Part shown: positions 1 to 64,000 of the stretch, piece by piece
Layout: every line of letters starts with the position of its first letter
How positions within the stretch are numbered: the stretch's first letter is position 1
From: Halorubrum alkaliphilum
GTDB lineage: Archaea; Halobacteriota; Halobacteria; Halobacteriales; Haloferacaceae
Assembly: GCF_017873815.1 (NCBI RefSeq)
Contig: NZ_JAGGKQ010000014.1
Location: 1 to 64,000 of the forward strand
Reading direction: 5' to 3'
Length of the DNA stretch: 64,000 bases
The notes under the pieces: generated by a model
Databases searched by the model: none
Told to the model about the DNA's origin: nothing
What the model saw: the letters and a program-made list of their open reading frames with translations, nothing else
Position numbers and translations under genes: made by a program

Positions 1-100
1 CTCGGAGACCATCCCTGAGAAGGCATTCCCGATTCCTGCTGACGGACCATGTGTCCCCCGCGTGTCTCTATCTACGAGACAGTGACGAAATCAGCTCGGG

Positions 101-2779
101 CTAAACACGTACCGATATTTTATCATCCCGTTCATTCTGTGTCAGTGATCTGAGCCCCGGGAAGTGTCTGGACCAATATGCGTGACGTTCGACTTTCGCC
201 TTCTCCCAGGGAGGATTGCCAACGACAACATCGAACCCAGACTGATCGCCATCGAATACTTCGGGGAATGAAGCAGGGAAATGTAGTGGGTCAGTTGACT
301 CAAGTACTTCCTGTGCTCGATCATATGCGGGTAGTGCGGTTACGTCATCAATACTCGTGTCTGAGACCGGACCCGTATCTATGTCATCGTCAATCCGTGA
401 GGCGGCCAAGATGTCGAAGCGTGCCCGAACCTGATCGATACGCGTCTCAATCTCTGCCCTGGTTTCACGAGCCTCCTGAACCTGTTCGGCGCTGGCATCC
501 GCGAAGTCCCCGAGGCGATCAATGTCATTGCGCACTTCGTCCATCACGCTCTGGCCACCCATGAACATCTCCAGGGAAGACTGTTCCATATCAAGAATAT
601 CGGTTACCTCGTCCAACGTACCGATCCCTGCCAGTGAGTCGCCCGTCACGAGGTTGTAGTCGAGGAATGTTAACGGGAGGCCGGGAACGAAACTGTGGAC
701 CCAGATAGACAGCCGTGCGAGTTCCGTCGCCAGTGGATTGAGGTCCACGCCGTAGATACACCGTCGGGCAACCTGCCGACGAAGAAGCTGTCCTCGCTCA
801 ACCGGTGGCGCGTACTCCTCGTCGGCAAACGCGTCTAACGCGGCGTCTTCGAGGTTGTCGAGTTCATCCTCAACAGGTGGCAGTGGGTTCTCAGTAAGAT
901 ACGAGTAGAGCCGCGACTCGATACGGTCAACAGCACCCACGAGGAAGTGTCCCGATCCCATCGCGATGTCGGCCACTCGGATGTCGAAGAACGCGTCCGC
1001 GGCGGCGTTCTCGCCCTCTTCCTCTCGAAGCCGGTCGATGCGTTCGATGTGGTCGTCGAGTGCGGGTTCCAACGAGTAGTCCAGCAGATGCTCGACGAAC
1101 CGAGTCTTGGTGTAGTACGTTCCGGTAGCCTTGCGCTCCCCAGACTGACCGTGGAGGTACACTTCTCCCTCCTGGACGACCACGCCGTCGTCGTCCTCAC
1201 CCAGCGTTTGCTGTCCGTCATTACTGACGGGCTCGTAGCGTCCCTCGTCGTCTACGGTGAGCGGCTGGTCGGCCTGTGAGAGTTCGGACTCAAGGAGCCC
1301 TTCGTAGATGACGCCGAACTCGCGGACACCGATGTTCCGGAAGTCCACCGGCCCCTGGAATCCGTCTTCGGTCTCGTCAATCAGGAGACTCACCAGCACC
1401 GGGCCGAACTCCGAGTTGTCGAGCCGGATGTCTGCGAGCCGTGCCCCGGCCTCCGAAATATCGGGGTCTTCGGACAGAAGCCGACCGTCGTAGGCGGGCA
1501 GGCCCAGCTCGTCGTGGCCGTGGTGGATCGCCCGCGAGAGGTGCATCACGTCGTCCCAGTGGTCGTAGAAGTTCTCGTCGAACTCGCCTTCGTCCTGTAC
1601 GAACTCGTGGAGGTTGCGGGCCTTGCGCTTGAGCGAGTCCTGATCGTAGCGGGCGTTGCGCCGCCGCGGGAGGAACTCCTCGTCCTCGGTGTAGGAGATA
1701 AACAGGAGCCGGTACAGCAGGACGAGCGCCATTTCGTACGTTTCGTCGAGATCCTCTTTCGTCGGGTCCTCCAGATCACGAGCACGAGCGATGGCCTCTG
1801 CGAGATCGGGGACGACGTCGTCGTAGATCCGCTCACGAAGGCGCGCGCCGAGGTCGGCGGCGTAGTCCTTCGACCGCTCCATAATGTCGTGGAGCGTTCC
1901 CTCGTCCCGGAGCGCGTTCGCGGAGAACAGGAGCCAGAGATACGCGGCTTTGTCGTCGGCGAGCAAGTTCGTGTTCACCTCGACATAGGTGTCTGTACGA
2001 CCGCGCGACCCGAACCCGGCATCGGGGTTCGTGGTGTACAGTCGGAGCGTGTCACCGCTACTCCCGATGACGTAGTCGAGGTTGCGCTTGTCGGCCTCGT
2101 TGAGGGCGTAGGCGACCGGCGACTGGCCGACGAACCGGTCCTGGGCGTGGTCGAACGACTCGTCTTCCTGTAGGAACATCGCGACTGCGCGTTCGTGGCC
2201 GTCGCTGGAGTCCTTGAGGACGTAGCTCTGGTCGGTGAGCTGGTCGATCTCGTAGTTCAGCCCCTTGACCATCTCCCGTGGGTCATCGTCATCGAGGGCG
2301 CGACGAGCCTGTTCAGTCGCGTCCTCCCAGTCGTCACGTTCGGGGACACCGACGCGGAGTTCGTGCGTCGAAAGCAGTCCCTGATTCCTGAGCCCGGTGA
2401 GTTCCTCGTCGAGTTGGGGGAGCATCTCGCTGAGGAACTGCTGAGCGGTGAACCGATCCGGCTTGTCGAGCGCGGCATCGCACACCCGTTCGGCCTGTCC
2501 GCGGTCAACGTCACGATAGATGGGCGGCTCTTCACCACTCGGGCCACAGAGACCGACCTTGTCGCCGTAGATGGCGACGATCAGAATCGGGTTCGCGCGG
2601 TTTCCACGACGATCCGAGTACGTCTTCCGCAGGAACTCTTTCGTCGGGCGCTCACCGTGATCGGCGACTGCGATCTCCAGTTGGCTTGCGCCGTTTCCTT
2701 GGTAGTACTCGTACTCATTCCCCTCCCGATCGTAGTTCCAGGGGCGTCCGTTTCGGGAGGAAAGAAACGTAGAGGTCAT
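101..2779 (-). CDS. Truncated Eco57I-type (type IIG-like) DNA methylase
   Basis: The 892-residue product matches the N-terminal two thirds of haloarchaeal Eco57I-type restriction-modification methylases. An N-terminal nuclease/helical region is followed by an N6-adenine methylase core with a motif I-like SAM site (DIAMGSGHFLVG, about residue 610) and motif IV NPPW near residue 858. The frame stops 34 residues after NPPW, where full-length relatives (about 1300 residues) continue into the rest of the methylase fold and the target-recognition domain. None of the three frames in the remaining 100 bases restores a continuation, so it looks truncated and probably inactive for specific modification. 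It may be a relic of a defence gene carried by the element. Confidence 0.75.
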   Translation of the reverse strand: MTSTFLSSRNGRPWNYDREGNEYEYYQGNGASQLEIAVADHGERPTKEFLRKTYSDRRGNRANPILIVAIYGDKVGLCGPSGEEPPIYRDVDRGQAERVCDAALDKPDRFTAQQFLSEMLPQLDEELTGLRNQGLLSTHELRVGVPERDDWEDATEQARRALDDDDPREMVKGLNYEIDQLTDQSYVLKDSSDGHERAVAMFLQEDESFDHAQDRFVGQSPVAYALNEADKRNLDYVIGSSGDTLRLYTTNPDAGFGSRGRTDTYVEVNTNLLADDKAAYLWLLFSANALRDEGTLHDIMERSKDYAADLGARLRERIYDDVVPDLAEAIARARDLEDPTKEDLDETYEMALVLLYRLLFISYTEDEEFLPRRRNARYDQDSLKRKARNLHEFVQDEGEFDENFYDHWDDVMHLSRAIHHGHDELGLPAYDGRLLSEDPDISEAGARLADIRLDNSEFGPVLVSLLIDETEDGFQGPVDFRNIGVREFGVIYEGLLESELSQADQPLTVDDEGRYEPVSNDGQQTLGEDDDGVVVQEGEVYLHGQSGERKATGTYYTKTRFVEHLLDYSLEPALDDHIERIDRLREEEGENAAADAFFDIRVADIAMGSGHFLVGAVDRIESRLYSYLTENPLPPVEDELDNLEDAALDAFADEEYAPPVERGQLLRRQVARRCIYGVDLNPLATELARLSIWVHSFVPGLPLTFLDYNLVTGDSLAGIGTLDEVTDILDMEQSSLEMFMGGQSVMDEVRNDIDRLGDFADASAEQVQEARETRAEIETRIDQVRARFDILAASRIDDDIDTGPVSDTSIDDVTALPAYDRAQEVLESTDPLHFPASFPEVFDGDQSGFDVVVGNPPWEKAKVERHAYWSRHFPGLRSLTQNERDDKISVRV

Positions 2780-2868
2780 ATACCTATCCGAATAGTTCGC
2801 GTTTCATATAATTTGGTGGCACACTGAGATACATACTCGTTAACGCACACGTATGGGTGAAGGTAGAA

Positions 2869-3525
2869 CTACCAATTCCCCAGGAACTCGGGATCGAGAT
2901 CGACCTTACCAGCGAGATCGTTGATTCGATCTTTCTTGCTTTTCTTGTTCAGGGACGTGTACAGATAGTAACCGCCAGTCAGTTCGTAGGCCCCTCGCAT
3001 CTCGTCGCCGTTGGGATGGGCTTCCTCAGAGTTGATGGTACAGTTTTGTCGAGCCCAAGACGGCAGATATGGAATCTCGATCTCGTCGATCAAATCATAC
3101 TCTCTGACGAGGTAATCGATTGCGGCCCCCATATTCTGCTCCTGCGTCGTTTGTGTGGTTTCATCTTCATCAGGGATCATCTGGCCGTCAGAGAACCGAA
3201 TTACGTATCCACGATAGGATTCGTTGTCGGAGTCGTTGTTATCATTCGACGTTGAACCTACCTGCTCGGTATCGGCATCGAGTTCCGAGGCGTACAGCGT
3301 CACCCACTGTAGACTCTCACCGTTAGTTTGCTGTTCGACCTGTGTCTGCTCCAAATTTAGTGGGGGGACATCACCATGATCGTATTGACGCTTCTCGATC
3401 CATTCTGGTTCTTCCCAGGGGGTTGGTTTTTCGTACTGGTACAGGTCTTGGCCGCCCTCGTGGATTACGAGCGCGTAGGTATCGATCTCGACGTCGGTTC
3501 GTGTCGGAGCGAGGTTTGTCGCCAT
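2869..3525 (-). CDS. Hypothetical protein of the integrated element
   Basis: A 218-residue acidic protein without a recognised domain. The start is taken at the ATG before ATNLAPTRTD because GGAGAG lies 6 bases upstream; an earlier in-frame ATG would add 25 unlikely residues. The middle contains a low-complexity Asn/Asp/Ser stretch (about residues 90-105), and the C-terminus is lysine-rich before an acidic tail. It is divergent from the next gene across an AT-rich spacer (3526-3706) that probably holds both promoters. Confidence 0.55.
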   Translation of the reverse strand: MATNLAPTRTDVEIDTYALVIHEGGQDLYQYEKPTPWEEPEWIEKRQYDHGDVPPLNLEQTQVEQQTNGESLQWVTLYASELDADTEQVGSTSNDNNDSDNESYRGYVIRFSDGQMIPDEDETTQTTQEQNMGAAIDYLVREYDLIDEIEIPYLPSWARQNCTINSEEAHPNGDEMRGAYELTGGYYLYTSLNKKSKKDRINDLAGKVDLDPEFLGNW

Positions 3526-3706
3526 CTGTATCTCTCCTCTCCGCATACTATAGACCGAATGGATAAATATATTTCTACATTTACGCATTCTCCAATTCAA
3601 ATATCAGGTGGCAGTAGATTCGGGAATATATGCCGGAGAAGTGTCTTGCTGACCTTTATGCTGACAGCGACAGAGACTTTTTGAAACAGGTATCTGTAAA
3701 CTGATT

Positions 3707-4708
3707 ATGCCCAATCCTCTGTTCTCAACGTATACCCAGGGCGAGAATCGGGTTACCTCAACGATCATCGCTGTCCTCGAACACGTCAACAACCAACTGA
3801 CGGAGGATATTCTCGAAGCACTCATCGACGAATCGGATCTGGGCCTCGTCTCATTCGATAATCAGGTGACGGGTGTCGAATCCATACCGGATGCCGCAAT
3901 CAGAAGTTCGACGGCGCTCTGGTTCGAAACGAAGACCAGTCGTGACGCGGTTGACCGGGGACAACTGGAGAATCACCTGAAAGCACTCGATGACGATTCC
4001 TCGGAACTCCAGCGACTTATTGTCCTAACACCTGACGGACGAATCCCTGAGGAAATAGTCGAGATCGAGGATGAGCGGATCGTGTGGGTGAATTTCGACA
4101 CACTCGTGGACACCGTCGAAACCGTCCTGGATCGGGACGTGGGAACGGCGGAGATGAGTATGTCCGTTCCCACCGAACGCGAGGCGTTCCTGCTCCGCGA
4201 ACTCATCCGGTTCATTTACGACGAGGACCTTGTTGGCGGGAGGGAAGATCGCGTGCTCGTCGTTGCGGCTAGGAAGGCCTGGCCGGAATACCAGAAACAC
4301 GGCCTCTACTTCTGTCAACCGAACCGGTCGTTCAAACCCGTCTCGTACATGGCGTTCTACAAAGATGGCGAAATCAAGCCCACCATACCGAGAGTCACAG
4401 ATTCTATCGAGAGTATCGAACTCACCGAGGAAACAGTCCGAGGACATCCCGATCTCTCACGGTCCCAACGCGAACAACTGCTGAACGGCGTCGAACAGTT
4501 ACATGCCGAGGGGTCAGAGCGATATGGGGACACAGAGAAAGTGATCTTCCTTCGAGAGGGCGAAGAGCTTGCACATCCGATCACAAACGACAAGACAGCG
4601 AGTGATTCCGACCGAACGGTTGCGTTCGTCCAAGGCCATCGGTACGTCTCATTCTCGAAGCTCCAGCAGAATCCCGAATACACGACAGAACTGGAGGAAT
4701 CCACCTGA
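3707..4708 (+). CDS. PD-(D/E)XK nuclease-like protein
   Basis: A 333-residue protein whose N-terminal half has a restriction-endonuclease-like pattern: Glu in ENRVTS (about residue 13), an Asp in SIPDAAI (about 62), then ETK in WFETKTS (about 74) and a Gln/His pair in QLENHL. The spacing fits a PD-(D/E)XK core. The C-terminal half is unrecognised. It is one of only two plus-strand genes in the element and is surrounded by minus-strand operons, as expected for an independently expressed cargo or defence gene. Nuclease activity is inferred, and no partner methylase is adjacent except the truncated one further left. Confidence 0.6.
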   Translation: MPNPLFSTYTQGENRVTSTIIAVLEHVNNQLTEDILEALIDESDLGLVSFDNQVTGVESIPDAAIRSSTALWFETKTSRDAVDRGQLENHLKALDDDSSELQRLIVLTPDGRIPEEIVEIEDERIVWVNFDTLVDTVETVLDRDVGTAEMSMSVPTEREAFLLRELIRFIYDEDLVGGREDRVLVVAARKAWPEYQKHGLYFCQPNRSFKPVSYMAFYKDGEIKPTIPRVTDSIESIELTEETVRGHPDLSRSQREQLLNGVEQLHAEGSERYGDTEKVIFLREGEELAHPITNDKTASDSDRTVAFVQGHRYVSFSKLQQNPEYTTELEEST

Positions 4709-4717
4709 TCTTGTCCA

Positions 4718-4942
4718 TCAAAGTCGTGCGTGAAGCACCTGAACAATCTTTCCTTCCAGTGGGAGAAGAATGCCGAGACTGTCTTTGTCTACACCTGTCT
4801 CTTCGTAGCAGGCTTGTACAGCCTTCGATACCCGTTCGTGCATCGCCACTAACTGCTCGGTCTCGACTTCTCGGAGATCGCGGGGCGTCTCGTCGCCGTA
4901 GACGTTGGTCACGACTTCGTGTTCTCGATCCGTGAGTTCCAT
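4718..4942 (-). CDS. Small hypothetical protein, last gene of the ten-gene operon
   Basis: A 74-residue acidic, mainly helical protein with no recognised domain. It starts 2 bases after the stop of the preceding gene (4945-5175), so it is the distal member of the minus-strand run of small genes that begins at 7548. It ends 9 bases past the stop of the convergent PD-(D/E)XK gene. Confidence 0.6.
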   Translation of the reverse strand: MELTDREHEVVTNVYGDETPRDLREVETEQLVAMHERVSKAVQACYEETGVDKDSLGILLPLEGKIVQVLHARL

Positions 4943-4944
4943 CC

Positions 4945-5175
4945 TTATTTCTCCGGTGCTGGTCGAAGATCGCGCCAGCGGAAGTGGTCGCTGTCTCCGT
5001 TCTCGAACTCTACACTGAAGAGGTACGAGTCGCGTTCGTCACCCGTTGCCTCGCCAGCGTCGTCCTCGATCACCTCGTATACCTTTCCGGTTCGTTCGTG
5101 GTAGCGGTCGAAGTCGGGATCGTCAGTATCGGGAATGTCGATCCGAACACGATCACCAACCTCGAAGCGTTTCAT
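4945..5175 (-). CDS. Small SH3-like/KOW-type hypothetical protein
   Basis: A 76-residue protein beginning MKRFEVGDRVRIDIPDT. The pattern, a hydrophobic start, GDRVRI, then GKVYEV and an acidic beta-rich tail ending in WRDLRPA, is like small SH3/KOW folds such as L21e. I infer a nucleic-acid or protein-binding beta barrel; the specific role is unknown. It lies in the small-gene operon, 19 bases after the preceding stop. Confidence 0.6.
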   Translation of the reverse strand: MKRFEVGDRVRIDIPDTDDPDFDRYHERTGKVYEVIEDDAGEATGDERDSYLFSVEFENGDSDHFRWRDLRPAPEK

Positions 5176-5194
5176 AAATGGGGATTCTCAGGGC

Positions 5195-5431
5195 TTACCC
5201 CTGTTCGTTACGGTCGGCCCACTGCTCACCCATCTCTCGGGCGAGCTCGTGTATATCGTCCTGATGGTCTACTTTGGACAGCTTCACCCGGCCCGTCATT
5301 CGCTCGAAGCCACAGCGGTTGTTACACTCGTAGTAGACCTTCCAGCCCGAAGCTTCCTCCTTTAGCCCGTAGACCAAGGGTGTGCCACAGTCCGGGCACG
5401 TTGCCGACTCGTGTTTCGTGAAGGTCAGCAT
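5195..5431 (-). CDS. Zinc-ribbon small protein
   Basis: A 78-residue protein starting MLTFTKHESATCPDCG. CPDCG near residue 12 and CNNRCGF near residue 38 form a four-cysteine zinc ribbon. The start at 5431 overlaps the end of the upstream gene by 7 bases, which supports this start over longer upstream options. Such ribbons are common in haloarchaeal virus and plasmid early genes; the target is unknown. Confidence 0.65.
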   Translation of the reverse strand: MLTFTKHESATCPDCGTPLVYGLKEEASGWKVYYECNNRCGFERMTGRVKLSKVDHQDDIHELAREMGEQWADRNEQG

Positions 5432-5715
5432 CGCTCCTCCTCTGGCGTACTCCGATCTCGAACGCGAATACCTGCGAGCCGATGGCTGAAGAACACACCG
5501 ACCAAGATCGCTTCGTCGGCTCCCTCGGTGCTGGGATAAACTGATTCGGGACAACAGTCGAGACACCACGTCCGTCGGGGTGTCCACCCGCCTTCGTCGT
5601 ACCACGTGGCATAGAGGCCTGCCTTGTCGCCGTGCTGAATCCGCTTGTTACACGAGTCACAGATATGACCCGTACCAACACCGTTCATCGCCGCCGCTGG
5701 GTCGGGACGGCTCAT
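5425..5715 (-). CDS. Small zinc-finger protein
   Basis: A 96-residue protein with CDSCNK (about residues 19-24) and WCLDCC (about 50-55), a typical pair of CxxC zinc knuckles. The ATG overlaps the stop of the upstream 56-residue gene as ATGA, so translation is probably coupled. Function unknown; presumably nucleic-acid or protein binding. Confidence 0.65.
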   Translation of the reverse strand: MSRPDPAAAMNGVGTGHICDSCNKRIQHGDKAGLYATWYDEGGWTPRRTWCLDCCPESVYPSTEGADEAILVGVFFSHRLAGIRVRDRSTPEEERC

Positions 5716-5882
5716 TGGTCGTCACCTGCCAGCCTGTCGAGGCTGTTCTGAAGATTCTCCTCGGTAAGATCGATCCACGTCTCGACGCGGTCCTCCTGAC
5801 CTGTGACCCGTCCCAACAATCGCAGGACCGGGTACCACAAACGGATGTTCCAACGGATGAACCTGATCCAGGCTCTAAGCAT
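5712..5882 (-). CDS. 56-residue basic/amphipathic protein
   Basis: A short gene that fills the gap between two operon members. It starts inside the end of the upstream gene (ATG at 5882, upstream stop at 5875-5877) and its TGA overlaps the next ATG at 5715 (ATGA). The product begins MLRAWIRFIRWNIRLWYPVL, rich in Trp, Arg and Leu, followed by an acidic helical tail. The N-terminus could be a membrane-surface helix. Overlaps on both sides are the main support; no family is recognised. Confidence 0.6.
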   Translation of the reverse strand: MLRAWIRFIRWNIRLWYPVLRLLGRVTGQEDRVETWIDLTEENLQNSLDRLAGDDQ

Positions 5883-6252
5883 CGTCGATCACCCCCCGAC
5901 GCCACACATCGAGATCCTGTTTCGTCAGCGTCCAGCCTTCTTCGGGGAGTTCCGATACGACTTCGCATTTGAATCGCTGGTAGTGTTCGCAGGCGAACTC
6001 GTTGTTGTACGCGTGTGCGAGAGTAGCGATAGCCAACTGTGCTGGCCCGCTTCCACCGTATCCCCACTCGAATCCCGAGGGACTGGCACTAAGCAGATCA
6101 TACCGGTAATCCAACGACTCGCCATCAACCATCACCTCAACTTCGTCACCGACCTGGGCAGAGGGGTCGCGGCGGCCACGGTAGACGGCCTGTTCCGTCG
6201 TTCCAACCCTACCCGGAGTATCCGCGATTGAGGGTCGCTTGTCGCTACTCAC
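5875..6252 (-). CDS. DUF6166-like protein
   Basis: A 125-residue protein that resembles the DUF6166 family of phage- and plasmid-borne proteins. A VYRGRR start of the domain near residue 23 is followed by VEVMVDG, then GFEWGYGGSGPAQLAIA (about residues 61-77), YQRFKCEVV and a C-terminal WTL motif. The biochemical role of this family is not known to me. Overlaps with both neighbours place it in the small-gene operon. Confidence 0.7.
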   Translation of the reverse strand: MSSDKRPSIADTPGRVGTTEQAVYRGRRDPSAQVGDEVEVMVDGESLDYRYDLLSASPSGFEWGYGGSGPAQLAIATLAHAYNNEFACEHYQRFKCEVVSELPEEGWTLTKQDLDVWRRGVIDDA

Positions 6253-6634
6253 AGCCTGTCACCTCCTGAAGCCGGTCGATTGCGGACTCCAAGTTCGAGG
6301 CTTCCGCGTGGAGGTCGTCAGCTTGTTGCTCAAGCTGTTCGGCACTCATCACCAGTTCGCTGGCAGTGCGTTCGAGTTCTTCCTCAAGCGACTCAACATC
6401 AACTTGGCCGACCTCCATTCGAACTCTCCTGATATGCTTACATTCTGTTACTTCCTCTCGATGCTGGAAGTCTGGACAGGTACAAGCTGGCTCTCGGAGG
6501 TCAACGGTGTACTCCGAGCCTGACTGAGTTGAAATACTAAACATCGCTGGGGCTTCCTCGATGACAGTCATATACTCCTTGAGCGCCCTGCGAGTGCGAG
6601 GCTCCACGTCAGGCTGAACGGATTCGGAACTCAC
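6245..6634 (-). CDS. SWIM zinc-finger protein
   Basis: A 129-residue protein with a SWIM-type zinc site (CTCPDFQHREEVTECKHI, about residues 51-68), followed by a long heptad-like helix (about 75-125) likely to form a coiled coil. SWIM fingers bind DNA or protein. In haloarchaeal elements they are often small stand-alone proteins. Overlaps the next gene by 8 bases and the previous one by 4. Confidence 0.7.
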   Translation of the reverse strand: MSSESVQPDVEPRTRRALKEYMTVIEEAPAMFSISTQSGSEYTVDLREPACTCPDFQHREEVTECKHIRRVRMEVGQVDVESLEEELERTASELVMSAEQLEQQADDLHAEASNLESAIDRLQEVTGCE

Positions 6635-6819
6635 GCCTCCTCACCTCCTCGTCGTCGGACTTCTCTGACGTAGGCGTGACTCCGAGCCTTCTCCGCGTGC
6701 TCAGTACAGACCGGGTCTTCCGCATATCCTCGAACTGGCGCGTTCACAATTGCGACGTGAGTCCCCGTCTTCTGACAGCCAAGCTCCCGACACAACGACT
6801 CTTCTTCGGTCCTACTCAT
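6631..6819 (-). CDS. 62-residue small hypothetical protein with Cys/His residues
   Basis: The product carries three cysteines and two histidines (LCRELGCQ, PVCTEHAEKA), possibly a small zinc site, and ends in a basic RRRGGEEA tail. It overlaps both neighbours (8 and 4 bases), so it belongs to the coupled operon. No family recognised. Confidence 0.6.
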   Translation of the reverse strand: MSRTEEESLCRELGCQKTGTHVAIVNAPVRGYAEDPVCTEHAEKARSHAYVREVRRRGGEEA

Positions 6820-7312
6820 CGTCAGTCACCCCCGGTCCGTAACCGAACTCGAACCCATCGTGCCGGATAACCACTTGCCCTTGTTCAGGATCAGCGTCGA
6901 TCTCTACGATCTCTGTCTCGTTCGGGAACGCTTGCTCGGCCTCAATGACGGCTTCAACGATAGTGTCGAACAACTCTGCATCCTGTTCTTCGAGCCGGTT
7001 AATGTCGCCTCGATCTAACTGTAGCTCTGGATACTCGTCGCCCGTCAGCTCTGTCGCGTAGGCGAGATCGAACCGTCGCCACCGCGTCTCATCACACTCG
7101 CGACCGTACTCGTAATAGACCTCATCGCGTTGGCGGTCGGTGTACGAGTTGACGACTTCGGCCCACACACATCGCTCGTGGAATATCGCCGCCATATCCT
7201 CAAGAATCGGATAGTCGCGCTCGACTGGTTCCCACTCGTGTTCGTGAGTCGGTCCCCCGAAGTGTCGGTCAATATCGGCGGGTGAGACTCCAGGAGGGAG
7301 ATTCTGACTCAT
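6812..7312 (-). CDS. Hypothetical acidic protein
   Basis: A 166-residue acidic protein with no cysteine pair or Walker motif; the C-terminus ends in a beta-rich segment (VVIRHDGFEFGYGPG). It follows the first operon gene with stop/start overlap at 7312. Function unknown. Confidence 0.6.
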   Translation of the reverse strand: MSQNLPPGVSPADIDRHFGGPTHEHEWEPVERDYPILEDMAAIFHERCVWAEVVNSYTDRQRDEVYYEYGRECDETRWRRFDLAYATELTGDEYPELQLDRGDINRLEEQDAELFDTIVEAVIEAEQAFPNETEIVEIDADPEQGQVVIRHDGFEFGYGPGVTDDE

Positions 7313-7548
7313 TACGGCTCACCCTCACAGTTGTCCGGGAAGTCACGCTCTCGAAGCACCTCAACACCGCACTGGATACACCGGAGGTATCGCTCCAGGT
7401 ACTCGGTCTGGTTCTCGTGTTGCCGATGAGAATCAGGATGCTTTCCGGGCACCCACTCCGCCTTGTCGATGACCAGATGCGGGCCGACTTGTTCCGCATC
7501 CGGGTGTCTGTCCGACAGCGTTTCCACTCTTGAACTCGTATCTGACAT
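7312..7548 (-). CDS. Small protein with CxxC, first gene of the ten-gene operon
   Basis: A 78-residue protein with CIQC near residue 57 and a further Cys near the C-terminus. A purine-rich Shine-Dalgarno (GAGGAGCAAGG) precedes the ATG at 7548, unlike the leaderless chromosomal genes. It is the promoter-proximal member of the operon 7548 to 4718, and a dyad at 7579-7599 lies just upstream. Confidence 0.6.
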   Translation of the reverse strand: MSDTSSRVETLSDRHPDAEQVGPHLVIDKAEWVPGKHPDSHRQHENQTEYLERYLRCIQCGVEVLRERDFPDNCEGEP

Positions 7549-7578
7549 TGCTTCCTTGCTCCTCAGGGAAGCCCACAG

Positions 7579-7599
7579 ACCGGTGCTCCTATCACCGGT
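7579..7599. promoter_or_regulatory. Perfect dyad upstream of the small-gene operon
   Basis: ACCGGTG and CACCGGT, separated by 7 bases, centred 41 bases upstream of the first ATG. Position and symmetry suit an operator or a leader hairpin. The regulator is unknown; the PhiH1-like protein of the same element is one candidate. Confidence 0.35.
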
Positions 7600-7849
7600 T
7601 TCCTACTCCGGAACCAAGTTCCGAGAGCTGTAGCTATGGATTCCCTGTATTAGATAGTAGGGGTGGAAGGATTATAGTAATATCTAAGACGGGTGATATT
7701 ACTTATTCCGTGGATAGCGGTTTTTCCAGAGATCGAATAAACATATTGCTGATAGTAATGACGCGCTCTCCTTGATTTTCACCTCGTCCCCTATCTCACA
7801 AAGATCCGCAACCGCGCAAGTAGATATATTGGCTGTAGACAGATCCGAA

Positions 7850-7922
7850 CCCTGCTGTCGAGACGGAACCCAAGGTAACGGTATCCGTACAGTCGTTGGT
7901 CAGCAAACGTTCCGACAGCAGG
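7850..7922. repeat. Inverted repeat CCTGCTGTCG / CGACAGCAGG
   Basis: Ten-base arms (7851-7860 and 7913-7922) flank a 52-base AT-richer spacer. The same arm sequence occurs again as a tighter dyad beside the integrase gene (13363-13404), so it is a motif of the element rather than a chance hairpin. Confidence 0.5.
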
Positions 7923-7970
7923 TGGTGCGCATCTCTTCCCTCGCCCATTGCTCTGGGCCCCCGTCGCTGA

Positions 7971-8296
7971 TTGTAACAACGCCTACTTAGGCTGTTACAC
8001 GAGGTAGAGGATCTATTAGCGGCCAAATCAGGGAGAACAGCACAGACTCAGAGCCGAGCGCAGAGCCACTCTTTTCCCTCACAAAATCCACAGTGTCTTC
8101 CCCACTGTACAGTGAGCAACTCTATTCCACCGAAATGAAGTGCTGGGCTGTTACATAGGTTCCGAAACAGCCGAAATCAAAAGATAGAGTGGCTGTAAGC
8201 GGTGTAACAGCCTATAGACAGGGTTGTTACATTAGACTCTCAGGCTCTGAAACCCGGGATTCCGAGGGGTGGGGCTGAACCCTGGCTGTTACAGCG
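7971..8296. repeat. Six TGTTAC/GTAACA iteron-like repeats
   Basis: Copies of (G)GCTGTTAC or its complement are centred near 7975, 7994, 8151, 8205, 8228 and 8289. Several extend to GGCTGTTACA with mixed orientation. The last runs into the end of the primase/helicase gene. Clustered short repeats beside a replication initiator fit iterons of an origin; a regulator-binding array is the alternative. Confidence 0.45.
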
Positions 8297-9956
8297 ACTC
8301 GGTGCGGAGTTCCCGGATCTCCTCGCGTTTGTTGTGGGGGATGAACACGCCATCCCACACTCGCGCTACGTCGTCGTTATCCGGCCCACGTCGTTCGGAG
8401 ACGGTTTCGGCCTCGAACCTGTTCGTTATGGATCGAGCCAGTTTCTGTTTTGACACAGGCGATACGGGAGTCGTCGCCATGTACCTCTGGTAGAGCTGGT
8501 ACAGCGTGGAGACGGTCATCCGTCCTTCGAGTGGATCTCCTTCCTCACCGGGATGTCCGTCCGTCACGAAGTTCCGGATGAACGTCACCGTCGGGTCCGA
8601 CAGGTGCGACCATTCAGTTCGGACTTCCTCGGGCTCCATCTCTCCGGTGAAGTGGTCTTGTTCGCAGAGTTCCTGGTACCCCTCAACCATCCAAGCCAGG
8701 ACACCTGATAGCTCGTCCTCGATAATCGTCTCGGCAATGTGAGGATCGGCGTCGAAGTAGCCGTCATCATCGCGCGTGGTGAAGCGGTGGGGAAACTCGA
8801 CGAAAATCCAGCGACTGTAGAACGCGAGGTCGTCTGTATCCACGTCGGGAATCCGGTTGGCCGCGAACATGAGCTTGGCCGCGTTCTCGATCTCGAAGGG
8901 CGTCTCGTACTTCGGCTCGACTTTGAACCGGTCGCGGCCGGTCAGTTTCTTGAACGCCGAGGTACGGGTGATCTCGTTGCCTTCGATGTCAGAGTTGATG
9001 TTGACCGCCGTGTTCTGGAGTCGCTGGAGACCGAAGTTGGCTCCGGACAGATCGCGGAGCCCGTAGTTCATGACGTTGTCCGGACCAATGGCGGCGGTGA
9101 TCACGTCCTCGAAGACGCCTTTACCGTTGTTGCCGTCGCCGAGCATCATCAGCGCCTTCTTGTACGGATAGTTGTGGGTGTGGAGACAATATCCGGCGAA
9201 TTCCTGGAGTTTCTGGAGATCGCCGTCGTTTACGCTTCGATCCAAGAACTCGTTGCTCCATCGATCACGTTCCGCATCCATTCCTTCCCACCGGACCGGG
9301 AAGCGGATGAGAGCGTAATCGTCTGGTCTGGTTTCGCGCTCGATCTCACCCTCAACGAGATTCAGGATACCGTTCTCCACCACACAGCGCGGACCGCCGA
9401 TGCCCATCTCGTTCCAGTCCACTTGGTAGGCGTCGTTGACAGAGACATAGCCGTCGAGAAACTCCTCTTTGACGTGTTTGCCGTAGTGAGCGCGAAGGAG
9501 CCCCTGGAGAATCTTTGCCACTCTCTTTGGCTCGTTAACCCAGATGTCTCCATCGTAGACGAATATTCGACCATTACTGAAGACGATCTGAGCGTTTTCC
9601 TTACACCACAGGTGGCAAAAGTACGCTATTTGGCGATCAGGCATATCGTTCCAAGTGAACTCGCGGAAGAACTCCGAGGAACTCATTTCGTGGATAGACT
9701 GTGAGTCCTCGTCATCCTGGATCTCGGCGACAACCGACTCGATTTGATCATCGAAATCGTCGCGGCGCATATCGACCAACCGCCAGTTGATGTAGTTGAC
9801 GACCTTCTGGTACTTCTTCTTGTCCTCGAACTCGTCGGAGTCGTACCACTCGGCGAGGATGTACGGCCACTCACGGTGATCCAGAAGTGTCATCGGATCT
9901 TCATCGTTAGCTTCGAGTGTATCGTGCATTTCCTCAACCAGATCTACGTCACTCAT
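8289..9956 (-). CDS. D5-type primase/SF3 helicase (replication protein)
   Basis: A 555-residue protein of the phage/plasmid primase-helicase group. The N-terminal D5_N-like part (about residues 100-230) precedes an SF3 ATPase with Walker A GDGNNGKG (about 273-280), Walker B region NINSDIEG (about 319-326) and the SF3 sensor motif KLMFAANRIP (361-370). A C-terminal wHTH-like region follows. It should unwind, and perhaps prime, the element's own DNA. No active primase motif is evident in the N-terminus, so a host primase may be needed. The gene is the last of a short operon and ends at the TGTTAC repeats. Confidence 0.85.
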   Translation of the reverse strand: MSDVDLVEEMHDTLEANDEDPMTLLDHREWPYILAEWYDSDEFEDKKKYQKVVNYINWRLVDMRRDDFDDQIESVVAEIQDDEDSQSIHEMSSSEFFREFTWNDMPDRQIAYFCHLWCKENAQIVFSNGRIFVYDGDIWVNEPKRVAKILQGLLRAHYGKHVKEEFLDGYVSVNDAYQVDWNEMGIGGPRCVVENGILNLVEGEIERETRPDDYALIRFPVRWEGMDAERDRWSNEFLDRSVNDGDLQKLQEFAGYCLHTHNYPYKKALMMLGDGNNGKGVFEDVITAAIGPDNVMNYGLRDLSGANFGLQRLQNTAVNINSDIEGNEITRTSAFKKLTGRDRFKVEPKYETPFEIENAAKLMFAANRIPDVDTDDLAFYSRWIFVEFPHRFTTRDDDGYFDADPHIAETIIEDELSGVLAWMVEGYQELCEQDHFTGEMEPEEVRTEWSHLSDPTVTFIRNFVTDGHPGEEGDPLEGRMTVSTLYQLYQRYMATTPVSPVSKQKLARSITNRFEAETVSERRGPDNDDVARVWDGVFIPHNKREEIRELRTESL

Positions 9957-10263
9957 CGTTAGGCCACCCTTTTTCGTGCGGGTCTTCGAACGGACTGTGT
10001 TTCATTTCCTCGCGGGCCCATTCCCGATACCCATCCAGCCTGTGTGCGACGTGCAACTCCCAGTGTTCCTCAACGTCGGCTTCGGATACTGTAAGCCCGA
10101 ACCGATCTTGGAGCTCCTGTTTCATCGGCTGAATGTTCGGCTTCCAAGCACCCTCTGGCCAGTAGTCGGCCTTCAGACGCTTGTCGATGAATCCAGCGTC
10201 GAACCCATCGCACGCGCAAATGGGACAGTCGCTGTATTGAGACCGATAGTGAGCTGTCGCCAT
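9949..10263 (-). CDS. Zinc-binding small protein upstream of the primase/helicase
   Basis: A 104-residue protein with CPICACDGFD (about residues 12-21) and a helical region with QDRFGLTVSEADVEEHWELH, like the small zinc/HTH partners seen beside haloarchaeal D5-type genes. The start at 10263 is chosen because the ATG overlaps the stop of a 37-codon upstream ORF (TGATG). The frame is open back to 10335, so a longer product is possible. It overlaps the primase start by 8 bases. Confidence 0.6.
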   Translation of the reverse strand: MATAHYRSQYSDCPICACDGFDAGFIDKRLKADYWPEGAWKPNIQPMKQELQDRFGLTVSEADVEEHWELHVAHRLDGYREWAREEMKHSPFEDPHEKGWPNDE

Positions 10264-10376
10264 CACTCCGTCACCCCCGGTTCGACCCGCACCAGCCACT
10301 GGACAATACCTTTCCGAACCCTCCGATGGGTCCAAAATCCGAAACGTCTAATTGCTTGTAAGTCTAAGTATACCAT
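10263..10376 (-). CDS. Putative 37-residue basic leader protein
   Basis: An ORF beginning MVYLDLQAIRRFGFW with GAGG eight bases upstream of the ATG; its TGA overlaps the next gene's ATG as TGATG. The product is basic and amphipathic, in style like the 56-residue protein at 5712-5882. Coupling and the Shine-Dalgarno are the evidence; coding is unproven, and the alternative is a longer N-terminus for the next gene. Confidence 0.35.
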   Translation of the reverse strand: MVYLDLQAIRRFGFWTHRRVRKGIVQWLVRVEPGVTE

Positions 10377-10482
10377 GGTTCCTCAAAACCTACCGAGCGA
10401 ACCAGCCTCCCGACATACCGGGTTTTCTGGGTACCAATCAGTCGGCCCGGTAGTGTCGGTCCACTTTACGCTCAGTAGAGAG

Positions 10483-10626
10483 TTATTGCGTAGTCACCTC
10501 CGGGTCGTATTGTCTGGCCATTTTGCGTAGGAGTTCATCGTATGACTCTCCCCCACGCTTGTTTCGTTTGACCAGTTGGCGCGTCTTGCTCGTAACGGGT
10601 ATTGTACTGCGCTGGTCTGATTTCAT
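10483..10626 (-). CDS. Small antitoxin/RHH-like protein, 47 residues
   Basis: The product starts MKSDQRSTIPVTSKTRQLV and continues with KRGGESYDELLRKM and a YDPE end. This matches the short haloarchaeal VapB/RHH-like proteins that open with an IPVTSKTR beta strand and carry GGESYDELL. A TATA-like TTTATAATA (about 10673-10681 on the minus strand) lies about 50 bases upstream. No toxin gene is adjacent, so it may act as a solo DNA-binding regulator. Confidence 0.6.
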   Translation of the reverse strand: MKSDQRSTIPVTSKTRQLVKRNKRGGESYDELLRKMARQYDPEVTTQ

Positions 10627-10906
10627 AAATCGAATCAATTCAATCTATGTGACCGAGGTTAAAGATAGTTTCGAATATTATAAATAGTAGGAAGGGAAAG
10701 ATAATAAAAGTTTTGGCTAAAGAAGCGTCGAAGATGTGTTCTACTGGGTGGGGCAGTCATAGGAAATTTCGGGTGAGAGTTACCCGTCTGAAAGAGTGGA
10801 TCTCCACCTTTCTTATAACACAAATTATACTAATTCGCAGTCCCGTTGGTTGATTATTCGAGATTCGGACCCCTGTGACTTCTAACAATCGCTCTTGGGG
10901 GGCATA

Positions 10907-11176
10907 CTACTCGTCTTCGTGCTTCGGCGGCAGGTCCTTGGCATCGAGATCTCCGGTCAGATATGCTTGTCCACGGTCTGTGATTCGGTACAATGCGCCC
11001 TCAGTCTGTTCGACTAACTCATTCTGCGCCAGGATGCGGACGCGCTCGTTAACGTACTGCTGACTGTAATCGATGTTCGCGGAAATGACGTGCGGCGTGG
11101 CCACGATGTCCGTCTCATCGAGAAACTCGAGGATCCGGTTATCTGCACTCGTCATCCAGGGAACACGCGGCCGCAT
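10907..11176 (-). CDS. PhiH1-repressor-like winged-helix regulator
   Basis: An 89-residue winged-helix protein with MTSADNRILEFLDE, a recognition region NIDYSQQYVNERVRILAQNEL and a wing ending YRITDRGQAYLTGDLDA. This is the pattern of haloarchaeal PhiH1-type repressors. The start at 11176 keeps the usual short basic leader before PWMT. Likely controls the element's promoters, including the divergent one at 11177-11302. Confidence 0.75.
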   Translation of the reverse strand: MRPRVPWMTSADNRILEFLDETDIVATPHVISANIDYSQQYVNERVRILAQNELVEQTEGALYRITDRGQAYLTGDLDAKDLPPKHEDE

Positions 11177-11302
11177 TACTCCGCGCTCCCCTTTGGTCTA
11201 TGTATAGCATTACTGTCTCATGTTGATAGCATAGAGTATTCAAGTCTTTAGCCTATGGTACTCAATTCTATATGCTGTGGGTCTGACGTATCGGTCGGAC
11301 GC
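11177..11302. promoter_or_regulatory. Divergent promoter region with direct TAGCAT repeats
   Basis: An AT-rich spacer between the PhiH1-like gene and the divergent DUF91-type gene. ATAGCAT occurs twice (about 11206 and 11227), 21 bases apart, within a TATA-rich stretch. It is suitable for an operator of the neighbouring regulator; binding is inferred only. Confidence 0.35.
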
Positions 11303-12418
11303 ATGAGAGCGTTTAAATCAAAACCCACGCCAGCCGACGGATCAACCAGTGTATCGGAACTCAACCACCAACCAGTAGATACCGAGCAGGAACTGGAATC
11401 TCTACTTCACAAAAACCCTGAGTTGTTGCTGAACGAGCAGGTGTTCATTTTCAGCCGTCAGCCGAGTCTTGATCCCGGTCTCCCTGATCTCGTCGCACTC
11501 GATCAGTTTGGCAACGTCACGGTGTTCGAGCTTAAGCGGGGTCTGAGCGGTTCAGGTAGCGCCAGCGAAGAATCCATCCTCTCGCAACCTCAGCAGTATG
11601 CCAGGGCGTTGGCTCCGTTCGACTACGATGACCTCAACGAATTGTACCAGGAGTATCGTCAGCAGATCCAGACAGGTGAGTGGGAGGTAGGCAGTTCGGC
11701 TGTTCCAGCAGAGTCTCTGGACGATGCGTTTGAGGCGGTCTTCGGGCAACCGCTGAAATCGGGATGGTTCAATCAACAGCAACGCCTCGTAGTGCTCGCC
11801 GAGGAGATCACCGACCAAACGGCACAAAATGCTCGCTACCTCCAGGATCAAGGCTTGAATCTTCAGTGTCAAGAGGTGCGGCTATACAACAATCCTGATG
11901 AGCAGACTGATGTTCTTATTAGCAATGTTGTCGTGGATTACGACTTACGTGAGGTTAGACCAGACAGACACGGGAAGCCGACGTACGAAGACATCAGTCG
12001 CCAGATTGTGGACAGGACTCTCGGCTATGTCGGTGATCTCCTCCATGCCCAGAATCCAGATGCTGTAGTGTCAGATTTTTCACGTCGGGAACCGACCGTT
12101 CAATCTCAGAATCCGGATCATCCCGAGGGAATTGAGTACAGTCTAAGAGTGAAGCCTATTGAAAATGATACAGTCCGAGTCTCCTTGGATGTCAATAACG
12201 GTGATGGGCTTGTCAAGACAGTGCGGAACGCTGAGCAACAGTTCCGACAGCAGGGGTTCGAGGTGAGCCATACGCGGTCTACCTATCGTGTGGTGATGTT
12301 CACCTGGGGGATTGAGACCGTAGAGCCATTGTACGATGAGCAGATACAAGACGAAATTGCGAGCAAGTTCGCTGATCTTATTGAAACGGCACATGGGGTG
12401 TTCGACGCGAGTCGGTGA
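11303..12418 (+). CDS. DUF91/NucS-like PD-(D/E)XK nuclease domain protein
   Basis: A 371-residue protein (start at the ATG before RAFKSKPTPADG). The N-terminal 150 residues match the DUF91-type restriction-endonuclease-like fold: TEQELESLLHKNPELLL, then LPDLVALDQFGNVTVFELKRG, giving PD and E-x-K catalytic residues, then QPQQYARAL. Another ATG at 11255 would add 16 residues without family support. The C-terminal half is unrecognised. It is a plus-strand gene inside the element, divergent from the repressor, and is probably cargo or defence rather than replication. Confidence 0.65.
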   Translation: MRAFKSKPTPADGSTSVSELNHQPVDTEQELESLLHKNPELLLNEQVFIFSRQPSLDPGLPDLVALDQFGNVTVFELKRGLSGSGSASEESILSQPQQYARALAPFDYDDLNELYQEYRQQIQTGEWEVGSSAVPAESLDDAFEAVFGQPLKSGWFNQQQRLVVLAEEITDQTAQNARYLQDQGLNLQCQEVRLYNNPDEQTDVLISNVVVDYDLREVRPDRHGKPTYEDISRQIVDRTLGYVGDLLHAQNPDAVVSDFSRREPTVQSQNPDHPEGIEYSLRVKPIENDTVRVSLDVNNGDGLVKTVRNAEQQFRQQGFEVSHTRSTYRVVMFTWGIETVEPLYDEQIQDEIASKFADLIETAHGVFDASR

Positions 12419-12511
12419 AATCTTGCCCCCGAGTAAAAGTGGACCTGGGTGAGCCGCTACGCCCGAACGGGAGGGTTTGGGGCCGAAACCTGGGGGTGGG
12501 TCTATGCCCAC

Positions 12512-13225
12512 TTAGTGACGCGGGAAACCGACGCTTGGGTCATCCCAGGCGTCTTCTTGCTCTGTCACAGGTGTCGTGGCGGCTTCGACCTGCTCGTCAG
12601 TAAACTTGTAGGACAACATTTCCATTAGCTGTCGCCGGTAGTCGCGCCCGAGATCGGTCATCGTATCTGTACGTGATGCCGAGATCAGGAATGAGGCGTA
12701 GTTCTCGCCCCGCTTCTTCCCTTTGTAAGTATGCATATCGTGACAGATTCTCCCGACCTTCCCCAGATTCTCGTGCTCGGGCGGAATCGGGAACTGCTTT
12801 TGAATCTCCTTGATGTCGTCACCTTCCTCGGCCACGTTACTCCAGTACGACTTCATAAGGAGTGTCTCATAAGACCCGGTACACATCGCTAAGATTGACG
12901 CACACCTCATGGCCGCCGCGACCCCCATACCTTCGTCGTCGTCCCATTTCCCTGTAGCGAGGTCGTGGAGCGTCTGAACCGTCTGGACGATGTGGGCTTC
13001 TTCGGGAGGTAGTAGGCAATCTTCAATCATAATTACCTTGATACGATGCCAGTAGAGACCAGCCATTCCTGAGCGCGTGAGAGACCATGCCGCCCACATC
13101 GCTTTCTCTCGGTCGCCTCTTCTGATCGATTTCTGTAGCACAGATAACACATCGTATTTGTTGTGTCCTGAGCGGACTTCGTCGTCATTTCTGTACTTGC
13201 CGTCGTCGCGTTTGTTGTCACTCAT
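12512..13225 (-). CDS. RarA/MgsA C-terminal-domain-like protein
   Basis: A 237-residue protein resembling only the C-terminal, tetramer-forming region of the RarA/MgsA clamp-loader-like ATPase. NKYDVLSVLQKSIRRGDREKA corresponds to the conserved SALQKSIRGSD helix, WHRIKVIMIEDC to RRLxxxxxED, and a DMHTYKGKKRG segment follows. There is no Walker A motif or ATPase core. It may bind the host replication or repair machinery through this domain; that role is inferred. It lies between the DUF91-type gene and the integrase. Confidence 0.55.
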   Translation of the reverse strand: MSDNKRDDGKYRNDDEVRSGHNKYDVLSVLQKSIRRGDREKAMWAAWSLTRSGMAGLYWHRIKVIMIEDCLLPPEEAHIVQTVQTLHDLATGKWDDDEGMGVAAAMRCASILAMCTGSYETLLMKSYWSNVAEEGDDIKEIQKQFPIPPEHENLGKVGRICHDMHTYKGKKRGENYASFLISASRTDTMTDLGRDYRRQLMEMLSYKFTDEQVEAATTPVTEQEDAWDDPSVGFPRH

Positions 13226-13362
13226 AGTTTCGTTCTCGGTGATTGGTTGGCGAGCGATGCCTCTCTTGAGCCTGGTGTCATTTCCCTGAATTGTTGTTTA
13301 TATTATATACTTGTTAGTGTAAATAAACTTTGATATATCAGTCAAAATCGAAGGACAGCGCG

Positions 13363-13404
13363 ACCCTGCTGTCGCGACGTAAGCCGATGCTCCGACAGCA
13401 GGGT
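13363..13404. repeat. Twelve-base dyad ACCCTGCTGTCG beside integrase
   Basis: ACCCTGCTGTCG (13363-13374) pairs with CGACAGCAGGGT (13393-13404) across 18 bases, immediately after the integrase stop codon. It shares its arm sequence with the repeat at 7850-7922. It could serve as a transcription terminator, an arm-type integrase site or a replication-linked site. Confidence 0.5.
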
Positions 13405-13406
13405 GT

Positions 13407-14606
13407 CTACCAGATCTGCTCGGCGGCGTCGTTGCGAGTTTCAGCGTCAGAGTGGAGATATTTCATCGTCGTGGTGACGCTCTTGTGACGGAGCTGTTCC
13501 TTTGCGTGATGTGGACCGATGTGATTCGCCCAGTAGGTAGCTACTCCGTGACGAATCGAGTACCACGTGATCTCCTTGTGGTCTGGGATGGGTAGATCAC
13601 CTTCGTCAACGAGGCGACTCAGTAGATAGTTGCACGATTTTGAACTGTACTTGCTCCCTTGCTTCGTGAGCCAGAGTTCATCCCGACCGTTGTACTTGTC
13701 ATACGTTGCTCGCTCCTCTAACCATCGTTCGAGAACTCTTGACGTGCGTTTCTTGATCGAGCAGTTCCAGTGGGCCTCATTCTTAGTGGACTCGTCCTTG
13801 GGGATGTTGAGTTCGTTGTTCTCAAGGTTGACCCAGTCCGTGGTGGCCCGACCCACTTCGATGGGACGAAGTCCGGTATCCAGCGTTACAGCGATCATCG
13901 ACGGTTCCTTCCACGAGTTCGCCTGCTCGAAGTGCTCGGGGCCGACTTCCGACTTGGGCACGCCAAGGCGCTGTGATACGTGCGTTTTCAGTCTGTCACG
14001 CTCCTCAGCGGACATATCGCTGTGATAGCTCTTGACCGAGTTGTATTCCAGCGCGGCCTGATAGAGTGGTTTGAACGCGGTTCGGCGGAGGTAGTCACGT
14101 TCGTCGCCGGTCGCCTGACTCAGCTCCGGTTTGGGTTCCCAGTCGTAATCGGTTCCGTGAATGTGATTCTGATACTTGAATAGCCGCTGAACTGCTTTCC
14201 CGTAGTGGAGCACGCTTGAATCAGCCATCCCATCTGAACGATTGAGGAGGCGGATGAAGCGGTCAGCGTGATCCGGTGTGAACGCTGTCGTGTAGGCGTC
14301 CTCGTCCTCCCAAAGCCATCGGAAGACGATTTCAAGCTTGTAGTGTGTGGACTGAAGGGTACTCTCTGCGAGGCCCTGACCCTTCTCTGGATGCTTGCCG
14401 TATGTGGCGAGCCACGAGAGGAGTTCCTTCTTGAAGTCGTGGTAGTCTTCGACCATATTGAGGCCATACGCTTCGAGGTCTTCGCGTGAGCGTTCGCTGA
14501 CGAGTGGGAAGTCAAACTCTACTTGTTCCGGAGCTGGCGGAAGACCTTCCCGCGGAGCGCCATTACCCGCGGGGAGATTGTCCAGCGGATCGGGCTGGTT
14601 AGTCAT
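13407..14606 (-). CDS. int: Tyrosine recombinase/integrase
   Basis: A 399-residue phage-integrase-family protein. An N-terminal SAM-like domain (about residues 80-170) is followed by the catalytic domain with Arg in LDTGLRPIEV, a Lys-containing region before it, YSIRHG in place of the usual HxLRH, LRHKS and the nucleophile in TMKYLH near the C-terminus. Tyr replaces the first His of the HxxR motif, a variation known in this superfamily. The start after GGGGTACAGGG is preferred over the ATG 17 codons upstream. Its position next to the 3' end of tRNA-Thr identifies the insertion site. Confidence 0.88.
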   Translation of the reverse strand: MTNQPDPLDNLPAGNGAPREGLPPAPEQVEFDFPLVSERSREDLEAYGLNMVEDYHDFKKELLSWLATYGKHPEKGQGLAESTLQSTHYKLEIVFRWLWEDEDAYTTAFTPDHADRFIRLLNRSDGMADSSVLHYGKAVQRLFKYQNHIHGTDYDWEPKPELSQATGDERDYLRRTAFKPLYQAALEYNSVKSYHSDMSAEERDRLKTHVSQRLGVPKSEVGPEHFEQANSWKEPSMIAVTLDTGLRPIEVGRATTDWVNLENNELNIPKDESTKNEAHWNCSIKKRTSRVLERWLEERATYDKYNGRDELWLTKQGSKYSSKSCNYLLSRLVDEGDLPIPDHKEITWYSIRHGVATYWANHIGPHHAKEQLRHKSVTTTMKYLHSDAETRNDAAEQIW

Positions 14607-14760
14607 CCCTGTACCCCTCGATTTGTTTGTGTGCCATGACACTTTCTGGAATCGCAAGACGGCGCGGCTATCGGGTTGTAGTTTTTTCGGACGTTCTTGG
14701 ACATATTTCGTCTCTCCTGAGAAGGTCGAAATCAGGTCAGAGAGACGCTGAGGCCGCTGA

Positions 14761-14834
14761 AGCCTAGGCCGGGATTTGAACCCGGGCTCTCGTCCTTACC
14801 AAGGACGCGCTTTACCAGGCTAAGCTACCCAGGC
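14761..14834 (-). tRNA. tRNA-Thr (GGT)
   Basis: Full cloverleaf on the minus strand: acceptor arms GCCTGGG/CCTAGGC, anticodon loop TTGGTAA giving GGT, T arm CCCGGGTTCAAATCCCGGC. A TATA-like sequence lies at about 14858-14868 upstream. The 3' end abuts the integrated element, so this gene is its attachment site and remains intact. Confidence 0.93.
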
Positions 14835-14918
14835 GCAGTCGTTGGTTGTCCGGAACCAACTTTATGGGTTTCGATCCGACCCCGATGCGGCTCCGGTCCG
14901 TCGAGTTCGGCGGCCGAG

Positions 14919-15584
14919 TCAGCGCTCCGTCGCACTGACGGCTCGCTCGGAGATGTCCGCGATCCGGTCGGCGGTCGTCTCGGGGAGGGCACGGCCCGGC
15001 GGCGGAAACTCGCCGTCGTAGTCAGCGGCGAGTTCGCGGGCGTATTCGAGTAGCTCTGTGGGTGGATCCCCGCCGACCGCGGTCGTTCCGGCGACTACGG
15101 CGAGTTCGAGGGCATCAACTTCGAGGTTCCTGTCGAGTGCCGTCGCATCGTCCGGGTCGATCCCCACCCGGTCGCGGCGGGTCTGGTCGCGCCCGAACGC
15201 CCGCACTACCTCAACCGCTGCCGCGGCCGCGCCAGTGTGAGAGAGCAGGGAGAAGCCCCGCGAGACGAGCACGTCGGCGGCGAGGACGTCCATGTCGGCG
15301 TCGATGTCGCTCTCGGGGGTCGCCGCGGACTCCCACGGCTCCTCGTGGGAGAGTCGGCGAGTGAGACGGAGCCCCTCGTAGATGAGCTGGACGCCGGCGG
15401 CTCGGTCGACGACTTCCCCGAGGTGAACGTCCGGATCGAGCGCGCGCGCGGTGACGAGCGACAACACGCCCGGCGTCACCGCCGCGTCCGCGAGCCGGTC
15501 TCCGATCGTCTCGCGGAGCCGATCCGGCTCGACGTCCGCGAGCGCTTCGAGCGCGGCGTTGCGCGCCCGCGCGGTGTCGTCCAT
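14919..15584 (-). CDS. Conserved haloarchaeal all-helical protein
   Basis: A 221-residue acidic protein without recognised catalytic motifs. It is almost entirely predicted helix, with Ala- and Asp-rich segments that recall a degenerate polyprenyl-synthetase-like helical bundle, but DDxxD motifs are absent. It is divergent from the enoyl-CoA hydratase gene over about 60 bases. I recognise it only as a conserved haloarchaeal hypothetical. Confidence 0.6.
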   Translation of the reverse strand: MDDTARARNAALEALADVEPDRLRETIGDRLADAAVTPGVLSLVTARALDPDVHLGEVVDRAAGVQLIYEGLRLTRRLSHEEPWESAATPESDIDADMDVLAADVLVSRGFSLLSHTGAAAAAVEVVRAFGRDQTRRDRVGIDPDDATALDRNLEVDALELAVVAGTTAVGGDPPTELLEYARELAADYDGEFPPPGRALPETTADRIADISERAVSATER

Positions 15585-15643
15585 TACGATCTGATTCGAT
15601 AGGGAAGGGCAAAGACCTTTGGAAACGACCCCCTCCCAACACC

Positions 15644-16366
15644 ATGGTACGCAGCCGCGGGGAGGGGCTGGTGCGCGTTCTCACGCTCGATCGACCGGAC
15701 AGCCGAAACGCCCTACGGCCCGCCGACCTCTCGGCACTCCGGACCGCCGTCGCGGAGGCGACGGAGCCGGTCGTCTACCTCCATGGTGCCGGCGACGCGT
15801 TCTGTGCGGGTGCCGACCTCGATGTCGTTTCGACCCTTGACGATCCGGCCGCCTTCGCCCGGCAGGGACAGCGAGTCGCCTCAACGCTCGCTGACGCGGA
15901 CGCGGTCGTCGTCTGCGGGATCGACGGAGCGGCCCGCGGGGGCGGGGTCGAACTCGCGCTCGCCGCCGACGTCCGGGTCGCGACGCCGGATGCGACGTTC
16001 GCCGAGCCCGGCGTCCGGTTCGGGCTGTTCGGCGCGTGGGGCGGGACGGTCCGGCTCCCCCGCGTCATGGGCGAGGGCGACGCGCTGGAGTTCGCGCTCT
16101 CCGGCCGCGTCCTCGACGCCGACGACGCCCTCCGGACCGGGCTGGTCTCGCGCGTGGCCGCGGATCCGCGAGCGGTCGCCGACGAGATCGCCGAGGGAGA
16201 GTCGGACGCGCTCCGGGTCATCAAGGAACGGATCCGCGACCGACGGGACGACGCGACGCGGGAGGCGGCCGAGGCGACCGCGTTCGAGACGCTCGTGGAG
16301 AGACACGCCGCATCGATCCGCTCGGATCGTGCCGGCGACGAGGAGCCACACGAGCGAGACTCATAA
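15644..16366 (+). CDS. Enoyl-CoA hydratase/isomerase family protein
   Basis: A 240-residue crotonase-fold protein. RPDSRNALRP opens the fold; HGAGDAFCAGADLDVV supplies the first oxyanion-hole region, and GAARGGGVELALAADVRVA with FAEPGVRFGLFGAWGGT supplies the second plus the active-site helix. SGRVLDADDALRTGLVSRV is the usual C-terminal marker. It acts on an acyl-CoA thioester in the cytoplasm; hydratase versus isomerase cannot be told from the sequence. Confidence 0.88.
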   Translation: MVRSRGEGLVRVLTLDRPDSRNALRPADLSALRTAVAEATEPVVYLHGAGDAFCAGADLDVVSTLDDPAAFARQGQRVASTLADADAVVVCGIDGAARGGGVELALAADVRVATPDATFAEPGVRFGLFGAWGGTVRLPRVMGEGDALEFALSGRVLDADDALRTGLVSRVAADPRAVADEIAEGESDALRVIKERIRDRRDDATREAAEATAFETLVERHAASIRSDRAGDEEPHERDS

Positions 16367-16473
16367 GCCGAGCGAGCCGAACCGGTGGTGGAGTCGTGAC
16401 CGCTCGCCCCGACCGCCGGACGCGATGTGACAGGTTTAAATATCCGACCCGACGAGACGTATTTGCGAAGTAC

Positions 16474-16544
16474 GCACCGGTAGTGTAGTGGTATCACGCA
16501 ACCTTGCCATGGTTGCAACCCGAGTTCAAATCTCGGCCGGTGCA
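16474..16544 (+). tRNA. tRNA-Gly (GCC)
   Basis: Complete cloverleaf: acceptor GCACCGG/CCGGTGC, anticodon loop TTGCCAT giving GCC, T arm with GAGTTCAAATCTC. A TATA box TTTAAATA lies at 16435-16442, about 32 bases upstream. A partial copy of its 3' end lies at 16594-16609. Confidence 0.95.
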
Positions 16545-16593
16545 CTCCCTGCGGTCGTGCCCCGCCCGGCTTCCCGCTCGCATTGCTCGCGGG

Positions 16594-16609
16594 AATCTCG
16601 GCCGGTGTA
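16594..16609 (+). repeat. Partial copy of the tRNA-Gly 3' end
   Basis: AATCTCGGCCGGTGTA repeats the T-arm/acceptor 3' end of tRNA-Gly (16529-16544) with one change, 65 bases downstream. It is the size and position of an old attachment-site repeat or a slipped duplication. There is no tRNA gene here. Confidence 0.6.
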
Positions 16610-16743
16610 TTTTGCGAACAACGTGAGCGAAATCACTGTGAGTGTGAAATCCCCTCGTACGCCGCTGTCCGACAGACTGGGTCGACGAGAACTGCTTTTT
16701 GAGTGACACCGAGAGTGGGTGTCTCGATACACTGTGATGATCG

Positions 16744-16995
16744 TTTATAAGTGGACGAGCGAGATTGCTGGCGGCGGTTTATAAGTGATTGAGGGTACCG
16801 AAATCGTCTCCAAAGCCCCAGCCGTTCATTTATAAGTCGTTGACCGCGGATCGTCGATGGAGGCCTCCAAAGCCCCAGCCGACCGCAACCACACCTCACA
16901 CCTCCCCAGCCTCGTCGGCGGCCCCCTCCAGTCGCCGCCGACTCCCTCGCGCGCGTTTCTCGCGCGCGCCACTTCTTGGTTGAGCTATAAGGGTC
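16744..16995 (+). repeat. Structured intergenic repeat, copy A
   Basis: Non-coding copy with TTTATAAG at 16744, 16778 and 16829, CCTCCAAAGCCCCAGCCG at 16864-16881 (a second, near-identical copy at 16807-16824), CCTCACACCTCCCCAGCC from 16894, a GC-rich palindrome (about 16949-16968), GCGCGCCAC at 16964 and TATAAG at 16986. Spacings of 34, 51, 35 and 22 bases between these motifs recur in the copy at 41350-41839. The rest of 16545-17129 (before 16744 and after 16995) shows no gene; the last part should hold the promoter of the PiT gene. Confidence 0.8.
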
Positions 16996-17129
16996 GTCGA
17001 GACGACCGTTCGGCTCCGGGTCGACCCGACTCCTCCCGTTCGTTGGACACGCTGTCACCGCCGTACGCGGTGCGGATTCGTTTCGGAAAGCGGACTGCTT
17101 AACCGTAAGAGACGGGTTTCTTCAGACGA

Positions 17130-18308
17130 ATGGTTGAGATCCTCCTCGTCGTCGGTCTCGTCGTCGCGGCGTTCGTCGGATACAACATCGGCGGAGCGAC
17201 GACGGGCCCCGCGTTCGGCCCGGCGGTCGGCGCGGGCGTGATCTCGAAGGCGGGTGCCGCCGCGTTGATGTCCGTGTTCTTCTTCATCGGTGCGGGGACG
17301 CTCGGGCGGCGCGTCGTCGACACGCTCGGGGAGGACCTCATCACCGAGGCGGGCGTGTTCACGCTCGAATCGAGTATCATCGTTCTCTTTTTTATTGGCG
17401 GCGCGCTGTTCGTCGGGAACTACTTCGGCGTCCCGGCGTCGACGTCGATGACGGCCGTCGGCGCGATCGCCGGGCTGGGCGTCGCGACGAGCAGTCTCGA
17501 TCTGGCAGTTATGGGCGAGATCGCCATCTGGTGGCTCGTCGCGCCGATCATCGGGTTTTGGGTCTCCGGCGTCATCGGTCGATACTTTTATCCTCGGATC
17601 AACCAGTGGGTCGCGATCGAGGGCACGGAGGGACCGCTCCTGGATTTCGATCGGTCCGGCCTTCTCCCTCGCCCCTCGCTCGGCCCGAACACGACCCGTC
17701 GCGAGGTCGTCGGTGCGGTGGTCGTCGTCGCCATCGGCTGTCTGATGGCGTTCTCCTCGGGGACGTCGAACATCGCGAACGCGATCGCGCCGCTGGTCGG
17801 TGCGGGCGTCGTCGAGATGAACCCGATGATCCTGCTCGGTAGCGCGGCCGTCGCCGTCGGGGCGTTCACGATCGCGCGCCGAACGCTCGACACCCTCGGC
17901 AACGACATCACCGACCTCCCGTTGACGGCCGCCATCGTCGTCGCCGTCGTCTCCTCCGGGATCGTCATCGGGCTCTCGGCGATCGGGATCCCCGCGTCGT
18001 TCGTCATCATCGCGACGATGTCGATCGTCGGTCTCGGCTGGGGACGTGCGACGCGACCTGTTACCGTCAGCGAGGGGATCCGCGGGGACGGAGAGGCGAA
18101 CGTCTCCGTCAGCGCGCTGAAGGCCGACGAACCCGGCGACGAGGTGACGGAGATCGGCGAGGAGGACCCGGACGACATCCCGGCGGCCTCGGATCTGTTC
18201 GATCCGTCGACCACCGCGAGGGTCGTCGTGTTACAGAACGTCGTCCCGTTGCTCTCGACGATCGGCGCGTTTGTGACGTTTTACGTCCTGTTCGAGTTCG
18301 TTTGGTGA
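17130..18308 (+). CDS. PiT-family inorganic phosphate transporter
   Basis: A 392-residue membrane protein with about ten hydrophobic segments and the two inverted PiT signatures: GYNIGGATTGPAFGPAVGAG near the N-terminus and GTSNIANAIAPLVGAG near residue 210. A cytoplasmic acidic loop (about residues 320-360) precedes the last segment. It should import phosphate with a cation. No DUF47 accessory gene is adjacent. A second PiT-like gene lies at 23794-24972. Confidence 0.88.
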   Translation: MVEILLVVGLVVAAFVGYNIGGATTGPAFGPAVGAGVISKAGAAALMSVFFFIGAGTLGRRVVDTLGEDLITEAGVFTLESSIIVLFFIGGALFVGNYFGVPASTSMTAVGAIAGLGVATSSLDLAVMGEIAIWWLVAPIIGFWVSGVIGRYFYPRINQWVAIEGTEGPLLDFDRSGLLPRPSLGPNTTRREVVGAVVVVAIGCLMAFSSGTSNIANAIAPLVGAGVVEMNPMILLGSAAVAVGAFTIARRTLDTLGNDITDLPLTAAIVVAVVSSGIVIGLSAIGIPASFVIIATMSIVGLGWGRATRPVTVSEGIRGDGEANVSVSALKADEPGDEVTEIGEEDPDDIPAASDLFDPSTTARVVVLQNVVPLLSTIGAFVTFYVLFEFVW

Positions 18309-18317
18309 CGCCTCTCC

Positions 18318-18926
18318 TCACCGCCCGAATCGGCGCTGTCGGTCTTGGAAATCGAGCACCGCCCGCAGGTAATCGCGTCGTCTAAAATCGCGCCAGTTCA
18401 CGTCGGTAAAGTAGAGCTCGGCGTACACCGACTGCCAGATGGCGAAATCCGAGAGCCGCTCCGCGCCGGTTTTGATAACGAGATCCGGCTCCGCGGGGAA
18501 CACGAGCCGATCGGCGATCGTTTCTTCGTGTATCTCTTCAGGACCTATCTCTCCGGCATCGACGTCGCCGGCGAGATCCCGTACCGCGGCTGCGAACTCG
18601 GCTTTCCCGCCGAGTCCGACGTTCACCCGGATCGGCGCGTCCGCCGGCTCGGTGTCGTCCGGACCGCGGATCGACATCGGGTGCGGCGCGTCGAGCCGCC
18701 GAAACTCCCGGACCAACGACGGAACGACGGCGGGATCCAACACCGACACCGAGACGGTCACCCGCTCCGCGCCGTACTCGAACCCCCACCGTAGCGTCGA
18801 CGCCAGCGTCTCGAACGCGCCGTCGGCGAGCAGGTCCCGTTCCGTGATGACTATCGCCACGTGCGTAGGGGGAGTCCCGTCATGGAGCCGATGGCGAACG
18901 GAGAGGTACGCGTCATACAGGCCCAC
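18318..18926 (-). CDS. Cis-prenyltransferase (UppS)-like protein lacking the catalytic Asp motif
   Basis: The 202-residue product has the C-terminal half of undecaprenyl-diphosphate-synthase folds: DLVIKTGAERLSDFAIWQ, then YAELYFTDVNWRDF and a terminal RRFGR that contains an RxG. At the N-terminus the canonical MDGNRRWA is replaced by VITERDLLADGAF, and FSTENW is missing. The fold is therefore kept while the catalytic Asp motif is lost. It may be the non-catalytic partner of a heteromeric prenyltransferase, or a degenerate paralogue. Confidence 0.65.
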   Translation of the reverse strand: MGLYDAYLSVRHRLHDGTPPTHVAIVITERDLLADGAFETLASTLRWGFEYGAERVTVSVSVLDPAVVPSLVREFRRLDAPHPMSIRGPDDTEPADAPIRVNVGLGGKAEFAAAVRDLAGDVDAGEIGPEEIHEETIADRLVFPAEPDLVIKTGAERLSDFAIWQSVYAELYFTDVNWRDFRRRDYLRAVLDFQDRQRRFGR

Positions 18927-19044
18927 ACCGGCCCGTTTCGCGCGAAGCGTATAAGAGTTCGTGGGACCGCTCGGCGAGCCGACCGACGAGACGGAGTCGT
19001 CTGCGGACGAGGGATTTAATCCCGCGTCACTCTTAGCTCGTCCG

Positions 19045-19614
19045 ATGACCGATAGCTACCGTGGGGTGTTCGGCGCGATCCCCTACGCGATCCGTCACAC
19101 CGAGTCGTGGACGATGCGGGTGTACGGGATCGTCGGCGGGTTGGCGGCCGGGGCCATCGCGCTCGTCGTCACGCTCGCGCTCGTGGTCTGGATGGGCGAA
19201 ACCGCCGATGTCCAAAGCGGGACGTTCCTGTTTTCTCGCTCCTTATACGTCATCGCCGGCTTTGCGGCGGTCGCACCGCTTCTGGCCCCGTTGCTCTTCG
19301 TCGCCCGTCGCCACCGCCGAAACGACCCCGTCGCCGCCGGGTACGATCGCTGGTTGGCATACTCCGGGTTCCTGTTTCTGATCTCTCTGTACCTCGGTAT
19401 GGTCATTTCCGCCCCGGCGGATCTCCGTGACCCGACCGAGTCAACGGTCGTCTCCGCGTTATACGCGCTGCCACCGGTCTCCGGGGCCGTCCCTCCGATA
19501 GCTGCTGCCGCCGTCGTGTTCGTCACCCACTACCGCCTCCGTGGTTCCGGCTCAGCAGACGCGAGCGATGCTTCCGACTCATCCGATGTGAGTGACTCTT
19601 CTGACACCTCCTGA
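19045..19614 (+). CDS. Four-TM haloarchaeal membrane protein
   Basis: A 189-residue protein with four hydrophobic segments (about residues 28-52, 65-90, 107-127, 143-165) and a Ser/Asp repeat tail (DASDASDSSDVSDSSD). The start at 19045 is preferred because a TATA-like GATTTAAT lies about 30 bases upstream, as in leaderless genes; an upstream in-frame ATG at 18961 is less likely. Function unknown. Confidence 0.65.
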   Translation: MTDSYRGVFGAIPYAIRHTESWTMRVYGIVGGLAAGAIALVVTLALVVWMGETADVQSGTFLFSRSLYVIAGFAAVAPLLAPLLFVARRHRRNDPVAAGYDRWLAYSGFLFLISLYLGMVISAPADLRDPTESTVVSALYALPPVSGAVPPIAAAAVVFVTHYRLRGSGSADASDASDSSDVSDSSDTS

Positions 19615-19701
19615 CCCGTCCGCACACGGCTGGGTTCCCCCGACTGCGTTGGCGATGACGGCTCGAAACGCGGAAACGTCTCGACCACGTTCCTCCTCAC
19701 G

Positions 19702-20172
19702 ATGACCGATGACAAGCAGAGCACGTTCCTCGTGACACACGTCGAGTCGGAGTCGGCCGTCCTCAAGGACGTCCACGACGGACAGGTCCACACCCTGAGC
19801 TCGAATCCCGGCCTGGACGTCGACGACGCCGTCGAGGCGACCGTCGCTCCCGACCCACCGATGGAAGTCACGTATCAGGTGATCGAGGTGGCGGATCGCT
19901 GGCCGCTCTCCATCGAGCGGACTGAGGAGCCGCCGACGGTTCAGGAGCGCGAACTCGCCGCGGAGCTGTCCGTCGGCGAGTTGACCCGCGAGCCGCGTGC
20001 GGGCACGGGCGAAATTCACGTGTTGCGTCCGCCCGAGGACCGGACGGACGACGCGGTCGACGACGTGATAGACGATCGCGAGGGAACGCTGTCCCGGGCC
20101 GCCAGGCTCGGCGTGAACCGTGTGGAGATTCGCTCGGAACCGGGCGTTCTCAGCGTGCGCTATCTCCCCTGA
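19702..20172 (+). CDS. DUF5812-like haloarchaeal protein
   Basis: A 156-residue acidic protein starting MTDDKQSTFLVTHVESESAVL. An N-terminal beta domain (about residues 8-75) is followed by a helical part with REGTLSRAARLGVNRVEI. I associate it with the haloarchaeal DUF5812 family, often beside sec genes; no biochemical role is known to me. Lies 63 bases upstream of secF. Confidence 0.6.
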   Translation: MTDDKQSTFLVTHVESESAVLKDVHDGQVHTLSSNPGLDVDDAVEATVAPDPPMEVTYQVIEVADRWPLSIERTEEPPTVQERELAAELSVGELTREPRAGTGEIHVLRPPEDRTDDAVDDVIDDREGTLSRAARLGVNRVEIRSEPGVLSVRYLP

Positions 20173-20235
20173 CGCCGAACCGTTCCGATCCGGGAGATAA
20201 GAAGGCTTATTCGAGTTCACGGACGATGCGGTTCC

Positions 20236-21120
20236 ATGGGAGCGATCGAGGTACCGGAAGTCGACTACACCGACTACTCCAACCGGCAGCTCGTCGTGGT
20301 GCCGTTGGCCGTCCTCGCGCTGGCGATCATGATCATCGGCGGATGGTACTTCGTCACCGGCGCGCCGGCGAACCTCGGCTTGGAGTTCACCGGTGGGGTG
20401 GAGTTACGGATCGCTGACGACGGTAACGGGGACATCGAGGAGCGTATCGATGCGGCGTTCGCACAGGAGCCGGACTCGATCCGGTCTATCCCCGCCGACG
20501 ACGTAGTCGTCGTGACGTTCCAGGCGTCAGAAGACGATCCGGACGGCTTCGCCGGCGAACTGGAGGACCAAGCGAACGAGGCGGGACTGACGCTCGATGC
20601 TATCGATCAGGTCTCGGCGAGCTTCGCGGCCGACACGGCTCAGACCGCGATCTTCGGGGTCGCGCTCGCGTTCCTCGGCATGAGCGTGCTCGTGTTCGCG
20701 CTGTTCCGGACGTTCATTCCCTCGGTCGCCGTCGTCGCCTCCGCGTTCTCCGATATCGTCATTCCGATCGCGGCGATGAACCTGTTGGGAATCCAGATGA
20801 CGCTCGGAACCGTGGCCGCACTGCTGATGATCATCGGCTACAGCGTCGACTCGGACATCCTGCTGAACAACTCCGTGTTGCGTCGGACGGGGGACTTCTA
20901 CGAGTCCGTCAGTCGGGCGATGCGGACCGGTGTCACGATGACGATCACTTCGATGTCGGCGATGATCGTCATGGCGCTCGTCGCGACGCTGTTCGGGATC
21001 GACCTGCTCCGTGACATCGGGATCATCCTCGCTATCGGACTCGCGGCCGACATGATGAACACGTATCTGATGAACGTGACGCTGCTTCGCTGGTACAAGT
21101 TCGAGGGGGTGAAGCGCTGA
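20236..21120 (+). CDS. secF: Protein translocase subunit SecF
   Basis: A 294-residue RND-type membrane protein: one N-terminal TM, the SecF signature GLEFTGGVELRI, a periplasmic-type domain (about residues 60-125), then five TM segments with GYSVDSDILLNNSVLR. With SecD it assists release and translocation of Sec substrates at the outer face. The stop codon overlaps the secD start, as in other haloarchaea with secF first. Confidence 0.93.
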   Translation: MGAIEVPEVDYTDYSNRQLVVVPLAVLALAIMIIGGWYFVTGAPANLGLEFTGGVELRIADDGNGDIEERIDAAFAQEPDSIRSIPADDVVVVTFQASEDDPDGFAGELEDQANEAGLTLDAIDQVSASFAADTAQTAIFGVALAFLGMSVLVFALFRTFIPSVAVVASAFSDIVIPIAAMNLLGIQMTLGTVAALLMIIGYSVDSDILLNNSVLRRTGDFYESVSRAMRTGVTMTITSMSAMIVMALVATLFGIDLLRDIGIILAIGLAADMMNTYLMNVTLLRWYKFEGVKR

Positions 21121-22724
21121 TGCTCGAACCGATCAAGGACAACTGGCGGATACTCCTGTTAGTCGTATTCATAGTCGCGGCGTCCGTCGCGCTGTTCCTG
21201 CCGGCGTTCGGCCCGGAGACCGCACCCGGAGAGGACCCCGGCGAGGCTCGCCAGGGGATCTCGAACCTCCAGTACGGGCTGGATCTCGCGGGCGGGACGC
21301 GCATCCGCGCGCCGCTGCTCGGATACACCGCGACGAGCGTCGAGTTCGGCGGTGAGAGCACCGTACAGGTCGCGAGCGACGTCGCCGCCGAGCTCGACGG
21401 CGTCTCGACGCGGGACGTCACCGCCGAGCGGGACTCGGAGGACGGCGGCGAGGTGGAAGTGACCGACGCCGATGTCACCGAGGAGCAGTTCCGCGCGGCG
21501 ATGGACGCCTCCGGATACGTCTACGGCGGGATACGTAGCGGTGTTACAGAACAGACCCGCAACGCCGCCGAGGAGGTCATCCAGGAGAAGGTCAATGAGT
21601 TCGGCCTACAGGGCGGGACCGTTCGGCAGGTCCAGTCGATAACCGGCGAGTACTTCATTCTCGTCGAGGTGCCGGGCGGGGACCGTCAGAACGTGATCGA
21701 TCTGTTGGAGGAGCGTGGGACCGTCCAGATCGACATCGGTTATCCGGACGAGGACGCCGAGGACGGCCTCGCGATAGAGGAAGAGGCATTGATCCAGGAG
21801 GACTTCACCAACATCGGCACCGCCAGCCGGAGCGAGGAGGGTGACGGCGCGTACGTCTCGGTCTCCGTCATCAACGAGGCGGCCGAGGGCGAGCAGTCCC
21901 CCGCCCACCGGTTCCAGGACGCGGTCGTCGACCGCGGCGTCGCCACCTCCACCGGCGGGGCGACGTGTACGTACATGCAGGAGCCGGTCGGCGAGTCGGT
22001 CGACTCGTGTCTCCTGCTCGTCGTCGACGACGAGGTCGTTAACGCGTTCGGAATGCGTGACAGCCTCGCGGAGAGCATGGTTTCCGGATCGTGGGCCAAC
22101 GAAGGGATATTTCGGCTGACGACGACCTCCTACTCGGACGCCCAAGAGATCTCGATCAACCTGCGCGCCGGCGCGCTTCCGGCCGAACTCGACATCGCCG
22201 GACAGGGAACTTCCTCGACCATCTCGGCAGCACAGGGTGAGAACTTCCGGATCTACTCGATGATCACCGGCGTTCTCGCGGTCTTCGCGGTCGCTGGCAT
22301 GGTGTTCCTTCGGTACCGCGAGCCGAAGGTCGCGTTGCCGATGACTGTCACGGCGCTGGCAGAGGTGTATATTCTCCTCGGCTTCGCGGCGCTCATCGGC
22401 TACCCGCTCGAACTCGCGGTGATAGCCGGGTTCATCGCTGTGGTCGGAACCGGAGTCGACGACCTCGTTATCATCGCCGACGAGGTGATGAGCGAGGGCG
22501 ATGTGAACTCTCGGAAGGTGTTCGACTCGCGGTTCCGCCGCGCGTTCTGGGTGATCGGCGCGGCCGCCGCGACGACGATCATCGCTATGTCGCCGCTGAT
22601 GGTGCTCTCGCTTGGCGATCTGTCCGGGTTCGCCATCTTCACGATCCTCGGCGTCCTCGTCGGGGTCCTGATCACGCGCCCGGCGTACGGCGACATCCTC
22701 CGCCGGCTGCTGACGGTCCGATAA
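21120..22724 (+). CDS. secD: Protein translocase subunit SecD
   Basis: A 534-residue protein with an N-terminal TM (about residues 10-28), the SecD signature GLDLAGGTRIRAPL, a large extracellular region (about residues 60-375) and six C-terminal TM segments with GTGVDDLVIIADEV. It overlaps secF by one base, indicating co-translation. The large external domain carries a Cys pair (CTYM and SCLLL) unusual for haloarchaeal proteins. Confidence 0.93.
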   Translation: MLEPIKDNWRILLLVVFIVAASVALFLPAFGPETAPGEDPGEARQGISNLQYGLDLAGGTRIRAPLLGYTATSVEFGGESTVQVASDVAAELDGVSTRDVTAERDSEDGGEVEVTDADVTEEQFRAAMDASGYVYGGIRSGVTEQTRNAAEEVIQEKVNEFGLQGGTVRQVQSITGEYFILVEVPGGDRQNVIDLLEERGTVQIDIGYPDEDAEDGLAIEEEALIQEDFTNIGTASRSEEGDGAYVSVSVINEAAEGEQSPAHRFQDAVVDRGVATSTGGATCTYMQEPVGESVDSCLLLVVDDEVVNAFGMRDSLAESMVSGSWANEGIFRLTTTSYSDAQEISINLRAGALPAELDIAGQGTSSTISAAQGENFRIYSMITGVLAVFAVAGMVFLRYREPKVALPMTVTALAEVYILLGFAALIGYPLELAVIAGFIAVVGTGVDDLVIIADEVMSEGDVNSRKVFDSRFRRAFWVIGAAAATTIIAMSPLMVLSLGDLSGFAIFTILGVLVGVLITRPAYGDILRRLLTVR

Positions 22725-22784
22725 GGATCGAGCGGGTATCAACCGATCCACGTTTTTAACACCCGACGGACCGGACCCGTCGGT

Positions 22785-23294
22785 ATGCTCGTCGTTCTCT
22801 CCGACACCCACAGCACCGACGACCCGCGGCTCCGCGGGCGGACCCGAGAGGCGGTCCACGAAGCGGATCTCGTCGTTCATGCGGGCGACTTCTATCACGA
22901 ATCCGTTCTCGACGGCTTCGAGGCGGCCACCGACCGGCTTCGGGCGGTGTTCGGCAACAACGACGGGGCGACGATCCGCGATCGGATCCCGGAGGTCCGA
23001 ACCGTCGAGTACGAGGGCGTGCGATTCGCCGTGACACACAGACATCGGAGCGGCGACACCGGGCTCGTCATGCTCGGTCGCGGCCGCGACGCGGACGCAG
23101 TGATCTGCGGACACAGCCATCGGCCGCGGTTCGATGACTCGACCGATCTGCCGATCCTGAACCCGGGGAGTCACGCCCAGCCGCGAGGAAATCGCCCGGC
23201 ACACGCGGAGCTGGAAGGGGACGACGACGGACTCGCCGGTCGGCTCGTCACTCCCGACGGCGAGGTGTTCGAGCGGTTCCGGATCGAGTTCTGA
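22785..23294 (+). CDS. YfcE/MJ0936-type metallophosphoesterase
   Basis: A 169-residue protein with all metal-binding motifs of the small phosphoesterases: VVLSDTHS, VHAGDF, FGNNDG, VTHRHR, GHSHRPRF and NPGSHAQPRG. Members hydrolyse cAMP-like or generic phosphodiester substrates with two divalent metals. Transcribed from its own TATA (TTTTTAAC at 22753-22760), just after secD. Confidence 0.88.
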   Translation: MLVVLSDTHSTDDPRLRGRTREAVHEADLVVHAGDFYHESVLDGFEAATDRLRAVFGNNDGATIRDRIPEVRTVEYEGVRFAVTHRHRSGDTGLVMLGRGRDADAVICGHSHRPRFDDSTDLPILNPGSHAQPRGNRPAHAELEGDDDGLAGRLVTPDGEVFERFRIEF

Positions 23295-23516
23295 CGAGCG
23301 AGGGCGACCCTCGACTTCGGCCCGGAGAGACGGTATCGATTCGGACGGGGAGCCTTCGGGACGCGGCGGCGTGTGCCTCTTCGTTGGCAGATTCGGTGGC
23401 TCACCGGATGGCCGGGAGGTCGGGCATCCGAGGGAGGGCCGAAGCGGAGGTCGCACCTGAACGTGTCGACGGGATCGATTTATAGGTGTCCGAGGCACAA
23501 ACGTTCGTTTTAGCTA

Positions 23517-23583
23517 ATTTCAGGCGCTAAGCCCCCTGCCTCAAGGAGCCGCCAACGGCGGCGAGTAGGCAGGGGTAGTTCAC
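23517..23583 (+). mobile_element. Solo 3' end of an IS200/IS605-family TnpB element
   Basis: The sequence has the form of a haloarchaeal TnpB 3' end. A CTCAAGGAGCCGCC run resembles a decayed C-terminal coding end, a stem CCCCTGCCT/AGGCAGGGG (23533-23541 and 23566-23574) encloses a small hairpin GCCGCC/GGCGGC, and it terminates in GTTCAC at 23583, the same end as the complete element at 38512. No transposase gene remains. The rest of 23295-23662 shows no gene. Confidence 0.5.
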
Positions 23584-23662
23584 TGTCGAGTCTCTCTCCC
23601 GTCCGTGGCTGCGGGTGGCGGTGCGTCGAAACGCACAAGTCGATGCCCACGGATCCTCGTGT

Positions 23663-23791
23663 ATGACCTCGGTGGATATCCTCCCGATTCTCGTTCTCGC
23701 CATCCTTCTCGGGTTCTTTTTCTTCGGCTTTCTCCTCGTCCGCCGGACTCTGATGGGCCTCCGTGAGGGTTACGAGGACGGGCAGCAATAG
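23663..23791 (+). CDS. 42-residue single-TM microprotein preceding a PiT transporter
   Basis: The product starts MTSVDILPILVLAILLGFFF and continues as one hydrophobic helix to about residue 25, then RRTLMGLREGYEDGQQ. Its stop is 2 bases before the ATG of the transporter gene, so the two are almost certainly co-transcribed. It has a defined TM helix and positive-inside tail; I infer a transporter-associated small subunit. Confidence 0.65.
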   Translation: MTSVDILPILVLAILLGFFFFGFLLVRRTLMGLREGYEDGQQ

Positions 23792-23793
23792 CG

Positions 23794-24972
23794 ATGGTCG
23801 TCGTCACGACGCTCACGTTCCTCGTCGCCGGTGCCGCCAGTCTGTTCATGGCGTGGTCGATCGGTGCGGGCTCGTCCGGTTCGACGCCGTTCGCCCCCGC
23901 AGTGGGTGCCAACGCTATCTCGGTGATGCGCGCCGGACTCGTCGTCGGCGTCCTCGGGTTCCTCGGCGCGGTGTTACAGGGTGCGAACGTCACGGAGGCG
24001 GTCGGGACGGAGCTGATCGGCGGCGTCACCCTCACCGCCGGCGCGGCGATCGTCGCGCTGCTTACCGCCGCGATGCTCGTCGCCATCGGCGTGTTCGCCG
24101 GCTATCCGATCGCGACCGCGTTCACGGTCACCGGTGCTGTCGTCGGCGTCGGGCTCGCGCTCGGCGGCGATCCGGCGTGGGCCAAGTACGCGGAGATCCT
24201 CACGCTGTGGATACTCACACCCTTCGTCGGCGGGGGGGTCGCCTATGTCGTCGCACGGGCGCTTATCGGCGATCGCCTTCCGGAACGGGCGCTCACCGCG
24301 ACGCTGGCCGGTGTGGTCGGCCTGATACTCGCGAACATCGGCTTCGCGCTTCTCGGTCCGGACGGCCAGCAGGCCTCGATCGCCGGAACGATCGGTACCG
24401 GGCTCGGCGTCCCGGACCTTCCGGGGACCGCCGCGGTCTCGCTCGTCCTCGCCGTCCTCGTTGCCGGCCTCGTCTACGCCGATATCGGTCGGGACCGCGC
24501 GAGCGCACAGCGACGGTTCCTGCTCGCGATGGGTGGACTCGTCGCGTTCTCGGCCGGCGGATCACAGGTCGGTCTCGCGATCGGGCCTCTCGTTCCGATC
24601 TTCGGCGATGTCGACGTTCCCCTCCTCGCGCTGCTCGTCGGTGGCGGGCTCGGCCTGTTGGTCGGCTCGTGGACCGGTGCGCCGCGGATGATCAAAGCGA
24701 TCTCACAGGACTACGCCTCGATGGGGCCGCGCCGGTCGATCGCGGCGCTCATCCCGTCGTTCGCGATCGCGCAGGCGGCGGTCGCGTTCGGCATCCCCGT
24801 CTCGTTCAACGAGATCATCGTCTCGGCGATCGTCGGTGCCGGCTACGCTGCTGGCGACGCCGGCGTGAGCCGCTCGAAGATGGGATACACGGTACTGGCG
24901 TGGGTCGCATCGCTGGTCGGATCGTTGGTGCTCGGGTTCGGCGTCTACTCCGCTGTCGCGTTCGTGATATAA
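23794..24972 (+). CDS. Second PiT-family (PHO4-like) anion permease
   Basis: A 392-residue membrane protein with about eleven hydrophobic segments and PiT-type signatures GAGSSGSTPFAPAVGANAI (residues 24-42) and FSAGGSQVGLAIGPLVPI (about 252-269). The Asn of the usual GxND motif is replaced (GSSGS and GGSQV), so the anion may be sulfate or another oxyanion rather than phosphate. Preceded by a single-TM microprotein gene. Confidence 0.78.
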   Translation: MVVVTTLTFLVAGAASLFMAWSIGAGSSGSTPFAPAVGANAISVMRAGLVVGVLGFLGAVLQGANVTEAVGTELIGGVTLTAGAAIVALLTAAMLVAIGVFAGYPIATAFTVTGAVVGVGLALGGDPAWAKYAEILTLWILTPFVGGGVAYVVARALIGDRLPERALTATLAGVVGLILANIGFALLGPDGQQASIAGTIGTGLGVPDLPGTAAVSLVLAVLVAGLVYADIGRDRASAQRRFLLAMGGLVAFSAGGSQVGLAIGPLVPIFGDVDVPLLALLVGGGLGLLVGSWTGAPRMIKAISQDYASMGPRRSIAALIPSFAIAQAAVAFGIPVSFNEIIVSAIVGAGYAAGDAGVSRSKMGYTVLAWVASLVGSLVLGFGVYSAVAFVI

Positions 24973-24998
24973 GTGCGCTCGTCTGGCGGAGATCGTCG

Positions 24999-26150
24999 TT
25001 ATTCGCCCGGATACGTCGGCAACCGGCCCGAGCGTGCGCTCCCGTCGACGAACGGGAGGTCGGCTCGACTCGCTCCCACCTCCGCCCCGTCGACGCGGAC
25101 GGCAACCGCGTCGAGCGTCGCGTCGAATCCGACGAGCGCGAGCGCGATCGGCTCTCCCGAATCCGGGCCGACCGCCGCCCGCGTCACCTCGCCGATCGCC
25201 TCGTCGCCGTCGAAGACGGCTGCACCCGAATCGGGGAGCCGGTCCGAAACAGCGTCCGGGTCGGCGTCGCCGTCGACACCCGAGAGCGCGTCCACGAGCC
25301 CGTCGAGCGCCAGCCCGACGAGCCGTCGACTGGGCCGGCCTTGGTTCTCCACGCGTGAGACGACCTCTTGACCGACGTAACACCCCTTCTCGAAGTCGAG
25401 CGCGTTGCGGATCCCGAGGACGTTGGGAACGGTTCCTTCGAGCTCGTACTCGAAGAGCGGCGTTCCCGCTTCCAGACTCAGGGCGTCCCAGGTCCGATAG
25501 CCGAACGGGGCGGCGTTGAGTCCGCGGTTTATCAGCGTATCGAACAGCTCGGGAGCGTCCTCGACCGCACAGACGACCTCGTATCCCTCCTCGCCAAGCG
25601 GGGCGTCGGTCGCGATCACGGTGACGCCGGCGTCGACCATCGACCCGCGGACGAACGTCAGCGGTTCCTCCGGCGCGCCCGGACCGCCGAGCACCGAGGC
25701 CACCTTCTCGGTCGATTTCGGACCGTGAACGCCGAACACGCCGAGCCCGTCGGAGACGTCCTCGATCTCCACGTCCTGTATGAACGTCTTCCCCGACCAG
25801 TCTTCCCGGACGGGCTCGGCGCGCTCGGGCGGGACGAAGACGAGGAGTCGCTCGCCGGCGTTGTAGACGTACATGTCCGTCTCGATGCCGCCCTGCGGAT
25901 CGAGCAGGAGCGCGTACGCCCCGCGGCCGTCCTCATCGGGAACGCGGTTGGTGACCGCGTTGTCGACGAAGTCGACGCGGTCCTCGCCGGTGACGGCGAG
26001 TATCCCGTACCCCATCTCTATCGTGCCGACGACGTTGCGAACCGCCTTCCCGACGCGTTCGGGTTTTCCGTAGTGATCGACGACCCGCCGACCGCCGCGA
26101 TCGCGGTAGCTCGCGCCGTGGTCGACGTGGGCGTCAGAGACGAGCGTCAT
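24999..26150 (-). CDS. ygfZ: YgfZ/GcvT-family folate-binding protein
   Basis: A 383-residue protein of the aminomethyltransferase fold with the YgfZ hallmark KGCYVGQEVVSR near residue 265, VDFVDNAVTNRVP near the N-terminus and a C-terminal barrel domain. YgfZ proteins use tetrahydrofolate in maintenance of Fe-S enzymes. The start at 26150 (MTLVSDAH) fits family length; an ATG 9 codons upstream is also in frame. Confidence 0.82.
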   Translation of the reverse strand: MTLVSDAHVDHGASYRDRGGRRVVDHYGKPERVGKAVRNVVGTIEMGYGILAVTGEDRVDFVDNAVTNRVPDEDGRGAYALLLDPQGGIETDMYVYNAGERLLVFVPPERAEPVREDWSGKTFIQDVEIEDVSDGLGVFGVHGPKSTEKVASVLGGPGAPEEPLTFVRGSMVDAGVTVIATDAPLGEEGYEVVCAVEDAPELFDTLINRGLNAAPFGYRTWDALSLEAGTPLFEYELEGTVPNVLGIRNALDFEKGCYVGQEVVSRVENQGRPSRRLVGLALDGLVDALSGVDGDADPDAVSDRLPDSGAAVFDGDEAIGEVTRAAVGPDSGEPIALALVGFDATLDAVAVRVDGAEVGASRADLPFVDGSARSGRLPTYPGE

Positions 26151-26210
26151 GTCCGTATCGAGTCGGGGGAGCGGCAAAAGGTCGCGGGTGTCACGCCGGA
26201 TATCTCCGGG

Positions 26211-26510
26211 TCACAGTCCGAGCCTGTCTCGGATGACGCCGACGAGGCCGTCCTGCGGTTCCTCCTCCGGCGCGTCCGGGTCGGGAACCACTCGGTCGTG
26301 CGGGTGGACGCGCACGTGGTCGCCGTTCTCAACGGTGATCAGCGAGTCGGCTTTCAGCGCCGAGAGCGCCTCCTCTATCGCGTCGATGTCGGCGTCGACC
26401 GCGGCACGCAGCTCAAGCACGGTCATTCCGTCGTCGCCGCGATCGACGAGTGCGTCGAGTAGCGCGACCTCGACGTCCGGTCGGTCGCGGTACTCCGGCT
26501 TTGCGGCCAT
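26211..26510 (-). CDS. Winged-helix-like DUF6432 protein
   Basis: A 99-residue protein with a compact wHTH pattern: VEVALLDALVDRGDDGMTVLELRAAV, DADIDAIEEALSALKADSLI and a beta wing TVENGDHVRVHP. It ends with an acidic linker and GVIRDRLGL. I associate it with the haloarchaeal DUF6432 family. Likely a small DNA-binding regulator; target unknown. Confidence 0.62.
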   Translation of the reverse strand: MAAKPEYRDRPDVEVALLDALVDRGDDGMTVLELRAAVDADIDAIEEALSALKADSLITVENGDHVRVHPHDRVVPDPDAPEEEPQDGLVGVIRDRLGL

Positions 26511-26585
26511 ACCTCACGTTTCGATCGGACGGGGTTTACCTCTACCGGCGGAGCGGATCGATCGGGCCGTCGGCTCGGGTCGAAC

Positions 26586-27107
26586 TCACCGAATCAGCCG
26601 GGAACACGATCCACAGAGGTTCTCCTCTTTCACGTCGACCTCGCGAACTGTGGGAGAAAAGCACATGACACACTTGCTGTTGTCGCAGTGTTCGAGCCCG
26701 AGGGTGTGGCCGATCTCGTGGACCACTTCCTTGCGGACTCGATCCGCGAACACGTCGACCGCCGGCTTCGTCGACACCCCTCCGTCCGAGGAGGTCCGGA
26801 GCCGGTGCGTCGAGATGACGGAGCCGCTCCCGTTGAGATACGCCAGCCCGAACACGTAGTTTCGGCGGCGGTAGTAGAGGTCTCGCGGCGTGATGCCGAT
26901 GTTCTTTTCGCCGCTGCCGACGCGCCCGACGACCTCGATGAGGTCCTCGGCACGGTACTGGTCTCGTCCGGAATCGTACGCGTTTTCGGGGATCGGTTGG
27001 TCGTCGTGGACCGTGACGTCGCAGTCGTATACCGACCGGAGCGCGGCGGAAGCCTCCCGCTTCACGCGTGGGGTAACTTCCCCGACGGGAACGATGTCCA
27101 CGAGCAT
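26586..27107 (-). CDS. amzA: Archaemetzincin zinc metalloprotease
   Basis: A 173-residue protein with the full archaemetzincin signature: HEIGHTLGLEHC (three zinc-ligand His), CVM four residues later, and CGSC 17 residues on for the second zinc. Archaemetzincins are cytoplasmic zinc proteases with weak peptidase activity. The start at MLVDIVPVG fits the family; a longer in-frame start would add 9 residues. A TATA (TTTATGA, about 27130-27138) supports leaderless initiation. Confidence 0.9.
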   Translation of the reverse strand: MLVDIVPVGEVTPRVKREASAALRSVYDCDVTVHDDQPIPENAYDSGRDQYRAEDLIEVVGRVGSGEKNIGITPRDLYYRRRNYVFGLAYLNGSGSVISTHRLRTSSDGGVSTKPAVDVFADRVRKEVVHEIGHTLGLEHCDNSKCVMCFSPTVREVDVKEENLCGSCSRLIR

Positions 27108-27149
27108 GGAACCGCTTTTGACCGCGGCGGTCATAAACCCCGCGCCGTG

Positions 27150-27653
27150 GTGTTTCCCTCACGCCGTGTGCTCGTCGACGAACTCGACCGATACGATCGA
27201 CTCCTGGAGGTCGGTATCGGTGACCGCCGGGGCGTCGCCCGCGCGCTCGCCGATCGCGGGTGCGACGTGGTCGCGGTCGACGTCGCCGTCGACGGAGGGA
27301 TCGAATACGGTCCTACCGATGCTGACGGATCGCTTCTGGTCCGGCGGGGAGATGTCGTCGCGATCGCGTCGCTCGACGGTCCGCTCACCGCGCTTGACGG
27401 TCCGCAGTCGGCCGATCCAAGCGATCCGGTCGACCGCGGACCCGCTCCGACCGGTGTCGACGACTTCGACGCGGTGTACGCGCTCAACCTCCCGGCGGAG
27501 CTCCAGCGACCCGCCGTCTCGCTCGCCGATGCGCTCGACGCGGACTGTCTGTTCACGACGCTCGGCTTCGAGGAGCCGATCGTTCCGGCCGAGCGTCGGT
27601 CCGTCCGGGGGACGACAGTTCACGTCGCACGCGAGTCCCACCGGGAGACCTGA
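27150..27653 (+). CDS. UPF0146 family protein
   Basis: A 167-residue product read from GTG at 27150 (start MFPSRRVLVDEL). The pattern LLEVGIGDRRGVARALADRGCDVVAVDV with a later RRGDVVAIASL matches UPF0146, a small Rossmann/methyltransferase-like archaeal family of unknown function. Divergent from amzA across 42 bases that hold TCATAAAC. GTG at 27168 is an alternative start. Confidence 0.72.
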   Translation: MFPSRRVLVDELDRYDRLLEVGIGDRRGVARALADRGCDVVAVDVAVDGGIEYGPTDADGSLLVRRGDVVAIASLDGPLTALDGPQSADPSDPVDRGPAPTGVDDFDAVYALNLPAELQRPAVSLADALDADCLFTTLGFEEPIVPAERRSVRGTTVHVARESHRET

Positions 27654-27690
27654 TCCGTGCCGGCGGCGTTTCGTCCGGCGAGCGACTACG

Positions 27691-27770
27691 CTCCGGAACC
27701 GCGGGCGAGGATCCGGAACCGCGGGCGAGGATCCGGAACCGCGGGCGAGGATCCGGAATCGCGGGCTGGG
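27691..27770. repeat. 20-bp tandem repeat, four units
   Basis: Four tandem units of ATCCGGAACCGCGGGCGAGG; the first differs by one base and the last by two or three, and a partial fifth follows. It fills the spacer between UPF0146 and the HAD gene, just upstream of the latter's start. Slippage-prone intergenic repeat; a protein-binding array is possible. Confidence 0.85.
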
Positions 27771-27809
27771 ATCCGAACGTTCATTCCCTCCGCCGGCCGG
27801 CATAGGGAT

Positions 27810-28688
27810 ATGCAGGTCGACGCTGTCGTGCTCGACATCGACGGGGTGTTGGTCGACGTCGCGGACTCCTATCGGCGCGCGATCATCGAATCGGTCGATC
27901 GGGTCTGCGGGAAGACCGTCGACCGCGAGGGCGTCCAAGCGTTCAAGAACGCCGGCGGGTTCAACAACGACTGGGAGCTCACTGACGCGGCCGCGCTGTT
28001 CGTGTTGGCCCGACGCGAAGGGCTCCGAATGGACGTTGAGGCGTTCACCGACCGGATCGCGGCCGACGACGAGGGGGGAATCGAGGCGGCCAAACGCGTC
28101 GTTGGCGACCTCCCGAGCGTCGCACAGGCGCGGGTCCGCGACCAGTGGGACACCGAACACCTCCGTGAGGTCTTCCAAGCGCTCTATCTCGGCGAAGAGC
28201 TGTACCGCGAGCTCGAAGGCGGCGATCCGCCGGTGTCGTCGTCGGGGTACATCCACGACGAGCCGACGCTCGTCGACCCCGAGACGCTCGCGGACCTGAC
28301 TGACCGCTTCGACGTGGGCGTGTTGACCGGGCGGCCCGCGGCCGAGGCCGAGATCGCCTTGGAGCGTGTCGGACTCGACGTTCCGGAGGAACACCGGATC
28401 ACGATGGACGATCCCGAGGCCGGAAAGCCGGATCCGGAGGGACTGGTCGCGTTAGCCGAGCGATTCGATGCCGAGAGAGTCGCGTTCGCGGGCGACACCC
28501 TCGATGACGTCCGAACCGCGCGCAACGCCGCCTGCGAGGACGAGTCGCGGGTGTACTACGGGATCGGTGTCCTCACCGGCGGACTGACCGGCAAAGACGG
28601 TCGCCACGCGTTCAGCGCCGAAGGAGCTGATGCAGTCCTCGGAGACGTGAATGGACTCGTCGACCTGCTCGAATCCTCGGACGACTGA
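27810..28688 (+). CDS. HAD-superfamily phosphatase (TIGR01548-like)
   Basis: A 292-residue HAD phosphatase. Motif I is DIDGVLVD near residue 8, motif [12 protein letters not shown], motif III lysine in [12 protein letters not shown], motif [37 protein letters not shown] is typical of the TIGR01548 group. Substrate unknown. The start at 27810 is chosen because the upstream extension would be made of the 20-bp repeats. Confidence 0.83.
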
Positions 28689-28788
28689 ACCCGGGATCGA
28701 CGGACGATGGGCCATGGACAACCGGGCACGACGTCGAAAGCACCGACGCTAACACTTCTGCTACCGCCGAGGTAGAGCCGGAGAACGG

Positions 28789-28811
28789 ATGGGCCCTGCC
28801 GGATTCGAGCC
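28789..28811 (-). repeat. Partial copy of the adjacent tRNA 3' end
   Basis: ATGGGCCCTGCCGGATT plus CGAGCC matches 28903-28925, the acceptor/T-arm of the next tRNA, in 21 of 23 positions, 114 bases away. Only the 3' part is present. This is the layout of an old integration scar or a slipped duplication. The rest of 28689-28903 shows no gene. Confidence 0.65.
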
Positions 28812-28903
28812 TCGGTCGTTCGGCTCGCGTTCGCTCGCTACACTCCCTGCTTCAAACCCGACTCTCCAGCCTCGCGGCTCGCGGAGTTGCTCGCCGCGAG
28901 AAA

Positions 28904-28979
28904 TGGGCCCTGCCGGATTTGAACCGGCGATCAATTCGTTATGAGCGAATCGCTTTAAGCCAGACTAAGCTAAAGGCCC
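28904..28979 (-). tRNA. tRNA with CAT anticodon (Ile2 or elongator Met)
   Basis: Full cloverleaf on the minus strand: acceptor GGGCCTT/AGGGCCC, anticodon loop CTCATAA giving CAT, T arm with GGTTCAAATCC. The acceptor stem and GGGCC start resemble archaeal tRNA-Ile2 (read with agmatidine), but elongator Met cannot be excluded without identity-element analysis. A partial copy of its 3' end lies at 28789-28811. Confidence 0.88.
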
Positions 28980-29066
28980 TTCTCATCAAGCGGTATCTGT
29001 TGGTCCCTCTTTAGCCTACCGGGTCTCGTCGAGTCGCTCGTGAACTCAGTCACCCGTGAGAGAAGA

Positions 29067-29139
29067 CGCCGAAGCCAGGACTCGAACCTGGGACCGCCTC
29101 GTTAACAGCGAGGCGCTCTACCAACTGAGCTACTTCGGC
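29067..29139 (-). tRNA. tRNA-Asn (GTT)
   Basis: Full cloverleaf on the minus strand: acceptor GCCGAAG/CTTCGGC, anticodon loop CTGTTAA giving GTT, T arm with GGTTCGAGTCC. Lies 87 bases upstream of the CAT tRNA on the same strand and divergent from the CCA-adding enzyme gene. Confidence 0.94.
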
Positions 29140-29274
29140 CCGTCTCGGGATACTCGAGTGGTTTTGATAGGGCTTTCGTTTCCGCCCGACCCGAGTATGG
29201 TTTCCGACCTCACGGGGTCGCGCGGGCGTCGGTCCGACCGACACGCTTTCGGCCGGACCACGTGAATCCCGGCC

Positions 29275-30705
29275 ATGAGCGAACTCGACGCGGTGTTGGC
29301 ACGCGTCCGCGAGCGCGTCCTCCCCGACCCCGAGGAGCGCGAGCGGCTGCGTGCGACCGCCGCGACGCTGACCGAACGGACTCGCGAGGCGATCGCTGAC
29401 CTCCCGGTCGAGGCCGATGTCGTCCAAGTCGGCTCGACCGCCCGCGGCACGTGGGTCGCCGGCGACCGCGACATCGATCTCTTCGTCCGGTTTCCGGCGG
29501 ATCTCGACCGCGCGGAGCTGGAGGAGTACGGGCTCGCGGTCGGGCACGCCGTCCTCCCGGACGGCCACGAGGAGTACGCCGAACACCCGTACGTGAAGGG
29601 CGTCTACGACGGGTTCGACGTAGATCTGGTACCGTGTCACGACGTCGACACCGCCGGGGATCTGGTCTCCGCCGTCGACCGCACCCCGTTCCACGACGCG
29701 TACCTCACCGAACGGCTCGACGAGGACCTCGCCGATGACGTCGTCCTCGCGAAAGCGTTTCTCAAGGGAATCGGGGCGTACGGAAGCGATCTCCGGACGG
29801 AGGGGTTCTCCGGCTACCTCACGGAGCTGCTCGTCGCCGAGCTCGGCGGGTTCGTGCCCCTCGTCGAGTCGGCACGCAGCTGGCATCCGCCGGTCGAGTT
29901 CGACCCCGAGGGCCACGCGGAGCGCACGTTCGACGACGCACTCGTCGTCGTCGACCCGACCGACCCGACCCGGAACGTCGCGGCGGTGTTGTCGGCCGCG
30001 AACCTCGCACGCTTCCAACACTACGCTCGCGACCTGCTTGCGGACCCCCGCGAGGTGCTGTTCCGGCCGCCGGAGTACGATCCGCTCGACGCCGGTTCGA
30101 TTCGCGAGCACCTCGACAGGCGGGAGGCGACCCCCGTTGCCGTCGTCCTCGATGCGCCCGACATCGTCGACGACCAGCTGTGGCCGCAGCTCCGCCGATC
30201 GCTCGACGGCATCGTCCGTGGGCTGGACGACCGCGGGTTCGATGTCCTCCGCGCGCAAGCGATGGTCGACGACGCACACGACGGTCGCGGTTTCGGCGGC
30301 GACTCCCCGGATGGAGACACGACCGTGTCACGACGCAGTGGCCCCGAGCGTGCTGCTCTGTACGCTGAGGTCGAGACGGCGACGCGTCCCGCCGTCACTC
30401 GGCACGAGGGGCCGCCGGTCGCCGTCCGGAAACACGCGGCGAGCTTCTACGAGTCGTACGCGGATGACGGCGATCCCGACACGTACGGGCCGTTCATCGA
30501 GGGGGATCGATACGTGGTCGAGCGCGAACGCGAGTTCACGACGGTCCGCGAATACCTCGAAAGCGACGCCGCAAGCGATGTCGCGCTCGGGGCGCGGATC
30601 GAGCCGGCGTTCGAGGGTCGGGACGTGCTCGTCGGCGACGCGGTTGCCACGCTTGCCGACCGCTTTGGGAGTGCGTTCCGCGAGTTCTACGAACCACGGC
30701 CCTGA
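29275..30705 (+). CDS. cca: CCA tRNA nucleotidyltransferase (archaeal class I)
   Basis: A 476-residue archaeal CCA-adding enzyme. The nucleotidyltransferase palm has VGSTARGTWVAGDRDIDLFVRF (catalytic Asp pair in DID) and a third acidic residue in FDVDLVPC; the central and tail domains follow to about residue 440. It adds or repairs the 3' CCA on tRNA, which fits its place next to tRNA genes. Length matches the family. Confidence 0.93.
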   Translation: MSELDAVLARVRERVLPDPEERERLRATAATLTERTREAIADLPVEADVVQVGSTARGTWVAGDRDIDLFVRFPADLDRAELEEYGLAVGHAVLPDGHEEYAEHPYVKGVYDGFDVDLVPCHDVDTAGDLVSAVDRTPFHDAYLTERLDEDLADDVVLAKAFLKGIGAYGSDLRTEGFSGYLTELLVAELGGFVPLVESARSWHPPVEFDPEGHAERTFDDALVVVDPTDPTRNVAAVLSAANLARFQHYARDLLADPREVLFRPPEYDPLDAGSIREHLDRREATPVAVVLDAPDIVDDQLWPQLRRSLDGIVRGLDDRGFDVLRAQAMVDDAHDGRGFGGDSPDGDTTVSRRSGPERAALYAEVETATRPAVTRHEGPPVAVRKHAASFYESYADDGDPDTYGPFIEGDRYVVEREREFTTVREYLESDAASDVALGARIEPAFEGRDVLVGDAVATLADRFGSAFREFYEPRP

Positions 30706-30723
30706 CGTGACCCCTGACACGGA

Positions 30724-31065
30724 TCAGTCGACGTAGCGGTCGAACAGGTAGTATACGACGCCTAAGGCGACGCCGAGGACGACGACGAGCACGGAGAACA
30801 CGGCCGCGATCCGTGGAAACACCATCCAGAACGCGATGTAAAACGAGAACGCGAACGCGAACAACGCCACGATCACCACCCCTCGGGTCGGGTTCTGGAC
30901 GGCGGCGACGAACACCCGCTGGGGGAGCGAGAGGTCCGCGAAATCGACTTCGCTCGCGGCTCGAGGACCGCGAGGAGTCTCGGTCGCCTCGTCAGTGGGA
31001 ACGTCCGCCTCCTCGTCAGTGGGAACGTCCGATCTCCCGTCCGAACGGCCGACGTCGTCGGTCAC
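30724..31065 (-). CDS. Small two-TM haloarchaeal membrane protein
   Basis: A 113-residue protein with an acidic N-terminal region containing the near-repeat DVPTDEEADVPTDEATET, then DLSLPQRVFVAAVQNPTRG and two TM helices (about residues 60-78 and 85-105). Convergent with cca. Function unknown. Confidence 0.62.
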   Translation of the reverse strand: MTDDVGRSDGRSDVPTDEEADVPTDEATETPRGPRAASEVDFADLSLPQRVFVAAVQNPTRGVVIVALFAFAFSFYIAFWMVFPRIAAVFSVLVVVLGVALGVVYYLFDRYVD

Positions 31066-31174
31066 GCTCGTTCGTACGGCCCCCGTCCCCGTGTACCTAT
31101 CGTTCCTCGTTCGCGTTGTTCGTTGTCGTTCCGTCGAGCGCTCCTCACTGAATCCGGTCTCGTCTCCGGAATCG

Positions 31175-31531
31175 CTACGTCACCACGAGAGCGAGACCGG
31201 ATCCAGTGAGGAGCGCGGCGACTGCGGCTACAACGTTGAGAGCGGCGAACGCGGTTGCCGTTCCCGGATCGCCCGCCTCCGCGGTCGTGACGGTCTCGAC
31301 GGCGAACGACGAGAACGTCGTGAACGCGCCACAGAACCCGACCCCGACGGCGAGTGTGGCGGAGGGCCCGGTCGGAACCCCGATGACGACCCCGAGCGCG
31401 AAGCTCCCGAGCGTGTTGACGACGACCAGCGACCACCGGCTCTCGATCGCGAGCCCGACCGCGTGCCGGGCCAGTGCTCCCGCTGCCCCGCCGATCCCGA
31501 CGGCCATCGCGGCGAGCAACGGCTCCGTCAC
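31175..31531 (-). CDS. crcB: Fluoride ion exporter CrcB/Fluc, second copy of pair
   Basis: A 118-residue Fluc protein with four TM helices and GGAAGALARHAVG, NTLGSFALGVVIG and GFCGAFTTFSSFAVE. It begins with GTG at 31531, overlapping the stop of the other crcB (GTGA), so the two are translationally coupled. Neighbouring pairs usually form obligate antiparallel heterodimers. Confidence 0.88.
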   Translation of the reverse strand: MTEPLLAAMAVGIGGAAGALARHAVGLAIESRWSLVVVNTLGSFALGVVIGVPTGPSATLAVGVGFCGAFTTFSSFAVETVTTAEAGDPGTATAFAALNVVAAVAALLTGSGLALVVT

Positions 31532-31875
31532 AGCCGCCTCCCAAGCGCGAGTCCGGCGATCGCAGCGAGAAATCCGGCGGCGTAGCTGACGACCACGTAG
31601 CCTGTCCCGGCGACCGTTCCGAGCGCGACGGCGTCGGCCGCGAACGTGCTGTACGTCGTAAACGACGAGACGAACCCGGTACCGACGAACAGCTGCGTCC
31701 GGACCTCGGTCGCTCGCGTTACCAAGAGGCCGAGCGCGAACGACCCGACCACGTTCACGAGAAGCGTTCCGAGTCCGGTCACGTCGCCCGCGGCGATGTC
31801 GACGGCGTATCGCGTTAAGGCACCGGCGAACCCCCCGGCTGCGACGAGTGCGGCACCCGCGAGCGTCCGTTCCAT
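31528..31875 (-). CDS. crcB: Fluoride ion exporter CrcB/Fluc, first copy of pair
   Basis: A 115-residue Fluc protein with GGFAGALTRYAVD, NVVGSFALGLLV and GFVSSFTTYSTFAAD. The start at 31875 (MERTLAGA) fits family length; longer upstream in-frame sequence has no TM character. Its TGA overlaps the GTG of the second copy. Together they export fluoride and protect against its toxicity. Confidence 0.88.
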   Translation of the reverse strand: MERTLAGAALVAAGGFAGALTRYAVDIAAGDVTGLGTLLVNVVGSFALGLLVTRATEVRTQLFVGTGFVSSFTTYSTFAADAVALGTVAGTGYVVVSYAAGFLAAIAGLALGRRL

Positions 31876-31939
31876 GTTCCCACCGTCGCCAGCGCCGATC
31901 TTGTAGCTTCTGATCGCTCGGCCAGCGGTGGCGTTCCGG

Positions 31940-33049
31940 TCAGTCGATGGTGACCTCGCTGGCGCTGGGACTGCCCCCCTCGTGAGGCGTCCGTCTTCGT
32001 CGTACCCGGACGGTATGTGCGGTCTCGGTCGCGTCGTCAACGACGAGCGCCTCACCGGTTCCGGTCGGCAGTCTAGAGGCGAGGTCGCCGGCGAGATACG
32101 TCGCCTCCGCCTCCGCGAGACGCTCGACGTCGGGTTCGGCCGTGAGGCGGTGTGTGACGAGGAGATCCGACTGTGAGACGGCGACGCTCGGGAGCGCTCC
32201 GGGTCGCTGCGTGGCACAGACGAACGACACGCCGGGCGAGCGCCCGCGGGTCAGCAGCGTGCGAAGCGCCGGATCGGCCACGCCGCCGAAGAAGGCGTGT
32301 GCCTCGTCGACGAGCAGCCACGGAAGCCGGTCGACGTCGCCGTCGACCCGCGCGTCGTAGAGTCCCCTGGCGACCGCACGGACGACCCCTGCCGACGCGG
32401 TTTCGGGCACTCCGGCGAGGTCGAGAACGGTCGGCGTCCCGTCGGCCGCGAACGATGACACCGACGGTGCGTCGGCGTCGAAGATCCCCCACGACTCCGC
32501 TAATCGGAGGTGGTTCCGGACGGTGCGCCGAGTTGAGTCGGGGGCGTCGGCCTCGGAGAGGAACCGACGGAACGAGTCGATCGACGCCGGAACCGACGGT
32601 TTACCGCCGGCGGCGGTATCGCCGTCAACCTTGCCTCCGCGACCCTTACCGTCGTCGACCGCGTCGGCGACGGTTCGCCACAGCAGACTCCCGGCACCGC
32701 TCGTCGGATCGAGACCGACGAGATCCGGCCAGACGGCCGCGGGGATCGACCCGGGTCTGACCGTCGGCTCGACGATTCGACCACCAGCCGCGGTTAACCC
32801 GCCGAACACCCCCATCGGGTCGACGACGACCGGGGAAACGCCCCGACTGTCGGCGAGCCCCTCCGCGAGGACGCCGAGCGTGTACGACTTTCCGGTGCCA
32901 CGCTTCCCGAAGACGACGGCGGCATGCGGCGAGTCGACGTCGAGATCGACCGCCGCCCCGTCGCTCCCGTCCCGTGCGAGGAAGGATCCGAGTCGGACCG
33001 TCAGCGATTCGTCCGCATCACTGTTGTTCTCGCGTCCGAGCACGCTCAT
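31940..33049 (-). CDS. HerA-like/DUF87 ATPase
   Basis: A 369-residue RecA-fold ATPase of the HerA/DUF87 type: Walker A GKRGTGKS (about residues 48-55), VVDPMGVFGGL, Walker B WLLVDEAHAFFGG, and the sensor-like RGRSPGVSFVCATQRPGALP. HerA relatives are hexameric DNA translocases. No NurA gene is adjacent, so it may act alone or with a distant nuclease. The leaderless start at 33049 is set by a TATA ATTTATATAT at 33071-33080. Confidence 0.8.
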   Translation of the reverse strand: MSVLGRENNSDADESLTVRLGSFLARDGSDGAAVDLDVDSPHAAVVFGKRGTGKSYTLGVLAEGLADSRGVSPVVVDPMGVFGGLTAAGGRIVEPTVRPGSIPAAVWPDLVGLDPTSGAGSLLWRTVADAVDDGKGRGGKVDGDTAAGGKPSVPASIDSFRRFLSEADAPDSTRRTVRNHLRLAESWGIFDADAPSVSSFAADGTPTVLDLAGVPETASAGVVRAVARGLYDARVDGDVDRLPWLLVDEAHAFFGGVADPALRTLLTRGRSPGVSFVCATQRPGALPSVAVSQSDLLVTHRLTAEPDVERLAEAEATYLAGDLASRLPTGTGEALVVDDATETAHTVRVRRRRTPHEGGSPSASEVTID

Positions 33050-33186
33050 GCGGTGGATCGCCTCGACATCATATATAAATCGTCGCTCGATCGGTCGGTT
33101 GGCGGACGGAAATCGATCGGTTTTCGCTCCCTCGCTTCGCTCTCTCCTCCGACTCTTTATAACCCATACCGCGGCCAACCGGTCGT

Positions 33187-33660
33187 ATGTTCGACGCCAT
33201 ATCGGACGTTCGTGGCACCGACGGATCGTTTCTCGCCGACCGCCGCGCGATCGAGGGGTTACCGGTCAGGCTGGTGATCGCTCTCGTCGTCGGTGTGGCG
33301 AGTCTCAGCGTGATGATGGGAATGATCGGTAGCATCGACGGGCTTGCAGCGACGGAACTCGATGCGCAACCGGAACCGGAGGTGACGTCGACGGGCTCTC
33401 AGTCGATCGACGTGGCAGTCGTGGATCCTGATGGGGGACACGTCTCCGACGCGACGGTGATCGTTCGTAGCGGGTCGGCACGGATCGATGGTCCCGCAAC
33501 GGCCACGACGGACGGTGACGGGATCGCAACGGTGAGCGTCGATCCCGAACTCGGCCCGAACCAGCCAGACGGAACGCTCTCGATAGACATCAAACCGCCG
33601 GCGGGGAGCGACTACGTCGACGAACGAGAGAACACCGCGGTGCTCGTCGTCGACGACTAG
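33187..33660 (+). CDS. Haloarchaeal secreted/membrane-anchored beta-domain protein
   Basis: A 157-residue protein with a pilin-like N-terminal hydrophobic segment (VRLVIALVVGVASLSVMMGM, about residues 28-47) and an exposed Ig/transthyretin-like beta domain (IDVAVVDPDGGHVSDATVIV onward). This resembles the DUF7382-type proteins associated with type IV pilus-like assemblies. Its TAG and the convergent pcm TAG share one CTAG palindrome at 33657-33660. Confidence 0.65.
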   Translation: MFDAISDVRGTDGSFLADRRAIEGLPVRLVIALVVGVASLSVMMGMIGSIDGLAATELDAQPEPEVTSTGSQSIDVAVVDPDGGHVSDATVIVRSGSARIDGPATATTDGDGIATVSVDPELGPNQPDGTLSIDIKPPAGSDYVDERENTAVLVVDD

Positions 33661-34460
33661 ATCCGGTCGTCCCAGTCGATCCACTCCTGTTCCCAGCCGG
33701 TGCGCGCGAAGTGACCCTGCCGTTCGATCTCGGCGTCCTCGCGGCGGGTTCGGTTGCGCTCGACGCCAGCCTGCTCGCCGTCGACAAGCATCGGATCGAG
33801 TCGAACCGGTCCGGCGGTTTCGACGGTCCGAAATCCATCCGGTGCCGCGTCGTTGTGGTCTCGGCCGGCAGCAGCCCGGGCATCACGCGTATCACCGGCG
33901 ACCGACTCCCGCTCTACGGCGACGATCGTCTGTTCCGTGGATCCGCGGGGATACACGATCCGCCCGCCGTCGGCGAGTTGCTCCCGGAGCGCTCGCGGTG
34001 GCGTAACCACGGCGGTCTCGACGAGGATCCGGTCGTACGGGGCGTACTCCGGGAGTCCGCCGGCCCCGTCCCGTCGGTCGACGAGAGCCGCTCCGTATCC
34101 AGCGTCGTCGAGGTTCGACCGAGCGACGGTGACGGCGTTTCGGTCGATGTCGACGGCGTGTACGTGGCGCGGACCGACGATCTCCGAGAGAGTCGCCACG
34201 GTGTACCCGATGCCGGCTCCGACGAGCAGGACTTCGTCCCCGTCGTCGGCGTCCAGCGTCATCAACATCCGGGCAACGGTGGCCGGAGCGAGCGCGCGCG
34301 TCCCGGCCTCCTCGCTTGCGCGGTTCGCGTACGGGGTGTCATCGACGAACGTCTCTCTGGGGACCGCTTGGAGCGCGGAGAGCACGGACGCACCGAGCGG
34401 CTCGCCGATCTGGTGTTCGAGCCCCTCGATCATGTCCGTCCGGAGCGCCGATTCGTCCAT
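33657..34460 (-). CDS. pcm: Protein-L-isoaspartate O-methyltransferase family protein
   Basis: A 267-residue SAM methyltransferase of the PIMT type: SALQAVPRETFV, APATVARMLMTL, motif I VLLVGAGIGYTVATLSEIVG, DIDRNAVTVARSNL, then YDRILVETAVVTPP. It repairs isoaspartyl residues by methylation. The C-terminus is extended by about 60 acidic residues, and the usual post-motif G-G-AP is partly altered, so a divergent substrate is possible. Confidence 0.78.
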   Translation of the reverse strand: MDESALRTDMIEGLEHQIGEPLGASVLSALQAVPRETFVDDTPYANRASEEAGTRALAPATVARMLMTLDADDGDEVLLVGAGIGYTVATLSEIVGPRHVHAVDIDRNAVTVARSNLDDAGYGAALVDRRDGAGGLPEYAPYDRILVETAVVTPPRALREQLADGGRIVYPRGSTEQTIVAVERESVAGDTRDARAAAGRDHNDAAPDGFRTVETAGPVRLDPMLVDGEQAGVERNRTRREDAEIERQGHFARTGWEQEWIDWDDRI

Positions 34461-34577
34461 ACCCGACCTCGGTCGTCGGTGGTCTAAAACCGCACGCTCC
34501 GCTTAACCCGCGCTGCCGCCGCGGCCGGATCCTGAGACGTCGCTACCGAGAAAACCCGACGTGAAAGTGGTCGAGAA

Positions 34578-34739
34578 CTACCGTTCGAGATCGACCGTCA
34601 GATCCGTCGCTATCCACGCGTCAGTGTTGCCCTGTTCGGTGAACACGGTCCGCTCGGGGGAGGTATGGCTGGCCGCTACGGCCGGCCGCCGGTCCGCGTT
34701 CGCGTCGGAATCCCGCTCGACACGTTCTCCGGTACTCAT
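34578..34739 (-). CDS. 53-residue haloarchaeal protein (DUF7331-like)
   Basis: A short gene with product MSTGERVERDSDANADRRP... ending RTVFTEQGNTDAWIATDLTV plus DLER. The VFTExGNTDxWIATDxTVDLER pattern is a known small haloarchaeal family that I associate with DUF7331. No mapped function. It lies in the spacer between pcm and the old-yellow-enzyme gene. Confidence 0.7.
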   Translation of the reverse strand: MSTGERVERDSDANADRRPAVAASHTSPERTVFTEQGNTDAWIATDLTVDLER

Positions 34740-34881
34740 TGACACCTGCTCGGGGTGCGGCGCTGTTATAGGTTTCGGTCCACCTAAATCCGTTTCGAGG
34801 AATCCGCATTTCGACTTCGGTCGCGGCGAGCTACGTCGGGTATCGAGGCACATTACTATCCGAGCGACGTCGGACTCGACG

Positions 34882-35967
34882 ATGACGGACTCGCTTTTCA
34901 CGCCGATAACGCTGCGTGACACGACGATTCGGAACCGCGTCATGCTGTCGCCGATGTGTCAGTACTCCGCCGACGACGGGATGGCGAACGACTGGCACCG
35001 GATCCACCTCGGGACGCGCGCCGTCGGCGGCGCGGGGGTCGTGATGGCGGAGGCGACCGCCGTTGAGCCGCGCGGCCGTATCACGCCCGGCTGTCTCGGG
35101 ATCTGGTCCGACGAACACGCCGAGGCGCTCGAACCGATCACGGCGTTCGTCCGATCACAGGGCGCGACGCCGGCGATCCAGCTGGCTCACGCCGGTCGCA
35201 AGGCCTCGCATGCTCCGCCCTCGGACGGCGGCCACGCCCTTCCTTCGTCCCACGACGAAGGCTGGGAGACGGTTTCGGCGACCGACACGCCGTATCCCGG
35301 CGACGAGACGGCCGCGACCCGCCGCATGGACGCCGAGGACATCGAGGACGTGACCGATTCCTTCCGGGCGGCGGCCGAGCGCGCGCTCGACGCGGGCTTC
35401 GAGATCGCCGAAGTCCACGCGGCACACGGCTACCTGTTCCACCAGTTCCTCTCCCCGGTCACGAACGACCGGGACGACGCGTACGGCGGCGACTTCGAGA
35501 GCCGGACTCGACTGCTCCGGGAAGCCGTCGAGACGGTCCGGTCGGTCTGGCCGGACGACAAGCCCGTGTTCGTCCGTATCTCCGCTACCGACTGGATCGA
35601 AGGACGGAACTCGTGGGACGTCGATGACTCCGTCCGTCTCGCTCCCCTGCTTGAGGAAGCCGGTGCGGACCTGATCGACGTCTCCGGGGGCGGGATTCAT
35701 CCGGATCAGGAGCTTCCGAGCACCGGATCGGGGTATCAGGTCCCGTACGCCGAGGCGATCCGCGAGGAAACGGGGGTTCCGGTCGCCGCGGTCGGCGGGA
35801 TCACGGAGCCGACTCACGCGGACGCGCTCGTCCGAAACGACCGGGCCGACCTCGTCGCGCTCGGCCGGGAGTTGTTGCGGAACCCCTACTGGCCGCTGGA
35901 GGCCGCTCACGAGCTCAATGCGGAGATCGAGTGGCCGGTCCAGTACCGTCGCGGTCGGTTCTCGTAG
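34882..35967 (+). CDS. NADH:flavin oxidoreductase (old yellow enzyme, YqjM type)
   Basis: A 361-residue FMN TIM barrel. SPMCQYS carries the redox-tuning Cys of YqjM-type enzymes; QLAHAGRKA, the EVHAAHGYLFHQFLSP active-site loop, and VGGITEPTHADALV/ALGRELLRNP complete the FMN and phosphate sites. It reduces activated C=C bonds with NAD(P)H. The start MTDSLFTPITLRD fits the family. Confidence 0.9.
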   Translation: MTDSLFTPITLRDTTIRNRVMLSPMCQYSADDGMANDWHRIHLGTRAVGGAGVVMAEATAVEPRGRITPGCLGIWSDEHAEALEPITAFVRSQGATPAIQLAHAGRKASHAPPSDGGHALPSSHDEGWETVSATDTPYPGDETAATRRMDAEDIEDVTDSFRAAAERALDAGFEIAEVHAAHGYLFHQFLSPVTNDRDDAYGGDFESRTRLLREAVETVRSVWPDDKPVFVRISATDWIEGRNSWDVDDSVRLAPLLEEAGADLIDVSGGGIHPDQELPSTGSGYQVPYAEAIREETGVPVAAVGGITEPTHADALVRNDRADLVALGRELLRNPYWPLEAAHELNAEIEWPVQYRRGRFS

Positions 35968-36087
35968 TCGACGCCGGACAGCTCCGTAGTTCCGCAGCGA
36001 CCGGCTTCCTTCCTCGATACGCGGAACGGACGGGAACCGGTCGCACGGACCGGGAACGCTTATTTTCTCCCGTCGAGGGATCCACGC

Positions 36088-36447
36088 ATCGAGTATCGAC
36101 CGTTCCCCGAGGAGCGCGCCGACGAGTTTCGTGCGTTCATGCGCTACGCCTTCGCTCCCGAGCAGGGTCCCTACGACCCCGAGGCGGACGATGACGACCG
36201 CGAACACCTCGCCGACTACCGCGGACTGTTCGACGATGACGAGCCGGTCGCGGTGTGTGGCCACCACGACTTCACGCTCCGGATCCGTGGATCCGACCGC
36301 GACGTCGCCGGCCTCTCGGCAGTGGCGTCACCTCCTGAACACCGGCGGCAGGGCAACATCGAGCGGATCCTCCGCGAGTCGCTCGCGGAGTACCACGACG
36401 ACGATGTCCACGTCTCGGTCTTGTGGCCCTTCGAGTACGGCTTCTAC
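36088..36447 (+). pseudogene. Eis-like N-acetyltransferase, 5' part, disrupted by an IS
   Basis: The first ~120 codons of an Eis-type GNAT protein (ATKx pattern EYRPFPEERADEFRAF, VAGLSAVASPPEHRRQGN for acetyl-CoA binding, LWPFEYGFYR at the break). The expected start codon position reads ATC (36088-36090) and no other in-frame ATG is found before 36139, so the gene may also have lost its start. It is interrupted after TAC at 36447 by the IS200/IS605 element. The 3' part continues in frame at 38513. Confidence 0.8.
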
Positions 36448-36466
36448 AGGCGGAGCAGGCCGAGTG

Positions 36467-36487
36467 CCTCGGGGCTTGACCCCGAGG
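36467..36487 (+). repeat. Left-end hairpin of the IS
   Basis: CCTCGGGG-cttga-CCCCGAGG, identical to the right-end hairpin at 38484-38504 and in the same orientation. Such subterminal hairpins are bound by TnpA for single-strand transposition. Confidence 0.85.
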
Positions 36488-36506
36488 GTGAAGGCCGTAA
36501 GCCCGA

Positions 36507-36959
36507 TTAAACGTGTTCCGTGCGCTCGATATACTGCTCAATCGTGTCGGTCGAAACATCGCCTGCCGTCCCAACGTAGTACGACTCCTCCCAGAACCCA
36601 CCACCCCACAGGAACTCCTCCAAGAACGGTTCGTGCTGTTCCCACATCTCCCGCGCCGTGATGCTCTTGACCGTTCGTACAATCTCGCTCGGCGCGTGTT
36701 TCGGATGCGCTGACAGGAACAGGTGTACGTGGTCAGGCGAGATGTGGAGTCGTTCGAGAGACGGAGTCTCTCGTGATCACGAAAATCTTCGATTTTCGGA
36801 CGACGACAGTACCTCGTAGTCGTACTCGTCGCACACGCCGCGGAAACTCGCTTCCAACGAGTCCTCTATTAGTTCGAGAATCGTGTGGCGGTACTTTGGA
36901 CACCACACGAAGTGGTAGTTGACGTTGTATACCGTGTGGTTCGACCGCTTCTCACCCAT
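36507..36959 (-). pseudogene. tnpA: Y1/HUH transposase TnpA, interrupted
   Basis: An IS200-type TnpA. The N-terminus MGEKRSNHTVYNVNYHFVWCP runs to YEVL; then 57 foreign bases, an in-frame multiple of three holding two 19-bp hairpins (36755-36798), introduce a TGA. The frame then resumes with PDHVHLF (HUH) and the catalytic Tyr in EQYIERT before the natural stop. A 1-53 fragment and an unstarted 3' half cannot make an active Y1 transposase, so TnpA here looks dead; trans-mobilisation by another copy is possible. Confidence 0.82.
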
Positions 36960-37054
36960 ACCTACCAATACAACGACCAATCAAAAGTATTCCTTGAAAT
37001 GACTCATAGACTACCACCAGTAAACTTTTAAGCGTGGAAGAACAAGGGGTAGAC

Positions 37055-37198
37055 GTGACGAAGCAACTCAAGGTATCCGACGCCGTGTACGACGAGCTTG
37101 ATGAACTCAAGGACAAGGAGGGACACACGAGTTTCGACAGCGTACTCCGCACGCTCCTCCTCCACTACCGTCACGTCCAACCCAACGACCAAGAATGA
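37055..37198 (+). CDS. 47-residue RHH/antitoxin-like protein within the IS
   Basis: Read from GTG at 37055 (TKQLKVSDAVYDELDELKD, KEGHTSFDSVLRTLL), which has the shape of a ribbon-helix-helix repressor or a VapB-like antitoxin. Its TGA overlaps the tnpB ATG (ATGA), so the two are translationally coupled. A TATA-like ACTTTTAA lies about 30 bases upstream. GTG at 37034 is an alternative start giving 54 residues. Confidence 0.6.
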   Translation: MTKQLKVSDAVYDELDELKDKEGHTSFDSVLRTLLLHYRHVQPNDQE

Positions 37199-38472
37199 CC
37201 GACGCACAGGCTCTCGTCAAGACGCTGGACTTCCAACTCAACATCCACAGTGACAACGAGAGCCTGCTGTACGACGCCACCCTCGAATCACGGTCGGCGT
37301 ACAACGAAACCATCCGCCTCGCCAAGCAAGGCGTGGACTGGGACGACATCCCCGACCGAGTAGCCGACGACGCCGACCTCGTGAAGAACACGACACAGCG
37401 CGTTGTCGCCAAGGCTCTCGGCGCGATGGAGAACTATTACGAGTACGACGACTTCGGACTCCCGAGTCACACCAAGGACGGCACGTACCCGCTTCGAGCG
37501 AACTACGAGGAGGGGTACAACCTGTCGCTCACCGACGACGGCAACGTGGCGTTTCGCATCAGCGCGAAGCCGTACAAACACGTTAAGGGTGTTCTCGAAG
37601 GCGACGACGCTCACCTCGTTATTCTCAAGACCGCGCTCACCAGCGACGAGTGGAAGATTGGGACGGCAGAAGCCCTTTTCCACAACGAGAACGTCGAGTT
37701 GCACGTCAACGTCACCAACACCGAGCAATCCGTTCGAGACAAGCAGGACTCACGGACGGTCATCGGCGTGGACGTGAACGAGGACAACGTGGCTCTCACC
37801 GCACTCTCCGAGGGTGGCGTTGAGGACACGTTGGTTATCGACTTCCCTGAAATCAAGTTCGAGCGTCACCGCTACTTCACGATGCGAAAGCGGGTGCAGA
37901 ACGCAGGGAAAGAGAGCATCCACGACACGCTCGAAGGACGTGAGGAACGGTTTGTCCGTGACCGACTCCACAAGGTAAGTCGTCACATCGTGGAGTGGAG
38001 CCGTCAGTTCGAGAGGCCGTGCATCGTCTTTGAAGACCTCAAAGAGATGCGCGACAGTATCGACTACGGCACGCGGATGAACCGACGCTTGCACCACCTC
38101 CCGTTCCGCGCCCTCCAATACTACACGTCGTACAAGGCGTCGTTTGAGGGGATTCCGACCGCGTGGATTAACCCCGAGTACACTAGTCAGCGGTGTCCGA
38201 TGTGTGGACATACGGAGCGAGCAAACCGAAACAAGAAGCGGTTCAAGTGTCGGTCGTGCGGGCATCAAGACCACAGCGACCGAGGTGTAAGCGTCAACAT
38301 CGCCGTGAAAGGCATCAAGAAGCATCAGAATTGGAATGTGTCTGCTCTCAACAGCCTTCCCATTGTTCGGAAGGTGCGACGGCAGGCATCGGGGGCCGTG
38401 GACGCCCCGACCGTGACCCACGACGCCGTTCGAGGTTATCAGGCCGATGGTATCGTGGGAGTGTCCGACTAA
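37195..38472 (+). CDS. tnpB: RNA-guided nuclease TnpB
   Basis: A 425-residue TnpB with the RuvC-like catalytic residues: Asp in GVDVNEDN (D193), Glu in FEDLKEM and Asp in HSDRGVSVNIA. The four-Cys zinc finger CPMCGH/CRSCGH lies between the last two. An N-terminal basic bundle (about residues 1-130) should bind the guide RNA. All motifs are present, so the protein is probably active as an RNA-guided nuclease. Its guide would come from the sequence next to the right end of the element. Confidence 0.9.
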   Translation: MTDAQALVKTLDFQLNIHSDNESLLYDATLESRSAYNETIRLAKQGVDWDDIPDRVADDADLVKNTTQRVVAKALGAMENYYEYDDFGLPSHTKDGTYPLRANYEEGYNLSLTDDGNVAFRISAKPYKHVKGVLEGDDAHLVILKTALTSDEWKIGTAEALFHNENVELHVNVTNTEQSVRDKQDSRTVIGVDVNEDNVALTALSEGGVEDTLVIDFPEIKFERHRYFTMRKRVQNAGKESIHDTLEGREERFVRDRLHKVSRHIVEWSRQFERPCIVFEDLKEMRDSIDYGTRMNRRLHHLPFRALQYYTSYKASFEGIPTAWINPEYTSQRCPMCGHTERANRNKKRFKCRSCGHQDHSDRGVSVNIAVKGIKKHQNWNVSALNSLPIVRKVRRQASGAVDAPTVTHDAVRGYQADGIVGVSD

Positions 38473-38512
38473 CCCACGGGAAGCCTCGGGGCTTGACCCC
38501 GAGGCGGTTCAC
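38380..38512 (+). ncRNA. Predicted omega/re-RNA at the right end of the IS
   Basis: By analogy with other TnpB elements, the 3' end of tnpB and the right end, including hairpin CCTCGGGG/CCCCGAGG at 38484-38504, should form the scaffold, with the guide made of flanking sequence from 38513 onward. The 5' boundary is approximate and no expression data exist. Confidence 0.45.
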
Positions 38513-39418
38513 CGGAAGTACGGCTGGGCGACGGTGAGTCGGTACCGATACCTTCGGATCCCGCCCGAGCAGCTCGGGTTCGTCGACGCGGTGAGGCGAT
38601 CGACCAGTGACGGGAGTGAGAGCGGCCGGTTTCGCCGGCTCGACGACGACGACTACGCGGCCGCGGAGTCCGTGCTGTCGTCGATGGCCGACCGCTACGA
38701 CTTGACGATGGCCCGGACCGAGGCGTGGTGGCGCGAGCGTACCCTGCGCGGCTGGAAGACCGACCCGTTCGTGTACGGCTGGGAACGCGACGGCGAGCTA
38801 CGGGCGTTCTGGTCGTACGTCTTCGAGGAGGATCCGGGCGACCCGAACGTCGACGGGACCGTTATGACCGTCAGGGACGTCGCGACCGTCGACGAGACGG
38901 CGTGGCTCCACGTGCTCCGGTTCTGTCGGGACCACGACTCGCAGGTCGAGGAGATCCGGATCCGCGCGCCCCCGGACGTGAACCTCCAGGACCGGGTCGC
39001 GGACCCCCGGGCGGTCACGGTCGAGTCGCGAACCGGACCGATGCTCCGGCTCGTCGACGTCGCCGGCGCGTTCGAGATGCTCGAACCGGATCCGGCGCTC
39101 AACTTCCGGGTCACCCTCGCGGTCGCGGACCCGCTCGCCGCGTGGAACGACCGGACGTTTCGGGTCGACGTGGCGGACGGAACCGTGTCCGTCAACGCGG
39201 TGGAGCCGAACGACTCTGGAACGTCCGACGTGACCGCGGGGATCGGAACTCTCTCACAGCTGTACGCCGGGTATCACTCGGTTCGGGACGCGGTCACGTA
39301 CGGCGACCTCGCGGTGAGCGACGGAGGAACGGGTGATGACGATGCGGTCGACGGCGTCGTCGCCGATCTGAACGACCTGTTCTCGCCTCGGAGGACGTTC
39401 CTCCGGGAGGGGTTCTAA
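38513..39418 (+). pseudogene. Eis-like N-acetyltransferase, 3' part
   Basis: In-frame continuation of the gene broken at 36447: RKYGWATVSRYRYLRIPPE, an aminoglycoside-acetyltransferase-like second GNAT domain, then the SCP2-like C-terminal domain with VTLAVADPLAAWNDRTFRVD. The two parts would total about 420 residues, normal for Eis proteins. A fusion from an internal ATG (38447) would start in IS sequence. Unlikely to be made as an active enzyme. Confidence 0.8.
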
Positions 39419-39453
39419 CGGGATTTTTACCTTCGGGCCCCGTACGACGGCGT

Positions 39454-40428
39454 ATGAGTTCCCGCGACCGACCGCACGACGACGACCTCGAGGAGCGCCT
39501 CGACGAACTCGAGGACGTCCTCTCCGAGCTCCGTGCCGACCTCCGGGCGAGCGAACGTGATCGGTGGCTTCCGGGGTCGCCGGAGCCACGCCGGAGAGGG
39601 GATCCGGACCGAAACGACGGATCGCGGCGGGAGCCGGAGCGGCGACGCGACCGTTCTTCGGATCTCCCCCGGCCTCCGCGGCTCTCCGAGCTCGTCCGGT
39701 TCACCGAGCAGTACACCATTCCGACGGTGATCGCGCTGTTGGAGACGACGATCAAGTCGCTGAAGCTGGTACAGGGGACGCTCCGGCTGCTCGATCCCGA
39801 GGGTACCGTCCGAAGCGACACGGAGGCCACGGCGGGGCGGCTCGCGGACGTCCGCGACGGGGCGGCCGATGGACTCGCGCGCTCGCTCTCCGAGCTCCGA
39901 ACCGCGCTCGCGGAGGCGGACCTCCCGGAGGAGGCCGCCTCACGCTCGATCATCGAGGACGCCCGCGAACTCACCGCGGACATCGAGGCCCGGATCGAGG
40001 AGAGCCGCCGGCGGGCTGACGACGCCCGGAATCCGGACCGGCGAGACCGTGGCGGCCGCGACGAACGCGACCGCGACGACCCTGGCCGGAACGATGTCGC
40101 AGGCCGGACAGACGTCGATCGAACCGACCGGCGTGGTGACGGTGCGGTCCACATCGACGTGACCGACCCCGACGGAGGCCGCGAGGACGGATCCGCCCAA
40201 CGAGCCGACGCGAGCGGTGGGGAGGCGGAGACGACCGAGCCGGCGGACGACCGCCCGGAGGTCGACGTCGAGTCCGAGCTCGACTCGATCAAACGACAGC
40301 TCGACGCCGTCGAAAGCGGGGATCCGGCAGCCGAGAACCCGGCGGACGGTTCCGACGACGAGGAGGCTCGGTCCGCCGTCGACGGGGACGACGATCCGTC
40401 CGCGACCGACGATGACCCCGAGAAGTAG
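39454..40428 (+). CDS. Charged coiled-coil haloarchaeal protein
   Basis: A 324-residue protein that begins with a coiled coil (about residues 10-35), has a conserved-looking core PRLSELVRFTEQYTIPTVIALLETTIKSLKL (about 74-105) and a second helix (about 130-190), then long Arg/Asp-rich disorder. I recognise it only as a conserved haloarchaeal hypothetical. It may be membrane- or division-associated; that is speculative. Confidence 0.6.
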   Translation: MSSRDRPHDDDLEERLDELEDVLSELRADLRASERDRWLPGSPEPRRRGDPDRNDGSRREPERRRDRSSDLPRPPRLSELVRFTEQYTIPTVIALLETTIKSLKLVQGTLRLLDPEGTVRSDTEATAGRLADVRDGAADGLARSLSELRTALAEADLPEEAASRSIIEDARELTADIEARIEESRRRADDARNPDRRDRGGRDERDRDDPGRNDVAGRTDVDRTDRRGDGAVHIDVTDPDGGREDGSAQRADASGGEAETTEPADDRPEVDVESELDSIKRQLDAVESGDPAAENPADGSDDEEARSAVDGDDDPSATDDDPEK

Positions 40429-40461
40429 GAGCGAACGCGGGCAGCTGCGGTCGCCGTCCCG

Positions 40462-41211
40462 TCACCACTCCGCGTCGAGATGGTCGGCCACCCGCGACGC
40501 GGAGTCGAGAAGGAGCGCGTCGTCGTCGGTGAACACCTCTACTGCGACGGTGCCGTCGAACCCGTCGAGCTCGGCGACGAACGCCTCGTAGTTGATCTCG
40601 CCCGCCCCGACCGGAAGGTGGGTGTCGCCGCGGCGGCGGACGTCGTGACAGTGGAGGTGTGAGACGCGGTCCGCATGGCCCCGGAGGAACCGGCGTATCG
40701 CCTTATTTCCGCCCTCCATGTAGGCGTGCCCGACGTCGAAACAGATCGGGGTGTCGGTCTCGCGGGCGATGTCGCCGAGCACCGACAGCTGAAGGCCCTT
40801 GTGCTGGTGACCGACGTTCTCGACGACCACCTCGACGCCCGCCTCTCGTCCGGCTTCCGCGACCCGAGCGAGCTGATCGGCGGCGACGTCCCGAAAGTCT
40901 ACGTCGTCGCGGTCGGCGGAGGTCGCGTGTAACACGGCCTTTTCAGCGCCGAGCTCTCCGACCGTCGAGAGCAGCCGTCGCTGGTAGGCGACGATCGCGT
41001 CGTTGATCTCGTCGGCGTAGCTCGTCAGCGGCTGGCTGTACGGCAGGTGGACGAGCAGGTCGCGACCATCGAGCGCCCGGTCGAGCCGGTCCGGGTCGAT
41101 CGATTCAGGCGGGAGACTCGACGCGCCGATCCCGAGTTCGAGGAAGTCGAACGCCGACGGCGACGCCGCGGCCCGATCGACGTCGACGCCGACGGTCAGT
41201 CCGATGTCCAT
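40462..41211 (-). CDS. Sugar-phosphate isomerase/epimerase-like TIM barrel
   Basis: A 249-residue protein of the xylose-isomerase-like/AP-endonuclease-2 group: DFLELGIGASS, VHLPYSQPL, VVVENVGH, PICFDVGHAYM, VSHLHCHDVR and VAVEVFTDDD supply the metal-binding residues. Probably a sugar or sugar-phosphate isomerase, but the substrate is unknown. Confidence 0.8.
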   Translation of the reverse strand: MDIGLTVGVDVDRAAASPSAFDFLELGIGASSLPPESIDPDRLDRALDGRDLLVHLPYSQPLTSYADEINDAIVAYQRRLLSTVGELGAEKAVLHATSADRDDVDFRDVAADQLARVAEAGREAGVEVVVENVGHQHKGLQLSVLGDIARETDTPICFDVGHAYMEGGNKAIRRFLRGHADRVSHLHCHDVRRRGDTHLPVGAGEINYEAFVAELDGFDGTVAVEVFTDDDALLLDSASRVADHLDAEW

Positions 41212-41349
41212 ACCGACCGACTGACCCGGCGTCGACTTAAAAACGCAGGCTCCGGGAGCGGTGGGGCTGGTGACCGATAGCAGGAGTGGGTCTCGTGAAT
41301 CGATGTCGGCGAGATCATATTTAAACGGTGGGGGGTGAGCGGGAGACGA

Positions 41350-41839
41350 TCGCTTATAAATAGATGGCGCGGTGGCGCGCCCCGGTGAGCGGCTCGGAGA
41401 GCCGCGAACCGCGAGGGACCGAAGGTCCCTCTGGCAGCCGGCGCGTAGCGCCGGCGACGACGGCGCGAGGTCGCCGGCGGCTCCGCCGCCGGCTGCCAGA
41501 GAATCTCCGATTCTCGCTGGAGTCAGAGGCGGTCGCCGAGCGGTTCCGGCGACCGCCTCTGACGAGGTTGGGGAGGCGTGAGGATGCGGTTGCTGTGCGG
41601 GGTGGGACTCAAAGAGACAGCCGGCGGCGGCGCCGCCGGCGACACCGCAACGAGGGAGCCTGCGACCGAGTGAGGAGCACAGCGAGCCTACGCCGCCCGC
41701 ACGGCTGGGGCTTTGGAGGTGTTCGCCGTCGATCCACAGTCAACCACCTATAAACGAGTGGTTGGAACGTGTGAGTGGTTTCTCGCGGAGTCGTCTACTT
41801 ATAAACCGCCGCTAGCAACACTACTCTCTCGCTTATAAA
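41350..41839 (-). repeat. Structured intergenic repeat, copy B (inverted, expanded)
   Basis: Reading on the minus strand: TTTATAAG at 41839 and 41805 (34 apart), TTTATAGG at 41754 (51 further), CCTCCAAAGCCCCAGCCG at 41719-41702 (35 further), then CCTCACGCCTCCCCAACC from 41583, GCGCGCCAC at 41380 and TATAAG at 41358 (22 apart). The order and spacings match copy A. Copy B is longer because GC-rich hairpins (41389-41563 and about 41620-41640) lie in the middle. The flanks of this 698-bp gene gap (41212-41909) show no gene. Confidence 0.8.
41389..41563. repeat. Run of short perfect hairpins with three-base loops
   Basis: Five stems of 7-9 bp each with a 3-base loop: GCGGCTC gga (41389-41405), GAGGGACC gaa (41413-41431), GCCGGCGC gta (41437-41455), GCCGGCGGC tcc (41473-41493), GAGAATC tcc (41499-41515). 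A 16-bp-arm dyad follows at 41522-41563. Some nest in a longer CTGGCAGCCGG/CCGGCTGCCAG pair. The class matches hairpins inside tnpA (36755-36798). Confidence 0.85.
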
Positions 41840-41909
41840 CACCACCGTCTCAGTATACTCGATCTACTCCCGCTATCGCTCAATACGCGGGCTTCAGCGA
41901 TCGGTCGCG

Positions 41910-42494
41910 TTACTCGTCGTCGACGAGCGAGCCGAACACGCGCTCGGCGTCCGCGGGGACGTCGAAGTCGTGGAAGTGCTCGCCCTTCTCCTTCGAGAGT
42001 ATGTTGAGCGCGGCCGCGGACCCGTCGCCGGCCGCGATGACCGCCTGCCACTCCTCGGCACGGACCATTGCGCCGGTCGCGTAGGCGTTCTCGACGGAGG
42101 TCTCCATGTCGACGCCGACGTCGACGGTGTCGTCGTCGCCGAACGCACAGCCGAGCGACTCGGCCAGATCACGGTTCGCGCCGGTCGCGAGCACGACGTA
42201 CGTCGCCTCGTGTGTCTCGTCGTCCGCGGAGACGACGAAGCCGTCGTCGGTCGACTCGACGCCGGTTACCTTCGCGTCGTATCGCTCGACGCCGAAGTCG
42301 TCGACCTGCTCGCGAAGCGTCTCGATGAACCCGGAGCCGTCGACGGAGCCGATACCGGGGTAGTTGAAGAGATGCGCCTTGTGCATCCACGTTCCGTCCG
42401 TGTCGAAGACGGTCGTTTCGAGGCCGTTCTTCGCGGTGAACAGGGCTGCGCTCAGGCCGGCGGGGCCGCCGCCGACGACGATGACGTTCGTCAT
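41910..42494 (-). CDS. Short FAD/NAD(P)-dependent oxidoreductase, TrxR-like without CxxC
   Basis: A 194-residue protein that begins MTNVIVVGGGPAGLSAALFT (FAD dinucleotide fold) and has VVLATGANRD, the second FAD motif of the thioredoxin-reductase family. The NAD(P)-binding insert and CxxC are absent (one Cys only), so it cannot be a normal thioredoxin reductase. An ATG 2 codons upstream (42500) is the alternative start. A TATA-like GTTTATC lies about 28 bases upstream. Confidence 0.75.
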   Translation of the reverse strand: MTNVIVVGGGPAGLSAALFTAKNGLETTVFDTDGTWMHKAHLFNYPGIGSVDGSGFIETLREQVDDFGVERYDAKVTGVESTDDGFVVSADDETHEATYVVLATGANRDLAESLGCAFGDDDTVDVGVDMETSVENAYATGAMVRAEEWQAVIAAGDGSAAALNILSKEKGEHFHDFDVPADAERVFGSLVDDE

Positions 42495-42543
42495 GGTCAT
42501 ACGTCTACCTCGATAGAGATAAACGCGTGGTAACGGAGATGTG

Positions 42544-42657
42544 ACCGGGATCGTCCGATATAACCGGGATCGCCCGACGTGACCGGGATCGTCCGATGTG
42601 ACCGGGATCGTCCGATATAACCGGGATCGCCCGACGTGACCGGGATGGATTCGGATG
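42544..42657. repeat. 19-bp tandem repeat, six units
   Basis: Units start with ACCGGGATC at 42544, 42563, 42582, 42601, 42620 and 42639, exactly 19 bases apart. Variants occur in order A-B-C-A-B, where A ends GATATA, B ends GACGTG and C ends GATGTG; the sixth unit is degenerate. Fills the spacer between the FAD gene and metE. Confidence 0.9.
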
Positions 42658-42684
42658 GACGGTCGAAGTCGACCGTAGCCGCGC

Positions 42685-43758
42685 TCAGTCGTCCGCGAGC
42701 GGGTTTTCGAGGTCGATCTCGCCGGCGTCGATCTCGGCTTCGATCTCCCGAACCGCAGTGACCATGTTTTCGGTCTTCCCGTAGGCGATCTCGCGTGGCA
42801 GCAGTTTCAGCCCGCAGTCGGGCGAGATCGTGAGCTTCTCCGGGGGAACGACGCGGAGCCCCTGCCGGATGTTCGCCTTGATCTCCTCGACCGGTTCGAC
42901 CTCGGCGGTGTGCGCGTCGACGACGCCGAGCGCGAGGTCCGGCTCGAACTCGGGCTCGGTGAACGTCGGGATCTGCTCGTAGTCGCCGTTACAGAGTTCG
43001 ACGTCGAACTCGTCTATCGGGTAGTCGTTGATCTCGGGGTAGATCCGCGAGTAGTCGCCGTAACAGACGTGGAGTCCGATCCGAATCTCCTCGTCGATTC
43101 CCGAGACGATCCGTTCTAATGCCTCGCCGACGATGGCGTGGTCCTCAGGCGTCGTCGCCAGCGCGGGCTCGTCGATCTGGATGTAGCGCGCGCCGGCCTC
43201 GACGAGCTTCTCGACCTCCTCGTTGACCAGATCCGCGAGGTCGTACACCAGGTCCTCGGTGGAGGGGTATGCCTCGTTGAACGCCCAGAAGCCGAGCGTG
43301 TACGGCCCCGTGATCGGGACCTTGACGGGTCGTTCGGAGACGTTCGAGGTGAACTCGAACTCGTCGACGAGCCACGGCTCGTCGTAGGTGACGTCCTCGA
43401 CGACGGACGGCTTGTCGAAGTAGTTGTGCCCCCATACTTTGACGGGGCCGTTGAACTCGTAGCCGTCGATGCGCTCGGCGAAGAACTCGACCATCTCGTT
43501 ACGGCGCATCTCGCCGTCGACGACCGTGTCGAGACCCGCACGCTCGTGTTCGTGCGTGATCAGTCGACAGGCGTCGTCGTGGGCCTCTTCGAGGTCTCCG
43601 TCGTCGAACTTCGACTCGGGGTCGTCGACGAGCTCGTCGGCCCGGTTGAGCCATTTCGGCTTCGGGTACGAGCCGACGACGGTCGTCAGCAGGAACGACT
43701 CGTTCGGGTGGTCGTGCGGGCGGAACTGTTCGCGGTTTGCAGACGGGTTTCTGACCAT
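42685..43758 (-). CDS. metE: Cobalamin-independent methionine synthase, catalytic (C-terminal-type) subunit
   Basis: A 357-residue TIM barrel with the MetE catalytic features: GSYPKP, VVDGEMRR, IQIDEPAL, GLHVCYGD (His/Cys zinc ligands) and SPDCGLKLLPREIA (third zinc Cys). It transfers a methyl group from a folate or pterin donor to homocysteine. The start at 43758 overlaps the stop of the companion gene by one base (TAATG). Confidence 0.88.
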   Translation of the reverse strand: MVRNPSANREQFRPHDHPNESFLLTTVVGSYPKPKWLNRADELVDDPESKFDDGDLEEAHDDACRLITHEHERAGLDTVVDGEMRRNEMVEFFAERIDGYEFNGPVKVWGHNYFDKPSVVEDVTYDEPWLVDEFEFTSNVSERPVKVPITGPYTLGFWAFNEAYPSTEDLVYDLADLVNEEVEKLVEAGARYIQIDEPALATTPEDHAIVGEALERIVSGIDEEIRIGLHVCYGDYSRIYPEINDYPIDEFDVELCNGDYEQIPTFTEPEFEPDLALGVVDAHTAEVEPVEEIKANIRQGLRVVPPEKLTISPDCGLKLLPREIAYGKTENMVTAVREIEAEIDAGEIDLENPLADD

Positions 43759-44759
43759 TACTCGAGCACCTCCGCGGCGGCGGCGAGGGCGTTCAGCTTC
43801 GCGCGGTACTTGTTCGCCGGTAGGTAGAACAGCTCCGTGTTCGGCGTCAGGTACGTCGTCTCGAACCCTTCGGCGGGCACCTGTGACTCGAACCACTCGA
43901 CGCGCTCGGCGAGCGTCTCCGGCTCCTCGACGAGCGTGTTCTGTCCGTCGACGAGCCCGAGCGCGAGCGAGTCGGTCGCGCCGAACTCTTGGACGTTATA
44001 GACGGTGTCGTCGCGGTCGCCGGCGACCAGATCGAGTCCGAGCGCGTCCGCGCCGGCCTCGTCGACGAGGTGCGCGTACAGTTTCTCGTCGAGCGCGCCG
44101 TACGCGGTCTGGACGACGACCTCGGCGTCGGTCGCGTCGGCCACCGTCGCGATCGCGTCAGTCGCGGCCGACTCCTCGCCCTCCGCGGGCGGGTTCGTCA
44201 CCAGCGATGGCTCGACGAGGAACAGCGTCTCGTGGGCGGGGAACGCCTCGACCTCGCCTGCGAGGAACTCGGCGATCGCTGCCTGAAACGCCGCCTCGTC
44301 GCCGTAGTGTTCGTCGGTCGCGAGCTGCGCGAGCGAGTACGGGCCCGGAAGCGTCGCCGCGAGCGGGGCGTCGCCGTCGATCAGCTCGACCGCGGACTCC
44401 AGCTCGGCCGCGACGTCGCCCGAGAAGTCGAGGTCGTCGACGACCCGTGGGTCGCGATAGAAGTTGTTGTTGTCGTAGTACCGAACGATCCCGCCGGTCT
44501 CGACGCTCTCGTGTACCGTTAGCGGATGCGCGATCATGTCGTCCCAGCGACCCTGTCCCTCGACGACGCGGTCGAGGCCGGCGTCCAACTGGTCGTCGAC
44601 GTACTCCGCGCGCACCTCGTCGTATTGCTCGACTATCGCCTCGCTCTCGTCGCCGCTCAACAGGTCACCCTTCTGGTGGCCCTTGAGGTCCGAGAGCGTC
44701 TCTTTCGCCCAGTCCGGAAGCGGATACAGCCCCGGCGTGGCTGCGACTCGTTCAGTCAT
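43758..44759 (-). CDS. MetE N-terminal-type companion protein
   Basis: A 333-residue protein resembling the MetE N-terminal barrel (GLYPLPDWAKETLSDLKGHQ, EGQGRWDDMIAHPLTVHESV, TLPGPYSLAQLATDEHY). It lacks the zinc-binding Cys/His of the catalytic half. With 42685-43758 it forms a split methionine synthase. Leaderless start at 44759 fits TATA AATTTATAA about 28 bases upstream. Confidence 0.82.
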   Translation of the reverse strand: MTERVAATPGLYPLPDWAKETLSDLKGHQKGDLLSGDESEAIVEQYDEVRAEYVDDQLDAGLDRVVEGQGRWDDMIAHPLTVHESVETGGIVRYYDNNNFYRDPRVVDDLDFSGDVAAELESAVELIDGDAPLAATLPGPYSLAQLATDEHYGDEAAFQAAIAEFLAGEVEAFPAHETLFLVEPSLVTNPPAEGEESAATDAIATVADATDAEVVVQTAYGALDEKLYAHLVDEAGADALGLDLVAGDRDDTVYNVQEFGATDSLALGLVDGQNTLVEEPETLAERVEWFESQVPAEGFETTYLTPNTELFYLPANKYRAKLNALAAAAEVLE

Positions 44760-44762
44760 CAC

Positions 44763-44872
44763 CGAACGTTCGATATGCCAATTTATAATATTTGCTAATG
44801 TATTTTATGCCTTCTAGTTATTGGCGAATCCGAGGGTGAACGGTTAACACGCTCGAGTCCGAACCGATTAAT
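44763..44872. promoter_or_regulatory. Divergent promoter between metE operon and btuF-like gene
   Basis: AT-rich spacer with TATA-like AATTTATAA/TTTATGCC elements and a palindrome CGAACGTTCG (44763-44772). Divergent expression would allow shared regulation of methionine synthesis and the cobinamide/cobalamin-binding protein; no riboswitch-like fold was recognised. Confidence 0.4.
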
Positions 44873-45880
44873 ATGTCCGTCGTCTCGCTTTTCCCCTCCG
44901 CCACAGAGGTCGCCGCGGCGTTGGGTGCCACACCGGTCGCGGTGTCACATCAGTGTGACCGTCCACCGTCGGTAACCGATCGACCGACCCTCACCGGACT
45001 CGTGTCCGAACTGGACGCCGACCCCGAATCGGTCGAGCGCGTCGTCGCCTACGACGACGTCTACTACGTCGACGGGGACGCACTCGCCGCGCCCGACCCC
45101 GACGTCGTGCTCACGCAGGGCGTCTGTGCCGTCTGCGCGCTCGACGAGCGCCTCGCACGGCGGGCGGTGGAGCGGCTCGAACTCGACGCCACGGTGCTCG
45201 ACGTTCACGCCGATGACCTCGACGACGTGCTCGCGAACGTCGAGCGGATCGGCGAGGCGGTCGACCGCTGCGACGCCGCGACGGAACTCCGGTCGGAACT
45301 CGACGCCCGGATCGAGGCGGTCGCCGGCGCGGTCCCGGTCGACGCGGTTCCGGCCGCCGGCGCGGTCTCGCCGGATCGTTCGGACCCCGAGGGGGCGGCC
45401 CGTCCGCGGGTCGCCGTCTTCGACTGGACCGATCCGCTCCGGCACGGCGGACTCTGGATACCGGATCTGGTCGAGATCGCGGGGGGCGAGTCGGGGCTCG
45501 CGGCCGCCGGGGAGCGTGCGGGGAAAGTCAGTGCGGCCGCAGTCCGCGAGTTCGACCCCGAAGTGATCGTCGTCGGTCCCTGTGGCTACGACGTTGCCGG
45601 CGCGGAGCGAGCCGCCGCGAACCTCCTCGATCGGAAGTCGTTCGAGGCGGTGTCGGCCGTCCGCAACGGCCGGGTCTACGCGATGGACGGCACCGCCTAC
45701 CTGAACCGCCACAGCCACCGCGTCGTCGACACGCTCGAAGCGCTGGCGGCCGTGATCCACCCCGATCGATCCGGAGAGTCCGATGGGCGGGTCCGGCGGG
45801 TGCCGGTGGAGTCCGCCGAGCGTGGCGGGACGAGCGATCGCCCGACTGAGGAGGGACGATCTGGATCCGTCACCGAGTAG
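44873..45880 (+). CDS. BtuF-like cobalamin-binding protein without signal peptide
   Basis: A 335-residue protein of the BtuF/FecB periplasmic-binding fold: VVSLFPSATEVAAALG, VTQGVCAVCALDERL, GLWIPDLVEIAGGESGLA and NGRVYAMDGTAYLNRHSHRVVDTLEALAAVIHP. No lipobox, Sec or Tat signal is visible, so it appears cytoplasmic. In haloarchaea such proteins are annotated as cobalamin-binding; a role in corrinoid salvage or sensing is inferred. No permease gene is adjacent. Confidence 0.75.
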   Translation: MSVVSLFPSATEVAAALGATPVAVSHQCDRPPSVTDRPTLTGLVSELDADPESVERVVAYDDVYYVDGDALAAPDPDVVLTQGVCAVCALDERLARRAVERLELDATVLDVHADDLDDVLANVERIGEAVDRCDAATELRSELDARIEAVAGAVPVDAVPAAGAVSPDRSDPEGAARPRVAVFDWTDPLRHGGLWIPDLVEIAGGESGLAAAGERAGKVSAAAVREFDPEVIVVGPCGYDVAGAERAAANLLDRKSFEAVSAVRNGRVYAMDGTAYLNRHSHRVVDTLEALAAVIHPDRSGESDGRVRRVPVESAERGGTSDRPTEEGRSGSVTE

Positions 45881-45911
45881 ACGCCGTCGGGATCGCAGTC
45901 CGACGCTTCGA

Positions 45912-46478
45912 TCACCCTTCCCGTTCGAGTCGGAGGACGGTGAGCGTCTCGAACGGGAACGACTCCTCGACGACCACCTCGTGGGAGAACCCCGCATCCG
46001 CGATGAGCGCCAGCACCTCCTCGTACCCCGTCAGCGAGGAGACGAGGAGCAGAACGGTGCCGCCGGGTGCGAGCACTCGGCCGACGTCGACGAGGAAGGG
46101 CGCGATGAGTTCGCGACCGGACTCGCCGCCCGAGAGCGCGTGCTCCATCCAGTCGTCCCACTCGTTGTCCGGATCGGTCGGCAGGTACGGCGGGTTGAAA
46201 CACACCGTGTCGAACGCGCCGCCGCGGAAGGGATCGAGCAGATCGGCGACGACTCCCTCGATTCCCCGCTCGCGGGCCTCCGCGGCCGCGTGTGGGTTCC
46301 GGTCGCTGCCGATGACGCGGAGTCCGCGCTCCTCGGCGATCCGCTCCGCGACCCATCCGGATCCGGTGCCGACCTCCAGAACCCGGCCGTGAGCCGTCTC
46401 GACCGCCGCCTCCGCGAGGAGTCCGGAGTCCTCGGCCGGGCGGTACACGTCCGGTCCGCCGCGGTCGAGCCCGGTCAT
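45912..46478 (-). CDS. HemK2/MTQ2-type protein-glutamine methyltransferase
   Basis: A 188-residue SAM methyltransferase with VLEVGTGSGWVAERIAEERG and the NPPY motif (NPPYLPTDP), followed by GGTVLLLVSSL. The short length and NPPY fit the archaeal/eukaryotic HemK2 group that methylates release-factor GGQ glutamine. Its ATG overlaps the stop of the upstream mscS (ATGA). Confidence 0.82.
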   Translation of the reverse strand: MTGLDRGGPDVYRPAEDSGLLAEAAVETAHGRVLEVGTGSGWVAERIAEERGLRVIGSDRNPHAAAEARERGIEGVVADLLDPFRGGAFDTVCFNPPYLPTDPDNEWDDWMEHALSGGESGRELIAPFLVDVGRVLAPGGTVLLLVSSLTGYEEVLALIADAGFSHEVVVEESFPFETLTVLRLEREG

Positions 46479-47713
46479 CGTTCCGCCCCGTCGCCACTAC
46501 CCGCGTCTTCCGTGTCGCTTCCGGCGGCGTCGGCACCGACCGTCGCCGCGGATCCCTCGACTCCGTCGAGCCGAGCCGACACCGATCGCTGCGGGAACGG
46601 GATATCGATCCCCTCACGCTCGAACGTCTCTTTGACCTCCTCTATCACCGCGTTCTGCGCCCGCCACTTCCCTTGGATGGTCGCCGGTTCGATCCAGTAG
46701 CGAAGCCGGATCACGACCGCGGAGTCGCCGAACGCGTGGCGAACCACGTCGGGGTCCGGCGTGTCCGCGACCGCGTCGATCCCCTCCATCGTCCGCGTCG
46801 CGACGGCTGCCGCCCGCGCCACGTCGCAGTCGTAGTCGACGCCGACGTCCGTCGTGAGTCGGAGCCGATCGGTGTTTGTGTAGTTCACGACCTCGTCGCC
46901 GGTCACTTGGTCGTTCGGAACGAGGACGTGCTCCTCGTCGAACGTCCGGAGCTGGGTGTTGTACAGCGTGATGTCCGTCACGATCCCCTCACGGCTCCCG
47001 ACCTGTACCCAGTCGCCCACCTTGAACGGGCGCGCGAACAGGATCACGAATCCCGAGAGCGCGCCGGAGAGCGTCTGTCGGGCCGCGAACCCGACCACGA
47101 TCCCGAGCGCCCCCGCCCCGAGAAACAGGCTTCGCACCGGGATCCCCCACAACGCGACCACGAACCCGGCGACCGGAACGAACACGATGACCTGTACGAG
47201 GTGATGGGCGACCTCCCGCTGGTGTTCCGAGACGCTCCCCCGAGCGACCGCGCGTTTCACCGACCGCTTCGTCAGTCGGGTGACCGAGTAGGCGGCCACG
47301 ACCGCGATGAGCGTCACGAGCGCGCGGATCGCCGCCTCCGGACCAACGGCGACGGACTCGAGCGCCGCCTCGACCTCCCCCGTCAGCCGCCACACGGCGA
47401 CGAGGAACGCGCTGAACACCACGGAGACGACGGTCACCAGCGACCACTGTGCCGCCCGGACCGTGTCGGAGCCGAACCGCTCCCGGAGGGGCCGACCCGC
47501 ACCGAACACGACGAACACGATCGCCGCGAACGCCCCGATCGTCGCCAGCGTCGCGAGATACTGTCCCCCCGTGGTGTCTATCCATCGCTGGATCCGAAGG
47601 GCCCATTGCCAGTACCACGACAGCTGCGTCTCCGTCGTCCCGACGACCGCCGACGGAAACGATCCCGGGAGCAGCCCCGAGTGGACGGCCCCGAGCGCGG
47701 ACGCCGAGGTCAC
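46475..47713 (-). CDS. mscS: MscS-family mechanosensitive channel (second of pair)
   Basis: A 412-residue membrane protein begun by GTG at 47713, overlapping the TGA of the first mscS gene (GTGA). Four N-terminal TM segments precede the pore helix GALGIVVGFAARQTLSGALSG and the beta domain PFKVGDWVQVGSREGIVTDITLYNT, then a C-terminal soluble part with acidic tail. Channel opens under membrane tension to release solutes. Confidence 0.85.
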   Translation of the reverse strand: MTSASALGAVHSGLLPGSFPSAVVGTTETQLSWYWQWALRIQRWIDTTGGQYLATLATIGAFAAIVFVVFGAGRPLRERFGSDTVRAAQWSLVTVVSVVFSAFLVAVWRLTGEVEAALESVAVGPEAAIRALVTLIAVVAAYSVTRLTKRSVKRAVARGSVSEHQREVAHHLVQVIVFVPVAGFVVALWGIPVRSLFLGAGALGIVVGFAARQTLSGALSGFVILFARPFKVGDWVQVGSREGIVTDITLYNTQLRTFDEEHVLVPNDQVTGDEVVNYTNTDRLRLTTDVGVDYDCDVARAAAVATRTMEGIDAVADTPDPDVVRHAFGDSAVVIRLRYWIEPATIQGKWRAQNAVIEEVKETFEREGIDIPFPQRSVSARLDGVEGSAATVGADAAGSDTEDAGSGDGAER

Positions 47714-48906
47714 TTCGACCCCTCCGCGTCCGAGGTCCCCGACGCGTTCGAGGCACCCGTCCCGCCCGAACCTCCCGCGTTCGACGTACCGGAATCGGGG
47801 TCGCGGCCGACACGCGAGTCGAGTTGAACGCCGAACTCCTCCTTCCGGGCGGACAGCGTCTGTTGCGGGAAGGGGATGGTTATCCCAGCGGCCTCCAGAT
47901 CGGCTTTGATCGCGTTCATCGCGGCGGTCCGCGTGCGCCATTGCTTCCGCATGCTCGGTTTCGTGATCCAGTAGCGAACCCCGAGGACGACCGCGGAGTC
48001 CGCGAACCGCTTCGTTACCACGTCGGGTTCCGGCATTCGAGCGATCCCGTCGACATCGGAGACCGTCGACTCGATCACGGCGGCCGCCCGCTCGACGTCG
48101 GTATCGTAGTCGACGCCGACCTCGATCCCGATCCGGAGCCGGTTCCGACGGGACCGGTCGACGACCGTCTCGGACCGCACCCGGTCGTTGGGCACCGTCA
48201 CGACCTCGCCGTCGAACGACCGGAGCCGCGTGTTGATGATCGATATCTCCGTGACTGTCCCCTCGTGGTCGCCGATCTCTACCCAGTCGCCGACCTCGAA
48301 GGGTCGCGAGAACATCAACACGAACCCGGCGAGCACGGCACCGAGCGTCTGTCTCGCCGCCATCCCGACGACGATCCCGAGGAACCCGGCACCGACGAGG
48401 AGGCTGCCGACGTTGTCGGTGAACAGGCCGATCGTCACCAGCGCGACCAGCGTGTAGACGCTGAGTTGGACGATCCGAAGCAGCATCTCCTCCTGATGTT
48501 CGGAGATCGCCGTGCTCTCGACGGCGAGTTCGCGGATCACGCCGCCGAGGAAGTCGGTCACCGCGTAGGCGCTCGCCAGCAACACCACCGCGAGGACGAT
48601 GTTCGAGAGGTGATCGGCGATCAGTGCGGCCTCGTACGCGTCCACGATCGCGCCGCTCCGTTCCCAGACGACCAGCAGCCCCAACACGCCGGCCGCGGTG
48701 GTTCCCGCCACGGTCGTCGAGAGCAGCAGGCGTTGTTTCGACGTCAACTCGCCGTTCCGACGTTTGACTCGACCGGTCAGATACCGGACGCCGAGCACGA
48801 CGCCGACGATGGCGGCCGAGACGGCGAGCCGCCAGACGTTCGCTGTCACCAGCCGCTCGACGTCCGGGAGGGAACCGATCGCCGTCACGACGCCGACCCC
48901 GTTCAT
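47710..48906 (-). CDS. mscS: MscS-family mechanosensitive channel (first of pair)
   Basis: A 398-residue paralogue with TM segments at about residues 25-45, 62-82 and 100-125, pore helix FLGIVVGMAARQTLGAVLAGF and PFEVGDWVEIGDHEGTVTEISIINT. The Ser/Gly/Asn-rich C-terminus (NAGGSGGTGASNASG) is likely disordered. Co-translated with the second copy; starts one base after the ksgA stop. Confidence 0.85.
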   Translation of the reverse strand: MNGVGVVTAIGSLPDVERLVTANVWRLAVSAAIVGVVLGVRYLTGRVKRRNGELTSKQRLLLSTTVAGTTAAGVLGLLVVWERSGAIVDAYEAALIADHLSNIVLAVVLLASAYAVTDFLGGVIRELAVESTAISEHQEEMLLRIVQLSVYTLVALVTIGLFTDNVGSLLVGAGFLGIVVGMAARQTLGAVLAGFVLMFSRPFEVGDWVEIGDHEGTVTEISIINTRLRSFDGEVVTVPNDRVRSETVVDRSRRNRLRIGIEVGVDYDTDVERAAAVIESTVSDVDGIARMPEPDVVTKRFADSAVVLGVRYWITKPSMRKQWRTRTAAMNAIKADLEAAGITIPFPQQTLSARKEEFGVQLDSRVGRDPDSGTSNAGGSGGTGASNASGTSDAEGSK

Positions 48907-48907
48907 C

Positions 48908-49804
48908 TCAGACCTCCGTCGGGTTCCCGTGTTCCCGAGCGAGTTCGGCGAGCGCGGCGAACGCGGACGGTTCCAGCGTCCCGGGCCGACGGCTCATCAG
49001 GTCCGCGTCGGCCGCCTCGACGACGGCGTCGGGGTCGTCCAGCCCGGAGATGTGACCGGTGTTGCGGACCGCGTTTCGGGCCGTCTTGCGTCGCTGGGTG
49101 AACAGCGCCTTGACGAACCGGAGGAAAAAGGCCTCGTCGCCGACGGCGTAGTCGGGGTCCCGCGGCGTACACCGGACGACCGCGCTCTCGACGGCCGGCT
49201 GCGGATCGAACGCCTCCTTCGGGATCCGCTCGACGATCTCGACCGCGGCGTAGTGCTGTGCGGAGACGGAGAGACGACCGTACTCGGACTCTCCGGCGGA
49301 GGCGACCATTCGGTCGGCGAACTCGGCCTGAAAGGTGAGGACGAGGGGCTTCCGTTCGGGCAGCAGCCGAAAGGCTATCTCCGAGGAGACGCCGTAGGGG
49401 AGGTTGGCGATACAGGCAGTGAACGGAGGATACGCCACGTCGAGCGCGTCGCCCTCGATCACGTCGAAAACGCCGGAGTCGACGGCGTCGGCGAACTCCT
49501 CGCGGAGGAAGGCGGCGAACTCGGGGTCGCGCTCGACAGTGGTGAGGCGGCCGGAATCCTGCCCTTCGGCGTCGACGAGCGCGAGGAGCCGGTCGGTGAG
49601 CGCCCCCGCCCCGCCTCCGATCTCCAGGACGTGGCTCGCGTCGGCGTCGTCGGGGAGGTACGTCGGCAACCGGTCGAGAACCCGGTCGTCGACGAGGAAG
49701 TGTTGATCGTGGTCCGGGTCCGCACGGGTACCGGCTCGCCGCGCGAGCGCGTCGGGATCGCGCGTCCCGTACGCCGCTCCCGGATCCATCGATCGATCGG
49801 TCAT
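48908..49804 (-). CDS. ksgA: 16S rRNA dimethyladenosine transferase KsgA
   Basis: A 298-residue KsgA/Dim1 enzyme with QHFLVDDRVLDRL, motif I VLEIGGGAGALTDRLL, DALDVAYPPF, the NLPY motif (NLPYGVSS) and a C-terminal RNA-binding domain (FTQRRKTARNAV). It dimethylates two adenines near the 3' end of 16S rRNA. Part of the conserved archaeal run rpl21e-rpoF-DUF655-ksgA-hemK. Confidence 0.93.
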   Translation of the reverse strand: MTDRSMDPGAAYGTRDPDALARRAGTRADPDHDQHFLVDDRVLDRLPTYLPDDADASHVLEIGGGAGALTDRLLALVDAEGQDSGRLTTVERDPEFAAFLREEFADAVDSGVFDVIEGDALDVAYPPFTACIANLPYGVSSEIAFRLLPERKPLVLTFQAEFADRMVASAGESEYGRLSVSAQHYAAVEIVERIPKEAFDPQPAVESAVVRCTPRDPDYAVGDEAFFLRFVKALFTQRRKTARNAVRNTGHISGLDDPDAVVEAADADLMSRRPGTLEPSAFAALAELAREHGNPTEV

Positions 49805-49865
49805 GGACGCGGTAGACGGTCGCCGGGGGTAAAAGTCCCGTTTCGCCGTCAGCGAGATCGGCCGG

Positions 49866-50528
49866 CTACTCCTCGCGGTTCACGAACCGCCGGTATTTGA
49901 GGTCGTCCGCCCGGATCTCCTCGACGATCCGTTCGACGACGACCTCGCGGGGTCTATGGAGTCCGGACACCCGATCCGAGATCTCCTCGAACGTCTCGAA
50001 CGGACCGCGTTTCCGCTCGTCGAGGACGTTGTTTCGCAGCTTCTTGCCCACGCCGGGCAGGAGGTTGAGCTGGTGGAGCCGGAGGGTGATGGGGCCGGCC
50101 TCGTTGTAGAAGTCGACGAACCGTTGCTCGTCGGCGTCGACGATCGCCTCAACCGCGTACTCGATCTCGGCGGCCGCGTTGCGGGTGAGGTCGTCGAACT
50201 CGACCGCTCGGTACCGAGACACCGCGGTCCCGTCGAGCCGGACCCGATCGGTGACGGAGACGTCGGCGTCGTCGTCGAGCGTGACCTCGTACAGCCGGAA
50301 CGACGGCGCGCCGAGACCGTAGGCGATCGGCGACTTCTGGTAGGCCGGACGGTCGTCGTCCGGGCGACCGTTGGGAAGCACGTCGAGGAGGACCGCGACC
50401 GTACCGGCCGACCCGTCGGTCGGCCCACTGGACCCGGCCTCGTCACCCGAACCCGCAGGCACGTTCTCCGGCCCGTTCTCGGCGCTCGCACCGGCACCCT
50501 CGGACGCGGCAGGGTCGTCTTGGGTCAT
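49866..50528 (-). CDS. DUF655 protein (RNA-binding, HhH-like)
   Basis: A 220-residue protein with an N-terminal Ser/Gly/Pro-rich linker, VLLDVLPNGRPDD, an OB-like beta domain and a helix-hairpin-helix segment LHQLNLLPGVGKKLRNNVLDERKRG, then FNVERI-type end. DUF655 sits between rpoF and ksgA in many archaea and is thought to bind RNA. The start at 50528 is preferred; ATG at 50555 would add 9 residues. Confidence 0.8.
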   Translation of the reverse strand: MTQDDPAASEGAGASAENGPENVPAGSGDEAGSSGPTDGSAGTVAVLLDVLPNGRPDDDRPAYQKSPIAYGLGAPSFRLYEVTLDDDADVSVTDRVRLDGTAVSRYRAVEFDDLTRNAAAEIEYAVEAIVDADEQRFVDFYNEAGPITLRLHQLNLLPGVGKKLRNNVLDERKRGPFETFEEISDRVSGLHRPREVVVERIVEEIRADDLKYRRFVNREE

Positions 50529-50619
50529 GCTACACGGTAGCGCTCGAACGGACAAAAAACCTCCGTCGGTGACGGGAAGCGTCGACGGGAGAGACGAGGC
50601 GCGAGACGGCGAACCGGTG

Positions 50620-50976
50620 TTAAGCGTACTTCGCGACGACGTTCAACACGTCGTCGAGCTCGTCGCCGTCGAGCGAGTAGCGCTCCTGGGCGAACACCGA
50701 TCGGAGCTCCGTTCGATCCTCGGGGAGCAGGTCCGCGATCTTGATCGCGGTCGGAACGTCGATCGGATCGAGGTCGGCGAGTTCCTCGACGAGCTCTCTG
50801 GACTCCTCGGCGTCGAGAAACGCGAACCGATTCGCGTGCTCGATCGCTCGCGCCAGCTCGTACCGCAGTTCGCGCTCCTCGTCGTCGGCACGGTCGGCCT
50901 CGATATCGGCGAGGATCTCCTTCGCCTCGGAGGTCGTGACGTACTCCTCGCTGATCTTCTCCTTGAATATCGTCAT
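50620..50976 (-). CDS. rpoF: RNA polymerase subunit RpoF (Rpb4)
   Basis: A 118-residue Rpb4-type protein: YVTTSEAKEILADIE at the N-terminus and LADLDPIDVPTAIKIADLLPED with an HRDC-like tail. It pairs with RpoE (Rpb7) as the polymerase stalk. It starts one base after the L21e stop. Confidence 0.9.
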   Translation of the reverse strand: MTIFKEKISEEYVTTSEAKEILADIEADRADDEERELRYELARAIEHANRFAFLDAEESRELVEELADLDPIDVPTAIKIADLLPEDRTELRSVFAQERYSLDGDELDDVLNVVAKYA

Positions 50977-50977
50977 C

Positions 50978-51268
50978 TCAGTTCTGACGGCTCATGTGGG
51001 CGGCACTGACGATCAGCGTCTTCGTCTTGCCGCCGTCCGTGATCTCGACCGTGAACGCCGCGCCCTGCTTGCCGGTCACGGTGCCGGTCCGGCCGTCGAA
51101 ACGGGGGTGGAAGCGACCCTTCTGAACGCTCGGGTCGATCTTGAGGTGAACCTGCGATCCCTCATCGAACTCTTGGATCGCTCGCTGCGGCGGCGACGTA
51201 CCGCGGTTTCTCGGTTTGTTCGACAGCTTGTCTCGGGTCGCCTTCTGGGGTCCATTGGAACTCGGCAT
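50978..51268 (-). CDS. rpl21e: 50S ribosomal protein L21e
   Basis: A 96-residue L21e: [20 protein letters not shown] (basic start), the SH3-like core [30 protein letters not shown] and [17 protein letters not shown]. It binds 23S rRNA near 5S. First gene of the information-processing operon; TATA-like TTTATAA at 51297-51303. Confidence 0.93.
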
Positions 51269-51394
51269 GGTCGTTGGGATACGGTTCCGCTGCCGCGGTT
51301 ATAAATGGTGCGTTACGTCCCGCCGAGCACGGCTTCGGGGCCGCGAACGCCCGGCGAGCGAAGGGCTTTGTCGGATGACGCCGAAGGGGACCAC

Positions 51395-51772
51395 ATGAGC
51401 AGAGCCGTCCCCGTCGCCACAGCGTTCCTCGTCGGCGTCTGTGTGTTCGCGTGGCTCGCGGGACCAGTGTTGGAGGCTCGGTTCGGTGCCGAGGCGCTGT
51501 TGGCCGCCTATGGAGCCGTAGCCGCCGGTACCGCGGCCACGACCTACGTACTGGTCCGGCGGGTCGACACGCGAGTCTCCGGAGGTCAGACCGACGGGAC
51601 CGCGTCCGAGCCGGACTCCTCGACCTCGTCGACCGGCAACGACGCGGAAGCTGCGACCCCGAGCGACGACGAGACGCTGACCGTTCGGCTCGACGATCTC
51701 GACGACCTCGATGTGGAGCGGGAGGTCAGGCAGTTGAAGGCCGAACGATCCGTCGGAGGCGACGAGGAGTGA
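51395..51772 (+). CDS. Two-TM haloarchaeal membrane protein with acidic tail
   Basis: A 125-residue protein: two TM helices (about residues 5-22 and 33-52), then a cytoplasmic acidic tail DETLTVRLDDLDDLDVEREVRQLKAE, which looks like a short coiled coil. The start at 51395 is preferred over the upstream in-frame ATG at 51305, which lacks family support. Function unknown. Short 19-base direct repeats (GGAGTGACTGCGGAGGCGA) lie at its end. Confidence 0.6.
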   Translation: MSRAVPVATAFLVGVCVFAWLAGPVLEARFGAEALLAAYGAVAAGTAATTYVLVRRVDTRVSGGQTDGTASEPDSSTSSTGNDAEAATPSDDETLTVRLDDLDDLDVEREVRQLKAERSVGGDEE

Positions 51773-51895
51773 CTGCGGAGGCGAGAGGAGTGACTGCGGA
51801 GGCGACGGACGCCGGTCGCGGGGATCGCCGCCGGTCCCAGAGTCGAGTACCCCTATCGAAAGCACTAATCTACCGCCTCCCCTAACGTGTTCGAA

Positions 51896-52822
51896 ATGAG
51901 TCACCAGCTGCCGGACGTACAGGCGACCGCTCCTGACGTCACCGTCGGCCTCTCGCAGGTCGGCGTCACCGGCGTGGAGAAACTCGTCAAACTCGCCCGT
52001 GGCGACGACCGACCGATCGTGTTGATGGCCGAGTTCGAGGTGTTCGTCGACCTCCCGAGCGGACGGAAGGGAATCGACATGTCTCGCAACCTCGCGACGA
52101 TAGACGAGATATTAGAGGAGATCACTCGTGAGGAAGCGTACCGCGTCGAAGACGTCTGTGGAGACGCCGCCGAGCGTCTTCTGGAGAAACACGACTACAC
52201 CACCACCGCCGAGGTGTCGATGTCGGCGGAGCTAGTCACCCGCGAGGAGACGCCGGCCTCCGGACTCGAAACACAGAGCACGGCGACCATCGTCGCCAGC
52301 GCGACCGCAACCGACGAGGGGACTCGCGCGGAGATTGGCGCAGAAGTCACTGGCATGACGGTGTGTCCCTGCTCACAGGGAATGTCGGAGTCTCGCGCCC
52401 GTGACAAGCTTCACGAACTCGGAATCGACGAAGAGACGACAGAGGAGTTCCTCGATGCGGTTCCGCAGCCGGGTCACTCCCAGCGCGGCCACGCGACCCT
52501 GACGATCACGACCGACGACAGTCCGGCGGTCGACCTTCGTGACGTAATCGATGTCGCCCGCGACTCGATGAGCGCGCGCATTTATAACATGGCAAAGCGC
52601 CCCGACGAGGACCACATGACCTACGAGGCCCACGCCGACGCGAAGTTCGTCGAGGACTGTGTCCGCGCACTTGCCGAGGGGACCGTCGAGGAGTTCGACC
52701 ACCTCCCGGACGACGCCGTGATCCACATGAAACAGTCGAACGACGAGTCGATCCACCAGCACAACGCCCACGCCGAACGCGAGGTTCGGATGGGTGACCT
52801 GCGGGACGAACTGCGTCGGTAA
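51896..52822 (+). CDS. mptA: GTP cyclohydrolase MptA (GCYH-IB type)
   Basis: A 308-residue type IB GTP cyclohydrolase: [49 protein letters not shown] (metal Cys) and [13 protein letters not shown] (His). It makes a 7,8-dihydroneopterin cyclic phosphate for methanopterin/folate-type pterins. The start at 51896 (MSHQLPDV) is preferred over GTG at 51887. Confidence 0.9.
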
Positions 52823-52946
52823 GCGTGTAAACGCGGTTGGTGAGCGTCTTATAGTCCGGATCCCTCGTACGACGAACTCGTCGATGTCACACTACCGTAC
52901 GACACTCACCCCGAATATATTTCCGATGACGTGATTATCTGAAACT

Positions 52947-53213
52947 ATGGCAATAACGACCAGCCTTGGTACACTCCCACTGGCGGGGATAGTGGCCCTG
53001 GCGCTGACGTTCGTGGCTGTGGCTCTTCAGTCACGGAATCGCCTCCCGGTTTCGATTCCGGAGGGCGTGTACGTCAGCGTCTCGATAGGCGCGGCGCTTC
53101 TCGTTGCGCAGTTCCTCATCGAGTCGACGTGGGGGACCGTCGGAGTCCTCGCCGTCGGCGGCCTTTGTTGGGCCATCGGCCACGAAACTGGCCAGATAGC
53201 TCGGAATCAGTAA
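52947..53213 (+). CDS. Small three-TM membrane protein
   Basis: An 88-residue hydrophobic protein with TM segments at about residues 7-26, 41-60 and 64-80 and a short polar tail (GHETGQIARNQ). TATA-like CGAATATATT lies about 38 bases upstream. No family recognised. Confidence 0.55.
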   Translation: MAITTSLGTLPLAGIVALALTFVAVALQSRNRLPVSIPEGVYVSVSIGAALLVAQFLIESTWGTVGVLAVGGLCWAIGHETGQIARNQ

Positions 53214-53309
53214 CACGAGACAGGCCATATGCCCTTTTTGTATATTTCGGGGAGATACCGCAACGATGCGAGCGGTGTCGGAACGAGGAGATAGCGGTCG
53301 ATCCGGCCG

Positions 53310-54119
53310 TCACTGCCCGAACGTCAGCGGCTCTGCTTCCGCCCAGCGCGGCTCGAACTGCTCTTTCACGCTCGTCGCGAACTCCACGTCTTTCACATCG
53401 ATCATCGCGAACGGCTCGTCCGCCGACAGCGGGTGTGGCACCTCGATACACACCTCTATCTCGTCGAACACGTTGAACGTCCCGTCGACGCCGGGTGATG
53501 TCCGGACCTCGAACCCGTCCACCTCGGCCAGTTCCGACGTGTACCGGCGGCCGACGCTTCGTGGAAGCGCGTCGACGGTTTCGGGCGAGAGCAACACGCG
53601 GACCTCGACGCCGCGGTCGAGCGCCGCCTCCAACTCTTCGGTCACCTGTTCGCCGATCGTTCCGAGGTCGAACCCGGTCGCGGGCGCGCCGGCGACGACG
53701 ACCATTCGGCGTTCGGCGGCCGCGATCCGTTCCAAGAGGAGGTCGGTCGCGTCCTCGCCGCCGACGGCCGCCGTCCAGAACTGTCCGTCGACCGGTTCCC
53801 CGGCGTCGAGCTCGGTCGACAGCTCGTCGACGACCTCCCCGTACTGCTCCGCCCGTTCCTCGAGCTCCCGCTGTTTCTCCTCTAAGAGGCGGTCGAGCGC
53901 GGCGTCGGGCTCGACCGCGGCGTACTTCTTCGGCCGGCTGGCGGCCTGACTCCGAACGAGGTCGTGTTGCTCCAGACTGTTGAGCACGTCGTAGATCCGC
54001 CCCATCGGGACCTCGCTGGCCCGCGAGAGGTCCTTCGCCGTCGTCGGACCGGTCCGCAACAGCGCGCGATACGCTCGGGCCTCGTACTCGGAGAGCCCGA
54101 GGTCACGAAGGGATGCCAT
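53310..54119 (-). CDS. TrmB-family transcriptional regulator
   Basis: A 269-residue TrmB protein: wHTH LRDLGLSEYEARAYRALLRTGPTTAKDLSRASEVPMGRIYDVLNSLEQ, a coiled-coil linker (about 75-110), and the sugar-binding-type C-terminal domain with GEDATDLLLERI. TrmB regulators respond to sugars or other metabolites. The leaderless start at 54119 is supported by GTTTATATC at 54141-54149; target genes are not evident from the neighbourhood. Confidence 0.85.
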   Translation of the reverse strand: MASLRDLGLSEYEARAYRALLRTGPTTAKDLSRASEVPMGRIYDVLNSLEQHDLVRSQAASRPKKYAAVEPDAALDRLLEEKQRELEERAEQYGEVVDELSTELDAGEPVDGQFWTAAVGGEDATDLLLERIAAAERRMVVVAGAPATGFDLGTIGEQVTEELEAALDRGVEVRVLLSPETVDALPRSVGRRYTSELAEVDGFEVRTSPGVDGTFNVFDEIEVCIEVPHPLSADEPFAMIDVKDVEFATSVKEQFEPRWAEAEPLTFGQ

Positions 54120-54253
54120 ACCGGACGATCCATCGGACACGATATAAACGCGTCGGACGTTTACGCGAGTTCGTCCCGACGATACGGACAAAGAAGAGAC
54201 CCGAAACCGGAGCGATATGGTCGGAAACGTCCGTCGGACGAGGCGAGTCGGGA

Positions 54254-55912
54254 TCAGTCGATCGTCTCGGCGACGCGCGTCATCAACTCGTCCGGCGTTG
54301 TCGCAGGTTCGGAGGCGACCCCGTCGACGAGGACGACCGCCGAACCCTCTGGGACGACTCGGGGAGCCGGCGCGTCCGCCCGGTGTGCGTTCGGGGCGAC
54401 CACTTTCTCGTGGTCGGCGACCCGCCACGCCGCGCGGTGGAGGTCGCTGCCGGGCTCCGTCCCGACCACGATAACGGTCGTCCCGCGGAGCAACCGCCCG
54501 ACGAGGCTCCCGTACTCCGCGACCTGAACCCCGAGTCGCTCGGTCGCACCCGCGAACGATTCCGCGGTCTCGCGGGCGACCTCGCGATACCGCTCATCCC
54601 CGGTGAGCGCCGCCAGGTCGACGAGCGCGGACGAAAGCGCCACGTTGCCGTCGAGCGGCCGGAACGACCGGTCGAGCAGCGCCGGTCCCGAACGGGGACC
54701 GTCCACGAACGAGCCGTCGACGTGGAGGGTCTCGATCGCCCGGTCCGCGACCGCACGGGCGACGGTCGCCCCTTCGCCGAGCACGCCCGCCCCCCGGACG
54801 TACGCGGCGACGACGCGTGAGACGTCTTCGAGCAGGTCCGCCTCCCCGACCTCGTTGTTCGCGCGGTAGTGGACCACCTCGCCGGTGTCCGCGTCGATCA
54901 GGTCGCGTTCGAGTCCGTCGAGGATCCGGTCGCCGTACTCGCGGGCGCGCTCGTCGTCGGTGTAGGCGGCGACGGCGAGCAACGCGTCGGCCGCGAGCGC
55001 GTTCGCGCCCGCGAAGACCGTGAGATCACGACGCGGCGAGTCGAGCTCGGCGCGGTCCTCGGCCGGCGCGGCGTAGTAGGCGCGGCCGAGTCCCGGACCC
55101 AGACTCCCGCCGACGCCGTAGCCGGTCCAGAGGTCGTCGGTCAGGAACTCCACCGCGTCGACGGCGGGCGTCCGATACGCCTCGTCGCCCGTGTAGAGGT
55201 AGGCGTTCGCGAACGCCCGGGCCACCGCGGCGTTGGTGTCAGCGGGTTTTTCGTAGGCAACGTCCCCCCAGTCGCGCGAGCCGGCGAACCGGAAGAAGCC
55301 GCCCGCGACGTCGTCCGCGAGGTGATCGTGGACCGCGTCGAGGGTGCGCAACGCGCGGTCGCGGTCGCGTTTCAGCGCGAACTCGACGGTTCGCGGGAGC
55401 GGGAACTTCGCGTCCGATCCCCAGCCGGCGTGTTCGGCGTCGTACTTCCGCTCCACCTGCCCGGCGAGGTGGCTCTCGATCACCTCCGAGAGCTCGCCGG
55501 CCGGCGGTCGGTCGCCGTTCAGCGCGCGAGGGACCCGGCCCCCGGACCGCCCGTCCTCGACCCACATCGTCCGGACGGACTCGAGCACCTGACGCATCCC
55601 GTCGACGCCGAGGTAGCCAGCCCCCGTGAGAAGCGTTCCCCCCGGTGTGAGGAAGGCGGTGGTCGGGAAGCCGCCCATGTTGTATCGCTCGCGGACGCGA
55701 GGATGTCGGTCGACGTCGACGCGGACCGGGACGAACCACTCGTTCACGTTGGCGGCCACCCGCGGCTCCGCGTAGGTGGTCGCGTCCATCTCGTGACAGC
55801 CCTCACACCAGGTGGCGGACAGCGAGAGCAACACCGGGCAGTCCCGGTCGTCGGCCTCGGCGAACGACTCCCGGCCCCAGTCGCGCCACTCGACGCGAGT
55901 CCCGTCGGTCAT
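54254..55912 (-). CDS. Thioredoxin-domain DUF255/YyaL-like protein
   Basis: A 552-residue protein with an N-terminal thioredoxin-like DUF255 domain (SATWCEGCHEMD, active-site CEGC near residue 34; RVDVDRHPRVRERYNMGGFPTTAFL) and a C-terminal alpha/alpha barrel like YyaL/N-acylglucosamine epimerase. Shorter than most DUF255-YyaL proteins (about 700 residues). The function of the combined protein is unknown to me. Confidence 0.8.
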   Translation of the reverse strand: MTDGTRVEWRDWGRESFAEADDRDCPVLLSLSATWCEGCHEMDATTYAEPRVAANVNEWFVPVRVDVDRHPRVRERYNMGGFPTTAFLTPGGTLLTGAGYLGVDGMRQVLESVRTMWVEDGRSGGRVPRALNGDRPPAGELSEVIESHLAGQVERKYDAEHAGWGSDAKFPLPRTVEFALKRDRDRALRTLDAVHDHLADDVAGGFFRFAGSRDWGDVAYEKPADTNAAVARAFANAYLYTGDEAYRTPAVDAVEFLTDDLWTGYGVGGSLGPGLGRAYYAAPAEDRAELDSPRRDLTVFAGANALAADALLAVAAYTDDERAREYGDRILDGLERDLIDADTGEVVHYRANNEVGEADLLEDVSRVVAAYVRGAGVLGEGATVARAVADRAIETLHVDGSFVDGPRSGPALLDRSFRPLDGNVALSSALVDLAALTGDERYREVARETAESFAGATERLGVQVAEYGSLVGRLLRGTTVIVVGTEPGSDLHRAAWRVADHEKVVAPNAHRADAPAPRVVPEGSAVVLVDGVASEPATTPDELMTRVAETID

Positions 55913-56011
55913 ACCGGTCGTCGGCCCGGCGGGCGGGTAAGCGCTTCGAGACGGGGAGCGGAGCCGGGAGCGAACCGAAGCCGTTTCGGTCCGGATCGTT
56001 CATCGAACGGC

Positions 56012-57085
56012 ATGGACGCTCCGGAATCCGGGAACGCGATCCCCCACGTACGTGTCGTCGCCTGCGGCGGAACCATCGCCTCCGAGCCCGACGCTGACGG
56101 GGCCGCGCCCGCGAAGACCGGCGACGATCTCGTCGCGGCCGTGCCGAGCGTCGAGGACCACGCGAGCGTCTCCGCGCGGGAGGTCTGTGCCCGGCCGGGG
56201 CTCGACGTGCGCTGGCGCGACCTGTTCGCGACCGCGGCCGCAGTTCGGGACGCGGCTGACGGAGTCGACGGGACGGCCGCAGATGGCGTCGACGAGACGG
56301 GCGCCGACGGTATCGTGGTCACTCACGGAACGGACACGCTCGCGGACACCGCCTACGCGCTCGACGTCCTCACCGACCTCCCGGTTCCGGTGATCGTGAC
56401 GGGCGCACAGCGCCGACTGGACGAGCCGTCGAGTGACGCCCCTGCCAACCTGACGCTCGCGGTCCGCGCGGCCGCGGACCCACGGTTCGCTGACGGCGTC
56501 CACGTCGCGTTCGACGACGAGCTCCATGCCGCCCGCGACGTGATCAAGGGCCACAGCAACGCGCTCTCGACGATGACCTCGCCGGGAAGCGCCCCGGTCG
56601 CAACGTTCACCCGCGGGGGCTCGCGGATCCTGCGGGAGCCGCGTCGCGGGGTTGCCGCCGACCCACTTGCCGGATCCAAGGGACCGCTCGCGGGCGTCGA
56701 CCCCGGAACGGCCGCGAAGCGCGTCCCCGAGGTGCCGGTAATCCATTCTGGAACCGGCGCGGGCGCGGGGTCCATCGAACGCGCTCTGGACGCGGGCGTG
56801 GGCGGACTCGTGGTCGAGGGGACCGGGCTCGGCAACGTCACGGCCGCGCTCGGCGACACGATCCGGGAGGCGGTCGGCTCGGTTCCGGTCGTCGTCGCCG
56901 GTCGGCCCCCCGCCGGACCGACGGAACCGGTGTACGGAACGCCGGGCGGCGCGGTGACGCTCGAACGCCACGGCGTGACTTTCGCCGGGGACCTCCCGGC
57001 TGCGAAGGCGCGGGTCGCGCTCGCCCTCGGACTGGCGGCCGACCTCGACGAGGCGGGAATACGCCGCCTGTTCGAGCGACCGTGA
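56012..57085 (+). CDS. ansA: L-asparaginase family protein
   Basis: A 357-residue type I/II asparaginase: VVACGGTIAS (first catalytic Thr), VTHGTDTLADTAYALDVL (second catalytic Thr-Asp), NLTLAVRAA and GTGAGAGSIERALD. It hydrolyses asparagine to aspartate and ammonia. A short acidic tandem insert (GVDGTAADGVDETGADG) precedes the second motif. The start at 56012 excludes an out-of-family upstream extension. Confidence 0.88.
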   Translation: MDAPESGNAIPHVRVVACGGTIASEPDADGAAPAKTGDDLVAAVPSVEDHASVSAREVCARPGLDVRWRDLFATAAAVRDAADGVDGTAADGVDETGADGIVVTHGTDTLADTAYALDVLTDLPVPVIVTGAQRRLDEPSSDAPANLTLAVRAAADPRFADGVHVAFDDELHAARDVIKGHSNALSTMTSPGSAPVATFTRGGSRILREPRRGVAADPLAGSKGPLAGVDPGTAAKRVPEVPVIHSGTGAGAGSIERALDAGVGGLVVEGTGLGNVTAALGDTIREAVGSVPVVVAGRPPAGPTEPVYGTPGGAVTLERHGVTFAGDLPAAKARVALALGLAADLDEAGIRRLFERP

Positions 57086-57229
57086 GCAGGGCTTACCCCG
57101 GTCGAGGTGGGTCGGAACGACTGATGGGGGTCGGGACCACGCTCACGACGGCGTTCCCGAGCGACGATAGGACAGAAATCCGTTTGAGTTTACACGAAGC
57201 CCTTACGTATTCAGGTCGTAGCGACGGGT

Positions 57230-58378
57230 ATGAAACGACTCGGCCGACGCAAGACGCTGTACGGGATCGGAGCCGCCGCGACGACCGCCCTGCTCTCCGG
57301 TTGCGTCGGCGACGGCGACACCGGACTCGGAGACGACGACGGGACCGGTGACGGCGATGCCGGCGGTGAGGGGATCGAAACAGCGGTCCACCAGGTCGGG
57401 CGCGCGCTCTCCGGCCCCGCGTGGCGACGGAGCGACCGGGTCGGCGTGTGCCTGCTGGTTACCGATCCGAGCGACGCGGGCTGGCTGTTCGCCGAGGCCG
57501 ACGCCGAGACGGAGTCGTTCCTGGAGGAGACGGAGTTCGAGGAGTCCGTCGTCGCGTACGTCGAGTCGGTCGGGCCGACCACCTGCGACTCGCTGATCGA
57601 GTTCGCGGACCTCGCGGTCGAGGACGGAACGCTCGTCGGAGACGCGACGGTCGCGAGCACTGCCGACGGCGAGGACGTCGCCTGCGGGGAGGCGGTCACC
57701 TACTCCGGCGCGATGGTCCGGGTCACGGCCGCGTCGCCCCCGGATCGGCTCCGACTCGCCGTCACCGATGGCTGGGACGAAACGGCCGAACTCACCGGCG
57801 AGGGGGGGATCCGTGACCCCGAGTCGCTCGACGGCTTCGTGCGACCCGACGGGGATCCGGCGAGCGTGCCCGCCGCGCTCGACTGTCCCGACGACGAGTT
57901 CGAGCGGCATTACTCGTCCGCCGGCGACGACGTGAACTGGGGCTCCGCCGGAAGCGTCGACGACGAGGACGGACTCGAAATGCGGCTCGTGAACCCCGCG
58001 TACGACGGCGACGACCCGGTGGAAGCGCTCCGGCTCGAACGCGGCGACGAGTTCCGCGTCGAGATGACCAACGTCTCGTCCCGCGACATCGGCGTCGGCA
58101 ACCACGGGAAGTACAACCTCGAAGCGTACACGGAGGAGGGATGGACCGAGGTCCGCGGGGGCGAAGACGCCTCGCGGTTCGCGTACACGGACGAACTCGT
58201 CTCGACGCGACCCGCCGAGACCGTCGAGTGGTCGTTCACGATGACCGAGGAGGGACTGGTCGAGGGCGGCCCCCACGAGGACCACCTGCGAGTCTGTCCC
58301 GACCTCGAACCCGGCCGCTACCGCTTCGTCTTCTGGGGAGCCGACGACCTCGCGGTCGCCTTCGACTACGTCGGGTGA
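57230..58378 (+). CDS. Tat-exported lipoprotein of unknown function
   Basis: A 382-residue protein with a twin-arginine signal and lipobox: MKRLGRRKTLYGIGAAATT then LLSGC near residue 24, followed by a Gly/Asp-rich linker typical of haloarchaeal lipoproteins. The exported part has four Cys and beta-rich repeats (DRLRLAVTDGW, FRVEMTNVSSRDIGVGN). No enzyme family recognised; probably a binding or surface protein. Confidence 0.72.
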   Translation: MKRLGRRKTLYGIGAAATTALLSGCVGDGDTGLGDDDGTGDGDAGGEGIETAVHQVGRALSGPAWRRSDRVGVCLLVTDPSDAGWLFAEADAETESFLEETEFEESVVAYVESVGPTTCDSLIEFADLAVEDGTLVGDATVASTADGEDVACGEAVTYSGAMVRVTAASPPDRLRLAVTDGWDETAELTGEGGIRDPESLDGFVRPDGDPASVPAALDCPDDEFERHYSSAGDDVNWGSAGSVDDEDGLEMRLVNPAYDGDDPVEALRLERGDEFRVEMTNVSSRDIGVGNHGKYNLEAYTEEGWTEVRGGEDASRFAYTDELVSTRPAETVEWSFTMTEEGLVEGGPHEDHLRVCPDLEPGRYRFVFWGADDLAVAFDYVG

Positions 58379-58406
58379 CCGGCGCGGGCGGCCGGAGTCG
58401 GAGTCA

Positions 58407-58604
58407 TTTATAAGGAGGTGGCTGCGGGTCAACGGTCGAGACCGCCACAGCCCCAGTCGCCGGAGCCGCTCGGTGACCTCGCGCCTGCCCCTGGCGCTCT
58501 TAAAAAGGCGCTCGGAGGCGCGCAGGGTGAGAGCGAAGCGCTCGCTAACAACCGGCGGCTCCACCGCCGGTGACGGCGACCGCACGACTCCGTTCGGTTA
58601 TAAG
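58407..58604 (+). repeat. Structured intergenic repeat, copy C (5'-truncated)
   Basis: TTTATAAG at 58407 is followed 35 bases later by CCGCCACAGCCCCAGTCG (58442-58459, 15 of 18 matches to the copy A/B motif), then CCTCGCGCCTGCCCC from 58477, a hairpin ACCGGCGG/CCGCCGGT (about 58550-58570) and TATAAG at 58599. The first two TATA-like motifs are missing because the preceding gene ends there. The rest of 58379-58791 shows no gene. Confidence 0.6.
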
Positions 58605-58791
58605 CGACCGTCGCGACCGCTCACGCTCTTTTAAATACGATCTCGGTGCCGTCGATCCGATCCACTCGCTCCCGCTCTCGCTCGTGCTGCGTCCGTCCGG
58701 ATCGGCTCCCCGTCGTGGTTCGGTGCCTCTCCGGGGCCTCGGTCGAGCCGGCCCGTCGGCCGACATACATCGGTCCCGTCCCTCGCACCCT

Positions 58792-60345
58792 TCAAAAGGG
58801 GCCGGCAAGGCCGAGCGGTCCCAGATCCACCGCGTCGGCGACGAGGTCCGCCGCCCGGTCGTACGGCGTGTCGTCGGACGCGTCCATCGGGGAGGAGTCG
58901 TCCGAGTCACGGTCGGGACCGCTCGACGGTCGCGACGCGTCGCTCGCGGCGAACGCCGCCTCCACGAACGCGTCGCGGACGCCCTGGTTCTCGAAGAGCC
59001 CGTGGAGGTACGTGCCGAGGACGCGACCCGTCGCTGCGCTCTCGGGCCCGAGCGGCTGCTCGACCGGCTCCGACGGGGACGTACGCCCCATGTGGATCTC
59101 GTAGCCGGTCGCGGTGCCGGCCGCCCCGACGATCGGGCCGGAACCGTCGACGGACCGAGTCACCCGCTCGACGCGCTTGTCGGTCGTGAACCGCGTCTCG
59201 ACGGGAAGCGCTCCCATGCCCTCGACCGTCGAGACGGATCCCGTCCCCTCGATCTCGGCCCCGGTGATCCGCTCGCCGAGGATCTGATAGCCGCCACAGA
59301 GCCCGACGACCGGGCCGTCGAACGCGCGGATCGCCTCGTCGAAGCCGGCCTCGCGGATCGCGAGCAGGTCGTCGACGGTGTTCTTCGATCCCGGGATCAC
59401 GACCGCGTCGGCGTCCGCGAGGCTCCCGTCGAGCGGAACGTACGCGACGCGAACGCCGGGTTCACGGACGAGCGGGTCGAGGTCGGTGAAGTTCGATATC
59501 CGGGGAAGTCGCGGGACCGCGATCCGGACCGATTCGGCGTCGGGGACGTCGTCGTCGCGTCCGAGCACGCCCGACTCGGGACCCGCAGACGAGTCCCCCT
59601 CGGCCGCGTCCGGCAGCGAGAGACTGTCCTCGGCCGGTAACCCCGGGTCGTCGTAGGGGACGACGCCGAGGATCGGCACGCCGGTCCGTGTCTCGATCTC
59701 CTCGATACCCGGCTCCAGCAGCGAGGGGTCGCCGCGGAACTTCGTGATCACCGCGCCGACGACCCGGTCGCGAACGTCCTCCGGGAGCAGTTCGAGCGTA
59801 CCGTAGAGGCTCGCGAACGCCCCGCCGCGCTCGATGTCGACCGCGATGGCGATCCGAGCGTTCGCGAAGCGGGCGCACTCGACGTTCGCGAGGTCGCGGT
59901 CGTGGAGGTTGATCTCGGCGATGCTGCCCGCCCCCTCCGCGACGACCACGTCGTGGTCGGCCGTCAGGCGTTGATGGGCGTCGCGGGCCGCGCTCCGGGC
60001 GCGCTCCCAGTGGTGCTCGTAGTAGTCGCCGGCGGCGAAACGACCGATCGCCTTGCCGTCGATCACCAGTTGACTCTCCCCGTCGCCGTGTGGCTTGAGT
60101 AGAACGGGATTCATGTCCGTCGTCGCCGGGGTCCCGGCAGCGCGGGCCTGTACGTGTTGGGAGACGCCGATCTCGCCCCAGTTGCCGGCGGGCGTGAGCG
60201 CCACGCGGGCGTTGTTGCTCATGTTCTGTGCCTTGAACGGCGCGACGTCGACGCCGCGACGCGCGAGGAGCCGGCAGAGCCCGGCGGCCAGCGTGCTCTT
60301 GCCGACGTGGCTCGCGGTCCCCGCGATCAGGATCGTCTCGGTCAT
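58792..60345 (-). CDS. cobQ: Cobyric acid synthase CobQ/CbiP
   Basis: A 517-residue two-domain amidotransferase: N-terminal DTB-synthase-like ATPase [22 protein letters not shown] and [12 protein letters not shown]-terminal class I glutaminase with [10 protein letters not shown]. It amidates side chains b, d, e and g of the corrin ring. An acidic linker of about 30 residues near position 260 and a disordered C-terminus are haloarchaeal traits. Last gene of the cobalamin operon. Confidence 0.9.
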
Positions 60346-60380
60346 TTCGGGGCCGTCCGTCGGCGAACCGCGGTCATCGC

Positions 60381-61100
60381 TCAGTACTCCGTCCCCCGCC
60401 GAGCCCGGTGGCCCGCGTCGAACGGGTGTGTCACTTTCCGGACGTTCGTTATCAGGTCGGCCACGCCCTCCAGATACGCCGGCTCGGCGTGGCTCCCGGT
60501 GAGGACGAGTTCGAGGTCATCGGGCTTCGACTCCGCGAGATCGACGACCGACGCCGGCTCGACGAGACCCCGATCGGCGGCGTACAACAGCTCGTCGAGG
60601 ATCAGCATATGGACCCCCTCGTCGGGGTCGCCGTCGAGCGGGAGCGGCTCGGTCAGGTCGGCGCGTTTCGCGCCCTCGACGAGCGTCTCGGCGCGCTCGA
60701 ACGCTGCCGCCGCCTTTGCGGCGTGTTCGTCGTCCTCCGAGCCGTCGAGGAGCCCGTGCCAGCCGTAGTGGCCGGCGTTCTCGTAGCTGAACCCGGGCAT
60801 GGCGGCGATCGCGTTGTACTCGCCGCGCACCGCGTCCACGCTGTCGGCGCCGCCCTTCATCAGCTGGAGCATGTGGACGCGGTAGCCGTGGCCGGCCGCG
60901 CGGAACCCCATTCCCATCGCCGCCGTCGTCTTCCCCTTGCCGTCGCCCCACCACGCCTGTACGAGGCCGAACTCGTCCGGTGCGGCGGGGTCGATCGGGG
61001 CCGCGTCCGGGGCGGTGCCACCGCCGGGGGTGCGCGCTCGTGTGTCGTTCTCGTTCGATTCCCCATCGTTCGTTCCGTCGGTGTCAGTATCGTTCGTCAT
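60381..61100 (-). CDS. cobA: Cob(I)yrinic acid a,c-diamide adenosyltransferase CobA
   Basis: A 239-residue P-loop enzyme of the CobA/BtuR family: [21 protein letters not shown] (Walker A GKGKTT), [26 protein letters not shown] and VLTGSHAEP. It attaches the 5'-deoxyadenosyl group to cob(I)yrinate. The N-terminal ~40 residues are acidic and probably disordered. Overlaps cbiZ by 4 bases. Confidence 0.9.
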
Positions 61101-61906
61101 TGTGGATCGAAACCCTCCGCGCGCTCGTCGGCGACCGCGCCGTGCTCGGCCTCGGCGGCCGGTCCGGGAAACTCGTCGGCCGGGTACCGCGACCGCAGAC
61201 TCGCTCGGACCGCGTCCCGGACGCAGATCCGGGTCGACGCGCCGACCGGCGTGGCGCTCCCGGAGAAGGCCGCCGGCTCGCCGTCGGGGTCGTCGCCGAC
61301 GACGATCGCGTCGCTCGTCGTGCCGGGGACGCCCGCCGTCGCCAGCAGCGTCGTCGCCTTCGCCTCTGCCGCGACCGCGACGAGGTTGGCTGCCGCGCCG
61401 TCGGCGAGCCGACGCGTCGTGCCGACGACCAGGTTGACCGTCCCGTGTGGGTCGCGGGCGTCTCCTTCGGTATCCGTGATGTCCGCGGCGTCCGCGACGC
61501 CGGTCGCATCAGTCACGTCCGCGGCGTCCGCCGGGTCGTCGTCCGTGTGCGTCGACTCCATCGGCAACATCGCCGGGTTCGAGAGCCCGGCGGTGGCGTA
61601 GACGACGACCGGTCCGTGGCGGGCACCGCGGGCGTGCGCCATGGAGACGCCGGTGAAGAGCGTCGGGGGAGCATCCGCTCCGTCGGGATCGACCGTCGGA
61701 AATCCCGCACGAGCGAGCCGTTCCTCGCGGTACGCCCCGAGATCCGTGCGTTCGAACCCCTCCGGGACGGAGACGTTGTACGCGACGGCTCCCCGCGTTC
61801 GACCGCCGTTCCAGCCCGTCGAGAGCCAGCGGGTTCCGGGTCGCCCCAGCCGGAGGACCTCGTCGCGGACGGTCGCCTCGAAGGCGACCGCCGGCGTCTC
61901 ACTCAT
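61097..61906 (-). CDS. cbiZ: Adenosylcobinamide amidohydrolase CbiZ
   Basis: A 269-residue CbiZ protein: TRWLSTGWNGGRTRGAVAYN, VVVYATAGLSNPAMLP, GTVNLVVGTTRRLADGAAANL and EAKATTLLATAGVPGTTSDAIVVG. It cleaves the aminopropanol side chain of salvaged adenosylcobinamide to adenosylcobyric acid, the product/substrate handled by CobQ and CobD in this operon. The insert around residues 150-190 is acidic. Confidence 0.9.
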   Translation of the reverse strand: MSETPAVAFEATVRDEVLRLGRPGTRWLSTGWNGGRTRGAVAYNVSVPEGFERTDLGAYREERLARAGFPTVDPDGADAPPTLFTGVSMAHARGARHGPVVVYATAGLSNPAMLPMESTHTDDDPADAADVTDATGVADAADITDTEGDARDPHGTVNLVVGTTRRLADGAAANLVAVAAEAKATTLLATAGVPGTTSDAIVVGDDPDGEPAAFSGSATPVGASTRICVRDAVRASLRSRYPADEFPGPAAEAEHGAVADERAEGFDPQ

Positions 61907-62990
61907 CTCTCACCCCCGACTCCCCGACGCCCATCGCCGCGAGCAGCCGGTCGTTCTCCGCCGGCAGTCGTACTGCGACGCGAACGTGTCGGTCGAGTCC
62001 GCGGAACGTGGTCGCGTCCCGGATCGCGACGCCACGGTCGCGGGCGGCGGCGACGACATCGGCCGCGGTTCGACGGTCCTCGTTTGCCGTCGCGGCCCGG
62101 CCGTCCTCGCTGCCCGCCGCAGTCGCCGGCTCACCGCCAACGTCGACGAGCAGGAACGGGGCGTCGGACGGGTGGACGGCGTAGCGTTCGTCGAGTGCGT
62201 CCCGCATCCGTTCACGTTCGGTTCGGACCCGTTCGCGGGTGTCCGCGACGAACCCCGACCGGTCCATACAGTACGTTCCCGTCGCGAGCGCCGGGGCGCT
62301 CACGTTCCAGGGTCGCCGGACGCTCTCCAGCGCCGCCCCGAGCCGCCCGGTTGCGACCGCGAAGCCGGCGCGGAGTCCGGGCGTTCCGAACAGCTTCGTG
62401 AGCGATCGGGCGACGACGACGCCCTCGGTGCCCGCGAGCGAACGCCGGTCGGTGAACCCGAGGAACGCCTCGTCGACGAGCAGCGGGGTGTCGGCCGCCC
62501 GACATCGCTCCGCGAACCGCAGCAGCGTCCCCCGGTCGTAGGCGGTCCCCGTCGGGTTGTTCGGGTGACAGACGATCGCCACCGCGTGGTCGGCCGGATC
62601 CGATTCGAGCACGCGGTCGGCGGGCACGAAGTCGGGTGTTCCACCCCGAAGACGTACCTCCCGAGCGTACTCGCCGAAGCTCGGGAACGGCACGAGCGCG
62701 GCGTCGCCGGGGTCGATCGCGAGGTCGATCGCCGACCGGATCGCCGCGAGTCCGCCCGGGGTCGGGACCACGCTCTCGGGCTCGCAGTCGACGTAGTCGG
62801 CGGCCGCCTCACGGAACCGCTCCGGCGGGTCCGCCGGATACGTCCGCGACGCCGCAAACGCCTCGCGATACGCCGCTTCGAGCCCGTCCGGCACGACCGG
62901 GTTCGTGTTGGCCGAGAAGTCGAGCAGATCGGCGTCGTCGCTACTGCCGTGGGGCGCGCGGTCGAGGGCTATCGCGTCGTCGACGTTCAT
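61899..62990 (-). CDS. cobD: CobD-like threonine-phosphate decarboxylase/aminotransferase
   Basis: A 363-residue PLP fold type I protein: DFSANTNPVVPDG, CHPNNPTGTAYDR, LVDEAFLGFT and the PLP lysine in RSLTKLFGTPGLRAGFAV. Operon context supports L-threonine-O-3-phosphate decarboxylase, which supplies aminopropanol phosphate. Histidinol-phosphate aminotransferase-like activity is the alternative on sequence alone. Confidence 0.85.
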   Translation of the reverse strand: MNVDDAIALDRAPHGSSDDADLLDFSANTNPVVPDGLEAAYREAFAASRTYPADPPERFREAAADYVDCEPESVVPTPGGLAAIRSAIDLAIDPGDAALVPFPSFGEYAREVRLRGGTPDFVPADRVLESDPADHAVAIVCHPNNPTGTAYDRGTLLRFAERCRAADTPLLVDEAFLGFTDRRSLAGTEGVVVARSLTKLFGTPGLRAGFAVATGRLGAALESVRRPWNVSAPALATGTYCMDRSGFVADTRERVRTERERMRDALDERYAVHPSDAPFLLVDVGGEPATAAGSEDGRAATANEDRRTAADVVAAARDRGVAIRDATTFRGLDRHVRVAVRLPAENDRLLAAMGVGESGVRDE

Positions 62991-63649
62991 TCGGACGGAC
63001 CCCCTCCGGTTCCGTCGCCGGTCGCGGAGAGCAGCGCCTCGGCGATCCGCACGTCCGACGCGTAGTTGACGTTAACGGCGATCCGGCGGTCGTCCGTGAG
63101 GTGAACGGCCTCGTCGTCGGTCGCCCCGGAGACGACGTTGATCCCGGCCGGAACCACCGCTCTGCCGTCGATCTCCTGAGTCGAATCGGCGCTGACGCCG
63201 AGTTCGCGTTTTCGCTCGGCTGGAACGCGGACCGTGAGCGAGTCGGGCGCGGCGGCCCGCGCCGCGTCGAGGACGGTATCGACCGCCGCCCCGTCGAGCA
63301 GCGGGAGGTCGGCGGCGACGGTCAGGACTCGCGACCCGTCGAGCCCGAGCGCCTCAAGGGCGTACCGGAGGTCGGCGACGTAGCCCTCGCCGGGCGCGTC
63401 GACGATAGAGCCGTCCAAACCGGCGTCCGAACCCGCGTCCGACCACCTCCCGTCGGCGAGCTCGGCGAGGTGAGCCCTCGTCGCTGTCGCGTGCGGCGAG
63501 ACTACCGGATGGATCGTTCCGACCCGGCTCCCGACGAGCGCGTTGAGGACGCGGTTGACCATCGGACGGCCGTCGACCGTGGTCAGCGGCTTCTCCGTGT
63601 CGCCCCCGAGACGAGTGCCGCGACCGCCACACATCACGAGAGCGTCCAT
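62987..63649 (-). CDS. cobY: GTP:adenosylcobinamide-phosphate guanylyltransferase CobY
   Basis: A 220-residue nucleotidyltransferase: MDALVMCGGRGTRLGGDTEKPL and VVSPHATATRAHL. CobY is the archaeal replacement for CobU's guanylyltransferase activity. Overlaps the end of cobS by 16 bases and the start of cobD by 4. Confidence 0.9.
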   Translation of the reverse strand: MDALVMCGGRGTRLGGDTEKPLTTVDGRPMVNRVLNALVGSRVGTIHPVVSPHATATRAHLAELADGRWSDAGSDAGLDGSIVDAPGEGYVADLRYALEALGLDGSRVLTVAADLPLLDGAAVDTVLDAARAAAPDSLTVRVPAERKRELGVSADSTQEIDGRAVVPAGINVVSGATDDEAVHLTDDRRIAVNVNYASDVRIAEALLSATGDGTGGGPSE

Positions 63650-64000
63650 ACGATCACCCCCGCCTGTAGCGCGGCGACCCGCGCGGTCTCAGTTGTCGCG
63701 CCCAACACGTCGCCGGAGACGCCGCCCAGCCGCCGGGCCGCCCACCGCTGGAGCGCGGCCGCCGTCGCGAGGGCGGCGAGCAGGGCGACGACGGCCGGTT
63801 CCGGACGCGGCCATCCGAGGACGACCGCGGGGAGCGCCACCGCGACGACCGGCAGCGCGTCCCGCGGCGTCGACGCCGCGGTGAGCGTCGAGCCGAGCCC
63901 CGCGTGGGCGGCGTCCCCGGCGCAGACGACGACTCCCGTGGCCGCGCGAGCCCCGACCTCGGCGGCGATGACGAGCACGACCGCGGCGAGGAGGCCCCCG
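63634..64000 (-). CDS. cobS: Adenosylcobinamide-GDP ribazoletransferase CobS, C-terminal part
   Basis: The frame runs off the right edge, still open, so only the C-terminal ~121 residues are seen. TM segments and RRLGGVSGDVLGATTETARVAAL match the CobS end. It joins the nucleotide loop to adenosylcobinamide-GDP in the membrane. First visible gene of the cobalamin operon; the true start and any promoter lie beyond 64000. Confidence 0.85.
   Translation of the reverse strand, partial: GGLLAAVVLVIAAEVGARAATGVVVCAGDAAHAGLGSTLTAASTPRDALPVVAVALPAVVLGWPRPEPAVVALLAALATAAALQRWAARRLGGVSGDVLGATTETARVAALQAGVIVWTLS

Follow-up and report, generated by a model that had tools for sequence, protein, structure and literature searches.

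Intergenic repeats of Halorubrum with IS5-type ends: a genus-wide family of probable MITE-like elements with a foldback core

In the parts of the Haloquadratum walsbyi study considered here, MITEs are described as having transposon-related inverted ends, often with target duplications, and as too short for a transposase, PATEs as lacking inverted ends and related to IS605, and SMRs as having ends that match no transposon (PMC3119063). The class I repeats of halovirus HF2, according to the sections of the report drawn on here, are intergenic, 56–58 bp long and carry a TATA motif (PMC8707807). Here we describe intergenic repeats in a window of 64,000 nucleotides (the whole stretch of DNA analysed) from Halorubrum alkaliphilum. 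Judging from sequence comparison, they very probably belong to a family of MITE-like, non-autonomous transposable elements found across the genus, with a core that is possibly kept by the host. The likeness to the H. walsbyi MITEs is one of description. Unlike PATEs, which have neither terminal inverted repeats nor target duplications, the element has both, the duplications in part of the copies; unlike SMRs, whose ends are unrelated to transposons and whose targets are not duplicated, it has IS5-family ends and partial duplications. With HF2 class I repeats, as far as the cited sections describe them, it shares intergenic repeats of 56–58 bp and a TATA motif; those repeats differ in their TCTTTAAGTC core, viral location and fixed position, and a search of 50,697 phage records with copy B gave no match at E≤1e-5.

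Intact copies, 583–645 bp long (nine aligned), have at their ends GGCTCTGTTGAAATCC, which is also the terminal repeat of ISHla2-like insertion sequences of the IS5 family. IS5-family transposases (NF033579; PF01609) are located between termini of this type, with ISHla2 and ISHxa2 as the named relatives. The elements share with these insertion sequences the 16-bp terminus, right-end subterminal sequence and an 8-bp target duplication, the last being perfect (8/8) in two of five fetched plasmid IS regions (Halorientalis litorea and Hrr. hochsteinianum) and absent, in the frame used, from the other three, ISHla2 and ISHxa2 included. They differ in having a non-coding core in place of a 273-aa transposase (822-nt CDS), and in their second end, which is not the IS left end. 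Two plasmid elements, of 647 bp in Haloferax gibbonsii pHG2 and 399 bp in a Hrr. ezzemoulense megaplasmid, have both end types and perfect 8-bp duplications with no annotated transposase, but their interiors are different and lack the TATA-box and hairpin core.

Three copies, A, B and C, lie in the window (Table 1). The order and spacing of motifs given in the preliminary description were confirmed by direct reading and a letter-by-letter recheck. In A and, on the minus strand, in B, three TATA-like boxes (TTTATAAG, with TTTATAGG as the last in B) and the 18-mer block 1 follow one another at steps of 34, 51 and 35 bases. C has the 35-base step, and its variant matches the 18-mer at 15 of 18 letters. 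The distance from GCGCGCCAC to TATAAG is 22 in both A (16964 to 16986) and B (41380 to 41358), and GCGGCGGTTTATAAGT is common to the two. The limits proposed there were too narrow, inner inverted repeats being found outside them. SL1 and block 2a are missing from A, and past its right box the right part and transposon ends are unrecognisable. Copy C survives as a truncated relic and lacks the middle block.

Table 1. Positions of repeat copies and their parts in the window
Feature	Positions	Strand	Remark
Copy A, decayed element	16710–17000	+	same site occupied in five relatives
A inner inverted repeat, left, CGAGAGTGGGTGTCTCGATAC	16710–16730	+	3 mismatches to consensus
A TATA-like box 1	16744–16751	+	direct reading, recheck
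A TATA-like box 2	16778–16785	+	direct reading, recheck
A extra tandem 18-mer block 1	16807–16824	+	1 mismatch; second 18-mer, absent from the preliminary description
A TATA-like box, last unit	16829–16836	+	direct reading, recheck
A 18-mer block 1	16864–16881	+	exact
A block 2b, CCTCACACCTCCCCAGCCTCGTC; block 2a and stem 1 missing	16894–16916	+	direct reading, recheck
A block 3 (GCGCGCCAC) and right box (CTATAAG)	16960–16991	+	direct reading, recheck
Copy B, all blocks present	41281–41872	-	592 bp between inner inverted repeats
B stretch missing in six same-genus relatives (empty site)	41244–41901	-	
B TATA-like box 1	41832–41839	-	direct reading, recheck
B TATA-like box 2	41798–41805	-	direct reading, recheck
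B box of last unit, TTTATAGG	41747–41754	-	direct reading, recheck
B 18-mer block 1	41702–41719	-	exact
B block 2, TCTCTTTGAGTCCCACCCCGCACAGCAACCGC...CCTCCCCAACCTCGTC	41561–41617	-	direct reading, recheck
B block 3, GCGCGCCACCGC	41369–41380	-	direct reading, recheck
B right boxes	41318–41360	-	TTTATAAG 41360–41353, TTTAAATA 41325–41318
B inner inverted repeat, right end, CAGGAGTGGGTCTCGTGAATC	41281–41301	+	3 mismatches
B inner inverted repeat, other end	41866–41872		
Copy C, shortened element between convergent genes	58407–58675	+	
C box	58407–58414	+	
C block-1 variant	58442–58459	+	
C right box GTTATAAG	58597–58604	+	
C TTTTAAATACGATC	58629–58642	+	
C repeat-like end	near 58651–58675	+	

What had been described as a three-copy family has at least about 50 dispersed copies in this genome. 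The 18-mer, at up to three mismatches, occurs at 101 sites and its reversed pattern at 19, and TTTATAAG and CCAAAGCCCCAG stand 18–40 bases apart in 27 pairs against none in the control. Since 23 of the 77 18-mer clusters, those without an upstream TATA-like box, were excluded and 54 retained, counts based on these 54 lean to boxed copies; at ~600 bp each, these 54 make up ~1% of the genome by arithmetic estimate. The further copies in related Halorubrum genomes that had been set as a check were found, with the exact 15-mer core in 48 of 52 same-genus genomes, unevenly distributed, single genomes having between 0 and 122 exact cores. Beyond the genus, three of 345 sampled genomes of the class had one chance-like 15-mer match each. 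A plasmid search for the full element gave two short partial matches only, and none of the 72 viral contigs that contain the exact 15-mer had block 2a downstream; TATAA lay upstream in two of them, in unrelated sequence. The open-access literature, searched both for the sequence and for descriptions of such a repeat, yielded no account of it; open-access papers containing the 11-mer deal, in the text available, with unrelated subjects.

Recognisable ends are kept by a minority of copies. Of 48 outer flanks in the H. alkaliphilum genome, 12 have an end resembling GGCTCTGTTGAAATCC at ≤5 mismatches in the 66–83-nt window beyond the inner repeat, against two matches in 16 control windows of 47–48 flanks each; across the genus, 10 of the 52 genomes together gave 17 end-plus-repeat matches, and the control gave none. 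Flanks alike at six or more of eight bases border 7 of 14 end-paired copies (one at 8/8, three at 7/8 and three at 6/8, one of the last, L213, being a T-run), compared with 0 of 196 shifted control windows; the other seven have no duplication (1–4 of 8). The 14 include the L226 pair (1297 bp) and leave out a second 946-bp pairing in L217 and the end matches without a partner (L215, L216, L218, L219). The intact elements have one end similar to the right end of the IS (8/9 clear of shuffled background, L222 at background) and another similar to the transposase-less plasmid elements with 8/8 duplications (again 8/9, with L213 at background). In three of the nine intact copies the interior lies the other way round with respect to the ends, which is not explained by simple transposition.

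Eight relatives, those with the best of 29 fetched loci, were examined at the copy-B site, and in six of them it is empty. For the site of copy A, 30 loci were tabulated, our own included; in 11 relatives the fetched stretch did not contain the tRNA anchor, and in the 18 with both anchors block 1 was present in five, a block-2 match only in G039, and neither in 12. The element kept in these five lacks transposon ends. Genes neighbouring copy C match far apart or on different contigs in the relatives listed.

We assign the family to MITE-like elements, with high but incomplete confidence, on the basis of the IS5-type ends, the flank duplications and the empty B site. The suggestion of a non-autonomous mobile element, one of the four made before, is supported by matching transposon ends, partial 8-bp duplications, empty sites and genus-wide copies. 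The inverted ends are those of an autonomous transposon, the duplications have that transposon's length in part of the copies, intact copies are shorter than the transposase CDS alone, and many dispersed copies occupy sites that are filled in some relatives and empty in others, whether by gain or by loss. An IS5-family transposase acting in trans would move the elements, and decay of the ends after insertion would then fix a copy. This names a likely type of mobiliser for the intergenic repeats. A working one was not found in the H. alkaliphilum genome, because the transposase of the C24 IS copy has only 175 aa and seems to be shortened, and the termini of the intact IS5 element found there differ somewhat. 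An IS6-family origin, considered because of the 8-bp duplication, was rejected; the IS6-type transposase in one copy (C3:167997-168314) appears to be a later insertion with other ends.

Within these ends, the inner inverted repeat forms a nested foldback, in which a hairpin core is flanked on each side by TATA-like boxes. Near-invariant blocks (CAAAGCCCCAGCC; TGCCCCTTTGAG; CCTCCCCARCC; CGCGCCACC) surround covarying stems. At the A site in five species, 86 of 92 block columns are invariant compared with 157 of 268 gapless columns elsewhere (354 with gap columns), which suggests selection on the core, as seen at one orthologous site with block limits chosen after viewing the alignment; homogenisation between copies may also cause the conservation. 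The core may have been retained by the host, either transcribed from the facing boxes into a structured RNA or working in folded form at the 3′ ends of genes; we hold this with somewhat less than even confidence. More speculatively, it might represent a novel class of structured RNA in archaea, or of DNA regulator acting by foldback, which an IS5-type transposon carries and multiplies and which is domesticated after insertion at gene ends. The transposon ends would rot while invariant blocks and stems were kept, and a genus would come to hold one regulatory RNA in dozens of copies flanked by promoters. Should the host have retained the core as an RNA or gene-end element, the family would be a case of an archaeal transposon spreading a structured non-coding module.

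Among the alternatives to a MITE-like origin, a structured non-coding RNA family with a cellular function and only incidental mobility fares best, as a tentative possibility. It draws on the block invariance at the A site and on the stems, which pair at a mean of 13.4 of 18 positions within a copy versus 10.0 with shuffled partners (200 cores; maximum 10.3 in 200 shuffles). The compensatory changes that had been proposed as a check are thus present between copies, but they are also expected of DNA palindromes; the stems are nearly perfect ones, with 0 G-U pairs in 46 stems beyond the first four pairs (the count stops at the stem end), a DNA-level correction would give the same result, and only 95 of 200 cores reach 14/18 pairs. 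One copy folds better than its shuffles on both strands (z -4.2 and -5.7). On the block strand, the 95 better-paired cores have 28 A-C versus 9 G-T stem mismatches, which hints weakly that the RNA may be the other, G-rich strand. Against an RNA family stand the uneven copy numbers among genomes and Rfam 15, which gave no gathering-level match in the window except four tRNAs and none at E≤1 for one intact copy.

Rather unlikely is a reading as phased promoter arrays, in which each TTTATAAG would be a TATA box with a start ~26 bases on, near block 1, and the arrays would be regulatory modules for neighbouring genes. Box-to-block spacing is indeed narrow, the box lying 38, 35 or 32 bases before CCAAAG at 144 of 153 boxed unit sites, and in halovirus HF2, according to the portion of PMC8707807 considered here, a reporter is driven by 58-bp repeats whose TATA motif stands at -26. 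However, 98 of 251 unit sites (13/75 in H. alkaliphilum, 85/176 in other genomes) have no box even when CTTATA is counted as one. Strict phasing, once put forward, is not a genus-wide feature because other letters replace the box in other genomes, where it precedes block 1 at only 91 of 176 sites versus 62 of 75 at home among the loci covered; in several species these letters are CTCGGCGATACG-like. Further, TTTATAAA is self-reverse-complementary, which leaves direction ambiguous, the usual BRE-like purines are absent before the boxes, and copies are enriched between convergent genes rather than upstream of genes. The interior of a MITE-like element may nevertheless hold a functional RNA or promoters.

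The same enrichment (21/39 copies with both neighbours called, versus 6/33 window gaps ≥60 bp, by a home-made gene filter), together with near-perfect palindromes, could point to a DNA-level gene-end element, such as a two-way terminator, insulator or nucleoid-protein site acting by extrusion of the nested palindrome. Convergent gaps are, however, also where transposons survive best and do least harm, and we regard this reading as unlikely. For a chromosome-organising role, raised earlier, this enrichment is the only direct support.

The tandem 48–72-bp units, for example in the 34/51/57 pattern, would be local expansions of a box-plus-block module. All 46 distinct inter-unit segments of one sample are 48, 51, 54, 57 or 72 long, multiples of three that might encode a repeated peptide; such coding is highly improbable and was rejected, as every frame is interrupted by stops in at least 11 of the 46 units, degenerate arrays of H. 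alkaliphilum also have spacings of 56 and 58, and acidic ORFs overlap only 2 of 54 elements. Long stretches common to copies notwithstanding, simple segmental duplication of intergenic DNA is the least credible reading and is disfavoured for intact copies by their shared ends, the 8-bp duplications in half of end-paired copies and the unrelated outer 75 bp (mean pairwise identity 0.27–0.28 versus 0.69–0.90 inside, block-1 identity being biased upward by the search). Several contigs of the assembly start or finish near repeat copies, which makes the family relevant to assembly.

The repeat family proved to be far bigger than the three copies of the preliminary description (A, B and C). Direct rereading of the sequence bore out these copies and the quoted distances of 34, 51, 35 and 22 bases, and in the whole Halorubrum alkaliphilum genome (3.1 Mb, 64 contigs) the shared 18-mer (block 1) was found at 101 sites with three or fewer mismatches, tandem units counted, versus 19 for the reversed pattern. 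Box and block 18–40 bases apart occurred 27 times (control 0); the 54 of 77 18-mer clusters with a TATA-like box upstream were taken as the element study set. Further copies in related genomes, which the preliminary description had proposed to look for, are present: the exact 15-mer TCCAAAGCCCCAGCC occurs in 48 of 52 Halorubrum genomes at 0 to 122 sites per genome (control 0), counts that are too low for divergent copies, since the copy B core matches genome G045 strongly in at least two places and the exact 15-mer occurs there once. A class-wide sample gave 46 of 391 genomes, comprising 43 of 46 from the same genus and 3 of 345 others; in these three the element context is absent around the match, which apparently lies within genes. 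Scanning named genomes with block 2, another near-invariant core stretch, gave 119 stretches; among the 80 loci listed, 78 were titled Halorubrum, the archaeal bin A07HR67 carries the true core, and one Bacteroidales bin does not. Several H. alkaliphilum copies lie no more than a few hundred bases from contig ends (C2:160, C3:157, C7:7, C15:216, C24:268 and C35:105), and in four copies (L009, L019, L024 and L047) the stem 2 region holds long C/G homopolymers resembling assembly artefacts.

End-to-end alignment of nine intact copies from seven genomes gave the anatomy listed in the table, with slight variation among copies. Allowing up to three mismatches to CGGGAGTRRGTCTCNCAAWNC, the inner repeat occurs 73 times in the H. 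alkaliphilum genome (control 0). Since the left box sequence pairs with the right box in the predicted fold of one copy, the interior would form a nested foldback. The two transposon ends differ from each other, and in three of the nine copies the interior lies between them in the opposite orientation, perhaps through recombination between the inner inverted repeats.

Parts of the intact element, in order, and transposase-less elements with both end types
Feature	Coordinates	Description
Part 1		terminus GGCTCTGTTGAAATCC
Part 2		subterminal sequence, about 60 bases
Part 3		inner inverted repeat CGGGAGTR
Part 4		two TTTATAA boxes, ~34 bases apart
Part 5		block 1 CAAAGCCCCAGCC
Part 6		stem-loop 1
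Part 7		block 2 TGCCCCTTTGAGTCC ... CCTCACRCCTCCCCARCCTCG
Part 8		stem-loop 2
Part 9		TCCCTCGC, between stem-loops 2 and 3
Part 10		stem-loop 3
Part 11		block 3 CGCGCCACC
Part 12		TTTATAA
Part 13		TTTAAATA
Part 14		inner repeat, second occurrence
Part 15		second terminus
Haloferax gibbonsii pHG2 element	L209:2501-3147	both end types, 8/8 duplication
Hrr. ezzemoulense megaplasmid element	L212:2501-2899	both end types, 8/8 duplication

Terminus-like matches stand at the expected distance in 12 of 48 outer flanks in the H. alkaliphilum genome, versus 2 over 16 control windows, and the genus yields 17 exact end-plus-repeat matches, spread over 10 of the 52 genomes, with none in the control. Flanks are alike at six or more of 8 bases in 7 of 14 end-paired copies, while none of 196 shifted controls exceeds 5: a copy in relative G021 has an 8/8 duplication (AATTTCAT) and three others, including C6:35690-36277 of H. 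alkaliphilum, match at 7/8; the remaining seven score 1–4. The same termini are found on IS5-family elements carrying transposase. Two of five such regions examined have 8/8 duplications, which in the frame used are absent from three, including ISHla2 and ISHxa2; the two with duplications are the Halorientalis litorea element (1238 bp, GCTTGCCT) and the Hrr. hochsteinianum element (1418 bp, GATTTTCT). The pHG2 and Hrr. ezzemoulense elements, which carry no annotated transposase, have the same ends as the Halorubrum element but unlike interiors, and all may perhaps belong to a wider haloarchaeal cassette family. No intact mobiliser with termini identical to those of the element was found in the H. 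alkaliphilum genome; from the common ends we infer an IS5-family insertion sequence as the putative mobiliser. Judging from sequence, the spread mechanism would be ordinary, that of a MITE-like IS5 derivative. The same genome holds an intact IS5-family element of ~937 bp on contig C32 (L203:1335-2271; TIR GGCTCTGGTGAATCGC, 8-bp duplication GATGACTG), and an element copy at C3:167486-168670 (L072, L207) has an IS6-type transposase insertion (PF13610) near its right end.

What appears unusual is the conserved box-flanked foldback core, which seems to persist once its transposon ends have decayed. At the tRNA-Gly site that copy A occupies, five relatives (G009, G021, G047, G048 and G050) have the element in the same position and orientation with the transposon ends lost; among 18 relatives with both anchors, 12 have neither block and G039 has a block-2 match only. 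Across the five, 86 of the 92 columns in the blocks show no variation, versus 157 of 268 gapless columns in the stem-loops and right flank (354 with gaps), and pairwise identity is 0.94–1.00 in blocks and 0.78–0.80 outside. This contrast, which suggests selection on the core, is somewhat inflated because block limits were drawn seeing the alignment and the tRNA side did not enter the comparison. Third-codon-position identity in the neighbouring gene is 0.87. The tRNA-Gly 3′ end (AATCTCGGCCGGTG[CT]A) is repeated at least once just downstream (window 16525-16620), as it is in G009, G050 and G048 (L275, L276, L280), resembling what integrase attachment scars would leave.

Six of the eight best relatives examined (G001, G006, G011, G012, G022 and G033) have an empty site at the position of copy B. 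G004 carries different DNA there, terminating in a block-3-like stretch; in G043 a boxless core adjoins a different neighbour. At the G004 locus (L115) the element's place is taken by a small ORF whose paired-cysteine motifs look zinc-ribbon-like by eye; the block-3-like remnant follows it.

Compensatory pairing, suggested as a check in the preliminary description, is evident in 200 distinct cores, where stem arms pair at 13.4 of 18 positions within a copy versus 10.0 with shuffled partners. The stems are nearly perfect: beyond the first four pairs, 46 of them contain 304 Watson-Crick pairs, no G-U, 5 A-C and 3 other. In the 95 better-paired cores of the 200, foot included, the block strand has 1643 Watson-Crick pairs, 28 A-C, 9 G-T and 30 other; with related copies not independent, the A-C excess gives only a hint that the opposite strand may be the putative RNA.

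Block 1 with its box is tandemly repeated (period 48–72 bp) in H. alkaliphilum and some other genomes, an expansion of which the 34/51/57 pattern of copies A and B is one instance. Each of 46 distinct inter-unit segments has a length of 48, 51, 54, 57 or 72, always a multiple of three; no reading frame stays open through them. A TATA-like box is present at 153 of 251 unit sites examined, in 144 cases 38, 35 or 32 bases upstream of CCAAAG. The 98 boxless sites comprise 13 of 75 in H. alkaliphilum and 85 of 176 in other genomes; thus, the box is usual in the former and not required genus-wide.

A home-made gene filter for acidic ORFs called both neighbours of 39 copies; 21 of these are flanked by convergent genes, versus 6 of 33 window gaps of at least 60 bp, a placement compatible with avoidance of transposon harm and with a gene-end function alike. 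Overlap with an acidic ORF longer than 100 aa was seen for 2 of 54 elements.

Follow-up and report, generated by a model that had tools for sequence, protein, structure and literature searches.

The tnpA gene of an IS200/IS605 element in a haloarchaeal genome is interrupted by a 54 bp pair of hairpins. The insert belongs to a haloarchaeal family of very small, non-autonomous palindromes, which are probably mobile elements of the single-stranded DNA type, moved in trans by a Y1 TnpA. Comparison of genomes establishes the family with its boundaries and target motif, and shows that the element is gained or precisely lost at the same positions and that its hairpins are conserved as DNA.

The tnpA insert and its host element

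The window (the whole 64,000 nt stretch analyzed) is part of contig 14 of a 3.1 Mb haloarchaeal draft genome. The tnpA gene (36507–36959, minus strand) codes for a Y1 transposase of the IS200/IS605 type and is interrupted after 52 codons, with the 80 codons past the insert intact; insert-free relatives match Pfam Y1_Tnp (PF01797). The plus strand carries a small IS gene (37034–37198), annotated in close Natrinema copies as ‘DUF2080 family transposase-associated protein’, and an intact tnpB (37195–38472; 425 aa) whose close copies are annotated as ‘RNA-guided endonuclease TnpB family protein’. Near the ends of the IS are two palindromes of identical sequence, CCTCGGGG-CTTGA-CCCCGAGG, one at the left (36467–36487) and one at the right (38484–38504), neither assigned a strand. 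The left palindrome is empty here and is occupied by a member of the double-hairpin family in other copies of the IS.

In the sense of tnpA the element (36750–36803, minus strand) reads TCGTC-CGAAAATC-GAA-GATTTTCG-TGATCA-CGAGAGAC-TCC-GTCTCTCG-AACGA, and on the plus strand it runs from TCGTT to GACGA. Both hairpins have 8 bp arms; on the plus strand the first is CGAGAGAC-GGA-GTCTCTCG (36755–36773, loop GGA/TCC) and the second is CGAAAATC-TTC-GATTTTCG (36780–36798, loop TTC/GAA), and the TGATCA centre between them (36774–36779) is the source of an in-frame TGA in tnpA. The first-pass annotation of this DNA placed the two hairpins within tnpA at these positions, joined by TGATCA and bringing the in-frame TGA, all of which is borne out, and it gave the insert as 57 bases, which alignment with near-identical empty tnpA copies shortens to 54 bp. 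It had proposed aligning intact relatives of the gene to define the insert and any target duplication, and comparison of empty copies (L020 and L024) with near-identical filled ones (L014 and L033) gives unambiguous boundaries at 36750–36803 with no duplication of the target; the family pattern described below matches exactly here, on both strands. The element lies between codons, TCG^CTC (...CTG TCG, 54 nt, CTC CAC ATC... on the minus strand), just before the PDHVHL (HUH) motif.

Each exact 19-mer hairpin occurs once in the window, and chance matches with three or fewer mismatches are expected in shuffled sequence 0.02 and 0.17 times for the two 19-mers. Folded as single-stranded DNA, the copy in the window reaches −13.8 kcal/mol, compared with −4.1 ± 1.8 kcal/mol for shuffled sequences. 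Hairpins are error-prone in sequencing, and a sequencing or assembly error at this site had been raised as grounds for dismissing the insert, but such an artefact has a negligible chance of being the explanation and is excluded by independent genomes: two further genomes share the identical 44-mer core, and the element occupies this site in more than 12 genomes and finished plasmids.

A family of double hairpins across the Halobacteriales

The 44-mer joint core recurs with 0–3 mismatches in 22 of 293 Halobacteriales genomes (reversed control, 0), and the two-hairpin insert is therefore not a product of chance. Aligned copies keep 5 nt feet, TCGTN and RACSA, and a 6 nt centre, KGATSA, while the arms vary yet remain self-complementary; the family layout is TCGTN-hairpin-KGATSA-hairpin-RACSA, 50–66 bp in all, and the two hairpins travel together. 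A generalised pattern that fixes the feet and centre only is found in 203 of the 293 Halobacteriales genomes and 70 of 87 genera (control, 0), with the self-complementary copies of the TGATCA subfamily often counted twice, once per strand, and 124 genomes from other parts of the phylum have no match. Among GTDB contigs 94 stretches matched, all of them haloarchaeal by title among the matches listed, and searches of IMG/VR contigs and phage records gave no match to a viral carrier. A literature search with the core motifs found no haloarchaeal paper.

There are two subfamilies, one with the self-complementary centre TGATCA and the other polar, with the centre TGATGA and the right foot AACCA; centres in the family other than TGATCA are TGATGA, GGATCA and CGATCA. 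The source genome has five copies, at C2:53721, C2:53874, C3:24549, C14 (the tnpA insert) and C17:22216. The two on C2 (53721–53783 and 53874–53936) are about 90 bp apart with similar flanks, and one of them has decayed arms.

The hairpins appear to be maintained as DNA. Among 53 copies, standard pairs occupy 95.7% of cells for the named structure, and the arms covary as Watson-Crick pairs, with 112 two-sided changes (30.6 when shuffled), a handful of one-sided changes, and almost no G·U intermediates. RNA helices usually evolve through G·U, and the missing G·U steps in these arms therefore point to selection or correction acting on DNA. The possibility of an RNA element was rejected on the lack of G·U covariation together with the lack of an Rfam match (0 matches for four loci, with E values up to 1). 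The loops are GNA or its complement TNC in 189 of 220 cases (12.5% expected), and at distinct sites, whatever the arm sequence, about four in five of the 3 nt loops are of this class; some 80–86% of such loops are GNA when read on one strand. C-GNA-G is the class to which DNA minihairpins of extraordinary stability belong (Yoshizawa 1997, cited in PMC6479982). In each hairpin the loop switches between GNA and TNC independently of the other hairpin, a pattern that suggests frequent inversion of the loop centre during replication.

Perfectly complementary arms and loops that flip between GNA and TNC are what hairpin-templated correction predicts, and template switching or quasi-palindrome correction could in principle have made the palindromes in situ, with no moving element at all. 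We consider this very improbable, in that the same feet and centre are present in hundreds of unrelated places and correction maintains arms but cannot create the same 54 bp sequence. Correction in place is thus contradicted as the origin of the element, and may act on its arms and loops.

The first-pass annotation also matched the insert to hairpins of a repeat at 41389–41563. The loop class is indeed common to both, with all five triloops at 41389–41515 being GNA/TNC compared with three among the remaining 13 in the window (and two of these three belong to the tnpA insert itself), but the repeat is a different element, a mosaic intergenic repeat at 41380–41720 with 88 partial genomic matches. 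One copy of it (L230, at C17:22216) itself carries a member of the double-hairpin family.

Gain, loss and consequences for TnpA

Filled and empty versions of a single tnpA site are present at the same nucleotide in near-identical copies of the IS, and family members are also found in tnpB; the earlier suggestion that these palindromes can enter genes is upheld for this family. In a tree of 53 tnpA sequences from which the insert had been left out, filled genes are scattered, with 13 state changes (14.0 with shuffled labels), at least six of which are forced by well-supported branches. The filled copy L033 is identical to the empty L020 over 120 nt to the left and 114 nt to the right of the site, compared with identity to other filled copies over 9 and 11 nt beside it; its flanks follow the empty sister, and the element alone was therefore gained or precisely lost. 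The same flanks disfavour gene conversion as the only cause of the patchy pattern.

All copies at the tnpA site have the same orientation and nearly identical arms, features that fit repeated insertion as well as an old insertion with precise loss. One ancient insertion into tnpA, never repeated there, could have been scattered by exchange between IS copies, through recombination or gene conversion, or by repeated precise loss; this would account for the shared position, orientation and arms, and a multi-copy IS could exchange sequence. We nonetheless regard it as rather unlikely, as the flanks of the insert follow the empty sister and not other filled copies, and loops differ even among related filled copies. 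Precise loss would in turn call for an activity that excises precisely, as the element has no direct repeats at its ends.

The targets of the family have a consensus of CGNNG^C over 76 distinct sites, with insertion 3’ of CGNNG and before C. The G^C step is present at 66 of these sites (7.6% background for the dinucleotide), with G at position −4 in 76% (p = 5e-14) and C at position −5 in 64% (p = 2e-8). The TGATGA subfamily has the motif on the 5’ side alone, with G at −4 in 32 of 40 and C at +4 in 9 of 40. Family sites include tnpA, tnpB, IS ends and intergenic DNA; 75 of 207 copies touch or adjoin tnpA or tnpB (the sample mixes search routes, and the fraction is not a genome-wide rate), and many others are intergenic. 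The near-terminal palindromes of the IS are a recurrent target, and 81 distinct sites overall are no more palindromic than background. A palindromic target as a general rule was rejected, the folding of these 81 sites being no better than that of G^C sites picked at random.

Several other hairpin inserts and rearrangements were observed in these genes. A second double-hairpin element, 51 bp long, is located in tnpA at AAG^TAC (between CCGAAG and TACCGC) with TAG or CAG as its last in-frame codon, and is carried by L009, L011, L019, L026, L027, L072, L161, L173, L178 and L183; its arms include a compensated change of GCAAAGC/GCTTTGC to GCAAATC/GATTTGC. A third insert is a 45 bp hairpin in tnpA, VWC-RQSEIDCLQIFDLQC-PKYRH, in L098, L164, L183 and L161, and is mostly open in frame. 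A related tnpA has a reversed TGATGA member in frame at HPK^HAPSEI, and in L187 (760–830) a TGATGA member is nested within a hairpin of the 51 bp element, as a palindrome within a palindrome. In L186, L187 and L079 the two family insertion sites are joined by deletions in tnpA, as recombination between two elements might produce.

The insert brings a TGA into the tnpA of the source genome, and so probably silences the transposase of this IS copy. About twelve filled tnpA genes keep the TGA, and it is replaced by GGA or CGA, with the frame open through the insert, in L007, L270 (Haloferax larsenii WP_258303533.1, 150 aa) and L153, the last of which has two elements; open TnpAs crossing one or two elements are 150–168 aa long. 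A reading in which the insert simply interrupts the gene is not supported in that form, since in several lineages the stop has gone and the frame is open. Intact, active TnpA homologues containing the same hairpins had been named as evidence that would speak against the earlier interpretation, and homologues with these hairpins and an open frame are indeed seen, as predicted proteins. Loss of the TGA is commoner in tnpA (4 of 11) than elsewhere (2 of 54; unadjusted Fisher p = 0.006), or 5 of 12 compared with about 1 of 53 once a misfiled tnpA copy (L079) is moved, but because the copies are related this excess is only suggestive. The TGA-bearing copies are otherwise mostly intact and no less conserved than insert-free genes (pN/pS 0.109, compared with 0.157), which would fit either recent insertion or retained function.

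These observations bear on whether the element is a tolerated coding insertion, with its TGA read through, skipped, bypassed or removed and TnpA keeping its function despite 18 additional residues, comparable to the Rickettsia palindromic elements. The open 150–168 aa proteins, the more frequent TGA loss at tnpA, the low pN/pS, and the lengths of the tnpA-site elements, which are multiples of three except in two frame-broken copies, are all consistent with this. Most copies still have the TGA, however, a stop-free centre is also found at a tnpB site, where no stop is removed by it, and the low pN/pS equally fits recent insertion. The insert falls within the strand preceding the HUH strand, and an AlphaFold model of an inserted TnpA, in which the insert is disordered there, is too poor (pLDDT 56) for function to be assessed. 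The matching take-off and landing codons of byp elements are also absent, TCG preceding the insert, CGA being the last codon within it, and CTC the first after it. On balance we judge a tolerated coding insertion improbable.

Proposed movement and relation to known elements

We favour the interpretation that the insert is a mobile element that would move as folded single-stranded DNA, with a Y1 (HUH) transposase acting in trans to cut and rejoin it; the most likely candidate is an IS200-type TnpA of the kind that hosts it. Insertion occurs without target duplication, 3’ of CGNNG and before C, and where the TGA has later been lost, as in other lineages, an 18-residue insertion is left in the protein. 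Tentatively, and with doubts that outweigh our confidence, we extend this to suggest that the two-hairpin element of ~54 bp could be an active, transposon-like single-stranded DNA parasite of archaeal IS200/IS605 elements, moved by the type of TnpA that it invades, often silencing tnpA and sometimes absorbed into the protein after the stop mutates. Relatives of this tnpA are present in 146 of 203 element-bearing genomes and 39 of 90 element-free genomes (odds ratio 3.3, the genomes not being independent), and in 57 genomes the element is present with no detected relative of this tnpA; the two are associated but not tied. A search for a parent using one arm type, CGAAAATC, found no element that shares this left end and carries a gene, and the left hairpin without the centre appeared once in 195 genomes, apparently as a mutated complete copy.

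The closest likeness is to the small mobile repeats SMR-A and SMR-B of Haloquadratum walsbyi, whose mobilisation was called enigmatic by the authors who described them; SMR-A is about 110 bp, and one SMR-B, at 80 bp, was described as exceedingly short (PMC3119063). Like the double hairpins they are haloarchaeal, have inverted ends, lack a transposase and a target duplication, and enter IS605-type elements, including at near-terminal palindromes, for which the Haloquadratum repeats have a preference. By description, and not by sequence, they differ in size (~80–110 bp compared with 50–66 bp), and the double-hairpin family, unlike the Haloquadratum repeats, is order-wide and often intergenic. 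A longer version of the layout, such as an SMR-A-like one of 110 bp, was found in none of 117 genomes.

A second likeness is to IS200/IS605 elements and their derivatives consisting of termini only (PATEs), which share with the double hairpins subterminal hairpins, the lack of target duplication, a 5’-sided target and precise gain or loss; as in those elements, the hairpins begin 5 nt from each end. The target of IS200/IS605 is a fixed 4–5 nt located 5’ of the left end, whereas CGNNG^C is degenerate, and is 5’-sided in the TGATGA subfamily. Unlike the IS200/IS605 derivatives, the double-hairpin element consists of two hairpins only, and no parent IS with the same ends was found. The Y1 TnpAs of IS200/IS605 and REP systems bind subterminal single-stranded DNA hairpins and are guided by short foot and target motifs, and the archaeal TnpAs surveyed are of IS200-type subclass 1.1 only (PMC6006769). 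REPINs or BIMEs, which depend on TnpA-REP (RAYT), are also inverted hairpin pairs with a short fixed foot motif, high copy number, no autonomy and a supposed single-stranded DNA movement (PMC6006769, PMC8266576). Their foot is GT[AG]G and they are bacterial, whereas the double hairpins have TCGT/ACSA feet (in full, TCGTN and RACSA), are confined to archaea and are also found inside genes. The Rickettsia palindromic elements, about 150 bp long and encoding a conserved peptide (PMC10969869), are similar as palindromic repeats lying in frame within protein genes, but in the double hairpins the match to the coding frame is incidental, most tnpA copies have the in-frame TGA, and there is no conserved open peptide.

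Because none of these systems was matched in all of its defining features, we set the double-hairpin family apart from SMR, REPIN, IS200/IS605 and Rickettsia palindromic elements, as a putative relative of known kinds. It carries no gene, and few of the mobile DNA elements so far described appear to be smaller. The family would give the archaea, in which no REP transposase is known, a counterpart of the bacterial REPINs, and it makes the movement of the small mobile repeats of haloarchaea testable. The feet, the centre, the GNA loops and the CGNNG^C target together allow many Halobacteriales genomes to be annotated by a simple rule.
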